Shown: positions 1 to 64,000 of the stretch, one piece after another | How the letters are laid out: each line of letters opens with the position of its first letter | How positions within the stretch are numbered: the stretch's first letter is position 1 | Source of the DNA: Pontiella desulfatans | GTDB taxonomy: Bacteria > Verrucomicrobiota > Kiritimatiellia > Kiritimatiellales > Pontiellaceae | Reading direction: 5' to 3' | Length of the DNA: 64,000 nt | Assembly (NCBI RefSeq): GCF_900890425.1 | Contig: NZ_CAAHFG010000001.1 | Location: 1,488,001 to 1,552,000, forward strand | Notes under the pieces: generated by a model | What the model saw: only the letters and a program-made list of their open reading frames with translations | The model's database searches: none | What the model was told of the DNA's origin: nothing | Made by a program: the position numbers and the translations under genes

Positions 1-529
1 TGATCGTGCATGTTCCGTTTACCTTCGGGCCGCCATCGGAAAAAATGAGCCATTTTTCACCGACCTTTTCGAAATCTCCGAAGGTTCCGAGAAGCCACCA
101 AAGGCTACATTCTTTTTCTGAATCAAAAAAGGCTCCCGGTGCCCATTGAATGGTTTGGAATTCTGAGTTTTCACTGTTGGTTTTTTGAAAACGACTGATG
201 TTGGCCGTACTGCCGGCCGTTTGGTAAGTGTGGATCCCGCCAACAGTTGCGTTCGTGTAATATGTCCAGTTGAAGAGGATGCCTCCTCCGCCTTCGAGTC
301 CGAAGTGCAGGATATCGCCATCACTCACATTAGTGATCGCTCCACCCGCTCCACCCGTGGAGTCCGTGTTCCAAATGAGGTTCGTAAAGTTAACCTCGAT
401 GGGGGAGTTGTTGGTGTTGACGTCAAAACCGGCGGATGCGCCATTGAGGTCAAGATATAAATCGGCTGCGTGCGAGGCAGCGGCTGCGCAGAACAGGGCA
501 GCGATGGTGGTTACTGTGCTTCTTTTCAT
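1..529 (-). CDS. Secreted protein of unknown function (3' end outside window)
   Basis: An open frame runs without a stop from an ATG at 529 to the window edge, giving at least 176 residues. The N-terminus (MKRSTVTTIAALFCAAAASHA) is a clear signal peptide. The next ~110 residues are rich in Gly, Asn and Thr with short beta-strand patterns, as in bacterial surface proteins of the autotransporter-strand or PEP-CTERM type, but I recognise no family. Toward the window edge the composition becomes more charged and Trp/Phe-rich, so the distal part may be a different domain. A GAGGA-type ribosome site precedes the ATG. A promoter with a LacI-type operator in its spacer lies ~110 bases upstream (641-669). 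The rest of the gene is needed to name it. Confidence 0.6.
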   Translation of the reverse strand, partial: MKRSTVTTIAALFCAAAASHAADLYLDLNGASAGFDVNTNNSPIEVNFTNLIWNTDSTGGAGGAITNVSDGDILHFGLEGGGGILFNWTYYTNATVGGIHTYQTAGSTANISRFQKTNSENSEFQTIQWAPGAFFDSEKECSLWWLLGTFGDFEKVGEKWLIFSDGGPKVNGTCTI

Positions 530-640
530 TTCCTCTTCTCCTGTTAGTTGGCTAGTCCTTGTTGAAACCGTTGTGCATGTTTCCTTCGATACGCATCTAA
601 AGAGGCCTGTTGACGCGCCTGTTTCTCATGCATGAACCAA

Positions 641-669
641 TTTATAAATGAAACCGCTTACATGGGCAA
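641..669 (-). promoter_or_regulatory. Sigma70-like promoter with LacI-type operator in the spacer
   Basis: On the minus strand: -35 TTGCCC (664-669), 17-base spacer ATGTAAGCGGTTTCATT, -10 TATAAA (641-646). The spacer holds a LacI-family operator with central CG. The same layout recurs upstream of several genes in this window. It should drive the partial secreted protein starting at 529. Confidence 0.6.
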
Positions 670-725
670 GCCGGTTTTTTTTGTTTTTTTTTGTCCTGAT
701 TTTTGAAAAGCGCTCGTGGGCGGGC

Positions 726-3700
726 TCACTCCTTTTGGACGATAATGCGTCCGAAGCGGTTCGATGCCTCCGAAGTGGTGATATGATCGGATACAGAAAC
801 CCGTTCAAACCCGGTGTCAACGGGCGTGGTGGTTTCAGAGGAAACCGCATCGGTCCAGTTGGTGGTCAGGCAGTCGGTAAACTGCGCTTTGTAGGTGAGG
901 TCGTCGGCCTGTATGCGGCGGATATATTCCACCACGAGTCTGTTTTCACTCCCGGAAAATTCCCAATGGGGCAGCCCGTTGTTTCCAGAGGCTGGAAGAG
1001 TATAGCGCTCAGAAAGGTGCGGGTTAATGTTGAAGGCGTAGTCCAGCGTGTATCCAGCATCGGTGGATAAGCCGTGAACGGATGCCCAGTCTGCAAAGTT
1101 GGTAATCACAGAGGAGGGGGCGTTGCCGCTGATGCTGAATTCAGCCACAAAGTTTCTGGCGCGGTTTCCGTTCGATCCGTCTTCTGTGCTGATCATGGTG
1201 AAGGCCGACAGGCCGTCGATGCCGGGATCCTGCGTGAGCGACTGGGTGGAGGACACATCAGTCAACGTTGTGAATCCACTGTCCGGACTGGTTATCGTGT
1301 AGGTTCTGGCCGCGTTGTTTCCTTTGGTGGAAATAAAACCGATCTCCGAGATGGAATAATTGGTGGCACCGGAGCCGAGGGTGACGGATACCGAGGTGAT
1401 ATCCATGGTCAGGGTATACCCGGGATCAAGCCGGTAGCCGGCACTCAGTCGATCCACTGAACCTCCTGTGGCATTCACTGAAAACCCGATTTCAACCTGA
1501 TCATCGGTTCCGCCGGTTCCATCAATGTCGAGGCCGTTGATGGTGATGGCCGGTGCGGAAATGGTTCCGCCCTGAGTGGTTGATGCGGTGGTGCTGTTGC
1601 CGTTCAGTGTGGATGCGAGATCTTCCGCTGCACCAAAGGTGACGGACAGGGTATGTGTTTGTGAGGTGGGTGGAGCAGATATGGCCAGGGAAACGGTTGC
1701 GGTGGAAGCGCCGGCATTGTTTACGGCGGAATACGTGAAGGAGTCATGCCCTGTGTATCCATTCGTGGCAGCATAAACAAATGATCCATCCGCATTCAGT
1801 TCAAGAATGCCGTGGCTGACGTCTGATACCAGCGATGCGCTCAGGGTGCCGCCGCTTCCTGGGACATCGTTATCAAGGATTCCGGGGCTTGGAACCGTGA
1901 TCGCCTTCGGGGCGGTTTCACTATAGCTGTCTGGATTCGCTGTTGGCGGAAGAGTCAGCTCAATCTCCCGCATGGCTTCGCGCGTTTCAATGGAGAGATT
2001 GCTGATGGAGAAGGCTTGTCCGGAGTCGGTCGATTCGCTACGGAAGCGGAACTCGAGGTCGGCGGGGAAGGTGAACTCGGTGTCGTGCATATCGATGACG
2101 TCCGAATAGGTTTTGTTGGTGAGCAGGACATAGCTGAAATCATAGTCTTCCAGCAGTGTCCATGCGGATCCGTCGAACCATTCGAGCAGCAGCTTGTCGG
2201 AGTCGGTGAAGTTCTGAGTTTCGAATTCGAAGGTAACGCGCACGGTTCCGGCGTTGGTTGCATTGAATGTGGTGCTGGTGGGGGCGGGGGTCCAGTCCTG
2301 CCACGCGGTCAGGCGGGTGTGGTCCATGTAGATGCTGCCGCCGGTGCCGTTCAGGTCGGCCTGAATTCCGAACTGTATTGCATCGGGTGAGCCAATCGAG
2401 GTCAGGTCGAATGTCAGGTTTTTCTCGCCGGCACTACTGATGGTCTGGAATGTGTTCCAGCCGGAGCCGTCGTTGTATTGGATTTTCAGGGTTGCACCGC
2501 CGGAGAAGGCGCCGCCATCGATGAAGATGGATTCGAGCTTGAGCAGGTCGAGTACACTCGTATCAAGCGCGTTGCTGACGATCAGTCGGGAAACGTCGGC
2601 TGCGCTTCCGTTGAATTCGATGCAGTTGTCGCCGGACTCGTTATCGCCGTTGGAGGTGTTGAGGTTGATGCCCGTGGTTTCCGGCGTCCAGATATCCCAT
2701 TCACCGGCAGGTTCAAAGAGGGTGTGGCCGATTAGCTTCCAGTCGTCGTGCGGGTTGTAGAATACGTCGCGCACATAGTTCGGATCGTTGGCCTGCGCAT
2801 TCTGGAAGGCCGCCTGATCGTCCACGAGCTGGGCGTTGGCGGCGGGGTCGGTGCGGTTGGTAAAGGCGTTGATGACGAGGTCGTCGCCACTGACAATCAT
2901 TTCCTGCAGCATCAAATCCTGTAGGTCGGCCAGATCGGCGGCATAGGCAGGGGAGCTGAAGAGGTTGGTCAGACAGTGCGGGTCGTTGGTGATATCGTAC
3001 AGCTCTTCCACGGTACGGTATTCGAAAAAGTCTGCATAGGCCACGGCGGCTGCGTTCGTTGCGGAGCGGAGTGCGCGCCAGCTATGCATGCCGGTGGCCA
3101 CGCTGCCGACTGTATCCGATCCGTTCGACCAGGGGTTGTAGATGTAGAGCAGTTCCGTTGTTTGGATTGCGCGCATCTTGTTGCGGTCGTTTTGTTGCTT
3201 ATACACATAGTCGCGCCATTCTGGATTGATTTCGCCTTTCACGATAGGGGCGAACGAGCGTCCATCCACACCGACAGGAATCGGCTGGCCGATCATTTCG
3301 CAGAAGGTGGGGAGCAGGTCGAACGAGGCAATCATTTCTGTGTTGTTGACGGTATTGGAGCTGGTGACGCCTGGCCATTTTACAAAGAGCGGCGAACGGG
3401 AACTGTGGTCGTAGAGCTGGGTTTTTCCGCCCGGCAGCTGTACGCCGTGGTCGGAAACCACCACGATGATTGTGTTGGAGGTCTGGCCGGCGTCATCAAT
3501 GGCCTGCATCATTTTACCAATGGAATCGTCCGCGCGTTTTACCGTGTTGTAGTAAGCGGCAACCTCAACCATCATACTGTTGGTCTGGGTTACAGGATCA
3601 TCCTTTGAGGGCAGTGTTCGCTCATTCTCACTCATCGGTGGGAACCAGGCCGGGTAGGGGACATCATGTTCCGTATAGATGGTGCTTGGATGGTTGTCGG

Positions 3701-4283
3701 TTTCTGTGATCGTAACGCCATCCTTGTGATCCCAGCCATACCATCCGGTGTGCGGGTCGAAAATGTTGAGGTTGAAATAGAGCGGTTTTCCCTGTGAGCT
3801 TGCGGCAGCAAAGGCGTCGGTCAGTTTATCGTACACGTTCTGCGGATCGCGGGTGGAGCCGTAGCCGTCGTATTCCACATCAAAGCCGGAGTAGGGATCG
3901 AACGGCGACATATGGCTGTTTTTTCCCATCAGGCCGGTGTGGTATCCCGCCGCGCGGAACACATCCGGCAGGGCAGGTTGGGTGAGGTGGTTTCCCGCAC
4001 CTTCTTTGCCCAGCGAAAAGACCCGGTTGTGCTGCTGATATTGACCCGAGCTCATGATGTTACGCGATGGGGTGCAATTCCCTGATTGCACATGGCAATG
4101 CTCAAACCGCAGGCCTTCCTGCGCCAACGCATCGAGATTTGGGGAAATGTTGGTGATCGTGCACCCATGGATGCCCAGGCTTTCGCGGCTGAGATCGTCG
4201 ATCGTTACAAAAACAAAGTTGGTTTGTGCAAACAGATTGGCCGCAAGTGCCGCTGTTCCAATGGTTGGAAGAAACCTTTTCAT
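726..4283 (-). CDS. Multidomain secreted sulfatase (S1 family)
   Basis: A 1185-residue exported sulfatase. Signal peptide 1-20; catalytic alkaline-phosphatase-fold domain about 21-500 with paired metal-binding Asp29/Asp30 and the formylglycine motif Cys70-Thr-Pro-Ser-Arg74, so a sulfatase-maturating enzyme (not in this window) would have to convert Cys70. Two beta-sandwich carbohydrate-binding-like regions follow (~520-770), then a cadherin-like repeat (~780-870, NPDSY...DNDVPGSG), a module also found at the start of the acetylesterases at 7340 and 13726 (~885-1065), and a C-terminal tail ending SNRFGRIIVQ, shared with other large proteins here. Ordinary S1 sulfatases have 450-550 residues, so more than half of this protein is accessory. 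The substrate cannot be read from sequence. A regulated promoter lies ~85 bases upstream. Confidence 0.9.
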   Translation of the reverse strand: MKRFLPTIGTAALAANLFAQTNFVFVTIDDLSRESLGIHGCTITNISPNLDALAQEGLRFEHCHVQSGNCTPSRNIMSSGQYQQHNRVFSLGKEGAGNHLTQPALPDVFRAAGYHTGLMGKNSHMSPFDPYSGFDVEYDGYGSTRDPQNVYDKLTDAFAAASSQGKPLYFNLNIFDPHTGWYGWDHKDGVTITETDNHPSTIYTEHDVPYPAWFPPMSENERTLPSKDDPVTQTNSMMVEVAAYYNTVKRADDSIGKMMQAIDDAGQTSNTIIVVVSDHGVQLPGGKTQLYDHSSRSPLFVKWPGVTSSNTVNNTEMIASFDLLPTFCEMIGQPIPVGVDGRSFAPIVKGEINPEWRDYVYKQQNDRNKMRAIQTTELLYIYNPWSNGSDTVGSVATGMHSWRALRSATNAAAVAYADFFEYRTVEELYDITNDPHCLTNLFSSPAYAADLADLQDLMLQEMIVSGDDLVINAFTNRTDPAANAQLVDDQAAFQNAQANDPNYVRDVFYNPHDDWKLIGHTLFEPAGEWDIWTPETTGINLNTSNGDNESGDNCIEFNGSAADVSRLIVSNALDTSVLDLLKLESIFIDGGAFSGGATLKIQYNDGSGWNTFQTISSAGEKNLTFDLTSIGSPDAIQFGIQADLNGTGGSIYMDHTRLTAWQDWTPAPTSTTFNATNAGTVRVTFEFETQNFTDSDKLLLEWFDGSAWTLLEDYDFSYVLLTNKTYSDVIDMHDTEFTFPADLEFRFRSESTDSGQAFSISNLSIETREAMREIELTLPPTANPDSYSETAPKAITVPSPGILDNDVPGSGGTLSASLVSDVSHGILELNADGSFVYAATNGYTGHDSFTYSAVNNAGASTATVSLAISAPPTSQTHTLSVTFGAAEDLASTLNGNSTTASTTQGGTISAPAITINGLDIDGTGGTDDQVEIGFSVNATGGSVDRLSAGYRLDPGYTLTMDITSVSVTLGSGATNYSISEIGFISTKGNNAARTYTITSPDSGFTTLTDVSSTQSLTQDPGIDGLSAFTMISTEDGSNGNRARNFVAEFSISGNAPSSVITNFADWASVHGLSTDAGYTLDYAFNINPHLSERYTLPASGNNGLPHWEFSGSENRLVVEYIRRIQADDLTYKAQFTDCLTTNWTDAVSSETTTPVDTGFERVSVSDHITTSEASNRFGRIIVQKE

Positions 4284-4369
4284 AATATTTACCGTGGGTG
4301 GTTAGTCTCTCTTTTATCCGGAACGTTCAGTTTCCGGTCATTGGAAACCTTTTCCTTAGGATCGGAACA

Positions 4370-4398
4370 GATATAAATGTAACCGCATACATTGACAA
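4370..4398 (-). promoter_or_regulatory. Sigma70-like promoter with LacI-type operator in the spacer
   Basis: Minus strand: -35 TTGTCA (4393-4398), 17-base spacer ATGTATGCGGTTACATT, -10 TATATC (4370-4375), ~85 bases before the sulfatase start at 4283. The 17-base spacer is identical to that of the promoter at 44954-44982, which precedes another sulfatase. Confidence 0.7.
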
Positions 4399-4419
4399 GC
4401 CATGAATCCACGGTATTCC

Positions 4420-4515
4420 CTCCGCTTCGCTCCGTGAACACTACGAAGGCGCACTTCGGGATACCTGGGATTGTGGGGTAAAAGACCTTTGTAGTGGCCT
4501 CGGAGCGAAGCGGAG
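4420..4515. repeat. 96-base near-perfect hairpin element
   Basis: Outer arms CTCCGCTTCGCTCCG (4420-4434) and CGGAGCGAAGCGGAG (4501-4515) are exact complements. Inner arms 4439-4449 and 4486-4496 pair over 11 bases with one G-T wobble. It lies between the end of the esterase gene at 4568 and the promoter at 4370, so it could terminate the upstream minus-strand operon, although no T-tract follows. It resembles a palindromic intergenic element or a tiny MITE. Confidence 0.6.
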
Positions 4516-4567
4516 AGGCGACCGTGCGGAACCCCGATCCGTATTTAAGGTGGGTTCGCGATGAAGC

Positions 4568-6439
4568 CTATCTTTGAAAAACCGGAATAATCTGCTTTGG
4601 GGCGGTTGTTCGCATTTTGCCCATGCCCTTGTTGTGGGCGGTGATGACGATGATGAGGTCTTCTTCGGGGATCATCAGGATGAATTGTCCGCCCGCACCG
4701 CGACCGGAATTAACACCGTAGGATTTTTCATCCACTTCCACATCTTCGCTCCACCAGAAAAACCCGTAGTTGGAAAAGCTGCTTTTCCTCAACGGAGAGG
4801 TGGCAAGTGTCACGAATTCAGCGGGGATCAACTGTTTGCCGTTCCAGGTGCCTTGATTCATCGCGAGCTGCCCCCATTTGAGCATGTCGCGCGAGCGCAT
4901 GCTGGAGCCGGCGGCCGATTTCGGCAGACCACTTACGTCTTCCTGCCAAACATAGCTGGTGATACCCATCTTGCCGAGCAGCTCGGTTTTGATGAAGTTT
5001 TCGGCGGAACCCGGTACTACCGTTTCTAAAACCTGCATCGTCATGGAAGGGTCGGAGCCCTGGTATTTAAATTCGCGAGGGGGGGCGGGAATCGGGGTGG
5101 TCAGTTCGAGATAGGCCTGGATCTGTTTTTGGCCGCGCAACTGTTCCGGTTGTTTCATCAGTTCCCGGGCTTTGGCTTTATCGACCCGGATGCCCGAGCG
5201 CATATTCATCGCTTCGGCGAGGGTGATCGTCTCCGCCCCTTTGGCGAGCTTGCTGCGATCCAGCTCTTTGAGGAAATCCACGACCGGTTTGTCGAGATCG
5301 GCCATGGAAAGATGGCCCAGCTGGATGGCGCGGCCGATGGCCATGGCGGTGTAGGACTTGGTGATCGACATCTGGTAGTGCGGATAGTTGGCGCGCCCTC
5401 GGCGGTAGTAGGATTCAAACACCAGTTTCCCATCCTTGGAAATCAGCAGGCTATCGATTTCTCCATGGACGCCGTTGAAGATTTCCCTGGCGAAGGTGCG
5501 AACAGCCTTTTCCTGCGACGCAGAGAGGGTGCCCACGGCAATGCCATCCCGCCGATCTTTCGGAGCGGCATTAATGAAGGCGTGCTTCAGGTCGGGAAGA
5601 TGCTGTTCGGCGGCGTATGAAATATCCGCTGCATTCAGGTCGGTCACTTCCGGCGCGGTGCCGTCGTTAGCAGGTACCATAGCGGATAGAAGTTTGATCG
5701 ACTCCTCCGCAAAGCGGGTGCCCAGAATTCTGTATCCCTCGGCCGACATGTGCAGGTCATCGACTCGCTGCGAAACCTTTTTTGTTTTCCAATGGGGCGG
5801 GGAGTCGCCGGTGTTGAGGTCGTCGGTGCTGAAGATGGTGCAGTTGGGCATGCTGTTAGCGACATTCTTCAGCGCCGTTCGTACTTCTTCCCATTCCGGG
5901 TATAGCGGCTCTTTGTTATTCGCGCCGAAGTCGCTCAGGTTGCCAATCACAAAGACGATGGGCGTATCGGGAAAATCATGTTCCAACTGTTGGAACAGTT
6001 TGCGCAGGCTCTTTTCATAAACGGCGGAATGGCGCTCGCGGGCATCGCGCTCGCCCTGCATCCAGCAGAAGGCAATCGCTTTCGGTTTATCGCCTTTTGT
6101 TGCCGTCGCAATCTTTTCCATCATGCTGTCATACATGACCCCGTTTTCTTCCGGCTTTGGCGGCTTGGTGTTCGGGATGTTTGGATCGACCTTCCAGCCC
6201 GGCGCGGCCTCCCAATCGTGTACCCACATACGGATCGGGCGGCCGCCGATGGCTTCCTTAACGATCAGCACATTCTTTTTCCCGTATTCCTTCTGAACGC
6301 ACGGAATAAAGGTCTGCCGTTCGTTCATCCCCTGCATGTTCGACTGCCCGGAAAGGATGAAGAGAACTTTGCCGTCGTCTTGGGCAAAGACTATGGTCGA
6401 CATTGTGATTAATGTTGCGAGTAGGGATTTATATTTCAT
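4568..6439 (-). CDS. Fusion of SGNH/SASA-type esterase and beta-lactamase-family serine hydrolase
   Basis: 623 residues. Signal peptide 1-19 (ends VFAQ). Residues ~23-255 are an SGNH acyl-esterase of the sialate O-acetylesterase kind: SGQSNMQGM holds nucleophile Ser33, and a DLHMSAEGY block gives the Asp/His pair. Residues ~320-615 form a class C beta-lactamase/esterase domain with SITK (Ser at about 357) and a Tyr in SNYGFFWW. The fusion couples two different serine hydrolases in one exported protein; it may remove two kinds of acyl substituent from a glycan. This is inferred, since family VIII esterases and penicillin-binding proteins share the second fold. It lies 87 bases downstream of the esterase at 6527 in the same direction. 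Confidence 0.85.
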   Translation of the reverse strand: MKYKSLLATLITMSTIVFAQDDGKVLFILSGQSNMQGMNERQTFIPCVQKEYGKKNVLIVKEAIGGRPIRMWVHDWEAAPGWKVDPNIPNTKPPKPEENGVMYDSMMEKIATATKGDKPKAIAFCWMQGERDARERHSAVYEKSLRKLFQQLEHDFPDTPIVFVIGNLSDFGANNKEPLYPEWEEVRTALKNVANSMPNCTIFSTDDLNTGDSPPHWKTKKVSQRVDDLHMSAEGYRILGTRFAEESIKLLSAMVPANDGTAPEVTDLNAADISYAAEQHLPDLKHAFINAAPKDRRDGIAVGTLSASQEKAVRTFAREIFNGVHGEIDSLLISKDGKLVFESYYRRGRANYPHYQMSITKSYTAMAIGRAIQLGHLSMADLDKPVVDFLKELDRSKLAKGAETITLAEAMNMRSGIRVDKAKARELMKQPEQLRGQKQIQAYLELTTPIPAPPREFKYQGSDPSMTMQVLETVVPGSAENFIKTELLGKMGITSYVWQEDVSGLPKSAAGSSMRSRDMLKWGQLAMNQGTWNGKQLIPAEFVTLATSPLRKSSFSNYGFFWWSEDVEVDEKSYGVNSGRGAGGQFILMIPEEDLIIVITAHNKGMGKMRTTAPKQIIPVFQR

Positions 6440-6459
6440 TCGTATTCTCGGTTTGGAAT

Positions 6460-6508
6460 GGAGCGGGGGCTTTCTTGCCCCCGACGGGGACAGGAATGTC
6501 CCCGCTCC
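6460..6508. repeat. Compound double-hairpin intergenic element
   Basis: GGAGCG (6460-6465) and CGCTCC (6503-6508) can close a structure holding two hairpins: CGGGGGC/GCCCCCG (6464-6470 / 6477-6483) and CGGGGAC/GTCCCCG (6485-6491 / 6498-6504). It fills the gap between two co-directional esterase genes. The same plan (GGAG, hairpin, hairpin, CTCC) occurs at 48071-48143. Confidence 0.55.
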
Positions 6509-6526
6509 TATGGATGGGAAAGGGCA

Positions 6527-7285
6527 CTACTTCCGTTTCTGTTTAAACAGCCACGTCATAAAAACAGTTTCTTTATCACAGCGGTCGCTGCTCAGCTGGG
6601 TGGTTCCTGATTCTTGGCCGGGAATGAATCGATCCGATACGCCATGGTTCCCGCCCGCCCAAACGGTCAGCTTCATGTTGCCGCCCAGCTTTTTCATCTC
6701 ATCAAAAACCTTCTGCTGTTTCTCGAAGGGGCAGACCTTGTCTTGGTCGCCGTGGAACGCCCAGATCGGGACGTCCTTGATCTTGGTGGCATCGATGAAG
6801 GGTTCAGTCTTTTTCAGTCCGCTACCGGCCGAAGGGGCGGCGGCCGCGAAATAGTCGGGGTCGAGCTGGATAAAGATGTAGGTGCCATGCCCGCCCATGG
6901 AATGGCCGAGAATGTAGATCCGCTTCATGTCGACCGACGGCAGCCCGCCGATAATCTTCTTAATGGCCGCAAGATCATCCGTATCCCAGAGGTCGGCGGC
7001 CTGAGGAGCAACGACATAACAGGGGAAGGTTAAACGCCGCGCTTTTTCGGCCAGCTGCTGGTTCCAGTTTTTCAGCTGCTTATTGTTATTGGTTCCCTTG
7101 CCGCCCGCACCATGCAGGGAGAGGATCACGGGATACGTTTCCGATGCATCGAAGTTGATCGGCTTCATCACCCGGCAGGGAATATCCGTTTTTTCAAGCG
7201 GTTCATAGAGCGGCCGCCAGTCCTTCGCCGCGCCGTGGGCAATGGTGGCACTCAGCATGCCAAGCAATAGAATCTGTTTTGTCAT
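6527..7285 (-). CDS. Secreted alpha/beta-hydrolase (carboxylesterase / dienelactone hydrolase-like)
   Basis: 252 residues with a signal peptide (to about residue 19). The alpha/beta-hydrolase elbow GHSMGG puts the nucleophile Ser near residue 129; FHGDQDKV supplies the Asp and GGNHGVSD the His. The LHGAGG stretch forms the oxyanion hole. This fits the predicted peptidase/PHB-depolymerase-like esterases common in polysaccharide loci, where they likely remove acyl groups or cleave ester-linked phenolics; the substrate is unknown. It shares family with the protein at 38965-39702. It sits in the same direction between two SGNH esterases, 54 bases after the upstream gene. Confidence 0.8.
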   Translation of the reverse strand: MTKQILLLGMLSATIAHGAAKDWRPLYEPLEKTDIPCRVMKPINFDASETYPVILSLHGAGGKGTNNNKQLKNWNQQLAEKARRLTFPCYVVAPQAADLWDTDDLAAIKKIIGGLPSVDMKRIYILGHSMGGHGTYIFIQLDPDYFAAAAPSAGSGLKKTEPFIDATKIKDVPIWAFHGDQDKVCPFEKQQKVFDEMKKLGGNMKLTVWAGGNHGVSDRFIPGQESGTTQLSSDRCDKETVFMTWLFKQKRK

Positions 7286-7305
7286 CGTAGATACTCCGGT
7301 TTGAG

Positions 7306-7339
7306 AGCTTCGTGTTCTTCGTGTCTTTGTGGTTGTAAA
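7306..7339. repeat. Short intergenic repeat, CACGAAG type (copy 1)
   Basis: Read on the minus strand this gives AACCACAAAGACACGAAG followed by AACACGAAGCT. A similar string lies at 57796-57830. Such motifs occur between genes in many environmental bacteria; function unknown. Confidence 0.45.
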
Positions 7340-9544
7340 TTACTGCATCATCGCGGGCCGTTCCCAGTCGGTTTCGGTTTTCTTTTCCGGCTTTGCGGGT
7401 TTCTTAACGGTTACGATTTCGGCGTCGGGATCAAACAGCGGCCAGTCGTCGGTGCGGAAGGGGGAGACGGGCATGCCGACTTTGTTGTAGAGCAGGTTGC
7501 GCTGCGAGGGGTTCATCGCCCAGGCATAACGCACGGCGACCGGTTTCCGAACCTTGGAAGATGAAACCACAACCGTATTCCCTTCGATCTTTGCTTCCGC
7601 CCAGTGCCAGACCTGATCCGCTCCGGCGATGGCGAAGGTGTCTAGTTTTCCCGGTTTCGCGGCCATAAGTCCGGATCCGACGGAATCGAATTCGAGGATA
7701 ATTTTGCGACCATCAACGGTCTTCCGTTTGAAAAGGGGGCTGGTTGCAAAATCTTTGCCATAGGTTTGTTTCAGAGCCACGGCGGCATGGCGCAGGCCGA
7801 TCGGCTTCTTGTTCTTCGGGTGCAGGGCGGTGGCGTCGCCGGTGTCGATCGAAACCGCCATTCCCGTGTTTGGAACTTTTCGGGCGACTTCCATCATCGA
7901 TTCGCGATTGACCGCCCACGGCGCGGAGAGACCTTCAACCGGATCGGTCTGCGGCGGCGTCCAGCTCGGGAGCTGGGTGAACTGGAAGGGGAAGTCGGCA
8001 GCAATGTTTCCGCCGGACTGTTCGTGCCACGTGGTGCGGTAATAGGAGATCAACTGCGCGAGCTGGTTGCGGTAGTGGAAGGCCTGGGGAACATCCTTGG
8101 AGTTGCGCTCGCCCTGATACCAGATCATACCGCGGATGCCATAGGGAATCATCGGATTGATCATGGCGTTGAACATATGTGCGGGATACTGGTGGCCGAG
8201 GGTGGCGGGTTTGGTGATGATCGGCGGCGCCAGCGGCTTGACGCTGTTCTTCATGGTTTCGCCCACGTCGATTTTCGCGTTGTATTCAGCCAGAAGTTTT
8301 TTAAATTCAGCCAGCGCCTTTTGCTCGGTCGTGCCGGATCCGACCTGCCGCTCGGCGGAGGCATCGAGCAGCGCTTTATGTGCCTGCGCGCGTGGATCGT
8401 CTTTCTGGAGTTCCCAAGGCATCCAGCCTTCGATGGGGGTTCCGGCGAAGGCCTGCTGGATGATGCCGACGGGGATGCCGAGTTCCTGGTGGAGCTTTTT
8501 GGCGAACCAATAGGAGACGGCAGAGGTTTCAGCCGCGGAATCCGGATTGCACGGTTTCCATTGGCTGAGCCGGTCGCGCTGAACTGCCAGCGGTTCATGC
8601 CAATGTTCCCGCGCCGATTTGAAGATGCGCAGGTTAGGCAGGTTTACATCGGGATCCTGCTCCGTTTCAAAGCAGTTGCCCATCGCCCAGCCCATATTGG
8701 ACTGCCCGGCGCAGAGCCACACTTCGCCGATGGCGACGTTCTTGATTTTAATCGTGTCCTTCGCTCCGCGGATTGTCAGCGAATGTCCGGTTCCGTATTT
8801 GGGTGTTTCGAGGAGCAGCTTCCAGCGGCCATTGGAACCGGCTTTGGCAGATGCCTCCGCGCCCCAGCTGGCTTTGACAGTGATCGCCTCTCCGGGTTTC
8901 GCCCAGCCCCAGAAGGTGTTTTTGGTCTGTTGCTGAAGGATCATGTGGTCGCAGAAAAGACGCGGCAGTTTGAGCGATTCGGTTTTTACGACGGGGGGCG
9001 CGGCGGCGGGTTTGGGTTTGGCGGGCGCAGCCGGTTTGGGAGTGGCTTTTTGCACGACAGGGGCAGCGGAGCCTGTGACCGCGAGATCGAATTCAGCCAC
9101 AATGTTTCGGATGCGGTTGTTTCCCTTCGTCGTGCTCTTCAGCGTGATGCTTTTCCCCTGGTTGTCGGTTGTGAACTTCCCCGCTTGGTTGTTGCCGGCG
9201 ACCGATATAAAACGCCCGCTAACTGATTCGGTTTTTCCGTCGGCATAACTTACGACCGCCGATTCAATCCTGAAGGTCAGTGCATAGCCTTCATCCAAAC
9301 GGTAGCCCATTCCCATTCGGGCAGGTTTTCCTCCGGTTGCCGCGACGCTGAATTGCACATCCAGCGAGCATCCGTTTTCCAAGCCCTGGACATGTATGCG
9401 CGGTTTAGCAATATCCTTGTTTTGAGTCGGTGTGCCGGCACTGGATGCGAGATCTTTTTCCGCACCGAACGTGATGCGCAGGTTTTCGGCCTGGGTACTG
9501 ATGGCAATCAGGGCGGCAGCAACTACAGAGGTTGTTTTAGTCAT
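7340..9544 (-). CDS. Sialate O-acetylesterase with N-terminal TFG module
   Basis: 734 residues. Signal peptide 1-19; then a ~145-residue beta-rich module starting LRITFGAEKDLAS, homologous by eye to modules in the proteins at 726 and 13726; a Pro/Ala/Lys linker (~165-190); then a sialate O-acetylesterase (SASA) domain to the end. The catalytic core shows CAGQSNMGW (nucleophile Ser, ~284) and DATALHPKNK (Asp/His). The beta domain before GQSN carries the LQQQ...WGWAKPGE pattern usual in this family. It would deacetylate sialic acid or, as for many environmental members, acetylated plant or algal glycans. It lacks the C-terminal tail of its relatives here. The upstream gap holds a relic of such a tail. 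Confidence 0.88.
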   Translation of the reverse strand: MTKTTSVVAAALIAISTQAENLRITFGAEKDLASSAGTPTQNKDIAKPRIHVQGLENGCSLDVQFSVAATGGKPARMGMGYRLDEGYALTFRIESAVVSYADGKTESVSGRFISVAGNNQAGKFTTDNQGKSITLKSTTKGNNRIRNIVAEFDLAVTGSAAPVVQKATPKPAAPAKPKPAAAPPVVKTESLKLPRLFCDHMILQQQTKNTFWGWAKPGEAITVKASWGAEASAKAGSNGRWKLLLETPKYGTGHSLTIRGAKDTIKIKNVAIGEVWLCAGQSNMGWAMGNCFETEQDPDVNLPNLRIFKSAREHWHEPLAVQRDRLSQWKPCNPDSAAETSAVSYWFAKKLHQELGIPVGIIQQAFAGTPIEGWMPWELQKDDPRAQAHKALLDASAERQVGSGTTEQKALAEFKKLLAEYNAKIDVGETMKNSVKPLAPPIITKPATLGHQYPAHMFNAMINPMIPYGIRGMIWYQGERNSKDVPQAFHYRNQLAQLISYYRTTWHEQSGGNIAADFPFQFTQLPSWTPPQTDPVEGLSAPWAVNRESMMEVARKVPNTGMAVSIDTGDATALHPKNKKPIGLRHAAVALKQTYGKDFATSPLFKRKTVDGRKIILEFDSVGSGLMAAKPGKLDTFAIAGADQVWHWAEAKIEGNTVVVSSSKVRKPVAVRYAWAMNPSQRNLLYNKVGMPVSPFRTDDWPLFDPDAEIVTVKKPAKPEKKTETDWERPAMMQ

Positions 9545-9552
9545 TGTTATTC

Positions 9553-9672
9553 CTAGGTTATAATTACACGTCCAAACCGGTTTGTAGTACCAGCGAAGTC
9601 GGCTTCATCTGCAACCGTTTCTTTTTCCCATACATCATTGACGGGATCGATCAGTTCAAGACCCGCGGAGTC
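9553..9672 (-). pseudogene. Relic of the shared C-terminal tail module
   Basis: In one frame this stretch encodes 39 residues beginning DSAGLELIDPVNDVWEK and ending TTNRFGRVIIT before a stop at 9553. They align closely with the end of the 1205-residue acetylesterase (DSAASESISPVNDEWER...ATNRFGRVIV). There is no start codon or remaining body of a gene: the GH32 gene ends at 9704 in another frame. It is best read as the leftover 3' end of a large secreted enzyme, replaced upstream by the fructan operon. Confidence 0.7.
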
Positions 9673-9703
9673 GATTAAACAGATAACGACAGGTGTTTCA
9701 ACG

Positions 9704-11338
9704 TCATTTCCCCCAAATCGATTTGAGTTCGTTAACCACGATTGATTCGACTGATTGGCCATCAGCACCGCTAAGCTGGATACTGCGGTTCTCGGCATCG
9801 GGCACAATCACGAAACTGCCGGCCGCCTGACCATCGTTGACGAATATCTCCAACGACGCACGGTCGACCAGCACCCGAATCGACACCCTGTCATTCTGAA
9901 GCGGCGCAGGAATCTCCTTGAGGCCATATTGGTGCCTGGGATTGAATGGTTGGGGTGAGTTTTTCTTTTTTGCTTTCGAAGCTTCTGCAATAGCGGTGCC
10001 GCGTTGACTGTTGTTGAACACAACCACCTGCCTTTTCAGGTCGTATTTGATCGGCAACCCACGGACGTTGAGCACAAAGTCGGCATCAGGTTTAATACGC
10101 AGGGTCATGTCGATCAATTCGGGGCTGAGACCGGCAAGTTCGGCGTTGATTTCTCCGAGCTTGCCGTGGTCGAAGGCATCTGATTTCACATACAGCCTTT
10201 CAATTTCTTTGACCGGATTACGTCTCAAAACGATTCCGCTATCCGTTGAATGAAGCGTAACTTCCGCCGGAAAGGACATCTGCTGGGTGAACGGCATATT
10301 GGCCTCGATGAACGGGCGGTAGAACTCTTTGCAATGAAGCCACCCGATGTGGACTACGCGATTATCCGGAGCGTTGTTGAAAACCTGTGCTGCATAGTAA
10401 GAATCGCCATAATCGAAACGGAGCGGTCTGTTATCCTCATCCCTTTCTCCGTACCCGTTCCATGATCTTCCGTCAAACACTCCTATCTCGTAGCGGGTTC
10501 CTGCATTTGAGATGACCCATCGAGTGTTGTTTACATTCCCATCTACGGGGATCTCATACATGTCGATACACTCTGCCGACTTGTCAGGGATATCCATTAT
10601 GTATTCCCAATTCAGAAGATCTGTGGATTTCCACAGCCGAACCTCCCGCTTTTCTCCACCGACCATCATGATCGTCACGTAGAATTTCCCCGGTTTGTAA
10701 TAAAAGATGCGCGGATCACGTTGTCCGGCAGCGTACCCTTCCTGAAACGGAATAACCGGCTTGCCGTCATTTATCTTTGTCCACGTCCGCCCTTTGTCAG
10801 TACTGTAAGCGCCTCCCTGGAAGAAGCCGTTCGGATTTGTCGCCGTATAGAGAGCGAAAAGGGTTTTTACATCACCTTTCTGTTTGCCGAGCGCATTATG
10901 TCTATCCACAACCGCCGAACCGGACCAGATGGCGTGAGGGCGGTCTCCACCGACAACGTTTGGATAGGGATTGATTGCATGTTGAAATTGAGTCCAATGG
11001 ATCAGGTCGGTACTTTTTGCGTTTCCCCACGATTTTATTCCATTTTTGACGCCTTTGGCATAATGCTGGAAGTACATATGCCATTCACCATCATAGAAAA
11101 CCATCCCGTTGGGATCGTTAAGCCAGCCCACCTGTGAGGTAAAGTGGAACTGAGGGCGTAGCGGTTGATTGTAGCCAACTTGTTGATACAACGGGAAGGT
11201 TGACCACTCATCTTCCAGTTGTACGTCCGATAACGGATTGCCGCGGTTGTCAAACGGGTAGTTGTATGGATTTTCAATTCCTCTACTGCTACTGGTTAAG
11301 CTCGTAACGGCGAACAGCAAAAGTAATACCTTATTCAT
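9704..11338 (-). CDS. GH32 fructan hydrolase (levanase/inulinase-like)
   Basis: 544 residues with signal peptide 1-20, so secreted or periplasmic. The three GH32 catalytic signatures are present: WLNDPNG (nucleophile Asp75), GQRDPRIFY (transition-state Asp) and SAECIDMYE (acid/base Glu, ~253). The C-terminal beta-sandwich contains VDRASLEIFVNDG, typical of the family. It should release fructose from levan, inulin or sucrose; the exact linkage is not readable. Upstream on the same strand are an MFS sugar porter (45-base gap) and a PfkB kinase, which makes a complete fructan or sucrose use operon: hydrolysis, uptake, phosphorylation. Confidence 0.93.
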   Translation of the reverse strand: MNKVLLLLFAVTSLTSSSRGIENPYNYPFDNRGNPLSDVQLEDEWSTFPLYQQVGYNQPLRPQFHFTSQVGWLNDPNGMVFYDGEWHMYFQHYAKGVKNGIKSWGNAKSTDLIHWTQFQHAINPYPNVVGGDRPHAIWSGSAVVDRHNALGKQKGDVKTLFALYTATNPNGFFQGGAYSTDKGRTWTKINDGKPVIPFQEGYAAGQRDPRIFYYKPGKFYVTIMMVGGEKREVRLWKSTDLLNWEYIMDIPDKSAECIDMYEIPVDGNVNNTRWVISNAGTRYEIGVFDGRSWNGYGERDEDNRPLRFDYGDSYYAAQVFNNAPDNRVVHIGWLHCKEFYRPFIEANMPFTQQMSFPAEVTLHSTDSGIVLRRNPVKEIERLYVKSDAFDHGKLGEINAELAGLSPELIDMTLRIKPDADFVLNVRGLPIKYDLKRQVVVFNNSQRGTAIAEASKAKKKNSPQPFNPRHQYGLKEIPAPLQNDRVSIRVLVDRASLEIFVNDGQAAGSFVIVPDAENRSIQLSGADGQSVESIVVNELKSIWGK

Positions 11339-11383
11339 TGTTGTTTCCTTCGAATGTTATCGTTTTTGTAATAAACCACCGGC

Positions 11384-12712
11384 TCACGATAGTTTCTCCT
11401 GCATATCTTCGAGCGAAACGCCCTTGGTCTCCGGCACCATGGTTTTGACCCAGACGAGCTGAAGTATCATCATGAAGCAGAAGAAACCGAAGATGACGGA
11501 CGGCGGCAGTGCTTCGGCCATTTTCGGGAAAACAAAGGTCAGTGAGGCGGCGAAGAACCAGTGCGTAAAGCTGCCGAGCGACTGCCCGGCCGCACGGTTG
11601 CGGTTCGGGAAGATTTCGGAGATCAGCACCCAGATGACCGTGCCCTGGCCGATGGCGTGCGCGGCAATGAAGGCAAAGATGCAGAACGGGACAATCCCGA
11701 AGTTTTCCGCAGCAAACGCCCAGGTGCAGAGCCCCAGCGACGCGATGTAGCCGAACGAGCCGATATAGAGCAGGGTTCGGCGGCCCAGCCGGTCGATCAG
11801 GTAGAGCCCGACATAGGTGAAGACCAGGTTGGTCACCCCGATGCCTACTGACTGCAGCAGCGCGGCCTGCCCGCCGAGTCCGGTCCATTCAAAGATGCGC
11901 GGTGCAAAGTAGAGAATGGCGTTGATGCCGGAGAGCTGATTGAAAAAGGCCACAAAGAAAGCCAGCAGAATCGGGGTCTTGAGCCGCTTCGTGAAAAATT
12001 TTGCAGCGGTTTTTCGGTCGCCGACACTCTGCTCGACGCTGTCCGCCAGGGTTGACAGATTCGCATCGGTCATCTCCGGATTGATCTTGCGGAAAACCGC
12101 CATACCGGCATCGCGGTTGCCGGCATGGGTAATCAGCCAGCGCGGGCTTTCCGGCAGGCTGAAGCACATGAGAGAATAGACCAGCGCGGGCAGCGCTTCC
12201 ACCCCCAGCATCCAGCGCCAGGCAACATCGGGATCCATGTATTTCCCGATGAAAAAGTTGGAGACAAAGGCCACCAGAATACCAAAAACAATATTAAACT
12301 GAAACAGCCCCGCCAGATGGCCGCGCCGCTCCGCCGGCGAGATTTCGGAAATATAAAGCGGCGAGGCCACCGTCGCGATCCCTACGCCCAAGCCGCCGAC
12401 AAATCGCGATACCATGAAGAAGATCGGATCGGGCGCAACGCCCGAACCGACCGCAGAAACAAAATAGAGAACACCGATGGATAGCAATGTTTTGCGGCGC
12501 CCGAACTTTTCGGTCGGCCAGCCGCCGCACAGCGACCCGATCACCGTACCCCACAGCGCGGCGCTCATAGCCAGCCCGTGCAGGAACGGGGTCAGCGACC
12601 AGAGACTTTCAATCTTCTGCTCCGTACCGGAAATGACGATGGTGTCGAAGCCGAAAAGAAACCCGGCCAACGCGGAGGTCAGCGCCCAGAAAAACAGTTT
12701 TTTATTACGCAT
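11384..12712 (-). CDS. MFS sugar porter (SP family)
   Basis: 442 residues with twelve predicted membrane segments. Sugar-porter signatures are present: FGRRKTL after TM2, PESPRWL after TM6, a second RLGRRTLL after TM8, and PETKGVSLE at the C-terminus. Such carriers bring in hexoses by proton symport or facilitated diffusion. Its ATG overlaps the end of the PfkB kinase gene by 8 bases (TTTATGCGTAA), so the two are translationally coupled. With GH32 downstream, fructose is the likely substrate. Twelve helices and the intact motifs suggest a working carrier. Confidence 0.92.
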   Translation of the reverse strand: MRNKKLFFWALTSALAGFLFGFDTIVISGTEQKIESLWSLTPFLHGLAMSAALWGTVIGSLCGGWPTEKFGRRKTLLSIGVLYFVSAVGSGVAPDPIFFMVSRFVGGLGVGIATVASPLYISEISPAERRGHLAGLFQFNIVFGILVAFVSNFFIGKYMDPDVAWRWMLGVEALPALVYSLMCFSLPESPRWLITHAGNRDAGMAVFRKINPEMTDANLSTLADSVEQSVGDRKTAAKFFTKRLKTPILLAFFVAFFNQLSGINAILYFAPRIFEWTGLGGQAALLQSVGIGVTNLVFTYVGLYLIDRLGRRTLLYIGSFGYIASLGLCTWAFAAENFGIVPFCIFAFIAAHAIGQGTVIWVLISEIFPNRNRAAGQSLGSFTHWFFAASLTFVFPKMAEALPPSVIFGFFCFMMILQLVWVKTMVPETKGVSLEDMQEKLS

Positions 12713-13595
12713 AAATCGTTCCTTTCAAATCATCAGGCAACTCAGGAGTGGCACTGTCCTGCGAACACACAAAGGTTGCTACGCGGTTTGCATGTGCATT
12801 GATTCCATCAAGACTCATGCCACAGAGCAGTCCCATGCAGAGGGTGGCCGTAAAAGAATCGCCCGCCCCGACACTGTTCAACGCGTCGCCGGGATACCCG
12901 GGATGGTCGCTGATGCCTTCCGAGGAAATTAAGAGGCTTCCTGCTGGCCCGCGTGTGTAGACCACCACGTCCAGATCAAACATCTTGCGTAACCTTTTCA
13001 GTTGCCACTCGACAGTACCCGAAATACGGAACATTTTTGCCAGCACCGGAAGTTCCTCATCACTCAGTTTGAGGATATTGCAGAAATTCAGTGACTCGCG
13101 GATAATTTCTTCCGTGTAGTACTGTTGCCTTAAATTGACATCAAAAATCCGGATTGACTCCGGTTTCATCGCAGCAAGAAACGTCCGAATGGTTTTGTTC
13201 GACATCCCGTTGCGCTGGGCGAGGGAACCGAAACAGACGGCATCCGCACGATGGGCCAGCGACAGCATTTCCCCGGTTAACGGAATGTAATCCCATGCCA
13301 CCTGCTCTTTAATTACATATGCGGGCTTTCCGCATTTATCCACTGTAACATCCACCGTTCCGGTAGGGTGAACATCATCGACAGCAACGAAGTCTGCTGT
13401 AACCTGTTTTCCGACCAGAAAATCCAGGATGTCCGCTCCATAGACATCGCTGCCGACCGCGCTGACCGGATAGCCCTTCGCGCCCAACTGCTGGCAGTGG
13501 TAACAGAAATTCATGGGTGCACCACCCAGTCGCTTACCCTCAGGAAACATATCCCAGAGCAACTCACCGATACCTATCACGGTTAACTCATTCAT
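12705..13595 (-). CDS. PfkB-family sugar kinase, probable fructokinase
   Basis: 296 residues from the ATG at 13595, chosen over an upstream TTG at 13607 because TTGGAG forms the ribosome site just before it. PfkB features: GELLWD and GGAPMNFCYH at the N-terminus for substrate binding, and NSVGAGDSF near residue 245 with the catalytic Asp and anion hole. It would phosphorylate fructose at O6 with ATP. Being first in the PfkB-MFS-GH32 operon supports fructokinase over ribokinase or other family members. The operon starts after a 130-base gap holding a hairpin for the gene on its far side. Confidence 0.88.
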   Translation of the reverse strand: MNELTVIGIGELLWDMFPEGKRLGGAPMNFCYHCQQLGAKGYPVSAVGSDVYGADILDFLVGKQVTADFVAVDDVHPTGTVDVTVDKCGKPAYVIKEQVAWDYIPLTGEMLSLAHRADAVCFGSLAQRNGMSNKTIRTFLAAMKPESIRIFDVNLRQQYYTEEIIRESLNFCNILKLSDEELPVLAKMFRISGTVEWQLKRLRKMFDLDVVVYTRGPAGSLLISSEGISDHPGYPGDALNSVGAGDSFTATLCMGLLCGMSLDGINAHANRVATFVCSQDSATPELPDDLKGTIYA

Positions 13596-13663
13596 TCTCA
13601 ACTCCAATTTTTACCGTGCACCAGTGAACAATTAAATGAATAACAAATTTGATTTATTACATC

Positions 13664-13701
13664 TAACCCAAGCAGTCCTTGAACATGTTCTGCTTGGGTT
13701 A
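13664..13701 (-). terminator. Hairpin after the 1205-residue acetylesterase gene
   Basis: TAACCCAAGCAG (13664-13675) and CTGCTTGGGTTA (13690-13701) form a perfect 12-base stem with a 14-base loop, 25 bases past the stop at 13726. No T-tract follows on the minus strand, so termination or 3'-end protection are both possible. Confidence 0.6.
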
Positions 13702-13725
13702 ATGGGTTTTGAGCCGTTTGTTCCC

Positions 13726-16700
13726 TTAGTTTTGTATCACGATCACACGCCCGAAGCGGTTGGTGGCATCCGCCGTGTCCGTTTCATCCTCAACCATGAC
13801 GCGTTCCCACTCGTCATTAACGGGACTGATGGATTCCGAAGCTGCCGAGTCCACCCAGCTTGACGGGAGATTATCAGTAAACTGAACGGCGTAGGCGGTT
13901 CCAGGCGCATCCGTGCGGCGCAGGTATTCCACAACCAACCCGTCGGCGACATCCATTTCCCAATAGGGCAGGCCGGCGGTTCCAGTGGTTGGAACCATGA
14001 TGGGGCGGTCTTCGTTTAGCGTGGGATCGAGGTTAAAGGCGAAGTCGAGTACATGTCCGTCGCCGGAAACCCCGTACCAGTCGCTCCATCCGGCATAGTC
14101 GTTGATGGCCGGAGCTTTCAACTGGATCGGGGACAAGTAGGCACCGTCGATGATGTTGGTTGTTCCGCCCAGATCCCACGCGACGGAGCAATGGTCTTCG
14201 GCGCCTTCGTTGTGCAGCGCCATGATGTAGTAGCGCTGGCCTTCGACCAGTGTGATCGGGGCGGACACCTGGTTCGCGTTATTCGTCCAGTTTTCATATT
14301 CGCCGCCCAGCGAGACCGCGCATTCGCAGATCAGGCTTGCGTTTGCCGGATCGTCGTCCGTGCTCAGGAAGAGCCTGGAACGGGCGGCCGAGGTGATCCA
14401 GAACGTGTAGTTTCCACTGGCCGGGGGGTGCAGGTAGCCGTGGATGCGCTGGCCGCCTCCCTCGAAGTCGCCATGCGGGCTGTCGAAACGGCTAATGGTT
14501 TCGGAACGATCCGGGGTATCCGGATAATCTGGATCAGCCAGCAGATCTTCGACGCTGTAGCCGGAAACATCGTTCCAGATTTCACGGGTGATGCTGCCCA
14601 GTTCGGCACCGGGCGCGAGTACGCTCAATTCAACTTGGGCGGTTTCGCTCGTCTCGGTTCCGTCTGTCACGAAGTATGAGAAGGAGTCGGCACCGCTGAA
14701 TCCTGAATTCGGCGTGTAGATGAACGCGCCGTCGGAGCGAACCGTCAGGGCACCGTTGGTTGTGCTTGATACAACGACCGGGCGTTCGATCGGCAGCAGG
14801 GTGGAGGCGATCGAGTCATTGCCCAGGATTCCGTCGGGAGCAATGTAGAGCGGTGCGTCTTCGAATGTGCTGTAGCTTTCGCCTTGGGCGAAAAGCGGCG
14901 TTTCGCGGCACATGCGTGCCGGCAGCCCATCAACGTTCATCAGGTTGCCCTGCGCAAAGCGGCTCCAAGCATACCGGAATCCGGCCGGGTCTGGAATGGT
15001 TGGTGCTGAAACCAGCACGGTATTTCCCGAGATGACCGCGGTGGCGTTGGTAAAGTTCCCTTGGGCATCGCAGACTTCAAACCATCTCAGATACGGGAAG
15101 TTGATATCCCACTCGGACTTGTCCCATATGCCGTCGCCGTCAATGTCTTCGCCGGGATCCAGTATGCCGTTTTGGTTGAGGTCTTCGCCGTACCCTTCGA
15201 TGACTCCGTCATTGTCATAGTCTTCGCCCAGGATCGTTTCGTTGATGTCGATAACTAAATCGCCATTGGCGTTGTAGCCAATGTTGGTATTGATGGCCAG
15301 TCCTCCGCCGACCTGATCGAAATAGAGGCGCAGTTGATTGCCTTCCTTGACGGCGTGCGTGAAGACCGGACCCTGATCCTGGATGGAGCTGTAGCCGTAT
15401 GTGTTTTTTAGAATTCGGCGGCCCATCCGTTCGCCGGCGGGCCGTTTGTTTTTCGGGTGGAGATCGCCATCAGTCGTGTCGCTGATGACAACCATATAGG
15501 TGTTGGTGGAAATATCCTGAACCATGGTTTGCGCTTCCCAGAAATAGGGCAGCATCGGGTCGGCATCGACTTCGGTGTCCCAGGAGAAGACCGGAGGGAT
15601 CTGCATGTAGTAGAAGGGGAAGTCGCCTTGGGCGAACCCGGTGCGCCAGTCCTCGATCATGATCGGCAGTTTGTCGGCAACAATGTGGCCTCCGTCGTCG
15701 TGGTTGCGTTCGCCCTGATACCAGCAGGCGCCGGTGATCGGCTGCCGGAGGTAGGGATAGACCATGCCGTTGTAGAGCTGTTGCGGGTTGGCGGGGTCGG
15801 AGCCGACCGGGTGCGCTTCGGGCAGCGGAGAGTTGGCCCAGGCTTCCATCGGTGTTCCGGCATAAGCGGACTGAATCACGCCAATCGGAATGCCTAATTC
15901 CAGATGCACTTCTTTAGTTGCATAGTAGAATGCGGCACCGAAGTAGCCTGCATTTTCTGGATTGCAGACAAACCACGTTCCGGCTTTATCTTTCAAGGCC
16001 CCCGTGTCGGTATCCCAATCCAGCGTGTTCTCAAGAATAATGGGATCATCGCTCGGGGCTGACAGTTTATATCGCGGAACGCGGATCAGCCGGAAGGCCG
16101 GATAGTTGGCAACAGCAATTTCTGCGTCGGCCCCATCGGTGGCGGATAGCGACCAGCCCGCATTCGACTGGCCGGAGCAGAACCAGACATCGCCGACGGC
16201 AATATTGGTGAGCGTAACCGATGAGCCGGGCGTGCTGACGACCAGTGTTAATGGGCCGTTCGTGGCCGCCATGGCCGCCAGGGAAAGCTCCCAGCGCCCT
16301 TCGGCGTTCACCACGGCGGTCTCGAACTGGCCCGAACTCAGGTTTGCCGATACGGTCTTGCCGACCGGACCCCAGCCCCAGACGGCAATCGGCTGGTTGC
16401 GCTGCAGGACCATGTTCGATTGGAAGTAATGCGGGAGTTTGATCGGAGTGCCGACCACGTTCAGCGTAACGGTTGCCACGTTGCCGGTGAGTCCGCCATC
16501 GGTGGCTTCGTAGGTGAATGAATCGGTTCCAACAAAGTCGACGGTGGGCTGATATACAAACGCGCCGTTGGTGGAGAACGAGAGCAGGGTGCCATTCGTG
16601 GGCGAGGAAACGAGAAGCGCACTCATGGAATCGCCGTTGCCGTCGGAGTCGTTGGAAAGTATGCCCGGTGCGGCGTTGGTGAAGAGGGTGTTTCCATCTA

Positions 16701-17343
16701 TGTCGTAGGCATCGTCGAGCGACACCGGCGCTTCAGGTGCCGTAGAGGCGGGGTGGATGTCGAACGCGACCGTGATGTTTCTGGCGCGGCCGTTTTGTGC
16801 GGGATCGGCGGTGTTTTCCAGTGTAAAATCGGATACGCCGGGAAGATCGTTGGTGAGGCTGACGGCGGCTGAGCCGGTTATGCCGGTCAGCGTGATAAAT
16901 CCCGGGGCTGTACTGGTTACGGTTGCTTCTGTTGCCCCGTTGTTGTTTCTGTACGAGGTAAAGCCGATGGGGGTGATCTCGTGGGTGACGGCTGCGTTGC
17001 CCAGCGTGAGGGTGGCCGACGTAATGTTGAAGGTCAGCAGGTCGTCCTGATCGTAGCGATAGCCGGCAGAAAGCAAGTTGGCAACTTCGGTCGAGTTTGC
17101 GATCGCGAAGGTCACTTCGACGGAGTCATCGTTTCCGCCGATGCCGTCAACATCCAGGCCGCTGACCGTAATGATCGGCGCCGGTTCCCCGTTCGTTGCA
17201 TCATCCTGTACCGGAGTCGCGACGGGAATTCCTTCATAGGTCGCGGCCAGATCGGCGCTGGGGCCAAACGTAACCGTAAGAATTTCGGCGCCGGCTATTG
17301 ATGCCAAGAGGGCGAGGGATAGGACTGTTAATATTTTTTTCAT
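13726..17343 (-). CDS. Giant sialate O-acetylesterase with PA14-like and cadherin-like domains
   Basis: 1205 residues, secreted (signal peptide 1-19). Order: TFG module (~20-205, begins LTVTFGPSADLA); cadherin-like repeat (~210-305); SASA domain (~310-860) with CSGQSNAGW and DGDLHPKNK catalytic blocks; second cadherin-like repeat (~870-950); PA14-like beta domain (~960-1095, begins ITREIWNDVSGYS, with GYLHPPASGNYTFW); tail (~1096-1205) ending ATNRFGRVIVIQ. An Asp/Asn/Gly-rich calcium-binding-like loop is inserted in the catalytic domain at ~690-745 (DYDNDGVIEG, DLNQNGILDPGED, DIDGDGIWDKSE). PA14 domains often bind glycans. It starts 84 bases after the LamG gene, with a hairpin between. Confidence 0.88.
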   Translation of the reverse strand: MKKILTVLSLALLASIAGAEILTVTFGPSADLAATYEGIPVATPVQDDATNGEPAPIITVSGLDVDGIGGNDDSVEVTFAIANSTEVANLLSAGYRYDQDDLLTFNITSATLTLGNAAVTHEITPIGFTSYRNNNGATEATVTSTAPGFITLTGITGSAAVSLTNDLPGVSDFTLENTADPAQNGRARNITVAFDIHPASTAPEAPVSLDDAYDIDGNTLFTNAAPGILSNDSDGNGDSMSALLVSSPTNGTLLSFSTNGAFVYQPTVDFVGTDSFTYEATDGGLTGNVATVTLNVVGTPIKLPHYFQSNMVLQRNQPIAVWGWGPVGKTVSANLSSGQFETAVVNAEGRWELSLAAMAATNGPLTLVVSTPGSSVTLTNIAVGDVWFCSGQSNAGWSLSATDGADAEIAVANYPAFRLIRVPRYKLSAPSDDPIILENTLDWDTDTGALKDKAGTWFVCNPENAGYFGAAFYYATKEVHLELGIPIGVIQSAYAGTPMEAWANSPLPEAHPVGSDPANPQQLYNGMVYPYLRQPITGACWYQGERNHDDGGHIVADKLPIMIEDWRTGFAQGDFPFYYMQIPPVFSWDTEVDADPMLPYFWEAQTMVQDISTNTYMVVISDTTDGDLHPKNKRPAGERMGRRILKNTYGYSSIQDQGPVFTHAVKEGNQLRLYFDQVGGGLAINTNIGYNANGDLVIDINETILGEDYDNDGVIEGYGEDLNQNGILDPGEDIDGDGIWDKSEWDINFPYLRWFEVCDAQGNFTNATAVISGNTVLVSAPTIPDPAGFRYAWSRFAQGNLMNVDGLPARMCRETPLFAQGESYSTFEDAPLYIAPDGILGNDSIASTLLPIERPVVVSSTTNGALTVRSDGAFIYTPNSGFSGADSFSYFVTDGTETSETAQVELSVLAPGAELGSITREIWNDVSGYSVEDLLADPDYPDTPDRSETISRFDSPHGDFEGGGQRIHGYLHPPASGNYTFWITSAARSRLFLSTDDDPANASLICECAVSLGGEYENWTNNANQVSAPITLVEGQRYYIMALHNEGAEDHCSVAWDLGGTTNIIDGAYLSPIQLKAPAINDYAGWSDWYGVSGDGHVLDFAFNLDPTLNEDRPIMVPTTGTAGLPYWEMDVADGLVVEYLRRTDAPGTAYAVQFTDNLPSSWVDSAASESISPVNDEWERVMVEDETDTADATNRFGRVIVIQN

Positions 17344-17376
17344 TTTTCCGGGGTCTCCTGATTAGGTGGAGCGAAG

Positions 17377-17403
17377 AGGGCTGGCGGGTTTTCCGCCAGC
17401 CCT
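17377..17403 (-). terminator. Strong hairpin between LamG and acetylesterase genes
   Basis: AGGGCTGGCGG (17377-17387), loop GTTTT, CCGCCAGCCCT (17393-17403): an 11-base GC-rich perfect stem. It follows the LamG gene stop by 24 bases and precedes the next ATG (17343) by 33. There is hardly room for another promoter, so it may act as a partial terminator or processing site within one transcript. Confidence 0.65.
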
Positions 17404-17427
17404 CGGTTAAACTGTTTCCGTGTGGTG

Positions 17428-19401
17428 CTATTCGGCTTCGACCTGGAAGAACTCCGCCGTGTTGGTTGTTTTTACGTAGATGACGAAATTGCTGCCATCG
17501 GTGGAGCTGAAGTTCAGGTTGGATACCGCGTAGGTTCCTCCGGCGCTGTCGGAGTGGGCGACCGGATCCCAGACACCATCGGTCAGGTTGGTTTGCGCTT
17601 TGGGACTGTACGCGCTGCTATCGGAACCCGCTTCGAGCTGCACCACCATCTTGAGGGTGTTCGATGGTGCGACTTCCGAGTCTACGATGGTGGCGGGTTG
17701 GTGGCCTGCCGAGCCTCCGGCGGGATCGTTGCTGTCGCGCAGGTTGATGACCTCGTTGCTGGTCAGCGCATAGTTCATGATCCACACTTCATCGATCAGG
17801 CCGTTAAAATACCCTCCAAAGCCGATGTTGTTTCCATCGTGTCCAATCCGGTCGAAGATCATGGCGGTGTCATCGGCGGAGTCCCAGGGCGGGGACAATT
17901 CGACCCCGTCTTCATAGAACGTCAGGTCACCGCTTCCTGCCGGAGTGCCTGCCGCGGCAACCACCAGATGGTGCCATTCGCCAGTATCGATGGCGGTTGG
18001 GCTGTTGGAGGTTGTCCATGTATTCGCGTCAGTAGAGTTGCCGGCCCGGAAGTAATAGGTCCGGTTTGTTCCACCACCGGGGTTGTAGGTCAGCGTATTG
18101 TTCTGAAGGTTGTCGCCGGCCAGTCCGGCTGTGTTGGTGGCAGAAGCGTTGTACCAAAGCGAGATGCTCCAGCTGTCTTCCGTGGAGAAAACCAAATCTG
18201 AAAATCCGACATAATTTGAATCAACCGAGCCAGCCAGAGAGAGGCTTCCTGTGCCGAACATGCTGCTGTTCGTTATCGAGGCCACTCCGTTTGTGTTTTC
18301 GTAGCTGCCATCGTTACCGTTCCCCGAACTGTCGGTCAGGTCGGTGTCGAAAGTGTAGTGCAATAGTGCCTGCTCCTTGGTTACTGTAATCGACACCGTT
18401 GCAACATCGCTCGTTGTGGCGGAGGTGACGGCCTTGTAGGTGAAGATTTCGACGCCGAGGAATTCGGGGTCCGGCTCATAGGTGAAGGAGCCGTTTGTGC
18501 TGAGGTTCAGGACGCCATTGGCGGCATCGTCCACCAGCAGGGCTGAGAGATCCAGCGAGCCCGTGTAGGTATCGTTATCCAGCACGCCGGGGGCATCGAC
18601 CGATAAAACGGGCGTGATATCTGAGTACATTTTGTAGGCATCGGCGTTGGCGATCGGCACGGGTTCACCGCCGGCGGGCTGGGCTTCCATGCGATAGGCG
18701 TCGACATAATAGTCGATGACTTTACTGGTGTTGTAGGTAAATCCCCCATATGTCGTACCGGAAGGAACTGCAAAGGTGGCATCATTTCCCGCATGGTTTT
18801 CCAAGATGTTCGTCGTATAGCCGGTGTCGTAGGAAAATCCCCAGGTATAGTTGCCGTTTGAACTGTCGATGGTCGCGGAGAACGTGAACCCATCCGCCAG
18901 TTGATAAACGGTTGAAGGGCTGGTGGAGTCCAGGTCAACCCAGCCGCTCCCGCTTGCTTTCTGAAGTTTTACGTAGTCTCCCTGGAATACGCCAAGGCGA
19001 TATCCAGTCATGGTGCCGGCCGTAATCGAGGCGGCGTCGTTGGTGTCTGACAGCAAGACCAGTGCAGCGTAGTTGTTGGCATTTACGGCCTGCAAGGTGA
19101 CATCAGCGGAAACGTAGCCTGAAAACGTGTATATTGGATCCGAGGCCAGTTCTGCGGTGATATCCGTTACGAAGGAGTTGTTGTCCGCTCCGCTTGAAGT
19201 TTTGCGAAAAGCTCCGGCCCCTTCGTTTGCTCCATCCGTTGTGGCCATCACGACGAATCCGTTGGTGTTGCCTTCCCATGTCAGGTCGGGAAGTGCTGCA
19301 TTGGTGTTGTTGAAGTTGTCGACCACCTCCGCCCGGGCTCCTAGTCCTAGCCAAGCCATAGATGTTGATATAAGTGTAATTGCTATCGATTTCTTTTTCA
19401 T
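17428..19401 (-). CDS. Secreted LamG-domain protein
   Basis: 657 residues from the ATG at 19401, which has GGAG 7 bases upstream; an earlier in-frame ATG at 19455 lies before the signal peptide and even precedes the -10 element region, so it is unlikely. Signal peptide (ends GARA), then a ~220-residue module beginning VVDNFNN that is a close relative of the whole PEP-CTERM protein encoded just upstream (19540-20322); a cadherin-like repeat (~255-345); a concanavalin-like LamG domain (~350-545: LLHYTFDTDLTDSSGNG, GEWHHLVV, GLIDEVWI). The C-terminus ends EFFQVEAE. No catalytic motif is seen; binding or structural role on a glycan or the cell surface is likely. Confidence 0.8.
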   Translation of the reverse strand: MKKKSIAITLISTSMAWLGLGARAEVVDNFNNTNAALPDLTWEGNTNGFVVMATTDGANEGAGAFRKTSSGADNNSFVTDITAELASDPIYTFSGYVSADVTLQAVNANNYAALVLLSDTNDAASITAGTMTGYRLGVFQGDYVKLQKASGSGWVDLDSTSPSTVYQLADGFTFSATIDSSNGNYTWGFSYDTGYTTNILENHAGNDATFAVPSGTTYGGFTYNTSKVIDYYVDAYRMEAQPAGGEPVPIANADAYKMYSDITPVLSVDAPGVLDNDTYTGSLDLSALLVDDAANGVLNLSTNGSFTYEPDPEFLGVEIFTYKAVTSATTSDVATVSITVTKEQALLHYTFDTDLTDSSGNGNDGSYENTNGVASITNSSMFGTGSLSLAGSVDSNYVGFSDLVFSTEDSWSISLWYNASATNTAGLAGDNLQNNTLTYNPGGGTNRTYYFRAGNSTDANTWTTSNSPTAIDTGEWHHLVVAAAGTPAGSGDLTFYEDGVELSPPWDSADDTAMIFDRIGHDGNNIGFGGYFNGLIDEVWIMNYALTSNEVINLRDSNDPAGGSAGHQPATIVDSEVAPSNTLKMVVQLEAGSDSSAYSPKAQTNLTDGVWDPVAHSDSAGGTYAVSNLNFSSTDGSNFVIYVKTTNTAEFFQVEAE

Positions 19402-19464
19402 CTGACTCTCCTCGTTGACTCCTGTTGTTTTGACTCCTGTACTATTTCCCTGCACCTACTGTGC

Positions 19465-19493
19465 TTTTTAAAGCAAGCGCTTACAATATACAA
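19465..19493 (-). promoter_or_regulatory. Sigma70-like promoter with LacI-type operator in the spacer
   Basis: Minus strand: -35 TTGTAT (19488-19493), 17-base spacer ATTGTAAGCGCTTGCTT, -10 TAAAAA (19465-19470), ~65 bases before the LamG protein start at 19401. The operator core TGTAAGCGCTT is a good LacI-family half plus centre. Confidence 0.6.
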
Positions 19494-19539
19494 GAAAATT
19501 GCCCCTGATTCAACCGTTTCAGAGTCATCGCTATAGTTC

Positions 19540-20322
19540 TTAGATCGTGAATTTACGCCGGATCCATAGAAGTCCGGCGCCTGATCCTAAAATGAGCGAA
19601 AGTGTTGCCGGCTCCGGGATGGCGGCCATATTGTAGGCATCGACATAGTAGGTGTCTGCTGTACTGACGACATAGGTGAATCCGCCATAGGTCGTTCCGG
19701 CGGGATCAACAAAGGCGGTATCGGTTCCGCTATTATCTTCGGCAATGGTGTCGGTGTAGTTTCCGGTCACATATCCCCATGAATAGTTGCCGGTTGCGCT
19801 GTCAATCGTGGCTGAAACATTCCAGCCATCCTGGAGTGCCAAACCCGACGAGGGTCCGGCTTGCAGGGTAACCCACCCGGCGCCACTCGCTTTTTGAAGT
19901 TCTACCTGATCGCCCGCGAATATGCCAAGGCGGTATCCATTCATGGTGCCTGCGGTGATGGCGGCGGCATCGCTGGTGTCCGACATAAGAACCAGCGCGG
20001 CATAGTTTGCAAAATTTACCGCGCGCGTGGTGTCGGCTCCAATATAGCCCGAAAACGTGTAAACCGTATCCAGCGCCAGCTCGGCGGTGATATCCGTTAC
20101 AAAGGAGTTGGCAGCGGCTCCTGTTGAGGTTGTCCTAAAGGCACCGGTTCCTTCGTTCATGCTGCCAGTTGTCGCCTCGACACTGAATCCAGTGGTGTCT
20201 CCCGTCCACGTCAGATCCGCCGCTCCGCCGACATTGTTGAAGTGATCGATAACTGCCGCGCCGGCCCCTGTGGCGAAACCCCATATAGCGCAGGTCAAAA
20301 TGGTTAGAATGGTTTTGTTCAT
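19540..20322 (-). CDS. PEP-CTERM-anchored exported protein
   Basis: 260 residues. Signal peptide (ends GAGA), one beta-rich domain (~25-232) beginning AVIDHFNN, and a C-terminal PEP-CTERM signal: IPEPATLSL, hydrophobic stretch, then IRRKF. PEP-CTERM proteins are sorted by exosortase, usually to an exopolysaccharide-rich surface; no exosortase gene is in this window. The domain is a paralogue of the N-terminal module of the LamG protein immediately downstream (shared ANSFVTDITAELA, GYRLGI, TTYGGFTY). Function of the domain is unknown. The ~170-base gap to the divergent sigma-factor gene holds both promoters. Confidence 0.85.
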   Translation of the reverse strand: MNKTILTILTCAIWGFATGAGAAVIDHFNNVGGAADLTWTGDTTGFSVEATTGSMNEGTGAFRTTSTGAAANSFVTDITAELALDTVYTFSGYIGADTTRAVNFANYAALVLMSDTSDAAAITAGTMNGYRLGIFAGDQVELQKASGAGWVTLQAGPSSGLALQDGWNVSATIDSATGNYSWGYVTGNYTDTIAEDNSGTDTAFVDPAGTTYGGFTYVVSTADTYYVDAYNMAAIPEPATLSLILGSGAGLLWIRRKFTI

Positions 20323-20433
20323 TGGTTTTTCCCTCAGTTAATACTTAGGCTTTGCCGAACGCCGAACCTTAACAGCCAACTTCCATTTTTTTTCATTATC
20401 GCAGTATCGGTGTCCGTGCTTGATAGGCCGGAC

Positions 20434-20462
20434 TTGACGAGAAAGTGCTTACATGGGACATT
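20434..20462 (+). promoter_or_regulatory. Candidate promoter of sigma/kinase operon with operator half-site
   Basis: Plus strand: TTGACG (20434-20439), 17-base spacer AGAAAGTGCTTACATGG, GACATT (20457-20462). The spacer has only one good LacI half-site (GCTTACAT) and the -10 is weak, so this is a tentative call. It would put the start of transcription ~25 bases before the sigma-factor ATG. Confidence 0.35.
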
Positions 20463-20493
20463 TTCTTTGCACAAAATCAGGGCTGGATAAAAT

Positions 20494-21081
20494 ATGGCTG
20501 ATACCTATTTAACACGACAAACCCTGTTAGGGCGGGTGCTGAAAGAGAATGCTGAGGAGGCATGGGAGGAATTTGCGTCCATCTATCGCCCGTTCGTGTT
20601 GATCCTGCTGCGTCGCCTCGATATCCGTTGGGAGGAACAGGAGGATATTGCCCAGGAGGTGATGGTGAAAATTCTCAAGGACATTCAATCATACAATGGG
20701 AAATCGAAGTTCCGCACCTGGTTGATGACACTGGTGCGCAATACCGCCTACAGTCACTTGACCAAAAACAGCCGACTCAAGACCCGCGAAGAGAAATATG
20801 CCACCGACCCCACCGGACCGATACCAGAGCAGCACGATTTTGAGGAAATGTATCAAAAGCAGTGGGAGGCCTATATCTGCACGGTGGCATTTAAGCGCAT
20901 CCAACCCAAGTTTACCGGCAAGGCGGTGGAAGTTTTTCAGATGACGATGGACGGCCAGGATGCCGACAAAATATGCCACAAACTGAAACTGACCAAGGAA
21001 ACGGTCTATTGCCTGCGCACCCGGGTGAAGAATGCCTTGATCGATGAAGTGGCGCGTCTCTGCCAGCAGATGGAATTATAG
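20494..21081 (+). CDS. ECF-like sigma-70 factor 1
   Basis: 195 residues. Region 2 is clear (about 25-95: FASIYRPFVLILLRRL, EDIAQEVMVKIL, KFRTWLMTLVRNTAYS) and region 4 is at 150-190 (AVEVFQMTMDG...ETVYCLRTRVKNAL, a helix-turn-helix for the -35 element). No anti-sigma-factor gene adjoins; instead a Hanks-type kinase gene begins 2 bases after the stop, so control by phosphorylation is plausible, as known for ECF43 (EcfP/PknT). A paralogue lies at 27156-27755 (MADTYLTRQTLLGRV against MGHTYATRKTLLQRA). It probably directs expression of surface glycan-degradation genes nearby; this is inference from position. Confidence 0.88.
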   Translation: MADTYLTRQTLLGRVLKENAEEAWEEFASIYRPFVLILLRRLDIRWEEQEDIAQEVMVKILKDIQSYNGKSKFRTWLMTLVRNTAYSHLTKNSRLKTREEKYATDPTGPIPEQHDFEEMYQKQWEAYICTVAFKRIQPKFTGKAVEVFQMTMDGQDADKICHKLKLTKETVYCLRTRVKNALIDEVARLCQQMEL

Positions 21082-21083
21082 TC

Positions 21084-23129
21084 ATGGATCATGAACCAAA
21101 ATCCGATCCCTCCGATGCCGAGATCGACCCGGCGCTTTCGGTCTTCTATTCACTGGCCAAGGAGGAGATCCCGCCGCACGAGCGTTCGTTGCTGTATAAT
21201 GAAGTCCGAACCATCGGACAACGCTATTGCGACCATGTTAAAATTGCATCCGGCGGGCTCAAACGCATCAGCAAGGTATACGATCGCAAAACCGGACGGC
21301 ACGTGGCCTTCGCTAGCCTGCGCGATCCGCAACGTAAGGAACTCTTCGATCCCTTCCTGCGTGAGGCCCGCCTGACCGGCGCGCTTCATCATCCCAACAT
21401 TATCCCTGTTTACGATCTCGGGCTGGATGAAAACGGCGAACCCTTTTTCATTATGGAGCTCAAGACGGGCAATACCCTCGCGCAGATCATCACGGAAGGA
21501 CACAAGGGGAGTTCCAATAATCGGAGCCTCGACGATCTGCTCGGCATTTTCCTGAAGATCTGCGAAGCCATGGCTTACGCCCACTCGCGTAATATCCTTC
21601 ACCTTGATCTCAAACCCGAAAATATTCAGGTCGGTGAGTTTGGCGAGGTGATCATCTGCGACTGGGGTCTGGCCAAGATTATCAGCACCCCGGAAGATGT
21701 TGCCACTGAGTACATGGAAGCCGCCGCCAACCCCGACCTTGTCAACACGATTACCTTGAACGGCAGTGTGAAAGGCACCCCCGGCTATATGGCTCCCGAG
21801 CAAGTGTCCAGCTCGGGAAAAAAGAACTATACCACCGATATCTATGGGCTCGGAGCCATCCTCTACAGCATACTCGCGGGCAAGCCTCCACTCGAAGGCG
21901 AAGTTAAAGAGGTGCTTGAAAAAACGCGCAACGGCACCATCCGTCCGCCCGCGAAGGTTGATCCGGATGTGCCGGAGGCACTCAGTGCCGTGGCCATGAA
22001 GGCGATGCGCAGCGATTGCGAGCGGCGTTACCAATGCGTGGAGCATTTGATTTCCGACATCCAGAAATACACCCACGGCTTCGCTACCACCGCCGAGAAC
22101 GCGGGAATATTGAGACTGGTCGGGCTGCTCTATAATCGACACCGGGCCTTTTTCATCTCAGCCGCCCTGGCATTATTGGCATTTTCGGGCCTTTCAGCGG
22201 TCTACCTGTTCCGCTTGTCGCACAGCCGGGCCATTGCCTTGGAAGAACGCAACCGTGCCCGGAATGCGCTGGAAAAAATGGTCGAGGAACAACGCGTCAG
22301 CGAAACCCTTCGCGGGAATATCGGCCGGACCGCCCTGGATGCTGCGAACCTGTTCTGGAAAGAACCCATTCAGAATCCCGCCGCAACGCGTAAACTTTTC
22401 ACCGGTGCCATTGCCGAGCTGGATCGTGCGTTGGAACATGAACCCGACAATGAAATGGCTTGGGCCCAGAAGGGGTTCATCTGTTTTTTAATGCAGCGGT
22501 TCAGCGAAGCTTCGGAATGTTTTGCACAAGGGGAGGGAGTTTATTCCGATCTGAAACCGTTGTGCCGACGCTATGCGGAAATGAAGTCTGATGAGTTCAT
22601 GACCTCTAAGCGCTTTGCCGAGCTTGTTGCGGATGTCGCCGGGCTAAGTAGCCGCCGGAGTACCATCGTTGAACTGTTGCTGCTGTACGATTTCTCCAAC
22701 CAGGGGATAAGCGACTCCCATATCGATAATGTACAGACTGTAATTGAATCCCTGAATCCGGAATGGCGGAAGCCTGTTTTTATTTTCAGCCGCCGCGAGG
22801 GGCGGTTACTGTTGGGCGGCGATGGGCTGAAAACCCTTCATTTGGCGCGGCACTACGGCTCAGGAAAAAATATGCTTCGCACCCTTCGCCTGAAGCATCT
22901 GGAATTTGCCGATACGGATCTTTCCGACCTCCGTCAGCTTTGCTTTCTTCCGGTTGGGTCGCTCGATATCAGCCAAACCGAGATCCATTCCCTGAAGCAA
23001 CTCTTTACCTTGAAGTCGCTGATCGAACTTACCATCCGCGAAGGCCAGTTTTCGCCACAAGAGTTGAACTCCATCCATGGGAGTATCAACGTCATCACTC
23101 TCAAGGATGGCTCAGAAAACCTTTTATGA
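21084..23129 (+). CDS. Membrane Ser/Thr protein kinase 1 with displaced lysine
   Basis: 681 residues. Kinase domain ~45-330: Gly-rich loop ASGGLKRISKVYD; catalytic loop HLDLKPEN (~172); DWG in place of DFG (CDWGLAK); GTPGYMAPEQ activation segment. The usual VAIK lysine is missing: the sequence is VAFA with Ala77, while Lys60 sits inside the Gly-rich loop, as in WNK kinases. One membrane segment (~355-375), then an outside or periplasmic region with a TPR-like pair (AIAELDRALEHEPDN) and a leucine-rich C-terminus (LDISQTEIHSLKQL). It is coupled to the sigma factor upstream. The 3' end overlaps the convergent esterase gene by 29 bases. Confidence 0.9.
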   Translation: MDHEPKSDPSDAEIDPALSVFYSLAKEEIPPHERSLLYNEVRTIGQRYCDHVKIASGGLKRISKVYDRKTGRHVAFASLRDPQRKELFDPFLREARLTGALHHPNIIPVYDLGLDENGEPFFIMELKTGNTLAQIITEGHKGSSNNRSLDDLLGIFLKICEAMAYAHSRNILHLDLKPENIQVGEFGEVIICDWGLAKIISTPEDVATEYMEAAANPDLVNTITLNGSVKGTPGYMAPEQVSSSGKKNYTTDIYGLGAILYSILAGKPPLEGEVKEVLEKTRNGTIRPPAKVDPDVPEALSAVAMKAMRSDCERRYQCVEHLISDIQKYTHGFATTAENAGILRLVGLLYNRHRAFFISAALALLAFSGLSAVYLFRLSHSRAIALEERNRARNALEKMVEEQRVSETLRGNIGRTALDAANLFWKEPIQNPAATRKLFTGAIAELDRALEHEPDNEMAWAQKGFICFLMQRFSEASECFAQGEGVYSDLKPLCRRYAEMKSDEFMTSKRFAELVADVAGLSSRRSTIVELLLLYDFSNQGISDSHIDNVQTVIESLNPEWRKPVFIFSRREGRLLLGGDGLKTLHLARHYGSGKNMLRTLRLKHLEFADTDLSDLRQLCFLPVGSLDISQTEIHSLKQLFTLKSLIELTIREGQFSPQELNSIHGSINVITLKDGSENLL

Positions 23130-26100
23130 CGGTTTCAAGGCGGCCGTCGCCGGCGAAGGGGGCGAGGCCGTGGTTGGCACCGATGAGCTTGACCATGGTC
23201 ACGTCGCCGCTCAGGTAGCTGTAGGAATAGATCTCGGTATCTTCGAGCACGCCGGAGGCATCGGGGATCTGCGATCCGGTATATCCCATTTGTTCGGCCC
23301 AGTAATAGAGGCTGTCCTGCGCGTGGAGAAAGGTGTAGCCCGCAACACCGGAACCGCCGGCATAGGGAACGGTGGTGTCGGCGGTTCCGACTACGCTGAG
23401 GATGCGGCGGCCGGTCGCCGGCTCGATGGCGGTGTTGTAGGCATTGCCGCCGGTGGGGTCGTGCCAGAAAGTATCGTCGTGGTGCTGCGAAGCATTCAGC
23501 TGTCCCGCGAGCTTGATGCCTTGCTGGAAAAGGTCGCCGGAAAGTTCGATGAGCAGTCGGTTGACGAGGGCACCGCCGTTGGAGCTTCCGAGGATGACGA
23601 TGTTGTTGGTGTCGACATTACCATAGGAGCGCAGCTGCAGGATGAGGTCGCGCATAAAATCGACGTCGGGGGCGAGGGACGGTTCATTTTCAACATTCCA
23701 TCGGTTGTTGTAGCCCTGCGGGCCGATGCGGATCATTTGATTGAGGTAGCTGTAGTTGTTGGCAAAGTTGGAGTTTCCGCCGGCACCGTGCAGGGCAATC
23801 AGCACGGGGTGCGGGCCGGGGCCGGAAGGAATGCTTACGGTGGCGGTGCGGGGGTAGTCGGTTTCCTCCGACCAGGTCTGGATAACGTTCAGGGTCGTGC
23901 CATCCGCAAGAAGGGGGATGACTTCGCTGGTATTGGTGCTGACGGTTACTCGACCGAAACGATGGGTGGCATTCGCGATTGGAATGGGGTCGTCCACCAC
24001 GACCCGTTCCCAGTTGGCGTTGATGGGCGAAACGGATTCGGTCGATGTTGCATCCAGCCAGCTCGTGGTCAGGTCGTTGGAAAACTGGACGGTATAGGTC
24101 AGGTCCACCGGCTGCGTGCGCCGGAGATATTCCACGCGCCATCTTCCCTGAGCCGGGAGTTCCCAATAGGGCAGGCCTTTATTTCCAATGGTTGGAACCA
24201 TGGGCCGGGCGTCATTCAGGGTTGGGTCGAGGTTGAAGGCATATTCCACGAGGAGCGAGGCACCGTCGCCATCGTCAATCGGATTTTCGGCGAGGCCGTT
24301 TTCGATGGCCCAGTTTTCGTAGGTGATACCGTCGAGAGAGCCGACCACCGATGCGTTGTCGAAGAATACGAAGCCGGCGGTTCCTGGAGTGATCTTCGAT
24401 ACGGTCAGGATCAGGCGTCCCTTGACTGCGCCTCCGGGCGCGGTGGCCGTTCCAGCGAGTGGCAGCCAGGTATCTTCCGGGGCGTCGGCGGCGAGTTCGT
24501 CCAAAACGGTTTCAGAGCCGATCACTGCATTGGTGCTGTCGAGCCACGCCACTTTCATAACCGCCTGCCATTGGTTGGTGGGACGGTCGGTCATGGCATC
24601 GACCGCAAAGTTGTATTCCTCTCCGGCGGAGGCATCGAAGTCCTGGTAGGCAAAGGTGTTTGCCCAGCGGTTAATCAGAGCTTTGTTGCCGCTTCCGACA
24701 ATGGGATAGGCGCTGTCGTCGGTCAGCCAGGTGTTGCGGATATCGCCATAGGTTGCAATATCGCGGTTCCAGTAGGGAACCTCGAATGTAGTGGGCATCC
24801 AGCCGGTCACTGTTCCGGTTTCAAGGTCGCGGTTTTGCAGAAGCTCGCCGTGGAACGGCAGGGGGCGGACGCGGCGCAGCATGAATGCGTTGGCGGGCAG
24901 TCCTTCGGCATTCATCAGGTTGGGTTCGGCAATCTCGCTCCAGGCAAAGCGCACCCATTCCGGTTCGGCTACCGAGGGGGCACTCACCAGAACGGTGTTG
25001 CCTTCCACAACGGCGGTAGCGGAGGTGTAGGCCTGATTCTCGCCGGCAATCTCGAACCAATCCAAAGGTTGGCCGTTGCGTGCGGCCAGCCCGCTTCCGG
25101 TGTGCTCGAACGAAACGCGGATGGAAGCGCCTTCACGGTAGGCGGCGGTTGCCATGGGGCTGGCATGAACGAGGCTGGTTTCGCCGTAGACATTGTGGCG
25201 CGCCCAGCGGGCGAGGCGTTCGCCAACGGGGGCCTTGTTTTGCGGATGAATGTTGGTGATGTCGGAAACATCGGTGATGACCGCCATGCCGGAGTTGGTG
25301 ATGGTTTCCATCGCCGCGGTTTGCGCGGCCCACATTTCGGGCAGGATATGGCTTTCGTGGGTGGGATAGTCATACGAAGCGAGCTGCACATAGTAGAACG
25401 GGAAATCGCCCTGGTTCCAGACGCTGCGCCAGTCGGAGACGAGTGTTTCCATCTTGGGGGTGTAGGCGCTGCCGTCGGCCACGTTGGCCTCGGCCTGATA
25501 CCAGATGGCGCCGGTGATAGGCATACGGGTGTAGGGATGGACGCGCGAGTTGTAGAAGGTGTCGGTGCCCGGCGAGGTCAGGTTGACCGCCCACTTTTCA
25601 ATGGTGGTTCCGCCCTGGGCCGATTTGATCAGGCCGATCGGAATGCCGGTGTGCTGCTGGAGGTTTTTGCCGAAATAGTAGGCGACCGCCGAAAAGTCTT
25701 CCACAACGTCCGGCGTGGTCTGCTGCCAGTTGGCGCGCGTGCCGAGTTCGTTCCATGGATTGGAATCGCTGGTTTGGGGCGTTCCGCAATAGCGCAGGTT
25801 GGGAACGTTGGCCGAGGCAATTTCTGCGGCGCTGTCGGTGGTGTTCAGCAACCCCCAGTCCATGTTGGACTGGCCGGAGCAGAACCAGACATCACCCACC
25901 AGCAGGTTGGTCACCAGCATGGTGCGGGTTCCGCTGGTGATGGTCATCGTGACCGGGCCGTTGGTGGTGGCCGGCATGGGGGGCAGGGTGAGCGACCAGT
26001 CGCCGTTGCTGTCGGATGTGGTGGCGGACGATTCGCCGGTACTCATGGCAACGCTGACCGCCGTGTTGGAAACCGCCTTGCCCCATACCGGGATGGGCTT

Positions 26101-27021
26101 GCCGCGCTGCAGCACCATGTCGTGATCGAAAATATTGGCGGTGTTCAGGTTTCCAATCACTGGAAGTGTGAGGGTGCGCGTGTCGGAGTGGCCGTGGCCA
26201 TCGTCAACCGTCACAGTGAGTTCGTTATTCCCTGCATCGGAAAACTGCGGCAGTCCGCTCATGGCGCCGTTGGTGGAAATAGTGAGCCAGGCGGGCGCAT
26301 CGATGGTGGTGAAGGTGAGCGTGTCGCCATCTTTGTCGTCGGCATAGTTGGTGAGGGTGTCGGAATAGGGGATGCTCTCGTTGATCGGCGCAAGTGTCAG
26401 GTCGTAGGGCGCGCTGATGAACGAGCAGGGGAGGTTTCCAATGCCTGGAACTCCGGTAACCGATGCGTTGTCGAGATACATGGACTGCCAATAGTTTCCT
26501 GCGCCCCGGTTGTTCACGTTCAGCATAATGCGCGCATAGGCTGTACCCGCAGGTGCTGTGGCGTTGCCCGTGAGCTGGGTCCACGTTTTTACGGGATCGT
26601 TCGGAACGTCGGCTTCGGCCACGGTGATGGTTGAGCCAATACGTGTATCCGATGAATCGAACCACTCCACCTGTATACGCGGCTGCCAACGGTTGTCGGT
26701 TTCGCCGGCGTTGTAGAATTCGATCGAAAACACATAATTCGAACCAGCGGCGGCGCTGAAGTGCTGGTAGATGGAGCAGGCGCCCCAGCGGTGTTGCAGC
26801 GCCTGGTTCCCTGTGCCGATCTGCCAATCGAGCGTGCCGTCGGTCAACCAGCAATTCCAGGCATCGTCCTGCCAAAGCTCGCGCCGCCACCATTTGCTCT
26901 CGAATGTGGCCGGCTTGTCATCCTGCGGCACACCGATCTGGAAATCGCCGTTGAGCAGCAGTTCGTCGCCATGGGCAAGTCCCGCCATGGCCAATAGGAT
27001 CCAACACAGTATTTTTCGCAT
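23101..27021 (-). CDS. Double esterase: sialate O-acetylesterase plus PHB-depolymerase-like esterase
   Basis: 1306 residues from the ATG at 27021, chosen because AAGGA precedes it and the signal peptide MRKILCWILLAMAG starts there; an ATG 7 codons earlier is possible. Order: carbohydrate-binding-like beta domain (~20-195); Ig/cadherin-like domain (~205-290); SASA domain (~295-730: CSGQSNMDWG, DITNIHPQNK); second binding-like domain (~735-905); the tail module (~915-1024, ending THRFGRVTV), internal here; then an alpha/beta-hydrolase (~1035-1306) with LHGAGG, GSSNGG (Ser ~1145), GTADTTVPY (Asp) and GANHG (His), like feruloyl esterases and PHB depolymerases. It may remove both acetyl and bulkier acyl groups. 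Its promoter fits the sigma-type GTGTCC-N18-CGGCT pattern. Confidence 0.88.
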   Translation of the reverse strand: MRKILCWILLAMAGLAHGDELLLNGDFQIGVPQDDKPATFESKWWRRELWQDDAWNCWLTDGTLDWQIGTGNQALQHRWGACSIYQHFSAAAGSNYVFSIEFYNAGETDNRWQPRIQVEWFDSSDTRIGSTITVAEADVPNDPVKTWTQLTGNATAPAGTAYARIMLNVNNRGAGNYWQSMYLDNASVTGVPGIGNLPCSFISAPYDLTLAPINESIPYSDTLTNYADDKDGDTLTFTTIDAPAWLTISTNGAMSGLPQFSDAGNNELTVTVDDGHGHSDTRTLTLPVIGNLNTANIFDHDMVLQRGKPIPVWGKAVSNTAVSVAMSTGESSATTSDSNGDWSLTLPPMPATTNGPVTMTITSGTRTMLVTNLLVGDVWFCSGQSNMDWGLLNTTDSAAEIASANVPNLRYCGTPQTSDSNPWNELGTRANWQQTTPDVVEDFSAVAYYFGKNLQQHTGIPIGLIKSAQGGTTIEKWAVNLTSPGTDTFYNSRVHPYTRMPITGAIWYQAEANVADGSAYTPKMETLVSDWRSVWNQGDFPFYYVQLASYDYPTHESHILPEMWAAQTAAMETITNSGMAVITDVSDITNIHPQNKAPVGERLARWARHNVYGETSLVHASPMATAAYREGASIRVSFEHTGSGLAARNGQPLDWFEIAGENQAYTSATAVVEGNTVLVSAPSVAEPEWVRFAWSEIAEPNLMNAEGLPANAFMLRRVRPLPFHGELLQNRDLETGTVTGWMPTTFEVPYWNRDIATYGDIRNTWLTDDSAYPIVGSGNKALINRWANTFAYQDFDASAGEEYNFAVDAMTDRPTNQWQAVMKVAWLDSTNAVIGSETVLDELAADAPEDTWLPLAGTATAPGGAVKGRLILTVSKITPGTAGFVFFDNASVVGSLDGITYENWAIENGLAENPIDDGDGASLLVEYAFNLDPTLNDARPMVPTIGNKGLPYWELPAQGRWRVEYLRRTQPVDLTYTVQFSNDLTTSWLDATSTESVSPINANWERVVVDDPIPIANATHRFGRVTVSTNTSEVIPLLADGTTLNVIQTWSEETDYPRTATVSIPSGPGPHPVLIALHGAGGNSNFANNYSYLNQMIRIGPQGYNNRWNVENEPSLAPDVDFMRDLILQLRSYGNVDTNNIVILGSSNGGALVNRLLIELSGDLFQQGIKLAGQLNASQHHDDTFWHDPTGGNAYNTAIEPATGRRILSVVGTADTTVPYAGGSGVAGYTFLHAQDSLYYWAEQMGYTGSQIPDASGVLEDTEIYSYSYLSGDVTMVKLIGANHGLAPFAGDGRLETVIKGFLSHP

Positions 27022-27054
27022 AACATTCCTTTTGGGCTTCAAGTAGAAAACTAT

Positions 27055-27083
27055 AGCCGTTTGTCCCCGGAGAAATTGGACAC
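27055..27083 (-). promoter_or_regulatory. ECF-type promoter candidate (GTGTCC-N18-CGGCT)
   Basis: Minus strand: GTGTCCAA with GTGTCC at 27078-27083 and CGGCTA with CGGCT at 27055-27059, 18 bases apart, ~34 bases before the ATG at 27021. Identical elements and spacing occur at 30680-30708 and 36424-36452. Confidence 0.55.
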
Positions 27084-27122
27084 CGCCAGGGCATTTCCTT
27101 GCGCTGGGGAAAACATCCGGTA

Positions 27123-27139
27123 ATGTATACGCTTACAAC
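27123..27139. promoter_or_regulatory. LacI-type operator-like palindrome before sigma factor 2
   Basis: ATGTATACGCTTACAAC resembles the operators in the other promoters (TGTA, central CG, TTACA). No good -35 or -10 box flanks it at the usual 17-base spacing. It ends 16 bases before the ATG at 27156, so binding there would block transcription or translation start. Confidence 0.4.
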
Positions 27140-27155
27140 GAGGAGTGGAAGGCAA

Positions 27156-27755
27156 ATGGGACACACCTATGCAACACGAAAAACCCTGCTGCAGCGCGCG
27201 CGGAACCAGCGCGACGAGCATTCGTGGGCGGAGTTGGTTTCGGTCTACCGCAAATATGCCTATTCGGTGATCCGCAGTCTGAATGTTTCCGAACACGATG
27301 CCGAAGATATTCTCCAACAGGTGTTCCTGAAACTTTGGGAAAAGCTGCCGCAAATGGATCTGGACGAAATCGTACGATTTCGCTCATTGCTGGGGCGCAT
27401 CACCAAGCATTGCACCATCGACTATGTCCGGCGTCGCAGCAAGGCGGCGGAAAAACTGCAGCAGGCGGCACAGGATGAAACCATACAATACCTGAAGGCG
27501 ATCCAGCTTCCGGAAATCGACCGGATTGCGGAAGAGCGCTGGGAGGTGTTTCTGGCCACGCAGGCGTTGGACAACGTCGAATCCCAGTTTTCCGGCCAGG
27601 CGGTCACCGTGTTCCGCATGAGCCTCAATGGCCGCGGGGTCAGGGAGATTGCGCAGGAACTCGGGCTGGAGGAAAATTCCGTCTATCGCCTGCGCACCCG
27701 CGTGAAAAACCAGCTGGTGCTCGAAATCCAGCATCTGCGCAAAGAGCTGGAGTGA
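27156..27755 (+). CDS. ECF-like sigma-70 factor 2
   Basis: 199 residues from the ATG at 27156, chosen because GGAAGG lies 5 bases upstream and the start then lines up with sigma factor 1; an open frame extends further upstream. Region 2 (~20-95: SVYRKYAYSVIRSLN, AEDILQQVFLKLW, ITKHCTIDYVRRRSK) and region 4 (~145-190: AVTVFRMSLNGRGVREIAQELGLEENSVYRLRTRVKNQL) are intact. The convergent gene is a Ser/Thr kinase (27769), only 13 bases away end to end. Three nearby genes share a GTGTCC-N18-CGGCT promoter, a candidate target for this or the paralogous sigma factor. Confidence 0.87.
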   Translation: MGHTYATRKTLLQRARNQRDEHSWAELVSVYRKYAYSVIRSLNVSEHDAEDILQQVFLKLWEKLPQMDLDEIVRFRSLLGRITKHCTIDYVRRRSKAAEKLQQAAQDETIQYLKAIQLPEIDRIAEERWEVFLATQALDNVESQFSGQAVTVFRMSLNGRGVREIAQELGLEENSVYRLRTRVKNQLVLEIQHLRKELE

Positions 27756-27768
27756 GAGGCTGCGGCAG

Positions 27769-29817
27769 TCAGGGCGCCGATACGATGTAGCGGGAGCGAA
27801 GCTCGTTTTGCGTTTTCTTATCGTAGAGGTGTAGGTCGATGGTCAGTTCCTTCAGGCTTCGCATGTAATTCAGGCGCAAGGGAACGACGTTCGGATGGGC
27901 GAGGTCGAGGCCGGTCATGCGCAGCCGTTTGGCATCGACCGTCGCCAGCTCGGTCATGCGGACGAGCGGTGTATCACTGATGTCCAGCATTTCCAGCGTA
28001 CCAAACGGCGCGAGTATGTTCATTTTCCCCCCGCCCATGATGTCGAGGCGATAGCGTGTGAAGTGCATGCCCGATAGATCCAGGCGGTAGCCGCTTTCCC
28101 CCGGGCGTTTACGGAGTTTCAACGGCAGGATGTAGGCGTGCATGATGTCGTTGAGCTGGTAGAGCATAACGCTGGCGAGCGGAAGGTATTCTTCGGGTGC
28201 GATGTCGGGCCGCCGCTGCATGTGGTGGAAAAAGATATATTGCAGCAGGGGGGTCTGGTCGGGGAGGTAGCGGATGTAATCCTGCCGGATTTTAATCAGC
28301 AGTTCCGCCAGCTGCTTTTCCGGGAGCAGGTTGGAATCGTTCGGTTTCAGTTGCGCGTAGGTGTGGCTCAGTTCCTTGAGGGCGAGCATGCGGCCTGGCT
28401 TTTCGAGCTGCTCGAAGCACACGTAGGCGGCCTGGAATTTCTGGAGTGTGAAAAGCAGTGTGGCTTTGTTGCCCAGCAGTTGGTTGCGTTCTTCCGGTTT
28501 CAGCTCCCCGCGGAGCCCCTTGTCGAAAACGCTCAGCATAGTGCGCGCCTGGATCAGGTCGACGGAGGTGCCGGCGCGCTGGACCACATCGCCCAGCTCC
28601 GAATCCAACTGCTCGGAGCGTTCCTGTTCCGCCAGGAAGAGGATCAGGTTTTCTTTGGCCACATCCCGCTCGGTACGGATGCGCAATAATCCGCCCATCA
28701 CCACCGCGATAAGTGCCGCCATGAACACCATGAGCAGAAATGCGCTGCGACTGTGGCGGCGGATCAGGAAGACGGTGCGCGTGGCAGGGCCGGCCTTTTC
28801 GGCCCGTGTGGTGAATCCGCTGAGATAGCGTTGGATCTCGGCCTGCAGTTGGGTGACGGAGGCGTAGCGCTTCGCGGGATCGAGCGCCAGAGCCTGCATG
28901 GCGACGGCGGCAAGGCTTTGGGGTCTGTTCAGACCCGGTTTGCGGTTCCGGGGTGGAATGATTTTTCCGGCCAGTGCATTGTCGAGAATTTCATTGGTTG
29001 ACGAGCCCTCGACCGGCAACTCATGGGTCAGCAGCATGTAAAGCAGGCTGCCGAGGGCATAGATGTCCGCCGTTTCGGAACAGGATCCCGTCCGGCCCTG
29101 TTCGGGGGCCATGAAGCCGGGCGTACCCTGGATGGTTCCCGAAAGCGCCATGTCGTTGAGCAGATCACCGTCGAGCGTGTCGATATCGGTCGTCCCGGCC
29201 GTTCCATCCATCACTTTCGCCAGCCCCCAGTCGCATACAAAGACCTCGCCGAATGTACCGACGCGTATGTTTTCCGGCTTCATGTCGAGGTGCAGCACCT
29301 GCCGCGAATGGGCATAGGCGATCGCATCGCAGATTTTCTGGAAGATGCCCAGCAGGATGTCCAGCGGATAGTTTTTGCGGTATTGCGCGTCGCCGGCACG
29401 CAGGCGGTCGAGGATATCTTTGAGGCTGTCGCCCGGCAGGAGCTCCATGGTGAAGAACGGGATGCCGTCGGCATCAATACCGATGTTGTGGATCGGAACA
29501 ATATTGGGATGGTCCAGCCCGGCGGTGAGCCGCGCCTCGCGCAGGAAATCCTCCTTCTCCTGCTCTGTGTCCCGCCTGACCGGGCGTGCCATCGCCACAC
29601 TGCGGCCCAGGCAGGAATCATATATCCGGGTGATGGTCTTTTCGCCGCCTTCGGCAATGGGTTCGAGTATGCGGTAGCGCTCGGCCGTTTCCTCCAGGGA
29701 ATTGAGGATCGGGGTCAGCGCCCGCCGCTCCTCCTCGGTGATGTCGCCGGCATCCGCGGCATACAGCGCCTTGAGCTCATCTTCCGGGACGGGGATTTTC
29801 TGCCGACCTTCATTCAT
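27769..29817 (-). CDS. Membrane Ser/Thr protein kinase 2 with displaced lysine
   Basis: 682 residues from ATG 29817; ATG 29826 and TTG 29838 are alternatives, but 29817 puts every kinase landmark at the same number as in kinase 1. Gly-rich loop AEGGEKTITRIYD holds Lys60; the VAIK position reads VAMA with Ala77. Catalytic loop HLDMKPEN, CDWGLAK (DWG), GTPGFMAPEQ. A membrane segment at ~355-380 (FLLMVFMAALIAVVMGGLL) is followed by a coil-rich and TPR-like region and a leucine-rich C-terminal part (LEMLDISDTPLVRMTEL). So it is a paralogue of kinase 1 in full architecture, yet its orientation to the sigma gene is convergent rather than operonic. Confidence 0.9.
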   Translation of the reverse strand: MNEGRQKIPVPEDELKALYAADAGDITEEERRALTPILNSLEETAERYRILEPIAEGGEKTITRIYDSCLGRSVAMARPVRRDTEQEKEDFLREARLTAGLDHPNIVPIHNIGIDADGIPFFTMELLPGDSLKDILDRLRAGDAQYRKNYPLDILLGIFQKICDAIAYAHSRQVLHLDMKPENIRVGTFGEVFVCDWGLAKVMDGTAGTTDIDTLDGDLLNDMALSGTIQGTPGFMAPEQGRTGSCSETADIYALGSLLYMLLTHELPVEGSSTNEILDNALAGKIIPPRNRKPGLNRPQSLAAVAMQALALDPAKRYASVTQLQAEIQRYLSGFTTRAEKAGPATRTVFLIRRHSRSAFLLMVFMAALIAVVMGGLLRIRTERDVAKENLILFLAEQERSEQLDSELGDVVQRAGTSVDLIQARTMLSVFDKGLRGELKPEERNQLLGNKATLLFTLQKFQAAYVCFEQLEKPGRMLALKELSHTYAQLKPNDSNLLPEKQLAELLIKIRQDYIRYLPDQTPLLQYIFFHHMQRRPDIAPEEYLPLASVMLYQLNDIMHAYILPLKLRKRPGESGYRLDLSGMHFTRYRLDIMGGGKMNILAPFGTLEMLDISDTPLVRMTELATVDAKRLRMTGLDLAHPNVVPLRLNYMRSLKELTIDLHLYDKKTQNELRSRYIVSAP

Positions 29818-29892
29818 GGCCGCCATCCTATCCGCCAATGCATGGGCTTGGAAAGGTTTGCCAACAAAAAACCGCCGGGCAGGCTGCTTCCA

Positions 29893-30645
29893 TTACATCA
29901 TGATCCGGCGGATGCCGATCAGGCCAACGCCTGTCATGGCAATCAGGCCCAGAGTGGCCGGTTCCGGGATGGTTGTATATTCGAACATCAGCGAATTGAC
30001 GTTGGTACGGGTGGAGTTCTGGGACTGGACGATATTGTCTTCTGCGCCCGTCCACCAGCTATAGTCGTTGTCGGCATCGAGTGCGGTGACATGCATTTCC
30101 CAACTGGCGAGATTGGCTTTGCTCAGGGTGGAGAGTCCCGTGAAATCAGATATCAGCGTGTTGACATTGGCGCCCTGGGCGGTTCCCGTTCCATTGTGGA
30201 TGATTGAGTTGGCGCTTTGATCTGAAAACTCGACCTTGTCCGCCGTGCCGAACAGCCGCATGTTTACGCCGGAAAATGAAAGGGTATCCAGGTTTTCGAT
30301 GCCGCTGACAATGGATAGCGAGTAGGAGAGCGTTTCGTTGTCGGTTGCATTAACCGCGTAGGATCCCTGATCCAGCTCCCAACCCTTGATGCCGCCAACA
30401 ACCCCGAGCGATTGTGCAAAAACGCTATTTCCCAGGTCTGCGGATGCATCGACCTCCAGACGGAACGTAATTCCATCCTGGAGCACATCGAAGGTCTGGG
30501 GGCCTGCGCCGGTGGGGCCTCCCGTCCATTTGGTTCCATCCCACGTGCTGAATAACACGCTTTCATCGAAGGTGACCACTGCTGCCTGCACGGCAAATAC
30601 CTGTGCCAGGCCCAGCACTAAAATCATACCAACGCTTTTTTTCAT
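29893..30645 (-). CDS. PEP-CTERM-anchored exported protein with FDESV module
   Basis: 250 residues. Signal peptide (ends AVQA), one domain (~22-225) opening VVTFDESVLFSTWDGTKW, and a PEP-CTERM signal: IPEPATLGLIAM, hydrophobic segment, IRRIMM. The same domain occurs twice in tandem at the N-terminus of the giant protein encoded 81 bases upstream (FDESVFFSTWDGTKW), with high identity even at DNA level (30525-30570 against 36260-36305). Function of the domain is unknown; sorting to the cell surface by exosortase is expected from the signal. It has its own sigma-type promoter at 30680-30708. Confidence 0.85.
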   Translation of the reverse strand: MKKSVGMILVLGLAQVFAVQAAVVTFDESVLFSTWDGTKWTGGPTGAGPQTFDVLQDGITFRLEVDASADLGNSVFAQSLGVVGGIKGWELDQGSYAVNATDNETLSYSLSIVSGIENLDTLSFSGVNMRLFGTADKVEFSDQSANSIIHNGTGTAQGANVNTLISDFTGLSTLSKANLASWEMHVTALDADNDYSWWTGAEDNIVQSQNSTRTNVNSLMFEYTTIPEPATLGLIAMTGVGLIGIRRIMM

Positions 30646-30679
30646 GGATTATCCCTTGTTTTTATCGCTTAAGCCCATC

Positions 30680-30708
30680 AGCCGCACGCCGCTTCCGATT
30701 GTGGACAC
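30680..30708 (-). promoter_or_regulatory. ECF-type promoter candidate (GTGTCC-N18-CGGCT)
   Basis: Minus strand: GTGTCCAC with GTGTCC at 30703-30708, CGGCTG with CGGCT at 30680-30684, 18 bases between, ~35 bases before the PEP-CTERM gene start. It lies entirely between the stop of the giant gene and this gene. Confidence 0.55.
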
Positions 30709-30726
30709 GTTTTTTTGATTTTTTTG

Positions 30727-33700
30727 CTACGGCAGCGAAACCCGGACGCGGCCGAAGCGGTTGGTGGCATCGGCGGTGTCGATTTCGTCCTCCACCACGA
30801 TGCGCTCCCAGGTGCCGTTGAGCGGGGTAACGGTTTCCGCAGCCGCCGAATCAGTCCAGTTGCTCAACAGGTGGTCGGTGAACTGAACGGCATAATCGAT
30901 ATCCGTTGGCTGCTTCCGGCGCTGGTATTCCACTGCAAGTCCGTCCGTTTGGTCGAGCGACCATTCGGGCAGGCCCTGGGAACCTTCCAGGCCGGGAGTG
31001 CGGTTGAAGGCATAGTCGAGCAGATACCCGTCGCCCGCGACACCATACCAACTGCTCCAATCGGCATAGTTTGCGGTGGAGGGGGCCGGGGCCGGGAAGC
31101 CGGACAGGTAGATGCCCTCAATAATATTGGTGGTGCCGGGGCCGTCCACATCCCACGCCACGGAGGCATGGTCGATTCCGCCGCTCTCTTTGTGCAGCAG
31201 TTCGAAATAATATTTCTGCCCGCCGGTCAGGGCGGTCGGTGCCGACTGCTGGATGGCATGGCCCGTCCAGTCTTCGGGGGCGGGGCGGTCCCACGAGGAG
31301 CAGAGCTTCGACAGGTTGGCCGGGGTTTCGTCTGTGCTGAGCCAGAATTCCGAACGGGCGGAGGAGGAAACCCAGAAGGTGTAGTTTCCGTTGGTTGGCG
31401 GATGGAGGAAGCCGAAGATGCGCTGGCCATAGTTGTTGCCGACATCGCGCGGCGCATCGAGGCGGGAAATGAAGCCGGTTTCATCGGGGCTGGCCGGATA
31501 GTTCGACGACGAGGTCAGGTCACTCACCGAATAGCCGGAAATATTGTGCCACACTTCGCGGTTGATCTGTCCGGTGCCTTCGCCGGAAGACAGCACGTTG
31601 ATTTCAACCGTGGTTTCGGGGCTGGTCTCTGTGCCGTCGGTCACGGCATAGGTGAACGTATCGGTTCCGGTAAAACCGGTTTCCGGCTCATAGATAAAGG
31701 CGCCGTCGCCGCGCAGCATCAGCGTGCCGTTGGCCGGATGGTTTCCAAGGATTGGAAGTTGAATCGGTAGGTGGCTGGAGCCTTCCATGTCGTTGGCGAG
31801 AATGCCGGAGGGTTCCACGTAGAGTTCGCCGTCCATGTGCAGGCCATACTGGTCCGCCACGGCCAGCGGCGGCACGAGCCGGAACGAGTTGGCCGGCAGT
31901 CCTGCGGAATTAAACAGGTTGCCGATGGCATATTTGCTCCAAACATAGCGGATGCCGATGGGGTTCGCGACCGTCGGCGCGGAAACCACTAGGGTATGGC
32001 CGTCGATCACGGCGGCGGCATTGGTGAACAGTCCGTCGGACCCGCACAGCTCGAACCAGGTCAGTTCGGTGCCGTTGGTGCCCATTGCCAGGCCACCGGC
32101 GGTTTCGGTGAAGTGCACGCGGATGGAGCTGCCTTCGAAATCGATGGAGCTGAACATCGGGCCGGAGTCGATGAGGTGCGACCAGCCATAGGTGTTTTTC
32201 AGCGCGCGCAGGGCCAGCCGGATGCCGGCGCCCGCCTTATTGCGCGGGTGCACGTTGGAGCCGTCGGAAAGATCGCTGATCACGACCATCTTGCTGTTGG
32301 GCAGCATGTTCATGATTTCGGTCTGCCCCTCCCAGAGGAGCGGGATGGCCGGATCTTCGGGATAGGTGAAGACGGTGGGATTCTGTGCATAGTAGAACGG
32401 GAAGTCGCCGACGTTCCAGAGCGAGCGCCATTCGGTGACCATGGAATACACCTTTGCCGCATAGGAGAATCCATCATCGCGGTTGCTGTCCCCCTGCCGC
32501 CAGATGGCGCCTTTGATGGGCATCCGAATGTAGGGGTGGAGCATGGCGTTGTAGAGCTGGTGCGACGCAACAAACAGGTCGTTGTCGGATTGTGCATTCG
32601 GCACATCCGACTTGCTCCACGCCTCGACCGAGGTGCCGGCATAGGCCGATTGGATCACACCGATCGGAACATCCAGGTTGGTGTGCAGATCGCGCCCGAA
32701 ATAGTAGCCGATGGCGGTCATGTCGTCGGCGGAGTCCGGCGATATGACGCGCCACAGGGCGGTGTCGTCGCCTGGAACGAGCTGCTCGATGTCATCCTGC
32801 GGCGTGTCCTTGCCGATGATCGGGGTCTTGATGTAGCGGTACATCGGATAGTCGGCCATCGCGGCCTCTTCGGGGCCGCCGTCGGTGTTCAGGAGCTTCC
32901 AGCCCATATTGGACTGCCCGCAGGCGAGCCAGACATCGCCGATAGCGAGGTTGGTCAGCGTGACCGACGAGCCGGGAACGCTGGCGACCAGCGTCAACGG
33001 GCCGTTGGTGGCTGCCATGGAGGGCAGGGCGACCTCCCAGGTGCTGTTGGTTCCGACCACGGCCTGCACCGGCGCTCCAGAGCCCAGCGTAACGGAAACC
33101 GTTTGGCCGGCCGGACCCCAGCCCCAGACCGGGATGGGCAGGCCGCGCTGCAATACCATGCTGGAACCAAAGACCTTCGGCAGCACCACGGCGGGATAGT
33201 CGGGCTGCCCGATGACGACGCTGACCATGACGGTTGTACTGTTGACGGTGCCGTCGTGGGCGGAATAGGTGAAGCGGTCGGTGCCGTAGAAGCCGGCATC
33301 GGGCGTGTATAGGAACATGCCGTTGGTGGCCGCGAGGGTTCCATTCGGGGCATGGCTCACGATGGTGGCCGTGAGCGGATCGCCCTCGACATCGGTGTCG
33401 TTGGCAAGCACATCGAGAATCAGAGGGGTTCCGGCCGGCGTGGAATACAAATCGGGGTGCGCCACCGGCGGCGACTGGGTCGTGACTGCTTTCGAGAAGG
33501 TATCGACCGGCAGGCCTTCGATATTCATGAAATTGTGCGGCACGTTGCCGTTCCAACCGAAGCGTACGAAGGTCGGAGCCGGGACGGACGGGTGCGAAAC
33601 AAGCACGGTGTCGCCACTGATCACGGCGGTGGAGTTGGTGAAGTAGATCTCGTCCGCACCCGCGAGCTCAAAGCTGTTCAATGCGCCGGTATCGCGGGAG

Positions 33701-36384
33701 GCCAGCCCGCTGCCAAGCGTGTCGGGATCAAAGTGGACGCGAACGGCGGAGCCGGTAAGCACAGCGGAGTCAAACAGCGGGCCGCTCCATGCGGCGTTGG
33801 TGGTTCCTCCGTATGCTTTTTCAAGTGCAAGAATGCCGAAGCGCAGCCCGACATCCTGTTTGTTGGCGGGGTGCACCTCGGTAATGTCGCCCGGTTCACT
33901 GAGATCGTTCAGGGAAAGAATTCCCGTGTTTGGAATGGCAAGTGTGCGGGTGAAGGCGTCCCAAAGGGTGGGCAGTTTATGGATGTTGCTACCGCGGTTG
34001 TGCGGCGCGACCTGCGCAAAATAAAACGGGAATTCGCCGACGTTCCATGCATTGCGCCAGCCGAGGATCATGGATTCAATTTTCTCTTGGTAGAGGGCAA
34101 TCTGGTCGAGATCCTCGTAGCCGTTGCTTTCGCCCTGATACCAGATGGCGCCCTTGATGGGGAAGCCGGAGAGCGGATGGATCATGCCATTGTAGAGCTG
34201 GGTGATGCGGTCGTCGTAGGTGTAGCCGATTTCAGTACGCAGGTCTTCAGGCATCCAGCGCTCGACCCGGGTGCCACCGACTGCCGATTCGATCAGGCCG
34301 AGCGGAATGCCGGAATCCAGGTGCACCTTGCGTCCGAAGAAATAGCCGGTGGCGCTGAAGTTTGCCGCCGAGTTGGATGAGCACGCTTCCCATGAAGCCT
34401 GGGCCGATAATTCTCCGAGCGGAGCCGGTGCGTGCAGTAACGGCACATTCATCAGACGGATCAGCGGATGGTTTGCCGCCGCGATTTCGGCGGCCTCATT
34501 GTCGAGGTCGGGGTTGTCGGCACTCATCGGACGATCCATGTTGGACTGGCCGGAACAGATCCAGATATCGCCGACGAGCAGGTTGGTGTAGGCAAAGGTG
34601 CCGCGCGGGCCGGTGACGGTCAACGTGGCCGGGTTGGTGCTGGCGGTCATCGGATCGAGCCAGGCTTTCCATTGGCCGGCCGCATCGGTGGTGGCGTTGT
34701 TGGTCTGGGTGGCGAATGAGACTTCGATCTCTTCGCCGGGATTGCCCTTGCCCCAGACGGGGACGGCAAGGTTGCGCTGCAGCACCATGTGGTTGTCGAA
34801 GATGTTATCGACCGTAAAGTCGTTGTCGACCAGGATGGAGACGGTTGCGACTTCGCTTGTGAAGGAGCCATCGGTGACCTGGTAGGTAAAGGTGTCGGTT
34901 CCGATAAAGCCGGGGTCGGGCTGGTAGATGAATGCGCCGTTGGTGGAAAAGGCGGGCAGGGTGCCGTTGGCCGGTGGCGCGGCAAGGATGGCGGTGATGG
35001 CATCGTTGTTAATGTCGGTGTCGTTGGCCAGTACGCCGGGCGCGGCGTTGGTCAGGGCGAGTCCGGGAGTGGTGGCATAGCTGTCGTCGTTCGCGACGGG
35101 CGGCTGCGAATTGGCAAAGAAGGTATAGTTGAAAAGCAGCGAGTGTACGTTGGCGCGCGTGGCGGTGGATGTGGTTTCTGAGCCGTCGGTGGCATCGCTG
35201 TCGAGTGCGGTGGTTAGAATCGACCAAGTACCGAGGTTGTTGGTGCCGAGCGTTGCCAGTGCGGTGAGGTTGCTCACGAGCACGTTGCTGTTGGCTCCGG
35301 CGGCGGTGCCTGTTCCGTTGTTGGTTGCGGCGTTGCCGAGGTGGTCGGAAAAAGCCACTTTATCGGCCGTGCCGAACAGGCGCAGGTTGATGCCGCCGAA
35401 GGATATGGATTCGAGCATGTCGGCACCGCTGGTCACGTCGATGGAGAACGAGAGGGTTTCGTCGTCGGCGGGGTTGAGCGCATAGGAACCCTGATCGAGC
35501 TCCCACGGCTGGATGCCGGCATTCACGCCCAGAGACTGTGCAAACCCGCTGTTGCCGATATTGGTCAATGTTCCGCCGGCATACCCGTTTACCGTCAGTT
35601 GGAACGCGATGCCGTTGGTGGTGATATCGTAGATTAACGGGCTCGCGCCGGTGGCTCCGGCAAACTGGTTCCAGCCAAACTCGACCGTTCCCGGAACAAC
35701 GACGGGAGGGGGCGTGGCGATGGAATATTCGAAAACCAGGGAGTTAATGTTGGCCCGGGTTGCGGTGGCGGTGGTTTCGGTTCCGTCGGTGGCATCGCTG
35801 TCGAGTGCGGTGGTTTTCAGCGTCCAGGTACCGAGGTTGTTGGTGCTGAGCGTCGCCAGTGCGGTGAGGTTGCTGACGAGCACGTTGCTGTTGGCACCGG
35901 CGGCGGTGCCCGTTCCGTTGTTCGTGACCGCATTGCCGAGGTGGTCGGAAAAGGCCACTTTGTCGGCCGTGCCGAACAGGCGCAGGTTGACGCCCGAAAA
36001 GGAGATCGACTCCAGCTGCTCCATTCCGCTGACGACATCCAGCGAAAAGGAGAGCTGGTTGTCGTCGGACGGGTTGTTGGTATAGGATCCCTGGTCGAAT
36101 TCCCAGCCTTTGATACCGCTCGCGACACCCAGTGACTGGGCAAATACGCTGTTCCCCAGGTTAACCGGAACCGAGTTGGTTGCGGCATCCACGGTCAGCC
36201 GGAAGGTGATGCCGTTGGTTGCAATGTCGAAGGTCAGGGGGCCGGTTCCGCTGGGGCCACCCGTCCACTTGGTTCCATCCCACGTGCTGAAAAATACGCT
36301 TTCGTCAAAGATTAACGTCTCGGCCCGCGCCGTTGTTACTAGAATTCCACAGATGGCCAACAGGCCGAAAATGATCTTTTTCAC
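30727..36384 (-). CDS. 1885-residue protein with two sialate O-acetylesterase domains
   Basis: Starts with GTG at 36384 behind AAGGGAG. Signal peptide 1-21; two tandem FDESV-type modules (~22-225 and ~232-435); cadherin-like repeat (~440-525); SASA domain 1 (~530-1000: CSGQSNMDRP, DITEVHPANK); cadherin-like repeat (~1005-1085); SASA domain 2 (~1090-1560: ACGQSNMGWK, GSNVHPRNK); cadherin-like repeat (~1565-1640); PA14-like domain (~1645-1770: QINREVWHNISGYS, GFLHPPTNGNYTFW); tail (~1775-1885) ending ATNRFGRVRVSLP. Both active sites look complete. It combines every module type found in its neighbours and may bridge and deacetylate a polymer at two points. Promoter of the sigma type at 36424. 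Confidence 0.88.
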   Translation of the reverse strand: MKKIIFGLLAICGILVTTARAETLIFDESVFFSTWDGTKWTGGPSGTGPLTFDIATNGITFRLTVDAATNSVPVNLGNSVFAQSLGVASGIKGWEFDQGSYTNNPSDDNQLSFSLDVVSGMEQLESISFSGVNLRLFGTADKVAFSDHLGNAVTNNGTGTAAGANSNVLVSNLTALATLSTNNLGTWTLKTTALDSDATDGTETTATATRANINSLVFEYSIATPPPVVVPGTVEFGWNQFAGATGASPLIYDITTNGIAFQLTVNGYAGGTLTNIGNSGFAQSLGVNAGIQPWELDQGSYALNPADDETLSFSIDVTSGADMLESISFGGINLRLFGTADKVAFSDHLGNAATNNGTGTAAGANSNVLVSNLTALATLGTNNLGTWSILTTALDSDATDGSETTSTATRANVHSLLFNYTFFANSQPPVANDDSYATTPGLALTNAAPGVLANDTDINNDAITAILAAPPANGTLPAFSTNGAFIYQPDPGFIGTDTFTYQVTDGSFTSEVATVSILVDNDFTVDNIFDNHMVLQRNLAVPVWGKGNPGEEIEVSFATQTNNATTDAAGQWKAWLDPMTASTNPATLTVTGPRGTFAYTNLLVGDIWICSGQSNMDRPMSADNPDLDNEAAEIAAANHPLIRLMNVPLLHAPAPLGELSAQASWEACSSNSAANFSATGYFFGRKVHLDSGIPLGLIESAVGGTRVERWMPEDLRTEIGYTYDDRITQLYNGMIHPLSGFPIKGAIWYQGESNGYEDLDQIALYQEKIESMILGWRNAWNVGEFPFYFAQVAPHNRGSNIHKLPTLWDAFTRTLAIPNTGILSLNDLSEPGDITEVHPANKQDVGLRFGILALEKAYGGTTNAAWSGPLFDSAVLTGSAVRVHFDPDTLGSGLASRDTGALNSFELAGADEIYFTNSTAVISGDTVLVSHPSVPAPTFVRFGWNGNVPHNFMNIEGLPVDTFSKAVTTQSPPVAHPDLYSTPAGTPLILDVLANDTDVEGDPLTATIVSHAPNGTLAATNGMFLYTPDAGFYGTDRFTYSAHDGTVNSTTVMVSVVIGQPDYPAVVLPKVFGSSMVLQRGLPIPVWGWGPAGQTVSVTLGSGAPVQAVVGTNSTWEVALPSMAATNGPLTLVASVPGSSVTLTNLAIGDVWLACGQSNMGWKLLNTDGGPEEAAMADYPMYRYIKTPIIGKDTPQDDIEQLVPGDDTALWRVISPDSADDMTAIGYYFGRDLHTNLDVPIGVIQSAYAGTSVEAWSKSDVPNAQSDNDLFVASHQLYNAMLHPYIRMPIKGAIWRQGDSNRDDGFSYAAKVYSMVTEWRSLWNVGDFPFYYAQNPTVFTYPEDPAIPLLWEGQTEIMNMLPNSKMVVISDLSDGSNVHPRNKAGAGIRLALRALKNTYGWSHLIDSGPMFSSIDFEGSSIRVHFTETAGGLAMGTNGTELTWFELCGSDGLFTNAAAVIDGHTLVVSAPTVANPIGIRYVWSKYAIGNLFNSAGLPANSFRLVPPLAVADQYGLHMDGELYVEPSGILANDMEGSSHLPIQLPILGNHPANGTLMLRGDGAFIYEPETGFTGTDTFTYAVTDGTETSPETTVEINVLSSGEGTGQINREVWHNISGYSVSDLTSSSNYPASPDETGFISRLDAPRDVGNNYGQRIFGFLHPPTNGNYTFWVSSSARSEFWLSTDETPANLSKLCSSWDRPAPEDWTGHAIQQSAPTALTGGQKYYFELLHKESGGIDHASVAWDVDGPGTTNIIEGIYLSGFPAPAPSTANYADWSSWYGVAGDGYLLDYAFNRTPGLEGSQGLPEWSLDQTDGLAVEYQRRKQPTDIDYAVQFTDHLLSNWTDSAAAETVTPLNGTWERIVVEDEIDTADATNRFGRVRVSLP
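35161..35998. repeat. Intragenic tandem duplication (copies 35161-35400 and 35763-35998)
   Basis: The two copies encode corresponding parts of the two N-terminal modules of the giant acetylesterase and look about 90 percent identical by eye at DNA level, including long exact stretches around GTCGAGTGCGGTGGTT and CACGTTGCTGTTGGC. The similarity is too high for old domain drift; recent duplication or gene conversion is likely. Confidence 0.7.
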
Positions 36385-36423
36385 GGTGTTCTCCCTTATC
36401 TTGTTGCTAAGTTATTCGCAACT

Positions 36424-36452
36424 AGCCGTGTGCCGGAGGCAATAGTGGACAC
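36424..36452 (-). promoter_or_regulatory. ECF-type promoter candidate (GTGTCC-N18-CGGCT)
   Basis: Minus strand: GTGTCCAC with GTGTCC at 36447-36452 and CGGCTA with CGGCT at 36424-36428, 18 bases apart, ~40 bases upstream of the GTG start at 36384. Confidence 0.55.
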
Positions 36453-36506
36453 TAAAACGGCCAAAGGTTTGGGAAAATCCAGTCGGGGTTCAGCCGGGGA
36501 CGGGCA

Positions 36507-37217
36507 TTATTCAGTTGTTTCTTCTGCTTTGAATTTGAGTTCGTTTTGGAGAAGGATTGGTTTGAGGGTGTCGCGCCAAATCTCGTAACCGGCGCGGTTC
36601 ATGTGGAGCTGATCTTTTAGAAAGAGTTCCGGGTTTGGGGTTCCATCGGATAAAAGCATGGGCGAGGCGATGTCGACAAAGGTCATGCGGGCATCTTTTG
36701 CGCACTCGGCGGCGATCAGGTTGTTTGCCTCCTGCATGGTGGGCCAGAGATGTTGCCGTTTGGGACTCGGTTTGGCGGGGAGGATATAGAAGCGGCAGTC
36801 GGGCAGGGCGGCGTGTACTTTTTCAACAAAGGCCTGAAAGGTTTCAAATATTTTGGCCGGGGGGACTCCCTGGGCAACATCGTTGTCGCCTTCGTAAAGC
36901 ACGATGGCGCGCGGTTGATAGGGCAGGACGATGCGGTCGGCGTAGTGCAGCACATCGTTCATGTTGCTGCCGCCGAATCCACGCTTGATCAGGGTGAGTG
37001 GTGCCAGGTCTTCTTCGATCATGCCGTGCCACATGCGCATGCTGGAGCTGCCGATGCACAGTACGGCACCCGCAGGCGACGGCGTGTTTCGGTCTTCGGT
37101 TTCGAACTGCATAATGGCTTTGTTGAACTTGGCCGGATCGGAGTAGGTTCCCGGTTTCGCGGCAAAAGAGTTTAAACTACTCAGTATGATGACGAGGTGG
37201 ATTAATCGGGTTTTCAT
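36507..37217 (-). CDS. Secreted SGNH/GDSL-family acyl hydrolase
   Basis: 236 residues; signal peptide to ~residue 20. SGNH blocks: CIGSSSMRMW (nucleophile Ser, ~57-58), GFGGSNMND (Gly), LYEGDNDVAQG (Asn) and DQLHMNRAGYE (Asp/His). It should hydrolyse acetyl or other acyl esters on a carbohydrate. The ATG overlaps the stop of the upstream glycoamylase-like gene (ATGA), so it is the last gene of a coupled operon (43441 to 36507). It has no accessory domain, unlike the SASA proteins nearby. Confidence 0.85.
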   Translation of the reverse strand: MKTRLIHLVIILSSLNSFAAKPGTYSDPAKFNKAIMQFETEDRNTPSPAGAVLCIGSSSMRMWHGMIEEDLAPLTLIKRGFGGSNMNDVLHYADRIVLPYQPRAIVLYEGDNDVAQGVPPAKIFETFQAFVEKVHAALPDCRFYILPAKPSPKRQHLWPTMQEANNLIAAECAKDARMTFVDIASPMLLSDGTPNPELFLKDQLHMNRAGYEIWRDTLKPILLQNELKFKAEETTE

Positions 37218-38968
37218 GGCTGGTTTATTATCCTGATTGAGTTGAGTTTAAGGTTGAGCTGATCTGCCAGAAGCCGCTTGTCGTTATAGAACCATGGATT
37301 GCGCCAGAATTGAATTTTCAGGGATGTGACGGCGGTTTCATCAATATGGATTCCAAGCAGGTTGTCGGCGTTTATGCGGTAGGTGGTTTGTTGTTTCCCG
37401 AGTTCAATGTGGGCGTAACGTTCCTGTTTGAAACGATCGATGAGCAGCACGCGCATCCAGCCGGGTGGCTCGGGGGTGGCCTCCTGGATTTCCAGATCGA
37501 TCTCAATCTGTTTCAGGACGAAAAGATTGACGGGCGGGAATTTGAAGGTGGCGTGGGTGGGAGCAGTTGAACCTTTTGCTAGATAGTTGATGCCGACGGC
37601 GCCGGTTTCCAATGGTTGGAACCGGATATGGGCCGGTGCATCGGTGGAACAGTTTGAAAGCGGGAACTGGATGTTTGGTGAAATACTTTTCGATGGTTTG
37701 GGATCTGTTTTCCACGGAATCGCATCCCGCTGTTTCCAGGTTTGAAGCAGTTCCGGGCGCTGTTTGATGTGCGGTTTAAGCAATTGGAGTCCGTGATGGA
37801 TGAGCGGATCGGATGCGTAGATTTTTCGGACGATGCCGTTGTGCAGATGGTTGGCGAGGGCAAGAAAGAGCATGCCCTGGTCGAGGGAGAGGTAGCGGTG
37901 GTCCCACTGGCCGGTTTTCATGTTGAAGGCATCGCGCAGTCCCCGGCGTTTTCCTTCGTAGCCCTTGGGTGGAACGGTTCCGTCGCGCTGAACCATTTCG
38001 CGCAGGGTGGCGGTGGCATGGAGCGGGTAGTAGTCGAGCATCAGTGCAACCGCGTGGGGGGTAACGACGTGTTCCGAGAGATAGCCGCCCTGGGTGTAGC
38101 CGCTGCCGGGCATGTAGCAGTTCGACCAGCCCCACAGGGGGTATCCGCGGCGTTGTGCCATCCGGATCTGCTGCCAGGCGAGGTTGCCGGCGGACTCGCC
38201 TACCTCGGTGTCGATTTCCGGCAGGAAGAGTCCATCCATGGCATGCAGGAACAGGCCGCCCATGCCGTAGCCGCGGCAGATGGTGCCATAGGGGGTATCG
38301 AGTGCCTGGCGATCCATTCTTGCCCAGACTTCGGGCGGGGCGGCCTTGGAGGCCACCATCATGAAGACCGCCGAGCGAGTGTCGGCGGTCAGCCAGAGGC
38401 GGCCCCCGCCGGTTGGAGCATCTTTATTGAAATCATAGCCCCAGCTCAGGGTGCCTGCTTCGGGATGATAGAGGCGGTTCCATTCAATGGCATCGAGAAA
38501 GGCGGTTATGCGTTCGGCCAGTTCCGGCCAGGTTCGGCGTGCCATAATCAGGCCGACGGCCAGTTTGTTGAAATCGGAGACCGCCATGACGCCTTCGGTC
38601 TTCTGATCCTTCAGATCCACCGGAATGAAGTTGGGCATGAAGCCGTGCATTCGCTTGCAGCCCTCCAGCGAGGTAAGGATTTTTTCGGCACGTTGCAGCG
38701 CGGGGGCGGAGCGGATCAGTCCGACTTCTTTGGCGGTACACAGCGCCGCGAGGTAGAGCCCGATGTTGGTGGTGTTGGTGTGCCCGCCGGGAAGCTGTGT
38801 ATCGCGTGGAAACCCGGTGGTTGTGTCGAGCATGTCGTCGAGGCATACCCAGGTATCCAGGAGCAGGGCGGTCAGGAATTGTTCGTCTGTCTCGCGCAGG
38901 AGCGCGAAGGCGGTTCCCGTGCCCAATACCGCTGAGCTAGTCAGCTGACCAAAGGTTCTTCGATTCAT
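37214..38968 (-). CDS. Glycoamylase-like (alpha/alpha)6 protein with beta-sandwich C-terminus
   Basis: 584 residues from ATG 38968, which overlaps the preceding stop (ATGA); a frame open further upstream is not coding. N-terminus MNRRTFGQLTSSAV is Tat-like. Residues ~30-420 have the helical-barrel features of the glycoamylase-like family related to GH144/GH162: GVMAVSDFNKLAVGL, GGLFLHAMDGLFLPE, VTPHAVALMLDYYP, GLRDAFN followed by YLSLDQGM. GH144 and GH162 members cleave beta-1,2-glucan, which would suit the GH94 phosphorylase at 51144. Residues ~430-584 look like a carbohydrate-binding beta sandwich. Assignment to one GH family is not secure from motifs alone. Confidence 0.65.
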   Translation of the reverse strand: MNRRTFGQLTSSAVLGTGTAFALLRETDEQFLTALLLDTWVCLDDMLDTTTGFPRDTQLPGGHTNTTNIGLYLAALCTAKEVGLIRSAPALQRAEKILTSLEGCKRMHGFMPNFIPVDLKDQKTEGVMAVSDFNKLAVGLIMARRTWPELAERITAFLDAIEWNRLYHPEAGTLSWGYDFNKDAPTGGGRLWLTADTRSAVFMMVASKAAPPEVWARMDRQALDTPYGTICRGYGMGGLFLHAMDGLFLPEIDTEVGESAGNLAWQQIRMAQRRGYPLWGWSNCYMPGSGYTQGGYLSEHVVTPHAVALMLDYYPLHATATLREMVQRDGTVPPKGYEGKRRGLRDAFNMKTGQWDHRYLSLDQGMLFLALANHLHNGIVRKIYASDPLIHHGLQLLKPHIKQRPELLQTWKQRDAIPWKTDPKPSKSISPNIQFPLSNCSTDAPAHIRFQPLETGAVGINYLAKGSTAPTHATFKFPPVNLFVLKQIEIDLEIQEATPEPPGWMRVLLIDRFKQERYAHIELGKQQTTYRINADNLLGIHIDETAVTSLKIQFWRNPWFYNDKRLLADQLNLKLNSIRIINQP

Positions 38969-39702
38969 TCCCCTTCCTTCGCGTGGGAAAGGAACCATTT
39001 GTAGAGTTCGGGGGTATTGTAAGCTTCGACCCAGGAGTTGTGTCCGGTTTCGGGATAGATGGTGAACTTGACGCTTGTGGAGCCTTTTTTCTCCAGGGCA
39101 TCGACCATTTCCTGCGACATGCTGATGGGCACGACCTTGTCTTTGGCTCCATGGAAAACCCATATGGGCATATCAACAAGGCGCCGGGCCACCATGCGGC
39201 AGCCGCCGCCGCAGACGGGGGCAATGGCGGCAAAGCGGTCGGGATAGGAGGCGGCGAGCGCCCATGTTCCAAAACCGCCCATACTGAGTCCGGTCAGGTA
39301 GATGCGGGATTCATCGACGGGATAGTTAGCCACCAGCTCATCGATGAGTGCGTTCAGGGCAATGATCTTTTCGGGGTGCGACCACTCGATGTCTTTCGAG
39401 CATTGCGGGGAGGCGATGATGAACGGGAATTCTCTTCCCTTGGCAATCAGCATGGGCGGTCCGTTGCGTTTAACCAGTTCCAAATCGGAACCCCGCTCGC
39501 CGGCACCGTGCAGGAAGAGCATCAGCGGCCACTTTTTTCCAGAGGTTGGAACTTCTTCGGGAACATGCAGGAGATAGTCCAGCTCGGCTTTCAGTTGAAT
39601 GGTCGTAGATAGTTTTTCGGTTTGTTGGCCTGCCAAGCTTATACACCCTGAGAGTGTCAGGCTGATGGTCAAGGCTGCGGCGGTTCGATGAATCATGTTC
39701 AA
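38965..39702 (-). CDS. Secreted alpha/beta-hydrolase (carboxylesterase-like)
   Basis: 245 residues. N-terminus ends in LTLSGCISL: a Cys after Leu-Ser-Gly is a lipobox, so this may be a lipoprotein. LHGAGERG forms the oxyanion hole, GLSMGGFG the nucleophile elbow (Ser ~139), FHGAKDKVVP the Asp, ETGHNSW the His. Paralogue of the protein at 6527-7285. It is second in the operon: the large unknown gene ends 13 bases upstream and the glycoamylase-like gene overlaps its stop. Likely role: removal of ester substituents before or during chain cleavage. Confidence 0.85.
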   Translation of the reverse strand: MNMIHRTAAALTISLTLSGCISLAGQQTEKLSTTIQLKAELDYLLHVPEEVPTSGKKWPLMLFLHGAGERGSDLELVKRNGPPMLIAKGREFPFIIASPQCSKDIEWSHPEKIIALNALIDELVANYPVDESRIYLTGLSMGGFGTWALAASYPDRFAAIAPVCGGGCRMVARRLVDMPIWVFHGAKDKVVPISMSQEMVDALEKKGSTSVKFTIYPETGHNSWVEAYNTPELYKWFLSHAKEGE

Positions 39703-39715
39703 CTCCTGTTAAAGG

Positions 39716-42700
39716 TCATGGTTTCATTTTCAGTAGACGCAGGTTGTCGATGATGACGCGTTCATCGGCAGTGACAGCGGTGGCGTTGTCTCGGGTGAGG
39801 CGGATGATGAAGCGCAGTTTAACGTGGTCGGTATCGCGCTTGCGGAATCCGGCACTGAGTCTGGTCCGGGTGTCGGGCCGTTCGAGGGTGTCGAAGTAGT
39901 CATCGCGAATCTGAGCGTTTGTTGCGTCGTACACCTTTACTGTGCTGCGGAGGCTGGAGCCTTGCAGGTTTTCGGTGATGACATCGTATTCGAGCACATA
40001 GTGCGTGTTGGTCGGATCTGCTGATATGTCGTACTCGCGATAAACCTGTGTGTAGTTGCCATTGGCGGCACCAACGGTGGCAATGAATTCGCAGGAACGG
40101 GAACCTTCGAGGCGGCTGTCGGCCACATTCGAACGGCTCAGGCCGGTCTGCTGCGTGGATGACCATCCGTTAAGGTTTCCATCCTCGAAACCATGGTTGC
40201 TGAAGAGCTCGGGTTTGCCGTCGAGTTCGACCGTGATCTGCTCGAAGGGGTGGCCGGAAAGGTCGGCGCGCAGCTCGGTGGCTCCGGCGGGTTTGAAGGT
40301 TTCCAGGGGTTGGAAACCGGTGTCTTCCGAGATAAAGGACGTGCCGTTATACCACTGCACGCGCAGCGGGCCGCTGTTGGTGGAGAGGACTCGTGCAATA
40401 TATCGGGTGCCTTCGAAATCGGCGGATACATTGTAGGTCTGGTTGGAGAGCGGCTGGAGCAATTCACCTTCTGCTCCTCCCACCATAAAGTTGGTATAGC
40501 CTGCGGAGGCAGGGACGGTGAAGGGTGAATATTGATAGCCGAGGTAGTCCCAGTTGGAACCATCGGTCGTGCCCCTGATCTGCCGTTTGATGAGCTGGGA
40601 GAATTCGACGAGATAATCCCCGTTGGTTTGAACCGACCACTGTGGTTCGAGATAGGTGTGGTTGGCAATGGTCTGGTCGATACTTCCGGGCTTAAGGAGT
40701 TCTCCCAGGGCATAACCTGCATATTGGTGGTCGGTGGGGCTGATGTTGCTCATCAGCCAGGTGGGGTAGTCGTATGAGATGCGGGTGAGCAGATGAGGGT
40801 CGTTGTAGTTTGCAGAGCCTTCCAGCAGTTGGCGGCGTCCATCGCGGTAAGCAAAGTAGGCGCCGACCACCGGAACCGTGTCGCCATGAAGTCCGAATCC
40901 GATCACGGTGCCGAAGCTGTTTACGGTGCCGGGGTGGTAGGTGTATTTGTCGGCGCTGTAGGTGTGGGTGGTGGATGGGTCGGACTTGCTCAGGTCGGGA
41001 ACCTGTCCGGCAGAGAAAGCGGTGAGGTGTTCGGTGGCATGGTCGTCGGTCCAGCCGGCATAGAGGGCATAGAAGTTTTTGAATTCCTGTTTCCAATCGT
41101 TGGAAGACCGGCAGTAGGCGACGGTGGCCTGGTCATACATGCGCCAGAAACCGGCCATGGCAGTTTTTACGATCGGTTCAGTTGGCAGCTCATAGTTGTA
41201 TGCATGGTTGTCGCGATAGCGCCAGTAGTCGAGGTAGGCATTTTCGTTCATCGGTTCGGTGGCGGCCATGAGCTCGCTGTAGAGATGCAGTTCCTGATAA
41301 GGCGCAGGACGATGCCCGCCGATGACCGGACCCATATCGTCGGCAGGAGAGGCAAACTTGCCGAACTCGCGGACGTAGTCGCGCTGGTTACGCAGGCGAC
41401 TGATCATGGTGTTGGCGGCTTCGACGATTTCAGTGTCGTACCAGAAATAGTTTTTAGCACGGATGGCCATGTGAATGGCTTTCATGGTGGAGTACGCGCT
41501 GGTGGTGGCGTCCGGATCGGCATCGTTCCATGCCAGATTGCCGGTGTTGGAGTCGTACCAATGGTGCCACTGGCCATCTGAATTAACGTACAGGGTGGAA
41601 TATCGCTTCACGATCTCGCGAACCATGCCCTGTGCTTCCAGATCACCATTGACGTTGTGGCTCATCAGAAGCTGGTTGACGACCCAGTAGGCCGCATCGG
41701 GGCTGGCCACCGAGCCGCGGTTTTTATTCCAGCGGGTGGCAGCATTCTGCACCATGCCGGTGAGTCCGCCATCCTGCCAGCAGAGGGTTTTGGCAAACCG
41801 TACATTCTGCTCAAACTCATCGGCCACCCATTCCATGAAGTCCATGCGGGTGTCGTTGGTGTCGGCGATCATCTCCGGAATAGGTTCTGCGGAGAGGATT
41901 CGTCCGCAAGCCGTTGCCGCGATATCCTTCAGCTCATCGGAGGTGTTGATATAGGGGGCGGGCGTAAAGGAGCCTCCTGCCTGCAGGTCGGCGGTGGAGA
42001 CGAGGAGCAGGTTCCGTTGGGCACCGGTGTCCTGAAGGATTATCAACCCGCCTTGCCCTGGTGCGCCGAACGTGCGGCCCATGCTGATGGCGACCATGTT
42101 GGATACGGTGGCGATCTGCGTCAGCACCGAGTTGGTCGGATTGAGGCGGTATAGATGGTTCGGCGATGCCACGTAGAGCATCTGATCCTGAATGTCCACG
42201 GCGATGCCGCGAACCGATGCACCGATATTGACCGTTGCGTTGTAGGAGCCGGTCAGGTCGTCGAGCTGTGCATCGTAGCGGAGGATGTCGCCCCCGGCGG
42301 TGCCGACAAACAGTTCGCCTTTGAAGTGGGCGATTCCAAGCTTCCCGCTCCCCAGCGAGAGCCCGGTGATAAAATCGCTCTGCTGTCCGGTTCCGGCGTT
42401 GTAGGCGATCACTGAGTCCGGAGTGGACATGAACAACTGGCGGCCGGAGGCCGTGAAGGCCATGCCGTTGATGTTGGTGGCGGTGAATGTATCCAAGGCT
42501 GCTTCTTCAATTTTGCTGATCTGAATACTGTTCTCGGTGGCGGCAGCATAGAGCCCGGCATACTGCGCGGCCGCCACGCGGGTGGCGGCGTTGAAGCCGC
42601 CCCATCCCGCTCCGGGGGACTGCATGAACAGCGTCACGTTATCAACCAGAGCGGAGGACTGGGTGCTGATTTCGATGGTGTTGTCGGTCGTCCAGTGGAA

Positions 42701-43441
42701 CCAGGCGCGTACGGTGGCTGTGGTGGGCGGGGCAATTCCGCTGATGTTTAAATGTTTCCAATCCTCGGACGTGTCGAGGTTGGCATTCACATCCAGTGTA
42801 ATTCGCGAAATTTCAGAACCGTTTCCATTCAACCAGATGATGGCCATTTCGAGTGTGCTGCCGTTGGATTCAAAGTTGGGGTTGAACTTGAAGGCGGCAT
42901 CGAGCGTGTATTCCATTCCGGCAACGCCCACGGTATCCTGCCAGAACGAGCGGTCGAGGTTGGTGGCGAAGGCTTTCAGCCAAACTCCTTGCTCACCGGT
43001 TTCGCCCGCCCATCCGGCCTTATGGATATCCTGCCGATCTCCGTCTTGAGTCCATTCGCCATTGGCACTCACATTCGTTCCTCCTGATGCCAGTGCCGGT
43101 GTTTCAAAGTCACCGTTGATGATCAGGTTGGCTGGCGGAGCAGAGGTGGAGGAGGCTCTGTAGAAGTGGGTCGTTGGGGCAAGCGGCGCGGTGTCCACAT
43201 AAACCATGTTGGAGCTGGTTCCTGGCAGTTCTGAAACGACGGTGTTCCAATCATTGGAAAGCAGGTTGTCGGTCCGGAGGATGCTGTAGTGTTGGTCGGC
43301 CTGTGTTTCAAATTCGAGTGTGGCCACCACGCCGCCGGGGGAGGTGGTGAAGTCGTATGCGGTGAATGGAACGGGGGTGGATGCCTGCACAATCAATGCA
43401 CAGAACAGGCTCATTCCAATGATCTGAATTCTGTTTTCCAT
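39716..43441 (-). CDS. Large secreted protein, binding domains around a helical-barrel-like core (function unknown)
   Basis: 1241 residues. Signal peptide to ~20; an N-terminal ~80-residue part (FTTSPGGVVATLEFETQADQ) akin to beta modules; a carbohydrate-binding-like domain (~105-275, LIINGDFETPAL); a region of ~six short repeats with propeller spacing (~285-500: GMAFTASGRQLFMS, RGIAVDIQDQMLYVAS); a largely helical region (~510-870) rich in Trp and Tyr (DGQWHHWYDSNTGNLAW, DYWRYRDNHAYNYE) that could be an alpha/alpha toroid hydrolase or lyase; then two beta domains (~930-1060 and ~1065-1241, ELFSNHGFEDGNLNGW). I cannot name a family. It heads the operon with esterase, glycoamylase-like and SGNH genes, so a polysaccharide lyase or hydrolase is a fair guess. 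Confidence 0.75.
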   Translation of the reverse strand: MENRIQIIGMSLFCALIVQASTPVPFTAYDFTTSPGGVVATLEFETQADQHYSILRTDNLLSNDWNTVVSELPGTSSNMVYVDTAPLAPTTHFYRASSTSAPPANLIINGDFETPALASGGTNVSANGEWTQDGDRQDIHKAGWAGETGEQGVWLKAFATNLDRSFWQDTVGVAGMEYTLDAAFKFNPNFESNGSTLEMAIIWLNGNGSEISRITLDVNANLDTSEDWKHLNISGIAPPTTATVRAWFHWTTDNTIEISTQSSALVDNVTLFMQSPGAGWGGFNAATRVAAAQYAGLYAAATENSIQISKIEEAALDTFTATNINGMAFTASGRQLFMSTPDSVIAYNAGTGQQSDFITGLSLGSGKLGIAHFKGELFVGTAGGDILRYDAQLDDLTGSYNATVNIGASVRGIAVDIQDQMLYVASPNHLYRLNPTNSVLTQIATVSNMVAISMGRTFGAPGQGGLIILQDTGAQRNLLLVSTADLQAGGSFTPAPYINTSDELKDIAATACGRILSAEPIPEMIADTNDTRMDFMEWVADEFEQNVRFAKTLCWQDGGLTGMVQNAATRWNKNRGSVASPDAAYWVVNQLLMSHNVNGDLEAQGMVREIVKRYSTLYVNSDGQWHHWYDSNTGNLAWNDADPDATTSAYSTMKAIHMAIRAKNYFWYDTEIVEAANTMISRLRNQRDYVREFGKFASPADDMGPVIGGHRPAPYQELHLYSELMAATEPMNENAYLDYWRYRDNHAYNYELPTEPIVKTAMAGFWRMYDQATVAYCRSSNDWKQEFKNFYALYAGWTDDHATEHLTAFSAGQVPDLSKSDPSTTHTYSADKYTYHPGTVNSFGTVIGFGLHGDTVPVVGAYFAYRDGRRQLLEGSANYNDPHLLTRISYDYPTWLMSNISPTDHQYAGYALGELLKPGSIDQTIANHTYLEPQWSVQTNGDYLVEFSQLIKRQIRGTTDGSNWDYLGYQYSPFTVPASAGYTNFMVGGAEGELLQPLSNQTYNVSADFEGTRYIARVLSTNSGPLRVQWYNGTSFISEDTGFQPLETFKPAGATELRADLSGHPFEQITVELDGKPELFSNHGFEDGNLNGWSSTQQTGLSRSNVADSRLEGSRSCEFIATVGAANGNYTQVYREYDISADPTNTHYVLEYDVITENLQGSSLRSTVKVYDATNAQIRDDYFDTLERPDTRTRLSAGFRKRDTDHVKLRFIIRLTRDNATAVTADERVIIDNLRLLKMKP

Positions 43442-43473
43442 AATCTATTCCTCTTCTTTTTTTAGACCGGATC

Positions 43474-43522
43474 ACAGGATGGATAGGATTATTTTAGCAT
43501 CCAGTTGATCCTGTTATCCTGT
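43474..43522. repeat. ATCCTGT-type inverted repeat between two minus-strand genes
   Basis: ACAGGATGGATAGGAT (43474-43489) faces ATCCTGTTATCCTGT (43508-43522), an imperfect ~15-base stem. Such strings recur between genes in many unrelated environmental bacteria. It lies just past the sulfatase stop (43531), so it may also end that transcript. Confidence 0.5.
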
Positions 43523-43530
43523 CAAAAACT

Positions 43531-44907
43531 CTACCAATCCTTGTCAGGACTCTTTGGGTCGATGCGGACTTTGCCGCAGAAGGCCGGTTGCCAGCCCCAT
43601 TGCGGGTCGGGCAGGCCGTTGGACCATTTTTCATATTTTTTCAGCAGCTTTTCAGCAACTTCCGGATATTCCTTGATGACATCCTTCGTTTCGCCGGGAT
43701 CTTCTGTAATCTTGAAAAGCTGCCAGTCGCGGACTTTGCCGCCGTCTTTTTCCTTCACTTTCACCAGTTTCCACTCCGGGGTCCGGATACAGTTCTGGAA
43801 CAGAAAGCGCCAATAAAGTTCACTATGCGGCGGCGTTTTCATATTGCCGGCCAGATGGGGCAGCAGGTTGACCCCGTCCAAGTTCCAGTCTTTGGAGATT
43901 TTTCCGCGGGCGGCGGTGACGGCAGTGGGCAGGATGTCGAGCGAGATCACCGGCTGTTTATAAACCGTTCCGGACGGGAGTTTTCCTTTCCATTGAACCA
44001 CATAAGGAACATGAATGCCGCCTTCGTAGAATTCGCCTTTCTGTCCGCGCAGGGGACCGTTGTCGGCCGCAATGTTTTTCGGTCCGCCGTTATCACTGAG
44101 GAAAAAGATCAAGGTATCTTCTTCCAATCCGTGTTTCCGAAGTTCGGAAAGTATTTTTCCGATGTTCTGATCCATCGAGTAGACCATGGAAACATACTTG
44201 CGGCGGGTTTCGTCTTTGATGTGTTTGAACTGTTCAAGATGTTCCGGTTTAGCATGCATCGGGCCGTGCGGGGCATTGAATGCCGTGTACAAAAAGAAAG
44301 GCTCGTTTTTGTGGCGCCGGATAAAATCAGCGGCCTCATCCCCGAAAGCATCGGTTATGTAGTCCTGTTCCATTTGAATGGAATCCAGGCCGCGCACCAG
44401 TTTACTCGGCCGGAAATAATCCGTGGCTCCGTTGTTGAAGCCGTAAAATTCATCAAATCCGCGATGAACCGGATTGTATTCGGGAGATACGCCGTCGTGC
44501 TGTTTTCCCACCATACCGGTGGTATAGCCCAGTGACTTCAGGCGATCCGCCATCGTTTTCTGATCAAGCGGGAACCCGGGTTTTGTTTCGGCCGTCTGTC
44601 TGAAGGGGCCGGGATTGTCTTCAAACCCGAAACTGTTCTGATAACGTCCGGACAGCAGGCCGGCGCGCGACGGGCCGCAGACCGGACAGGATGAATAGCC
44701 ATTGGTACAGATTACTCCATTTCCAGCCAATGAGTCGATGTGGAGTGTGGGAAGATCGGTGCACCCGTTATAGCCCACATCGCCATAGCCCAGGTCATCT
44801 GCAAAAAGGATGAGAATATTCGGCTTGCGTACGGATTTTGCGGCCAGTGCGCCGGTGGTAACTGCACTGGCTGCAGCGGTTTGATGCAAAAATTTTCTGC
44901 GGTTCAT
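43531..44907 (-). CDS. Sulfatase with Tat signal (S1 family)
   Basis: 458 residues, usual length for a single-domain S1 sulfatase. N-terminus MNRRKFLHQTAAASAV carries a twin-arginine motif. Metal-binding LFADDLGYGD follows at ~34-43, and the formylglycine motif is Cys77-Gly-Pro-Ser-Arg81 with the usual AGLLSGRY extension. FFLSDNGGPKN near residue 285 adds the remaining metal ligands. Substrate not readable. Divergent from the second sulfatase at 45070, with a 162-base gap; the operator promoter in that gap faces the other gene. Confidence 0.92.
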   Translation of the reverse strand: MNRRKFLHQTAAASAVTTGALAAKSVRKPNILILFADDLGYGDVGYNGCTDLPTLHIDSLAGNGVICTNGYSSCPVCGPSRAGLLSGRYQNSFGFEDNPGPFRQTAETKPGFPLDQKTMADRLKSLGYTTGMVGKQHDGVSPEYNPVHRGFDEFYGFNNGATDYFRPSKLVRGLDSIQMEQDYITDAFGDEAADFIRRHKNEPFFLYTAFNAPHGPMHAKPEHLEQFKHIKDETRRKYVSMVYSMDQNIGKILSELRKHGLEEDTLIFFLSDNGGPKNIAADNGPLRGQKGEFYEGGIHVPYVVQWKGKLPSGTVYKQPVISLDILPTAVTAARGKISKDWNLDGVNLLPHLAGNMKTPPHSELYWRFLFQNCIRTPEWKLVKVKEKDGGKVRDWQLFKITEDPGETKDVIKEYPEVAEKLLKKYEKWSNGLPDPQWGWQPAFCGKVRIDPKSPDKDW

Positions 44908-44953
44908 ATCAGCTCCGGAGGGTCAGTGTTGGCTGGAATCCTTTGTTTAATGT

Positions 44954-44982
44954 TTGACAATGTATGCGGTTACATTCTATTT
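44954..44982 (+). promoter_or_regulatory. Sigma70-like promoter with LacI-type operator in the spacer
   Basis: Plus strand: -35 TTGACA (44954-44959), 17-base spacer ATGTATGCGGTTACATT (same as at 4376-4392), -10 CTATTT or TATTTT (44977-44983). About 85 bases before the sulfatase ATG at 45070. The best -35 of the set. Confidence 0.7.
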
Positions 44983-45069
44983 TGCAACCTAATTCATATA
45001 AAAAAGAGATAGTGGCGGGGCTGAACGCATGGAACACCTCAACGGTCATAATGTGCGCAAGAGGAAGAA

Positions 45070-48054
45070 ATGAAACGACTGATAACACTATATGCAATAT
45101 CAACTGTCGTTATGAGCTATTCGGCCACCGTGACGTATGATTTTGACGGCGGAGATTTTGAGGCCACGGTGTCCAATGCTTTGCTATCCGCCAGTGCAGC
45201 GTCTTTTCAGCTGGGTGTGCCCGAACCGGGGACTGGCCCGCAGGTTCAGCAGTTGGCTGAGCGATCGGACGGGGTGGGGGGGATTGTGTTTCATATTAAT
45301 CAGCGTTCATTTAATGATAGTGATCTGGTACCGATGTCACCAACCGAGTCTGGTATTGAATTTATGGTCACTCCCGATTCGGGAGGGGCGATTGATCTCT
45401 CCTTTGCATCATTGACGATCGATGTCTCTGTTTTCAGTGATGGTGCGTCCGTAATGGATTCAATTGGACTGTATGCAATAGTTGGGGGTGTAACGAGTGC
45501 CGTCGATGGGGTCAAAACGGTGATCAATCCAGGTGGCGGAGGCAATACACTGGATCTGTACGATGTCGGTACCACCAGCCGTGTGTCCGGATGGAATCTG
45601 ACGCTGACGGATACGACCGTTGTGACCGATACGCTGATTTTTAATCTGTCGGAATTGGGCGAGTTATCGATCGATCAATCCATTGCATTCAAAATTGCGG
45701 GCTTAGTTAATAAAAACAACACCGCAAACTTTAATAGTTGTTTTGATCAGATTGTATTGTCATTGAATTCTTCAGGCAGCAGCAATACCGTGCCTATTGC
45801 GCTGGATGATGCCTATAGCGTGGCCCGGGGGATGGACCTTAATGTGGCAGTTCCGGGTGTTTTGATGAACGATGAGGACGGTGACGTACTGTCGGCACTG
45901 CTGATCGCTGACGTTGACTCAGGATGGCTGACGTTGAATGCGGATGGATCCTTCGATTACACCGCAGCGGACGGCTACACCGGGACGGTAGGTTTTACCT
46001 ATGCAGCCATTGATGGGGTCTCAACGGGAAATACCGCTGCTGTCTCTATTCAGGTCTATGAGCCGATTGCGGTTGAGCGACCGAATATTCTGATTTTCTT
46101 TGCAGATGATATGGGGATCGGTGATTCCCGTATTTATAATCAATCTGCCAATATGCCTCCGGCTCAACCGACGATTGAGGGTTTTGCGTCTTCGGGAATG
46201 GTCTTTAATGATGCCCATACGCAGGCAGCGCTCTGTGCTCCGAGTCGATATTCAATTCTGACCGGAAACTACCCCTGGCGCGGTCGAACGGAGGGTGGTT
46301 CCTGGCACATGAATAAAGGGGCGCAGGTGATGTTGGGGCAGCAAACGCTGGCGCATGTGCTGAACAGCGCCGGGTATCACTCGGCTATTTTCGGAAAAGG
46401 GCATCTTGGAGGATATCTGGCCGATGCAAACGGTGTGGCCGATACAAAACAGATTGTCTGGAATCTGCAGGATGCCCGCGACTTTCTGGCGGGTGATACG
46501 ACTAAACAGGCGAATTATTATGATCCAACAAAAACGGATTGGACGCAGCCGGTCAGTAACGGGGTGCATTCAGCACTCGTGGGTTTCGATTATTCATTCA
46601 TGCTCTACGGAGGGATTCAGGACCCTCTCTATGCCTATTTCGAGAATGATTATATCGTGGGTAATCCTGCTGATCTTTTTGTTTATGATAATCCACATTA
46701 TATGACGGATAACGGCGACCATTGGACGTATCGCCCGGGCTATGGATTACCGGACTGGTATACCTGTGATGTCGGCCCGACATTAACCCGAAAAACGCTG
46801 GATTATATTGATGCGCACCTGGCGGCCAATGAGGCCGGCGGTACGGAGGAGCCGTTCTTTATTCATTACTGCGCTGAAGCGGTTCACAGTAAGCATACGC
46901 CGCCCATTGATTTCCTCGGTACGCCGGTCGCCGGCGAGACGGGATCTTCGCATTCAGATATGCTTTTAGAGCTGGAGGTGGCTTTCAGCAATATTCTTCA
47001 CAAACTCGAAGTGGAAGGCCTGCTGGAGGATACGCTGGTAATCTTTACCTCCGACAACGGCGGGCTGGGGATCAATGAGGCCGGCAGCGGTCATAATCCG
47101 AATGAAGGGCTGCGGGGTTATAAGGCCTCCATCTGGGAGGGAGGACATCGCGTTCCTCTCTTTGTTAAGTGGGGCGACCGTATTCCAGCGGGTTCTTACG
47201 ATCACATGGTCGGCGTGCACGATATTTATGCCACCCTTGCTCAGCTGGTAGGTAAAGCTCAGGGAAATGGGCAGGGATTGGATGCCGTAAGTTTTCTGTC
47301 GGTCTTGTTGAGCGGTAATCAGGCGCCGGTTCGTGATCATTTGCTGTGCAGGGGTAACTCTATTAACAAAGGCTCTCAGGATGTGGATCCCATTGAATTT
47401 ACCGGAAGGGCCGTTCGAGAGGGCGCGTATAAGCTGGTTACAGATATGGATGGAAATCCGTTGTATCTCTTTGACCTAGCCGATGATTCCTCGGAGGGCG
47501 CGGATCTGCTGAGTGAGCCTGCACAGGCTGAACGACTGGCCCGAATGTCTGCAAAAATGGATGAATACGTTTCGATGGTTTATGATTATTCACATCCTTC
47601 GGCCGCACCGCGCAGTGAAACTTTGCCTCCGTACCGGGATCTGAATGGAAACGGAATGGATGATGATTGGGAGATGCTATATTTCGGTAGTACAAATGCT
47701 CCGCTTGGCGGGGCTGAGGAAGATTTTGATGCAGACTCAATTGTCAACCTGCTGGAGTTTTCATTCGGCAGTAACCCGGCTCTTGTTAATGATCCTGCTG
47801 CAGTGCTTCCTGAGTATGCGGTATCCGGTGATATTTTTGAATATATTTACCGCCGCCGCCAGGATGCTTCAGCTTGGAATCTTTTTTATACCAACGAACA
47901 GACGGATAATCTGATGTCAAACCGCTGGAGTTCTGCCGGGGTAACGGAGGCGGGGGCCGCGTTTATTTCTGCAGATATTGAGTCGGTGACGAATCAGTAT
48001 TTCATGACAGGGACAACGAACCGGTTCTTTCGCTTGCAGGTTGAGGCGAAGTAA
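45070..48054 (+). CDS. Multidomain secreted sulfatase (S1 family)
   Basis: 994 residues. Signal peptide ~1-18; a beta-rich N-terminal domain (~20-235, begins VTYDFDGGDFEA); cadherin-like repeat (~240-330, PIALDDAYS...VPGVLMNDEDGD); sulfatase domain (~335-830) with FFADDMGIGDS metal site and formylglycine motif CAPSR (Cys ~389); a calcium-binding-like hinge (DLNGNGMDDDWE, DFDADSIVNLLEF) and a short C-terminal domain ending TTNRFFRLQVEAK, a variant of the tail seen elsewhere here. The accessory part precedes the enzyme, opposite to the sulfatase at 726. AGAGGAAG precedes the ATG. Lower G+C and different codon taste than the flanking genes (many A/T-ending codons) hint at a separate history. Confidence 0.9.
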   Translation: MKRLITLYAISTVVMSYSATVTYDFDGGDFEATVSNALLSASAASFQLGVPEPGTGPQVQQLAERSDGVGGIVFHINQRSFNDSDLVPMSPTESGIEFMVTPDSGGAIDLSFASLTIDVSVFSDGASVMDSIGLYAIVGGVTSAVDGVKTVINPGGGGNTLDLYDVGTTSRVSGWNLTLTDTTVVTDTLIFNLSELGELSIDQSIAFKIAGLVNKNNTANFNSCFDQIVLSLNSSGSSNTVPIALDDAYSVARGMDLNVAVPGVLMNDEDGDVLSALLIADVDSGWLTLNADGSFDYTAADGYTGTVGFTYAAIDGVSTGNTAAVSIQVYEPIAVERPNILIFFADDMGIGDSRIYNQSANMPPAQPTIEGFASSGMVFNDAHTQAALCAPSRYSILTGNYPWRGRTEGGSWHMNKGAQVMLGQQTLAHVLNSAGYHSAIFGKGHLGGYLADANGVADTKQIVWNLQDARDFLAGDTTKQANYYDPTKTDWTQPVSNGVHSALVGFDYSFMLYGGIQDPLYAYFENDYIVGNPADLFVYDNPHYMTDNGDHWTYRPGYGLPDWYTCDVGPTLTRKTLDYIDAHLAANEAGGTEEPFFIHYCAEAVHSKHTPPIDFLGTPVAGETGSSHSDMLLELEVAFSNILHKLEVEGLLEDTLVIFTSDNGGLGINEAGSGHNPNEGLRGYKASIWEGGHRVPLFVKWGDRIPAGSYDHMVGVHDIYATLAQLVGKAQGNGQGLDAVSFLSVLLSGNQAPVRDHLLCRGNSINKGSQDVDPIEFTGRAVREGAYKLVTDMDGNPLYLFDLADDSSEGADLLSEPAQAERLARMSAKMDEYVSMVYDYSHPSAAPRSETLPPYRDLNGNGMDDDWEMLYFGSTNAPLGGAEEDFDADSIVNLLEFSFGSNPALVNDPAAVLPEYAVSGDIFEYIYRRRQDASAWNLFYTNEQTDNLMSNRWSSAGVTEAGAAFISADIESVTNQYFMTGTTNRFFRLQVEAK

Positions 48055-48070
48055 AGTGCGCGAAGCGCCT

Positions 48071-48143
48071 TGGAGCGCGGAGACGTGTCTCCGCTTTTAA
48101 GTGGAGCTGTGCGCATGAGAGCGCCGACGTGGTCGGCGCACTC
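48071..48143. repeat. Compound double-hairpin intergenic element
   Basis: TGGAG (48071-48075) and CTCC (48141-48144) bracket two perfect hairpins: GCGGAGAC-GT-GTCTCCGC (48077-48094) and GCGCCGAC-GTG-GTCGGCGC (48121-48139). Same plan as 6460-6508. A smaller hairpin, GCGGC-TGC-GCCGC, follows at 48148-48160. Confidence 0.55.
48077..48098 (+). terminator. Intrinsic terminator after the 994-residue sulfatase
   Basis: GCGGAGAC-GT-GTCTCCGC (8-base perfect stem) followed by TTTT, 22 bases past the stop at 48054. It is the first arm of the compound element at 48071-48143, so the element may double as terminator. Confidence 0.6.
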
Positions 48144-48171
48144 CAGAGCGGCTGCGCCGCAGGGGGCAGGC

Positions 48172-49167
48172 TTAGCCTTTGCTGGACTTGCGCACGGTCA
48201 GGGACGTGGTGACGGTTATGGTCGATGGATTAAATTTTTTCTGATCAACGCGGCGGATGGCTAGATTCGCCGCTTCGTAGCCGATATCCATCATGGGGAC
48301 ATGAACCGATGTAAGTCCGGCATAAAGTGCAATTTCAGTGTCATCAAACCCGGCAACAATCACATCTTCCGGCACACTGAGCCCTTTGTTCTTTAAAGCT
48401 TCCACGGCTCCAAGGGCCATACGGTCGTTAAAAGCAAACAGGGCTTCGGGGGCCGGGTTACCTGCATCCAGATATTCGGTCATATGCTGAATGCCACCAT
48501 CATAGGTAAAGAAGCTTTCGATGATTCTGGCTTTCGAAAAATCTTTCCCGGCATCTTCAAAGGCCATTTTAACCCCGTTCAAACGCTGCATACTGTCAAA
48601 GTTATCAGCCGGGCCGGTGAGCAGCATAACATCGTCGATGCCTTTTTCCAACAGGTGGGCTACTGCTGCCGCGGCTCCATTGGTGTTATCGATTCCGACG
48701 ACATCGAATGATGCGCTGGTTTCTGCGCTATGGCCGATCATTACAATCGGAACGGCATCATTCACCAGATTTTTAAGCTGACGGTCTGAAAGATCATTAT
48801 TGATCATGACAATGGAATCGGTCCGGCCGCGGGAAGCGAGTGATTGAAGCGTATGTTTCAGGCCGGTCTTGTCATGATAGAACGCCGTGAGAAGGTGAAG
48901 GCCCGCTTCTTTGGCTGCATTATCAATGCCTCGTAAGACCTGCACATAGAATCCGTTGTCAATTTCAGGGAAGATTACACCGATGGTATCGGTTTTCTTC
49001 CCTGCCAGCATACGGGCGGCCTGATTGGGGCGGTAGTCGAGTTCTTTCATGGCATCCTGTACGATCTTACGTGTCTTTTCGGTCACGGCGTTGCTGCCAT
49101 TAATAACCCGCGACACCGTCGCTGTGGAAAGACCGGTTTTTTTACAAACATCATATAGTGTTGCCAT
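48172..49167 (-). CDS. LacI-family transcriptional regulator
   Basis: 331 residues. N-terminal LacI helix-turn-helix (TLYDVCKKTGLSTATVSRVING, with the hinge YRPNQAARMLAG) and a periplasmic-binding-protein-like effector domain (KTDTIGVIFPEIDNGFY to the end). It is divergent from the GPH symporter/GH94/sulfatase/GH1 operon, so it should control that operon in response to its sugar. An operator-type palindrome lies in its own promoter spacer (49216-49232) and another before the symporter, and the same motif precedes distant genes in this window, so it or a paralogue may be a regional regulator. The DNA-binding residues match family norms. Confidence 0.93.
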   Translation of the reverse strand: MATLYDVCKKTGLSTATVSRVINGSNAVTEKTRKIVQDAMKELDYRPNQAARMLAGKKTDTIGVIFPEIDNGFYVQVLRGIDNAAKEAGLHLLTAFYHDKTGLKHTLQSLASRGRTDSIVMINNDLSDRQLKNLVNDAVPIVMIGHSAETSASFDVVGIDNTNGAAAAVAHLLEKGIDDVMLLTGPADNFDSMQRLNGVKMAFEDAGKDFSKARIIESFFTYDGGIQHMTEYLDAGNPAPEALFAFNDRMALGAVEALKNKGLSVPEDVIVAGFDDTEIALYAGLTSVHVPMMDIGYEAANLAIRRVDQKKFNPSTITVTTSLTVRKSSKG

Positions 49168-49209
49168 GTTTCAATCCCCTCTGTAAGTCCGCTTGATTTT
49201 GCTGATACC

Positions 49210-49238
49210 GTGTGAAATGTAACCGATTAGCAAGACAA
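49210..49238 (-). promoter_or_regulatory. lacI-type regulator promoter with operator in the spacer
   Basis: Minus strand: -35 TTGTCT (49233-49238), 17-base spacer TGCTAATCGGTTACATT, -10 TCACAC (49210-49215, weak). It suggests autoregulation of the LacI-family gene starting at 49167. Confidence 0.5.
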
Positions 49239-49295
49239 GTTAAGAAAAATCTAAATATTCCTTGTCCCACGGGCAGGTAAGTGGTTTCTTAGATC

Positions 49296-49316
49296 TTGAA
49301 AGTAAGCGGTTACATA
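49296..49316 (+). promoter_or_regulatory. Operator/promoter region of the GPH symporter operon
   Basis: TTGAAA (49296-49301) overlaps the operator AAGTAAGCGGTTACATA (49300-49316). The operator core GTAAGCGGTTACAT is the best match to the consensus; the -10 is unclear. It lies ~65 bases before the ATG at 49382. Confidence 0.5.
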
Positions 49317-49381
49317 TGCTTGAGAAGAGGTTGTTGATAAAAGTTGTCAAACCCGCCGGGTGTTACCGCGTATACAGAGAT

Positions 49382-51112
49382 ATGAATTTGAACGAGCATC
49401 ATAAAACTTCAGTGGCCGACCGTATCCCTATGGGGCAGAAGGTGGCCTATGGACTCGGTGGCATCGTACCGATTGCTTTGGCCAATATTGTCTACATGCT
49501 CATGGGTATCATTGGGAACATCAGTCTGGGGTTGAGCGCCTTGGTGCTTGGTTTGGTGATGGCCGTGCCGCGTTTGTGGGATGCCTTCACGGATCCGATG
49601 ATGGGCTACATATCCGACAACACGCGCAGCAGCGCCGGGCGTCGCCGCCCGTATGTGTTGTGGGGCGGCATCGCGGTGTGTATTGCTTTTGTTTTGCTCT
49701 GGTGGATTCCCAAAGGCGAAGGTGCGTCGGCCTGGGTGCAGTTTGGTTATATTCTTCTTTTGCTGATCATGTTCTACACCGCCGTTACGGTCTTTGAGAT
49801 TCCGCACGGTGCGCTTGGAATGGAAATGACGGCCGACTATCACGAGCGTACGCGCCTGTTTGCGGCTAAGAGCTTTATCGGCAACATGGGGGCCATGGCC
49901 ACGCCGTGGCTATACGGCTTGGCACAACTCGATCTGTTTAAGGGGGCGGGAGGAAACGCATCGGACGGCATGCGCTATGTTTCGCTGATCGTCGCGATCA
50001 TCGTCCTTCCATGCATCATTATCTGCTACAAGGTTTGCCGGGAAGGTAAGCTGGAGCAGGTCAAGGAGCAGGAGCGGGTACCGTTCCGGGAAAACATCGG
50101 CGTTACCTTCCGCAACAAAACCTTCCTGCTGCTCGTAGCGATCATTTTCATGGTCATCATGGGCTTTAATTTTGTCGGCAACTTTGCCAACTACATCACC
50201 ATTTTCTATCTCTATGGGGGCGATCAGGTCTCCGCCGCGAAACTGATGGGCGTCACGGGTACCGTGTGGGCGGTCACCTCGTTGGTCGCCATTCCTCCAA
50301 TGAACTGGATCAGCGCGCGGGTCGGCAAGACGCTCACCATGCTCGTCTCTATCTCGTTGATGGCCGGGGGCCAGCTGACGAAGATCTGGTGCTACAATCC
50401 TGAGCATCCCTATCTGATCCTGATACCGACCGCCATGCTCTCCGCTGGCATGGTGATGTATTTTACCCTGGCCAGCGCCATGGTGGCCGATGTTTGCGAC
50501 GAGGACGAGCTGCATACGGGCAACCGCAACGAAGGCGCCTACTACTCCATCTTCTGGTGGTTCATGAAACTGGGTATGGCCTTTGCCGGCATCGTGGCCG
50601 GGGCGCTGCTATTGGTTTCCGATTTCGACGATAAGCAATCCTCCATGGTGGATGCGGTCAGCGGTCCCGTGCGCGAGCTGAAAGCCGGCTTCGAAAAAGA
50701 CGCAGAGATGCCCTCCGCCGCTGATGTAACCGAAAAAATTTCAATTTCGATCAAACAAAACCAAGCGCTGGCGGACCATTTCCGAGCCATGCAGGAAAAG
50801 GTGCCTTCCGATGCCGAGCACTATGCCGAGTTGTTGGAAGGTGTGGAACGCATCGATGCCGGGCTTCAATCGATTTACACGGGGGCGGAAGAGTTCACGA
50901 AGGTGTGCGATTCCGTGTTGTCGAAAGCCCTTGAAGTGTCCCGCCAAAGCGTGCGGACGGTTAATCACCTTAGAATATTTGAAATTGGCATTCCAATTCT
51001 GCTGAGCGTCATGTCGTTCATCGCCATGCGCCTTTATCCGCTATCCGAAAAGCGGGTATACGAAATCAAGGCGGAACTCGATCGCCGAAAGGAGACTGCT
51101 TCTAATGACTAA
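49382..51112 (+). CDS. GPH-family sugar:cation symporter with large cytoplasmic insertion
   Basis: 576 residues from ATG 49382 (weak AGAGA ribosome site); an earlier in-frame start at 49262 would put the operator inside the gene and is rejected. GPH features: MGYISDNTRSSAGRRRPYVLWG after TM2, FEIPHGALGMEMT, VADVCDEDELHTGNRNEGAYY. Between TM11 and TM12 lies a ~115-residue hydrophilic, mostly helical insertion (from DFDDKQSS to HLRIFEIG) absent from ordinary members of ~460 residues; the last helix and YPLSEKRV tail are intact. It should import glucosides or oligosaccharides, here those split by the GH94 enzyme downstream. Confidence 0.88.
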   Translation: MNLNEHHKTSVADRIPMGQKVAYGLGGIVPIALANIVYMLMGIIGNISLGLSALVLGLVMAVPRLWDAFTDPMMGYISDNTRSSAGRRRPYVLWGGIAVCIAFVLLWWIPKGEGASAWVQFGYILLLLIMFYTAVTVFEIPHGALGMEMTADYHERTRLFAAKSFIGNMGAMATPWLYGLAQLDLFKGAGGNASDGMRYVSLIVAIIVLPCIIICYKVCREGKLEQVKEQERVPFRENIGVTFRNKTFLLLVAIIFMVIMGFNFVGNFANYITIFYLYGGDQVSAAKLMGVTGTVWAVTSLVAIPPMNWISARVGKTLTMLVSISLMAGGQLTKIWCYNPEHPYLILIPTAMLSAGMVMYFTLASAMVADVCDEDELHTGNRNEGAYYSIFWWFMKLGMAFAGIVAGALLLVSDFDDKQSSMVDAVSGPVRELKAGFEKDAEMPSAADVTEKISISIKQNQALADHFRAMQEKVPSDAEHYAELLEGVERIDAGLQSIYTGAEEFTKVCDSVLSKALEVSRQSVRTVNHLRIFEIGIPILLSVMSFIAMRLYPLSEKRVYEIKAELDRRKETASND

Positions 51113-51143
51113 TGCAACAACACTGGATCGCAAGGAGAAGGCG

Positions 51144-54100
51144 ATGAAACTCAATATTGGAAAACGCGACGATTTTGATCTGGTCGAATACTCGAACAAG
51201 GCCGGGCTGAAAATCGGCTTCCACCGCAATGGTGGAACGCACTGCATCTGTCTGAACGACCTCATGGTCAGTCAGCTCGAAGGGCATCCGCTCCAAGGCG
51301 GCCTCGATCGGGTAGACCTCCGCTTGCTCGGCGCCGATGAAATCCAAGCCGTTCCCATGTCCGGTACTTCCGCCAACTGCGCGTTTCACGAAAACGGGGT
51401 GCGCTGGATGCGTACGGAAGAGGGGATTGAAGCCGCCGTCGAGCTGGTGTTGCATCCCGAACTGCCGATCCTGTATCGCATCTGCCACGCGAAAAACACG
51501 AACACCAAGGCCGTTTCGATCGACTGGATGGCGGGGCAGGATATCGGCATTGCCGATCCCGGCGCGCTCAAGAGCAACGAGGCCTATGTCTCACAATATC
51601 TCGACCACAAGATCATGGCGCACCCGATCGCCGGGAAGGCGGTTCTCAGCCGCAACAACCTGCACCCGAAAAATCCCGTCGCTGCCAGCTTCTGCCTGCA
51701 GGGCGCCAACTCCGCCTCCACCGACGGCTACCAGTTTTTCGGCACCTCGTCCAAGATAGATGGCCAACCCGCCGCACTCGGCTTCCAAGCCCTGGAAAAC
51801 CGAGTTAAGCAGTACGAGTTCGCCTATACTGCGCTGCAGTCGCGTAAAATCCACCTGCAACCCTGCCAAAGCAGCGTTACGGTTTTTGCGATGTACATTG
51901 TGGACGAGCACCCGGATGTGACCTCCGCCGCCGACCTTGCGCTGATCGATGCCGCGCTCAAGGCTGACCAGCCGGAGCCCGGCGCCATAACTTCGGATGC
52001 AAATTCCGGTGCTTTTTTCGCCGATGCCGAACTGCTGTTCGGTCAGCCGTTGGAAAAGGATGAACTTGAAAAACTGTTCGGAAGCGAATGGCGTCACACC
52101 GAATACTCCGACCGCCACGAGCTCTATTCCTTCTTCTGCGGCGAAGACACACACGTTGTACTTCCTGCAAAGGAAGCCATCGTTGAACGGCAGCACGGCA
52201 CCATCCTGAAATCCGCCCACGGTGCGGAGCTGGATGAAAACGTCCTGTGCATCACGGCCTACGGCTACGGTGCGTTCGGTTCGCAGTTCTCCGTGGGCAA
52301 CACCTCCTTCGGGCGCTTCACCACCATCCAGCGTAACTCGCTAAACCTCGAGCGCTCCAGCGGCATTCGTCTTTACGCAAAGATGGCCGGGCAGTGGCGG
52401 CAGCTTGGTTTCCCGTCGGCCTTCGCCATGGAGCGCGACCGCGTCCGCTGGATCTACAAGATTGAAGCAACCACCTTCGAGGTCGTGGCGCACGCCACCT
52501 CCGAAACGATCGAATATTCCGTGGTTTCCATCTCGGGGACGCTTCCGCCGATGCGCGCCACCCTCGAGGTGCACGGCGACGCCAACGAGTTCGATTCCGC
52601 GCCTGGCGTAGAGTGGGATGCCGACGACGGTCTGCTGACCCTCCTTCCCGCCGAAGGCTCGTTGCTGAAAAACAAATTCCCCGAAGCCTGCATGCTGGCA
52701 AAGGTCGATGCCGCCGAATGTCTCGTCGGCGGGGCCGAGTTGATCGGCGGCGAAAAGGAACCCTATGTGGTAATCGATGTGCCCTCCGGACAATTCTCGC
52801 TTTCGCTGACCGGGCACTATGAAGGCCGCGCCGTCGCGCAGGCGCGTTTCGGAAAAATTACGGAACCCGACTGGGACGCGCTGATGGCCAACTTCCATCT
52901 CGAATCGAAGTGTCCCGTTACCACCAAGCTTTCCGACACGCTCAAATGGTATGCCCACAACGCCATGATCCACTTCGCCGCACCGCGCGGCATGGAGCAG
53001 TATGACGCCGCCGCCTGGGGCACGCGCGACGTCTGCCAAGGCCCGCTCGAGTTCCTTCTCGCCGTTGGCCATGATCAGGTCACCGCCGACATGCTGCTCG
53101 AAACCTACTCGCACCAGTTCGAAGATACGGGTACGTGGCCGCAGTGGTTCATGTTCGATGGCTTCCACGAAATCCAGCAGCACGAATCGCACGGCGATAT
53201 TGTCTACTGGCCCGTCAAAGCGCTCTGTGACTACATCGAAGCCACGGGCGATTTCAAGATCCTTGAAAAAGAGGTGCCCTATGCGGGCTCCGACGAGTCC
53301 GTAACTATTTTCGAACACGTCAAGAAGGCGGTTGACCATATCATCGAGAGCTGTGTCGATGGTACTTCGCTGCCGAGTTACGGCGACGGCGACTGGAACG
53401 ATTCTCTTCAGCCTGCTAACCAGGAGATGAAAACGAACATGGTCAGCGGCTGGACAGTCGGTTTGGCCTACCAGTCATTCACGGCGCTTTCCAAGGTTTG
53501 GAAAGCCTACGGCCGTGAAGCCGATGCCGAAGGACTTGACCAATTCCTCTGCAAGATGTTCGCCGATTTCCAGAAGCATATCATCGAAGATGGCGTCGCC
53601 GCTGGGTTCGTCTTCTTTGCTAAAGATGAAACCACGCACATGCTGCACCCGTCGGACGAGGACGGCATTACCTGCCGCCTGTTGCCGATCAACCGCTCGA
53701 TCATCAGCGAACTCTTCACGCCGGAGGAAAAGGACTTCCACCTCGACCTCGCCGCGCGCCATCTCAAATTCCCGGACGGAATGCGTTTGATGGATCAGGC
53801 ACCCGCCTACACGGGCGGAAAATCCACCCGCTTCCAGCGCGCCGAAACGGCATCGCACTTCGGTCGCGAGATCGGGCTTCAGTATGTACACGCGCATATC
53901 CGCTACTGCGAGGCCATGGCCAAGGTCGGCCGCGCCGACGAGCTGGTGGAGTGCCTGTTGCAGATTTCCCCGGTCGCCATTAAGGAGACCGTGCCGAACG
54001 CACGGCCGCGCCAGGCTAACCTCTATTTCTCCAGTTCCGATGCCGATGTCTACGATCGCTACGAAGCGCAGCGCGGTATGGGTGAACTGAAGAAGGGCAA

Positions 54101-54444
54101 CATTGGTGCACTCGGCGGCTGGCGCCTTTATTCCAGCGGCCCGGGTATCTACATCGGGTTGGTAATCGGCAAGCTCTTCGGCATCCGTCGCAACCTCGGC
54201 CGCATCGAGATCGATCCGGTTCTTCCGAAATCGCTCGACGGCACCGCGCTGGACCTCGACCTCAACGGCAAGCGCGTGAAGTGGATCTACCACGTCGAGC
54301 GTCATGCCTACACTCCGGCCAAGGTGGTGGTCAATGGAACCGAAGTCAAATCCTTCAAGTTGTTGGATAATCCCTACCGTACGGGGGGCTACAGTATCGA
54401 CGCAGATCTCTTCGATTCCATGCTCACCGAACAGGAGAACACTG

Positions 54445-54461
<17 letters not shown>
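51144..54461 (+). CDS. GH94 phosphorylase, probably 1,2-beta-oligoglucan type
   Basis: 1105 residues from ATG 51144 with CAAGGAGAAGG ahead; ATG 51105 (overlapping the symporter stop) is an alternative. No signal peptide, so cytoplasmic. GH94 marks: AAWGTRDVCQGPLEF, the catalytic-acid region YGDGDWNDSLQP (Asp ~750), and the late GGWRLYSSGPGIY helical-barrel end with a final beta jacket. Length (~1100) and the long N-terminal half match 1,2-beta-oligoglucan (sophorooligosaccharide) phosphorylases, longer than cellobiose phosphorylases (~800). It would use phosphate to release glucose 1-phosphate. Neighbours fit: importer before it, GH1 after it, a possible beta-1,2-glucanase relative at 37214. 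Confidence 0.75.
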
Positions 54462-57170
<2,709 letters not shown>

Positions 57171-57189
57171 ATTTTTCAGTTTCAGTAAA

Positions 57190-57199
57190 CAAACGTTTG
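57190..57199. promoter_or_regulatory. Operator-like palindrome CAAACGTTTG
   Basis: GTAAACAAACGTTTGCC at 57186-57202 contains a perfect 10-base palindrome with central CG, as in LacI-family sites but different from the TGTAAGCGGTTACA set. It lies 20 bases past the GH1 stop and ~120 before the small ORF at 57318. No promoter boxes are obvious. Confidence 0.3.
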
Positions 57200-57317
57200 C
57201 CGATGCAATCGGAGCACCGATCTGAATAATTGCGAACTCATTCCCCAGCGGCTTTAGGTTAAATGAGTGCTCTCGTGTGCCGAAAAATATATAAACTACA
57301 ACTACTTTTGAGTAGTT

Positions 57318-57497
57318 ATGGAAGCAGATAAGCAGAGTGTTCATGCACTCGAAGATAAGCTTGCGGCTATGGAGTGCCACCTGCGCGATATCCGGACGGA
57401 TGTGTCCTGGATTCTGACGGCGGTACGAGATGAACTCGAAGCCATCAGGCAGCGGGATTTCTGGCAGGAATACCGCGAGATTTACCAGCAGGAGTGA
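57318..57497 (+). CDS. Small 59-residue acidic, helical protein (unknown)
   Basis: ATG 57318 to TGA 57495-57497. The protein is almost wholly charged helix (ALEDKLAAMECHLRD, TAVRDELEAIRQRDFW), compatible with a coiled coil, and has no signal peptide or known motif. A 6-base inverted repeat AACTAC/GTAGTT sits just before the start, and a strong intrinsic terminator (57491-57525) overlaps the stop codon, so it is likely a separately transcribed unit. No clear ribosome site apart from the GTAGTT before ATG, which lowers confidence. Confidence 0.5.
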   Translation: MEADKQSVHALEDKLAAMECHLRDIRTDVSWILTAVRDELEAIRQRDFWQEYREIYQQE

Positions 57498-57525
57498 GGG
57501 CGACTATGCCTTTGCTCCTTTTTTT
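57491..57525 (+). terminator. Intrinsic terminator after the 59-residue ORF
   Basis: GGAGTGAGGGC (57491-57501), loop GACTAT, GCCTTTGCTCC (57508-57518) pair over 11 positions with three G-T wobbles, followed by seven T. The left arm contains the ORF stop codon. Confidence 0.75.
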
Positions 57526-57945
57526 GTTTCTGCACAGAAGCAATCCCTTCGGAACCCGCCCGTGGTTCCATATGAAAACTATTCGATTAAGAAAACCCGT
57601 TTGATGCCATTTGCTTGAACGAGTTTATTGCGAGAGAGCTGATGCCGATATCCGGCTGAACACAGTGGATTCGCATAAAGGTTTACGGCTCCGCCGAACC
57701 TTGATCTGTAATCGCGTTCCCCGTCGAGGGAGGACGTTTTCATAGCGACCGCTATGCATTTCTAAAAACCAAAAAACTACCAGTCTACAGAAGTGTTTAA
57801 CCACGAAAGACACGAACCACACGAAAGCTTTTCAGACTGAATATTTAACCGCGAATGAACGCGGATGAACACGAATGATTAACTGCGGACACGGGTGATT
57901 ACGCATTACGCAATACTCGTTACGTATAAACGAAAGGAGGGTGCC
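57498..57945. other. 448 bases without a recognised gene
   Basis: No open frame here has a ribosome site and coding texture. Contents: terminator loop and T-tract, a perfect inverted repeat CATAGCG-AC-CGCTATG at 57741-57756, CACGAA-type repeats at 57796-57880, and an AAAGGAGG ribosome site right before the VWA gene (57946). A promoter for the cassette should lie here, but none stands out. Confidence 0.6.
57796..57880. repeat. Short intergenic repeats, CACGAA type (copy 2, degenerate tandem)
   Basis: TTTAACCACGAAAGACACGAA and, after a gap, TTTAACCGCGAATGAACGCGG with GATGAACACGAATG: two degenerate units of the family seen at 7306-7339. Likely a mobile or recombinogenic short repeat; no gene. 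Confidence 0.45.
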
Positions 57946-59235
57946 ATGCACCTGATTACATTGCTAACAGTACGGCAGATGATGAAGCGCGAGTTGGGCG
58001 CGGATTCGTTTGTTGCAGGGATCGTGGCTTCGGTTGAAGCCGATCCCCAAAACCCAACGGCATGCATCGATGCCGATGGGCATATGAAATACAATCCGGA
58101 CTTTGTTTCGGAGCATGTGAAGACGGAGCAGGATCTGTTCTGCCTGGTCTTTCATGAAATTCTTCATCCGGCGTTCGGGCACTTTGTCCATAAGTCGGAT
58201 CAAATCAGCAACATTGCGTGCGATGCAATCATCAACGCGTTGATCAGCCAGTTCTATGCAAAGGCATCGGGCGGCGGATCATTGTTCGAGCGTTTCTATG
58301 CTGTCCAGGGTTTGGAATCGATCCTTCGGCCAAACAGCAAGCATCGCAACAGTCGGTACAGCTATCTGTACCAGCACCTCTACCCCAAGTGGCAGCACCA
58401 TGATGTGCTCAGCGCGGGCGAGGTGATCCAGACCCTGAAAATGCTGGTGCCGCAATCCGCCAGCCGACCGACATTGATCGGTTCGCACAGCGGGGCATCC
58501 AACCATTGGAAACCGGATCAACTGCAGGGCATTGCCCAGGAAGTAGGCAGGAAGATTCTGGAAAGCAGCGACTGCACGGGTGGCATGTTCGACAGTCTGA
58601 AGAAAATGATTGTCGAGATTATGAAAACCAAACGGAGCATCAGGCAGGAGCTGCTGTTGAATTACAGCACCCGCAAACGGCTGGATGCTTTCTTTTGTTC
58701 GGAGCGTGAAATGCGGCGCAAAACGTCGCCATTCCCGATTAATCCGTGCCGACGCGACATGGTGTTGTTAAGCGCGGATATCTGGCCGGGATTTTTTCGT
58801 AACCGCCAGCCGGAAGTGAAACACAATCGGGAGGGCATAGCGCTTTTCCTTGATGTGTCGGGCTCGGTCAACCAGTCGTTGCCGGAGATCAGCGGCCTGC
58901 TGGCGCGGTATCGACGGAATATTCGTTCGGTCTACCAGTTCAGCAACGCCGTTTCGGAGATCACCATGGACGCGTTGATGCGCGGCTATGTGGAGACCAC
59001 CTACGGCACCGACTTTAACTGCGTGGCCAAGACCATCCTGACGGAAGAATTCAAGCGGGCGGTAATCATTACCGATGGCTATGCAGCGATGAGCGATGCA
59101 AACCAAGCGGCCTTGCACGAAGCCGGAGTCCGAATCCTGACCATCCTTTTCGGGATCCACAACAGCGGAAAGGTGCTGGAGCCGTTTGGGGAAGTCATGA
59201 ACCTGAATGAAATAACGGAAGGAGCAATAAAATGA
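57946..59235 (+). CDS. HExxH metallopeptidase-like / VWA-domain protein (DUF2201-like)
   Basis: 429 residues from ATG 57946, directly behind AAAGGAGGGTGCC; an open frame further upstream lacks this. N-terminal half: HExxHxxxxH zinc-site pattern at His70-Glu71-Ile-Leu-His74...His79, as in the putative metallopeptidase domain that accompanies VWA domains (DUF2201). C-terminal half: VWA fold with MIDAS DVSGSVN (Asp ~303) and TDGYAAM. No signal peptide. VWA proteins of this kind work with a MoxR AAA ATPase, found here two genes downstream. Its stop overlaps the next start (ATGA). First gene of the cassette; substrate unknown. Confidence 0.85.
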   Translation: MHLITLLTVRQMMKRELGADSFVAGIVASVEADPQNPTACIDADGHMKYNPDFVSEHVKTEQDLFCLVFHEILHPAFGHFVHKSDQISNIACDAIINALISQFYAKASGGGSLFERFYAVQGLESILRPNSKHRNSRYSYLYQHLYPKWQHHDVLSAGEVIQTLKMLVPQSASRPTLIGSHSGASNHWKPDQLQGIAQEVGRKILESSDCTGGMFDSLKKMIVEIMKTKRSIRQELLLNYSTRKRLDAFFCSEREMRRKTSPFPINPCRRDMVLLSADIWPGFFRNRQPEVKHNREGIALFLDVSGSVNQSLPEISGLLARYRRNIRSVYQFSNAVSEITMDALMRGYVETTYGTDFNCVAKTILTEEFKRAVIITDGYAAMSDANQAALHEAGVRILTILFGIHNSGKVLEPFGEVMNLNEITEGAIK

Positions 59236-59615
59236 AGAGCCATGTCGGAATGGAACAAAAAGTCTGTCCAGTCTGCGGCCAGGCATTTGATACAGGTGCA
59301 ATCCTGTTGGATAAGCGCCTGCGCAACAGTCTTGAGCGAAAAACGGTCACGGGCTGGGACTTGTGCCCGGAGCACGCGAAGCTGTGGGAAAAGGGATATA
59401 TCGCGCTGGTTGAGTGCGATCCTGAAAAGTCCAAATTCACTGGCGGTACTATCAAGCCGGAGGATGCCTATCGCACCGGGCGCATAGCCCATATCCGCAA
59501 GGCGGCCGCCAAGCGTATTTTCAATGTTGAGATGACGTCTCCTGTGGCGTTTGTCGAACCAGGCGTCGTGGATATGCTGGAAAAAATGCAGGAAGGAGAG
59601 ACAAGCGGAGACTGA
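59232..59615 (+). CDS. Small zinc-ribbon-like protein (unknown)
   Basis: 127 residues. A likely zinc site is built from Cys12-Pro-Val-Cys15 and Cys45-Pro-Glu-His48; the rest is a helical C-terminal region (IAHIRKAAAKRIFNVE, VVDMLEKMQEGE). ATG overlaps the VWA stop by 4 bases, so it is translated with it, which suggests a partner or adaptor of the VWA protein. No catalytic motif or known family recognised. A terminator-like hairpin begins 23 bases after the stop. Confidence 0.75.
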   Translation: MKSHVGMEQKVCPVCGQAFDTGAILLDKRLRNSLERKTVTGWDLCPEHAKLWEKGYIALVECDPEKSKFTGGTIKPEDAYRTGRIAHIRKAAAKRIFNVEMTSPVAFVEPGVVDMLEKMQEGETSGD

Positions 59616-59637
59616 AAATGAAACATCAAAATCGTGA

Positions 59638-59677
59638 AGAGTCGATTGGGCGTAAATGCCGGGTCGGCTCTTTTTTT
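59638..59677 (+). terminator. Intrinsic terminator inside the cassette
   Basis: AGAGTCG (59638-59644) pairs with CGGCTCT (59665-59671) with an inner GGC/GCC, followed by seven T. It lies between the zinc-ribbon and MoxR genes, so the MoxR half would be read only on read-through or from another start. Confidence 0.65.
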
Positions 59678-59687
59678 GTGCCTACAC

Positions 59688-59706
59688 ACCCTGCGTGCAG
59701 GGTTTT
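59688..59706 (+). terminator. Second short hairpin before the MoxR gene
   Basis: ACCCTGC-GT-GCAGGGT (59688-59703), a perfect 7-base stem, then T-rich TTTATAA, 4 bases before the AAGGAG ribosome site. Weaker than the one before it; may be an attenuator or a translation-affecting hairpin. Confidence 0.45.
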
Positions 59707-59721
59707 ATAAGGAGTAATAAA

Positions 59722-61200
59722 ATGAAGACTAAGTTATTGGAACAACTGGGTATCTATGGATGGAGTTTGGAAGATGAAAACCTGGCAATGGCCTCGCTGT
59801 TGACGGGTGATCCGCTGCTGATGGTTGGCGCGCATGGCGCGGCCAAGACGCATGCGGCGGGTAAAATCGCGCAGGCGATGGACTGGAAGTTCATGGCCTA
59901 CGATGCCAGCAAGGCGTTGTTTGAAGACGTACTGGGATTCCCGAACGTCGAAAGCTTGAAGCAGGGGCGCGTGGAATATGTGCCGAGCGCGGTCACCGTA
60001 TGGGACAAGCAGTTTGTGCTGATCGATGAGATCAACCGGGCTGTGCCGGAGCTACAGGCCAAGTGGCTGGAGATTATCCGTTCCCGCAGGATCATGGGTT
60101 TTGAGACCGAGGTAAAATGGGTCTGGAGCGCCATGAATCCAATGGGGCGGCAATACAACGGCACCCAGCAGATGGATGCCGCGTTGATCGGACGCTACGC
60201 CATTTTCCTCTATCCACCGGAAGCATTGGATATGGATGAGGAAGATCGCATCAAGGTGCTGCGCCATATCAATGGCGACGATGCACCAAGCATTGGCGAA
60301 TGGTGCCAGCAGTCGGAAACCAAGACTGTCAGCAAGGCGGACACGGAAAACACCGGACAGCAGATAAGGGAAATTCTCTTAAAGGCAGGATCGCTTTTCC
60401 AATCATTGGAAAAGGATTTTCAATCGCTGGGTGAATTCCTCTCCCGGTTGGCGGTGCTGGTCATGAAGGAGACGGACGGCAGCGTAAAGCTGGATGGCCG
60501 TCGCCTTGGATTCATCTACCGCAACCTGTTGTCGAACCGTGCCGTCGAGCTGGCACGCCAGTCGATCCGTGGCGACGACCTTCCTTCATTTGCGCAGAGC
60601 GCGAAGAAGGTGATCCTGTCGAGTATTCCCATGGGATTGAACGACGAGGGGATCAACCGCGAGGAACTGCTGCACCAGGTGGAGGTCTGCCTTGATCTGT
60701 TGGCGGACTATTTCAGCGAAGGCGGAAACTTCCAAAGGGTGGAAACCGTCTATCGCCTGTTCACCACCACCGACCTGTTCGAGAAGGCGGAAATCCTCCT
60801 CGGCGAAAACCTGTCGGAAATGGTGAAGCTCAAGGCATGGAACAATCTGTGCGACGCGCCGGGGCAAATCACGCCGCTGGCCTACATCGCTTTGCGGGTC
60901 GAGTCGCTCCATCCCGGCAGGATTCCATCGGAACTGCTGGAAAAGGTTGGGGGACAGATCGATCTCCAAGGATTGGAAACCGACACTATTCCCGGCCTGA
61001 CGGGCGACAACATCGAGTTGGTTGAACAAGTGGAAATGCTTTTCGACCAAGCCGACGACCTACGCCGCATGATCGCATACCAGGAGGTGCGCACGCTGGC
61101 CGTGCGGTCTGAGCTGGATGAATCGGAAATCGGAAAGGCCAAGGCGAGAATCGAATCAACGGCGGCTCGGATCGAGTCGTTGCTTGGGAAAGGACAATGA
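59722..61200 (+). CDS. MoxR-family AAA ATPase
   Basis: 492 residues from ATG 59722, behind AAGGAGTAATAAA; a longer in-frame start at 59656 overlaps the terminator and is rejected. AAA core: Walker A GAHGAAKT (Lys42), Walker B FVLIDEINRA (Asp103-Glu104), sensor-like WVWSAMNPMGRQ (~140), arginine-rich IGRYAIFLYPPE. The C-terminal ~230 residues are helical and longer than in simple MoxR proteins (~330 total). MoxR ATPases remodel or activate partners with VWA domains using the MIDAS as bridge. Two bases separate it from the SAP-domain gene. It belongs with the VWA gene 1.8 kb upstream. Confidence 0.9.
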   Translation: MKTKLLEQLGIYGWSLEDENLAMASLLTGDPLLMVGAHGAAKTHAAGKIAQAMDWKFMAYDASKALFEDVLGFPNVESLKQGRVEYVPSAVTVWDKQFVLIDEINRAVPELQAKWLEIIRSRRIMGFETEVKWVWSAMNPMGRQYNGTQQMDAALIGRYAIFLYPPEALDMDEEDRIKVLRHINGDDAPSIGEWCQQSETKTVSKADTENTGQQIREILLKAGSLFQSLEKDFQSLGEFLSRLAVLVMKETDGSVKLDGRRLGFIYRNLLSNRAVELARQSIRGDDLPSFAQSAKKVILSSIPMGLNDEGINREELLHQVEVCLDLLADYFSEGGNFQRVETVYRLFTTTDLFEKAEILLGENLSEMVKLKAWNNLCDAPGQITPLAYIALRVESLHPGRIPSELLEKVGGQIDLQGLETDTIPGLTGDNIELVEQVEMLFDQADDLRRMIAYQEVRTLAVRSELDESEIGKAKARIESTAARIESLLGKGQ

Positions 61201-61201
61201 A

Positions 61202-62581
61202 ATGAAACTGTATGGACTGAAGGTATGGTTGGAGCCGGATCATAGGATTCCGGCTTTTTCGCGTTTGGGATACGAACGCATCGAAGTACCGATTGAGGAT
61301 GTGTTGCTAAAGGGCATTCATCCGGAATCGGCCATGGGCGTGTCGGGCGACTTCTGCCAGGCGGCGGAATTATTTGCCAAGCGTATAAATGATGGCGAGC
61401 ATCGCTTTGATGCGCTGTCCGTCCAGCACCTCAACGCGGAAATAATTGTGTCGCAGCAGGGCTCCTTCCATGACAAGCGAACCGCGCTGGCGCGTACGCT
61501 GGAGCAGGTGGGACATGGCGTCTATTTCGCGGACGAGGTGAACTATGACCGGATCGTTAAGCTGGCCAGGAAATATGTCAGTTCGCATTGGTCGCATGAA
61601 CGAGCCTGGAACCTGCTGCGGAGCAGCCGGTCGGGCTTTTCGGAACTGAGGGCGTTCATAAAGCAAAAGTACCCGAAGCTGAAGATCGGAAGCTACGACG
61701 ACATGAACGATCTCGATCTGGCCAACCTGTTGTCGGTCGGGGATTTCATGGACGAGGAGCAGAGCCTGGTGCTCGAAGCCCTCAGTTGCCGCAACTTCCG
61801 CAAGGTTTCGGCGCTGCGCGGCCTGACGGATGAGCGGCACCGCTTGCGGTTCCGTGACCGGATCGACTGGTTCGAGCTGGTCGTCAATCCCAGCCGCACG
61901 CACGACTGCGGCCAGGTGAAGTATTCCTGCGGGGTTAGTGGCAACACGGTTCATTTTGAGCCGGAGTTGGTGGCCTCGGCGTCCCAGCGGAAGTTTGCGA
62001 GGGCGTTCGGACGGGAATACCGCACAACCGGCGGTGATTATTGTTTCACCATGCCGGTTACGCAGGTGCAGGAAATCCTGGAGCACGAGGAGGTGGCGTT
62101 GCGCTTCAACAATGTGCGCTACCTGCAACGGTTGAATCCGCTGCACTCAACAGCGCGTCTGCGCAAGGAGCAGATTCCGAGGTTTGGAATCTCGTGGCGC
62201 AAGATGGAGACGCTTGATCAGTTCCGCGATGCGTTGCGTACACACGGCTGGAAGATTTCCGGAAGGAAGTCCGAGCTAATCAAACGCACGTCGAAGCTTG
62301 CCGCCGAAAGGTATGCGGCGGTGGTGCCCGTGCTCAGCGAATGGTTTTCGGATCAACGCTATGTGCGAGTTCCGAATACACAGCGGTTTCCAACACTGTT
62401 TCCTTTGCTGGAGGACGAACCGCTTCAGAACCTGCTGTTGAGCATGTTTTTGATGCGGCACCTGCGGGGCAATACGGTGGTGGACGTAAACCACGAAAAC
62501 CAGTCCGTCCAGCCGGAGGACATGGCCGAGGCGCTGCTTGTCGGCAAGACGGAACTGAAGGGTTGTTTCCTAAAGGTGTGA
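61202..62581 (+). CDS. SAP-domain protein of unknown function
   Basis: 459 residues from ATG 61202, next to AAAGGA, one base after the MoxR stop. A SAP motif, FRDALRTHGWKISGRKSELI with LRTHGW...SGRKSELIKR, lies at about 338-372; SAP motifs bind DNA or RNA, usually AT-rich DNA. The first ~330 residues (MKLYGLKVWLEPDHR...) have mixed alpha/beta texture; I recognise no fold. No signal peptide, no membrane segment. Its position suggests the substrate-recognising or nucleic-acid-targeting part of a MoxR/VWA system. The SAP match is by pattern only. Confidence 0.7.
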   Translation: MKLYGLKVWLEPDHRIPAFSRLGYERIEVPIEDVLLKGIHPESAMGVSGDFCQAAELFAKRINDGEHRFDALSVQHLNAEIIVSQQGSFHDKRTALARTLEQVGHGVYFADEVNYDRIVKLARKYVSSHWSHERAWNLLRSSRSGFSELRAFIKQKYPKLKIGSYDDMNDLDLANLLSVGDFMDEEQSLVLEALSCRNFRKVSALRGLTDERHRLRFRDRIDWFELVVNPSRTHDCGQVKYSCGVSGNTVHFEPELVASASQRKFARAFGREYRTTGGDYCFTMPVTQVQEILEHEEVALRFNNVRYLQRLNPLHSTARLRKEQIPRFGISWRKMETLDQFRDALRTHGWKISGRKSELIKRTSKLAAERYAAVVPVLSEWFSDQRYVRVPNTQRFPTLFPLLEDEPLQNLLLSMFLMRHLRGNTVVDVNHENQSVQPEDMAEALLVGKTELKGCFLKV

Positions 62582-62601
62582 ACATGGAAAGGAGTGAACC
62601 A

Positions 62602-62844
62602 ATGAAAATATGGTTGGCGGCAATATCGCACAAGCACGGAACAACCGTCTATGCGGCGGTGTCGCGCGATCGGTTGATCCATGAACTGTATGGATATGTG
62701 CAGTCGTGGTGGAAGCAGGAACTGCCGGATGATCCGTTCCCGGATGGCATGCCGGAGGAAGAGGCGGTTGATCTCTACTTCGAGAAAATCGACTACGAAT
62801 ACCTGGAGTTCATCGACGAAACCGAGCTGGCAGGCAGCGAATGA
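62602..62844 (+). CDS. Small acidic protein (unknown)
   Basis: 80 residues from ATG 62602, which follows AAAGGAG; an ATG at 62584 would add six residues. Very acidic C-terminal half (DDPFPDGMPEEEAVDLYF...IDETELAG). No known motif, no signal peptide. It lies 20 bases after the SAP-protein gene and is followed by a strong hairpin at 62872, so it closes a transcription unit. A small acidic partner could inhibit or chaperone the basic SAP protein or the ATPase, but that is speculation. Confidence 0.65.
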   Translation: MKIWLAAISHKHGTTVYAAVSRDRLIHELYGYVQSWWKQELPDDPFPDGMPEEEAVDLYFEKIDYEYLEFIDETELAGSE

Positions 62845-62871
62845 TAGAAAACGAATACAACCATAATCCTG

Positions 62872-62906
62872 AAAAGCGCGAACGGCCATGGCTGTCGCGC
62901 TTTTTT
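62872..62906 (+). terminator. Intrinsic terminator of the cassette
   Basis: AAAAGCGCGA (62872-62881) and TCGCGCTTTT (62895-62904) form a perfect 10-base stem around a small inner GGCC/GGC hairpin, followed by a run of six T (62901-62906). Strong rho-independent terminator, 28 bases after the last stop. Confidence 0.85.
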
Positions 62907-62928
62907 CATAAACGGAAAGGAAGAAAAC

Positions 62929-62976
62929 ATGAAGAAGGAACACATTCATCCCATAGGTGGTGCTGACGGAGAGTAA
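62929..62976 (+). pseudogene. Start of a further gene, cut off (15-residue ORF)
   Basis: GGAAAGGAAGAAAAC precedes ATG 62929, a strong ribosome site with the spacing seen in the cassette genes. The frame stops after 15 residues (MKKEHIHPIGGADGE). Sequence beyond is A/T-rich and then belongs to the transposase end. The best reading is the 5' stub of another cassette gene, broken by the IS. A short leader peptide is possible. Confidence 0.45.
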
Positions 62977-64000
62977 AACCCCGTTTTTGTTAAGGTTTCT
63001 GATGTCCGATTCATTTAGTCAATTCCGATTTTTTGTTGAAGGTTAACCATGGTTCCGCGCTTTGTGCATATGGCTGTCCCACAGCTCTTAGACAAACCCC
63101 GGCAGATACGCCTGTTCCGGCGCACCCCGTATGCGGCCGGGCGGTTTGGCTGTCCCATAGGAATCCAGCAAGGCGGGCAGGTTCCACCGGCGCCAAAGCA
63201 CCGCGCGCACAACAGTGAACTGCCGCTTGAAGCTGTGCTCCCATCCGTGCATGAACGCGAGGCAGCGCATCAGCAGGTGGACCAGCAGCCCCATCCAGAT
63301 CTGCCAGCGCACGGCGTTGGCGCTGTAGCCCAGGAAGTCGGAGAGTTGGAGCGTCTGCTTGATCTCCTTGAAGAACACCTCGATGTCCCAGCGGCAACGG
63401 TAGAGTTCGGCGACCGTCCACGCGCTCCACTCCAGGTGATTGGTGATGAAGGCGATTTCGACATCCTTGCCGTTAATCTCGACCAGCGCCACGACCCGGC
63501 GCAACTCGCACGGATAGGCTTTCTTCGATGCTTCGACCACCATCTCGATGACCTCGTCGCGCAGGATGCGCTTGTGCCCGGTGGTTTCGAGGGTGCGCAC
63601 CACCTTGTACTGCATGTTGTCCTTCGCCCGGCCAACCCACCAGACACCGCGCACCGTCAGCTCGAAAAGATGCTTGAACTTGTTGTAGGCCTTGTCGAAC
63701 ACGGCGATTTCACCGGGTTTGAGCTCGGCGCACAGGCTTTGGGTCATCGTGCTGTCATGGTGCTTCGCCGTGTCGATGATGGCGCACCGGGGCAGGAAGC
63801 TTTGCAGGTCGAGGCGCAGGTGGCACTTGGCCGCAGCCTTGCGGCGGCGATGCTTCGCCCAGTCCATGCAGTTGGCGACGAGCTGGATCGTGGTCGAGTC
63901 CAGCGCATGGATCGTCTTGCTGAAGCGCCGGAGGTATCCGCGCCGAACCTTGCCCTTCGCGAAGCCCGGGACTGTATCCATCAGATGCTTCATCATGCAC
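62950..64000 (-). mobile_element. IS4-type insertion sequence, partial
   Basis: The transposase gene (63088 to the window edge) and its flanks. The left end is estimated from the interruption of the frame at 62929 and cannot be proved: only one end is in the window, so no terminal inverted repeat or target duplication can be matched. Confidence 0.5.
63088..64000 (-). CDS. IS4-family DDE transposase, N-terminus outside window
   Basis: 304 codons inside the window; an ATG at 63996 starts the visible frame, but relatives have ~380 residues with an N-terminal domain, so the true start is probably beyond 64000. Catalytic Asp in HALDSTTIQLV, second Asp in AVFDKAYNKF, and the IS4 signature Y-(2)-R-(3)-E-(6)-K in ELYRCRWDIEVFFKEIKQTL. 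No frameshift, so it may be active. It reads toward the MoxR/VWA cassette and marks this end as an insertion-prone, accessory region. Confidence 0.9.
   Translation of the reverse strand, partial: CMMKHLMDTVPGFAKGKVRRGYLRRFSKTIHALDSTTIQLVANCMDWAKHRRRKAAAKCHLRLDLQSFLPRCAIIDTAKHHDSTMTQSLCAELKPGEIAVFDKAYNKFKHLFELTVRGVWWVGRAKDNMQYKVVRTLETTGHKRILRDEVIEMVVEASKKAYPCELRRVVALVEINGKDVEIAFITNHLEWSAWTVAELYRCRWDIEVFFKEIKQTLQLSDFLGYSANAVRWQIWMGLLVHLLMRCLAFMHGWEHSFKRQFTVVRAVLWRRWNLPALLDSYGTAKPPGRIRGAPEQAYLPGFV

Follow-up and report, generated by a model that had tools for sequence, protein, structure and literature searches.

The gapped palindrome TTCCA-N5-TGGAA (15 letters) occurs in great excess in the genome of Pontiella desulfatans and in part of its class, and in relatives close copies are mostly separated by two or three turns of the helix. 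Rows of sites spaced by whole turns suggest a protein gripping the chromosomes there; the chances are somewhat better than even that a dimeric protein binds these sites cooperatively and organises the chromosome. The window (the whole stretch analysed, 64,000 nt of contig NZ_CAAHFG010000001.1, GCF_900890425.1, positions 1,488,001-1,552,000) contains 18 exact copies spanning 983-60744 (Table 1), the same number as in an earlier sequence-only reading. Against 0.09 expected from 100 dinucleotide-preserving shuffles, the excess is about 200-fold, smaller than the roughly 300-fold (about 0.06 expected) given by that reading, and its approximately ten one-mismatch copies become 16, for a total of 34 versus 2.4 expected. 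Across the whole genome (8.66 Mb), 670 sites are found and only 7 with the reversed pattern. The density of sites is very uneven: 18 fall in the 64-kb window, whereas the opening 400 kb of contig C2 has 10. Decay and import are candidate explanations of this unevenness, weighed against the spectrum of one-mismatch copies. In a blind palindrome scan of three site-rich samples, TTCCA-N5-TGGAA and its shifted forms rank top. The full motif is TTTTCCA-R-N-S-N-Y-TGGAAAA, with inner positions that vary as lineage dialects. The N5 is itself constrained: C/G stands at the centre of 60 of the 66 genic sites sampled in this genome, in every reading frame, and again in several lineages, in genic and intergenic sites alike. 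A literature search found no published description of this motif.

All 18 window sites lie within predicted genes (frames 0/1/2 = 6/8/4). A larger sample of 944 kb covers contig C1 at 1.10-1.48 and 1.488-1.652 Mb, around the window, and the first 400 kb of C2, with loci L012-L015 (80 kb, chosen for their sites) excluded. There, 66 of 73 sites are genic, close to the coding fraction, and spread evenly over the frames; genes were called with a simple in-house caller, so the genic and intergenic labels are approximate. A synonymous-codon shuffle that keeps the protein and codon usage, a control proposed in the sequence-only reading, predicts 8.3 sites in the 625 predicted genes, far below the 66 observed, with an enrichment by frame (0/1/2) of about 3-, 190- and 13-fold. 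The 66 sites collapse to 52 independent protein contexts, the biggest cluster having 8 members. Of the two outcomes that the sequence-only reading gave as refuting it, a genome-wide number near the shuffled control and restriction to one homologous domain family, neither is observed. The description of the host genes as unrelated and read in several frames holds for the frames, but sites 983, 13980 and 24183 occupy the matching place in similar domains. Because all frames are hit, the codon-preserving control is exceeded and the C/G centre is present in every frame, the earlier conclusion that selection acts on DNA, not on protein, is supported. FQxLE and SxxW stretches are over-represented in the predicted proteins, and their recurrence in proteins of these bacteria may be DNA-driven and calls for caution.

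Table 1. The 18 sites in the window, all exact copies of TTCCA-N5-TGGAA.
Position	Strand	Gene (strand)	Predicted product	Frame	Residues	Remark
983..997	.	726-4283(-)	sulfatase with Ig-like domains	1	LPASGN	surroundings like 13980, 24183
4256..4270	.	726-4283(-)		1	LPTIGT	codons 5-10, near start
5981..5995	.	4568-6403(-)	SASA esterase/beta-lactamase	0	FQQLE	sole window site without C/G centre
13980..13994	.	13726-17343(-)	Ig-like/SASA	1	VPTTGT	
24183..24197	.	23101-26988(-)	SASA/S9	1	VPTIGN	
25751..25765	.	23101-26988(-)		2	DSNPWN	
26151..26165	.	23101-26988(-)		1	LPVIGN	
26436..26450	.	23101-26988(-)		1	VPGIGN	
31743..31757	.	30727-36384(-)	SASA + Big_9	1	LPILGN	
37607..37621	.	37214-38968(-)	glycoamylase-like	0	FQPLE	
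39537..39551	.	38965-39696(-)	alpha/beta hydrolase	1	VPTSGK	
40301..40315	.	39716-43441(-)	no Pfam match	0	FQPLE	
41091..41105	.	39716-43441(-)		2	SSNDWK	
43245..43259	.	39716-43441(-)		2	LSNDWN	
51783..51797	.	51105-54461(+)	SOGP/GH94	0	FQALE	
53489..53503	.	51105-54461(+)		2	LSKVWK	
60397..60411	.	59722-61200(+)	AAA ATPase (MoxR of the earlier reading)	0	FQSLE	
60730..60744	.	59722-61200(+)	AAA ATPase	0	FQRVE	

Comparison with relatives, likewise proposed in that reading, reveals 44 site-rich genomes among 387 sampled from the phylum, with 52-2,297 copies each. All 44 belong to the window's class, and the maximum outside it is 30 copies. A few of the loci drawn from GTDB (at least 117, picked by a spacing of 31/32) are titled as other groups (Spartobacteria, Firmicutes), so the restriction to the class is taken from the 387-genome count of this one phylum. 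Carriage is patchy even among members of one genus, in which G035, G159, G227, G247 and G383 are site-rich and G050, G087 and G300 site-poor; this makes the missing gene findable by comparing rich and poor relatives. In four site-poor genomes (G050, G087, G186 and G121; 80-120 kb each), no gapped palindrome exceeds 7 copies among the matches listed. Several palindromes of G121 have 4 copies versus 0.05-0.1 expected, a ratio no lower than that of TTCCA-N5-TGGAA in G035; a recoded TAG in G121 is not supported. Sites and arrays are also found on phage contigs. The MoxR cassette, said to share the signature of this genome, does carry sites, but as phage contigs carry them too, this says little about its origin.

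Three sites in five PFK orthologs (one gene, one ortholog set, direction of change unpolarised) differ mainly by base substitutions and turn over, and amino-acid changes are apparently the cost of the sites in this gene. Up to 2,297 copies per genome, together with this apparent cost, therefore imply an unrecognised selective force or drive. One candidate is an uptake-type sequence, in which a competence receptor prefers DNA with the motif, and biased uptake, followed by recombination, would disperse it among genes as base substitutions. The dispersal over all frames, the change by substitution with turnover in the PFK set, the lineage dialects, the patchy carriage within one genus and the match to ComEC in 43 of 44 site-rich genomes agree with this explanation. 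Against it, poor genomes match ComEC equally often (52 of 54), so that it would hardly discriminate, G118 bears 418 sites without a ComEC match, and arrays are present on phage contigs. To our knowledge, helically phased intergenic arrays and a palindromic form are unexpected for uptake signals, and we regard this explanation as unlikely. A HIP1-like iterated palindrome, associated either with an orphan DNA methyltransferase or with biased repair, would also account for the excess inside genes in all frames and for patchiness within one lineage. The flank preference, the C/G centre amid variable bases and the phased pairs would be unexpected for a methylase site, which leaves little probability for it.

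In the relatives, the sites are mostly arranged in intergenic arrays, with spacers that are unrelated and hold almost no information. In 30 loci with gaps of 16-46 bp allowed, the gaps fall at 21-23 bp (13), 30-33 bp (32) and 16 bp (2) and nowhere else, so that 45 of 47 close gaps span two or three turns of the helix (with a 10.5-bp period, Rayleigh p about 3e-14). In the GTDB loci listed, removal of the 31/32 class by which they were selected leaves 35 gaps with p about 3e-10 and a best period of 10.35. Three of the gap sets give best-fitting periods of 9.15, 9.65 and 12.95; with only two spacing classes, the period is poorly fixed. Significant phasing is absent when gaps up to 130 bp are taken from this genome's loci (10) or from G035 and G081 together (7). 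Close pairs are found in all 40 site-rich genomes searched (of 44), at 1-749 per genome, with 0 in each reversed control. A pair search of 50 genomes (45 site-poor and five without a prior site count) shows no close pair in 41 of the 45 and pairs in the other 4, as well as in 4 of the five; off-class spacings of 38 and 43 bp occur once each in its loci.

Arrays have no preferred orientation relative to genes. For 155 sites located between tandem genes in the GTDB loci listed, the median distance is 73 bp to the upstream stop versus 124 bp to the next start. No gene family recurs beside arrays at more than 3 of 117 GTDB loci listed, 27 small genes with an array upstream have no common regulator as judged by eye, and an association with tRNA genes is rejected, as 20 loci contain 1 tRNA. 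In G398, most sites form intergenic units of 2-4 sites, commonly AAAAC-P-GTC-N11-GAC-P-GTTTT, and among 29 spacers there is one exact pair, two units sharing an inverted 17-nt spacer; one intergenic unit was probably copied. These units, the shared spacer and the proximity of tandem-gap sites to the upstream stop are what a REP/BIME-like repeat would produce, with a transposase or recombination copying palindromic units between intergenic regions. In the other three groups of genomes whose spacers are numerous enough to compare, however, spacer similarity is no higher than in column shuffles. The REP transposase (PF01797) is matched in 41 of 44 rich genomes but not in array-bearing G151, G053 and G386 (193, 61 and 122 sites), and is rejected as a requirement. 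Copying accounts neither for the two spacing classes, 21-22 and 31-32 bp, nor for the predominance of substitutions between genic sites in the one gene compared, and this explanation is improbable. The mobile palindrome landing in genes, an option of the sequence-only reading, is not supported by PFK, the one gene compared.

An element acting at the RNA level, as a transcription terminator or hairpin, has the least to recommend it. The folding energy is -7.7 and -10.1 kcal/mol for idealised single sites and -18 to -30 for three units of two sites; of 25 arrays in G398, 12 are no more than 31 bp from a stop codon and 8 are that close to a start. Against such an element, the sites of this genome are predominantly genic, exact helical spacing would not be needed, and the mismatch orientation is inconsistent, with pair 6/10 favouring G-U by 29:9 and pair 7/9 favouring A-C by 33:17 (tandem gaps, GTDB loci listed). 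We consider it very improbable.

The two- or three-turn spacing of close pairs makes a dimeric protein that organises the chromosome the best-fitting of the options raised in the sequence-only reading. We infer protein binding, its dimeric and cooperative nature and its architectural role from these patterns. The palindrome would be recognised along the whole chromosome by a DNA-binding protein, sequence-specific and probably dimeric, in some members of the window's class. Dimers on neighbouring sites would touch when the sites are two or three turns apart on the same face of the DNA, and through such contacts the sites would assemble into arrays. The protein would be nucleoid-associated or a global regulator and would shape chromosome architecture instead of controlling particular promoters. 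More tentatively, a novel nucleoid organiser may read a genome-wide code of phased palindromes, so strongly in some lineages that proteins encoded there have been rewritten, with phages of these hosts sharing the code. The motif gives access to the way chromosomes are organised in a little-studied class that includes cultured members.

The AbrB/MazE, ParB, REP transposase and ComEC profiles searched yield no fitting binder. AbrB/MazE proteins have the consensus TNCCA-N4/5-TGGNA, and the family (PF04014) is rejected as a general binder, since 18 of 44 rich genomes, the single-contig G081 and G383 among them, lack a match. An extra ParB/Noc paralog is likewise rejected: HTH_ParB has one match in 40 of 44 rich genomes, two in G214 and none in G159, G321 and G245. 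Fisher tests were run on hand-compiled presence lists for 44 rich and 54 poor genomes, the other poor genomes of the class being left out. By this test, Lrp/AsnC (PF01037) is matched in all 44 rich genomes and in 44 of the 54 poor ones (p 0.002, uncorrected for kinship); G443, which bears arrays and is 88% complete, has no lrp match. Lrp/AsnC sites near the regulator's own gene are common, not universal; of 28 lrp loci spanning about 3 kb, 12 of them from site-rich genomes, 27 have no exact site and one has a site at 1.1 kb. The spacing of palindromic sites by two or three turns, a feature of this family, is present here, and Lrp/AsnC as the binder family is compatible but unproven.

Among known systems, DNA uptake sequences are tolerated in genes, driven by substitution and divided into lineage dialects. 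The present motif resembles them in its over-representation, its tolerance in genes and its substitution-type change (one ortholog set, unpolarised), but it is palindromic, arrayed and also carried by phage contigs. Noc/ParB-type sites are dispersed palindromes that organise the chromosome, and the TTCCAC dialect resembles half a parS; the copies here are far more numerous, and there is usually one HTH_ParB match per genome. We know of no phased arrays of HIP1. According to PMC4390886, this cyanobacterial palindrome (GCGATCGC) is iterated throughout the genomes of a single lineage, with low numbers in certain members and its function open, a similar patchy iteration; unlike the 15-letter gapped motif, it is 8 bp long, ungapped and tied to orphan methyltransferases whose recognition covers its inner sequence. 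REP repeats are numerous short intergenic palindromes (PMC3733652) and differ from the present sites, which show helical phasing, unrelated spacers and genic copies changing mainly by substitution. The two NrdR boxes, separated by 15-16 bp and bound best at integer turns (PMC12051234), share the whole-turn spacing but serve ribonucleotide reductase operons, whereas hundreds of sites without promoter preference are found here. The candidate analogy is with Lrp/AsnC operators, clustered semi-palindromes with centres two or three turns apart on which oligomers wrap DNA (as outlined in PMC2995911); known Lrp/AsnC sites are degenerate with an AT-rich centre, whereas the present sites combine the same clustering with a C/G centre, a strict core and up to 2,297 copies per genome.

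The palindrome TTCCA-N5-TGGAA (positions 1-15, centre at 8) is a real DNA-level signature. In the window (G+C 56%), all eighteen exact copies claimed by the sequence-only reading are counted, against 0.09 expected; its estimate of about ten one-mismatch copies is too low, as 16 lie beyond the exact 18. Mismatches in one-mismatch copies fall mainly at positions 1, 5, 11 and 15. The genome of 8.66 Mb contains 670 copies, versus 7 of the pattern read backwards. Sites are about ten times denser in the glycan-degradation region of contig C1 (the window) than across positions 1-400000 of contig C2.

The excess is not a protein effect. Predicted genes (coding fraction 0.84) contain 66 of the 73 sites counted over 944 kb of the genome; the 66 occupy frames 0, 1 and 2 in nearly equal numbers (21, 23 and 22), bearing out the several reading frames proposed earlier. 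Synonymous shuffling of the 625 predicted genes (200 shuffles) leaves a mean of 8.3 sites, or 6.5, 0.12 and 1.7 by frame. Nor are the copies confined to one homologous family, the 66 sites falling into 52 independent protein contexts with a largest cluster of 8. Among the predicted genes, the frame 0 peptide F[QH]x[LMV]E (26 versus 3 reversed) and the frame 2 peptide S..W[KN] (35 versus 9) are over-represented, and the frame 1 peptide has no excess (335 versus 335). In 200 kb samples of two further genomes, genic sites number 50 of 57 in G035 (frames 24/15/11; about 6 by shuffle) and 17 of 28 in G081 (about 2 by shuffle). Window positions 39716-43441 encode a predicted protein of 1,241 aa with no Pfam match and contain three exact sites.

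The N5 segment is not free. The centre is C or G in 60 of the 66 genic sites (binomial p ~6e-10 at 56%; 16/21, 23/23 and 21/22 in frames 0, 1 and 2) and in 48 of 50 in G035 (p ~2e-10 at 56%), with positions 7 and 9 near background composition. A purine predominates at position 6; C or T is used there in other genomes. Just outside the motif, T is commonest, at 45-62% in genic sites of three genomes and 76% in the GTDB loci (117 array-bearing loci among the matches listed, picked for 31/32-bp spacing). The latter, among the matches listed, yield the extended motif TTTTCCAA[T/G]S[A/C]TTGGAAAA, with almost no information in the spacers between sites.

Within a sample of 387 genomes from the phylum Verrucomicrobiota, the signature is restricted to one class. 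The 44 site-rich genomes, those with at least 50 copies (range 52 to 2,297), all belong to Kiritimatiellia, and the maximum elsewhere is 30; within the genus of the window, counts run from 7 to 2,297. Close site pairs occur in all 40 site-rich genomes examined (1 to 749 each; reversed control 0) and in four of five genomes without an earlier copy count, and are absent from 41 of 45 site-poor genomes. A blind scan for gapped palindromes puts the motif, along with shifted versions of it, in first place for G035, G398 and the window. Among the matches listed from four site-poor samples (80-120 kb each), no palindrome exceeds 7 copies. Several gapped palindromes in the sample of genome G121 (L359-L363) reach 4 copies against 0.05-0.1 expected and may be local repeats. 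The reversed control AAGGT-N5-ACCTT has 55 copies in another phylum member, G061, which lacks the motif altogether; this may be a further iterated palindrome.

Helical phasing of the arrays points to putative cooperative protein binding. In 30 loci from 40 site-rich genomes, where adjacent spacings of 16 to 46 bp were allowed, only 16 bp (2), 21-23 bp (13) and 30-33 bp (32) occur, with strong 10.5-bp phasing (Rayleigh p ~3e-14, gaps taken as independent). The two 16-bp pairs, L211 and L212, lie outside the helical classes. Phasing is also seen in the GTDB loci once the 31/32 spacings for which they were picked are taken out (35 gaps, p ~3e-10, same test and assumption) and in further loci from 50 mostly site-poor genomes (22 gaps, p ~2e-7; exceptions one 38, one 43), the period being poorly fixed in sets with only two spacing classes. 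Gaps of up to 130 bp show no significant phasing in the loci of the window's genome (10) or in G035 and G081 (7). In G398, which is one genome with G464 (identical coordinates), a distance of 32 bp accounts for 29 of the 32 spacings, and the common unit AAAAC-P-GTC-N11-GAC-P-GTTTT, P being the palindrome, often occupies most of the intergenic gap. For the GTDB set, the matches listed include 147 arrays, of which 102 are called intergenic; those with both neighbours lie between 60 tandem, 16 divergent and 13 convergent gene pairs. These orientations match all gaps of the set (314, 65 and 60), and thus there is no promoter preference.

The origin of sites was examined in one gene, PFK, through an unpolarised comparison of five orthologs (73-76% identity to G035). 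Sites occupy three places: the first is found in G247 alone and the second in G035 alone, whereas the third is exact in both G159 and G227 and one mismatch away in G247 and the window's genome. Most differences in the alignment are substitutions where positions vary; short gaps lie close by, and the window's genome has a 12-base gap at the first place. In G398, a 17-nt spacer is exactly inverted between two units (L252, L264) with slightly different loops, likely one copying event among 29 spacers. Six further groups of genomes were assembled, and in the three with enough spacers, spacer similarity shows no excess.

Palindrome sites are also carried by phages. The array pattern is matched in twelve stretches of eleven viral contigs, and four of five array loci tested have phage protein matches, the fifth (L156) having none. 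The array of L148 falls between adjacent genes, one of which weakly matches a head protein, and six sites stand ahead of the terminase gene in L147.

Arrays in contigs with phage genes, and the protein matches of each locus
Locus	Array	Terminase	Portal	DnaB-like helicase
L147	2786-2946	match		
L148	2022-2068	match	match	
L151	428-473			match
L154	650-767	match	match	

In the open-licence literature, the literal motif has no match, and Kiritimatiell* gives nothing with nucleoid-associated protein or with two or more of intergenic repeats, Verrucomicrobia and LexA. Titles and abstract openings found with uptake, REP or Pontiella mention no such repeat, and the stem "palindrom" is absent from the main text of two Pontiella papers (PMC7356697, PMC10880615). 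Candidate binding families were compared between site-rich and site-poor genomes: PF04014 (AbrB/MazE) is matched in 26/44 versus 33/54, PF01797 (REP transposase) in 41/44 versus 43/54, PF03772 (ComEC) in 43/44 versus 52/54, and PF01037 (Lrp/AsnC) in 44/44 versus 44/54 (p 0.002, ignoring kinship). HTH_ParB has a single match in 40 site-rich genomes, two in G214 and none in G159, G321 and G245. Recoding of TAG in G121, whose ComEC match (C1 1409676-1410500) has three in-frame TAG codons, finds no support in stop use across 100 kb. PF01037 is unmatched in the array-bearing genome G443 (88% complete), and an exact site is missing from 27 of the 28 lrp loci, so the Lrp-type architecture is an analogy rather than an identification of the binder.
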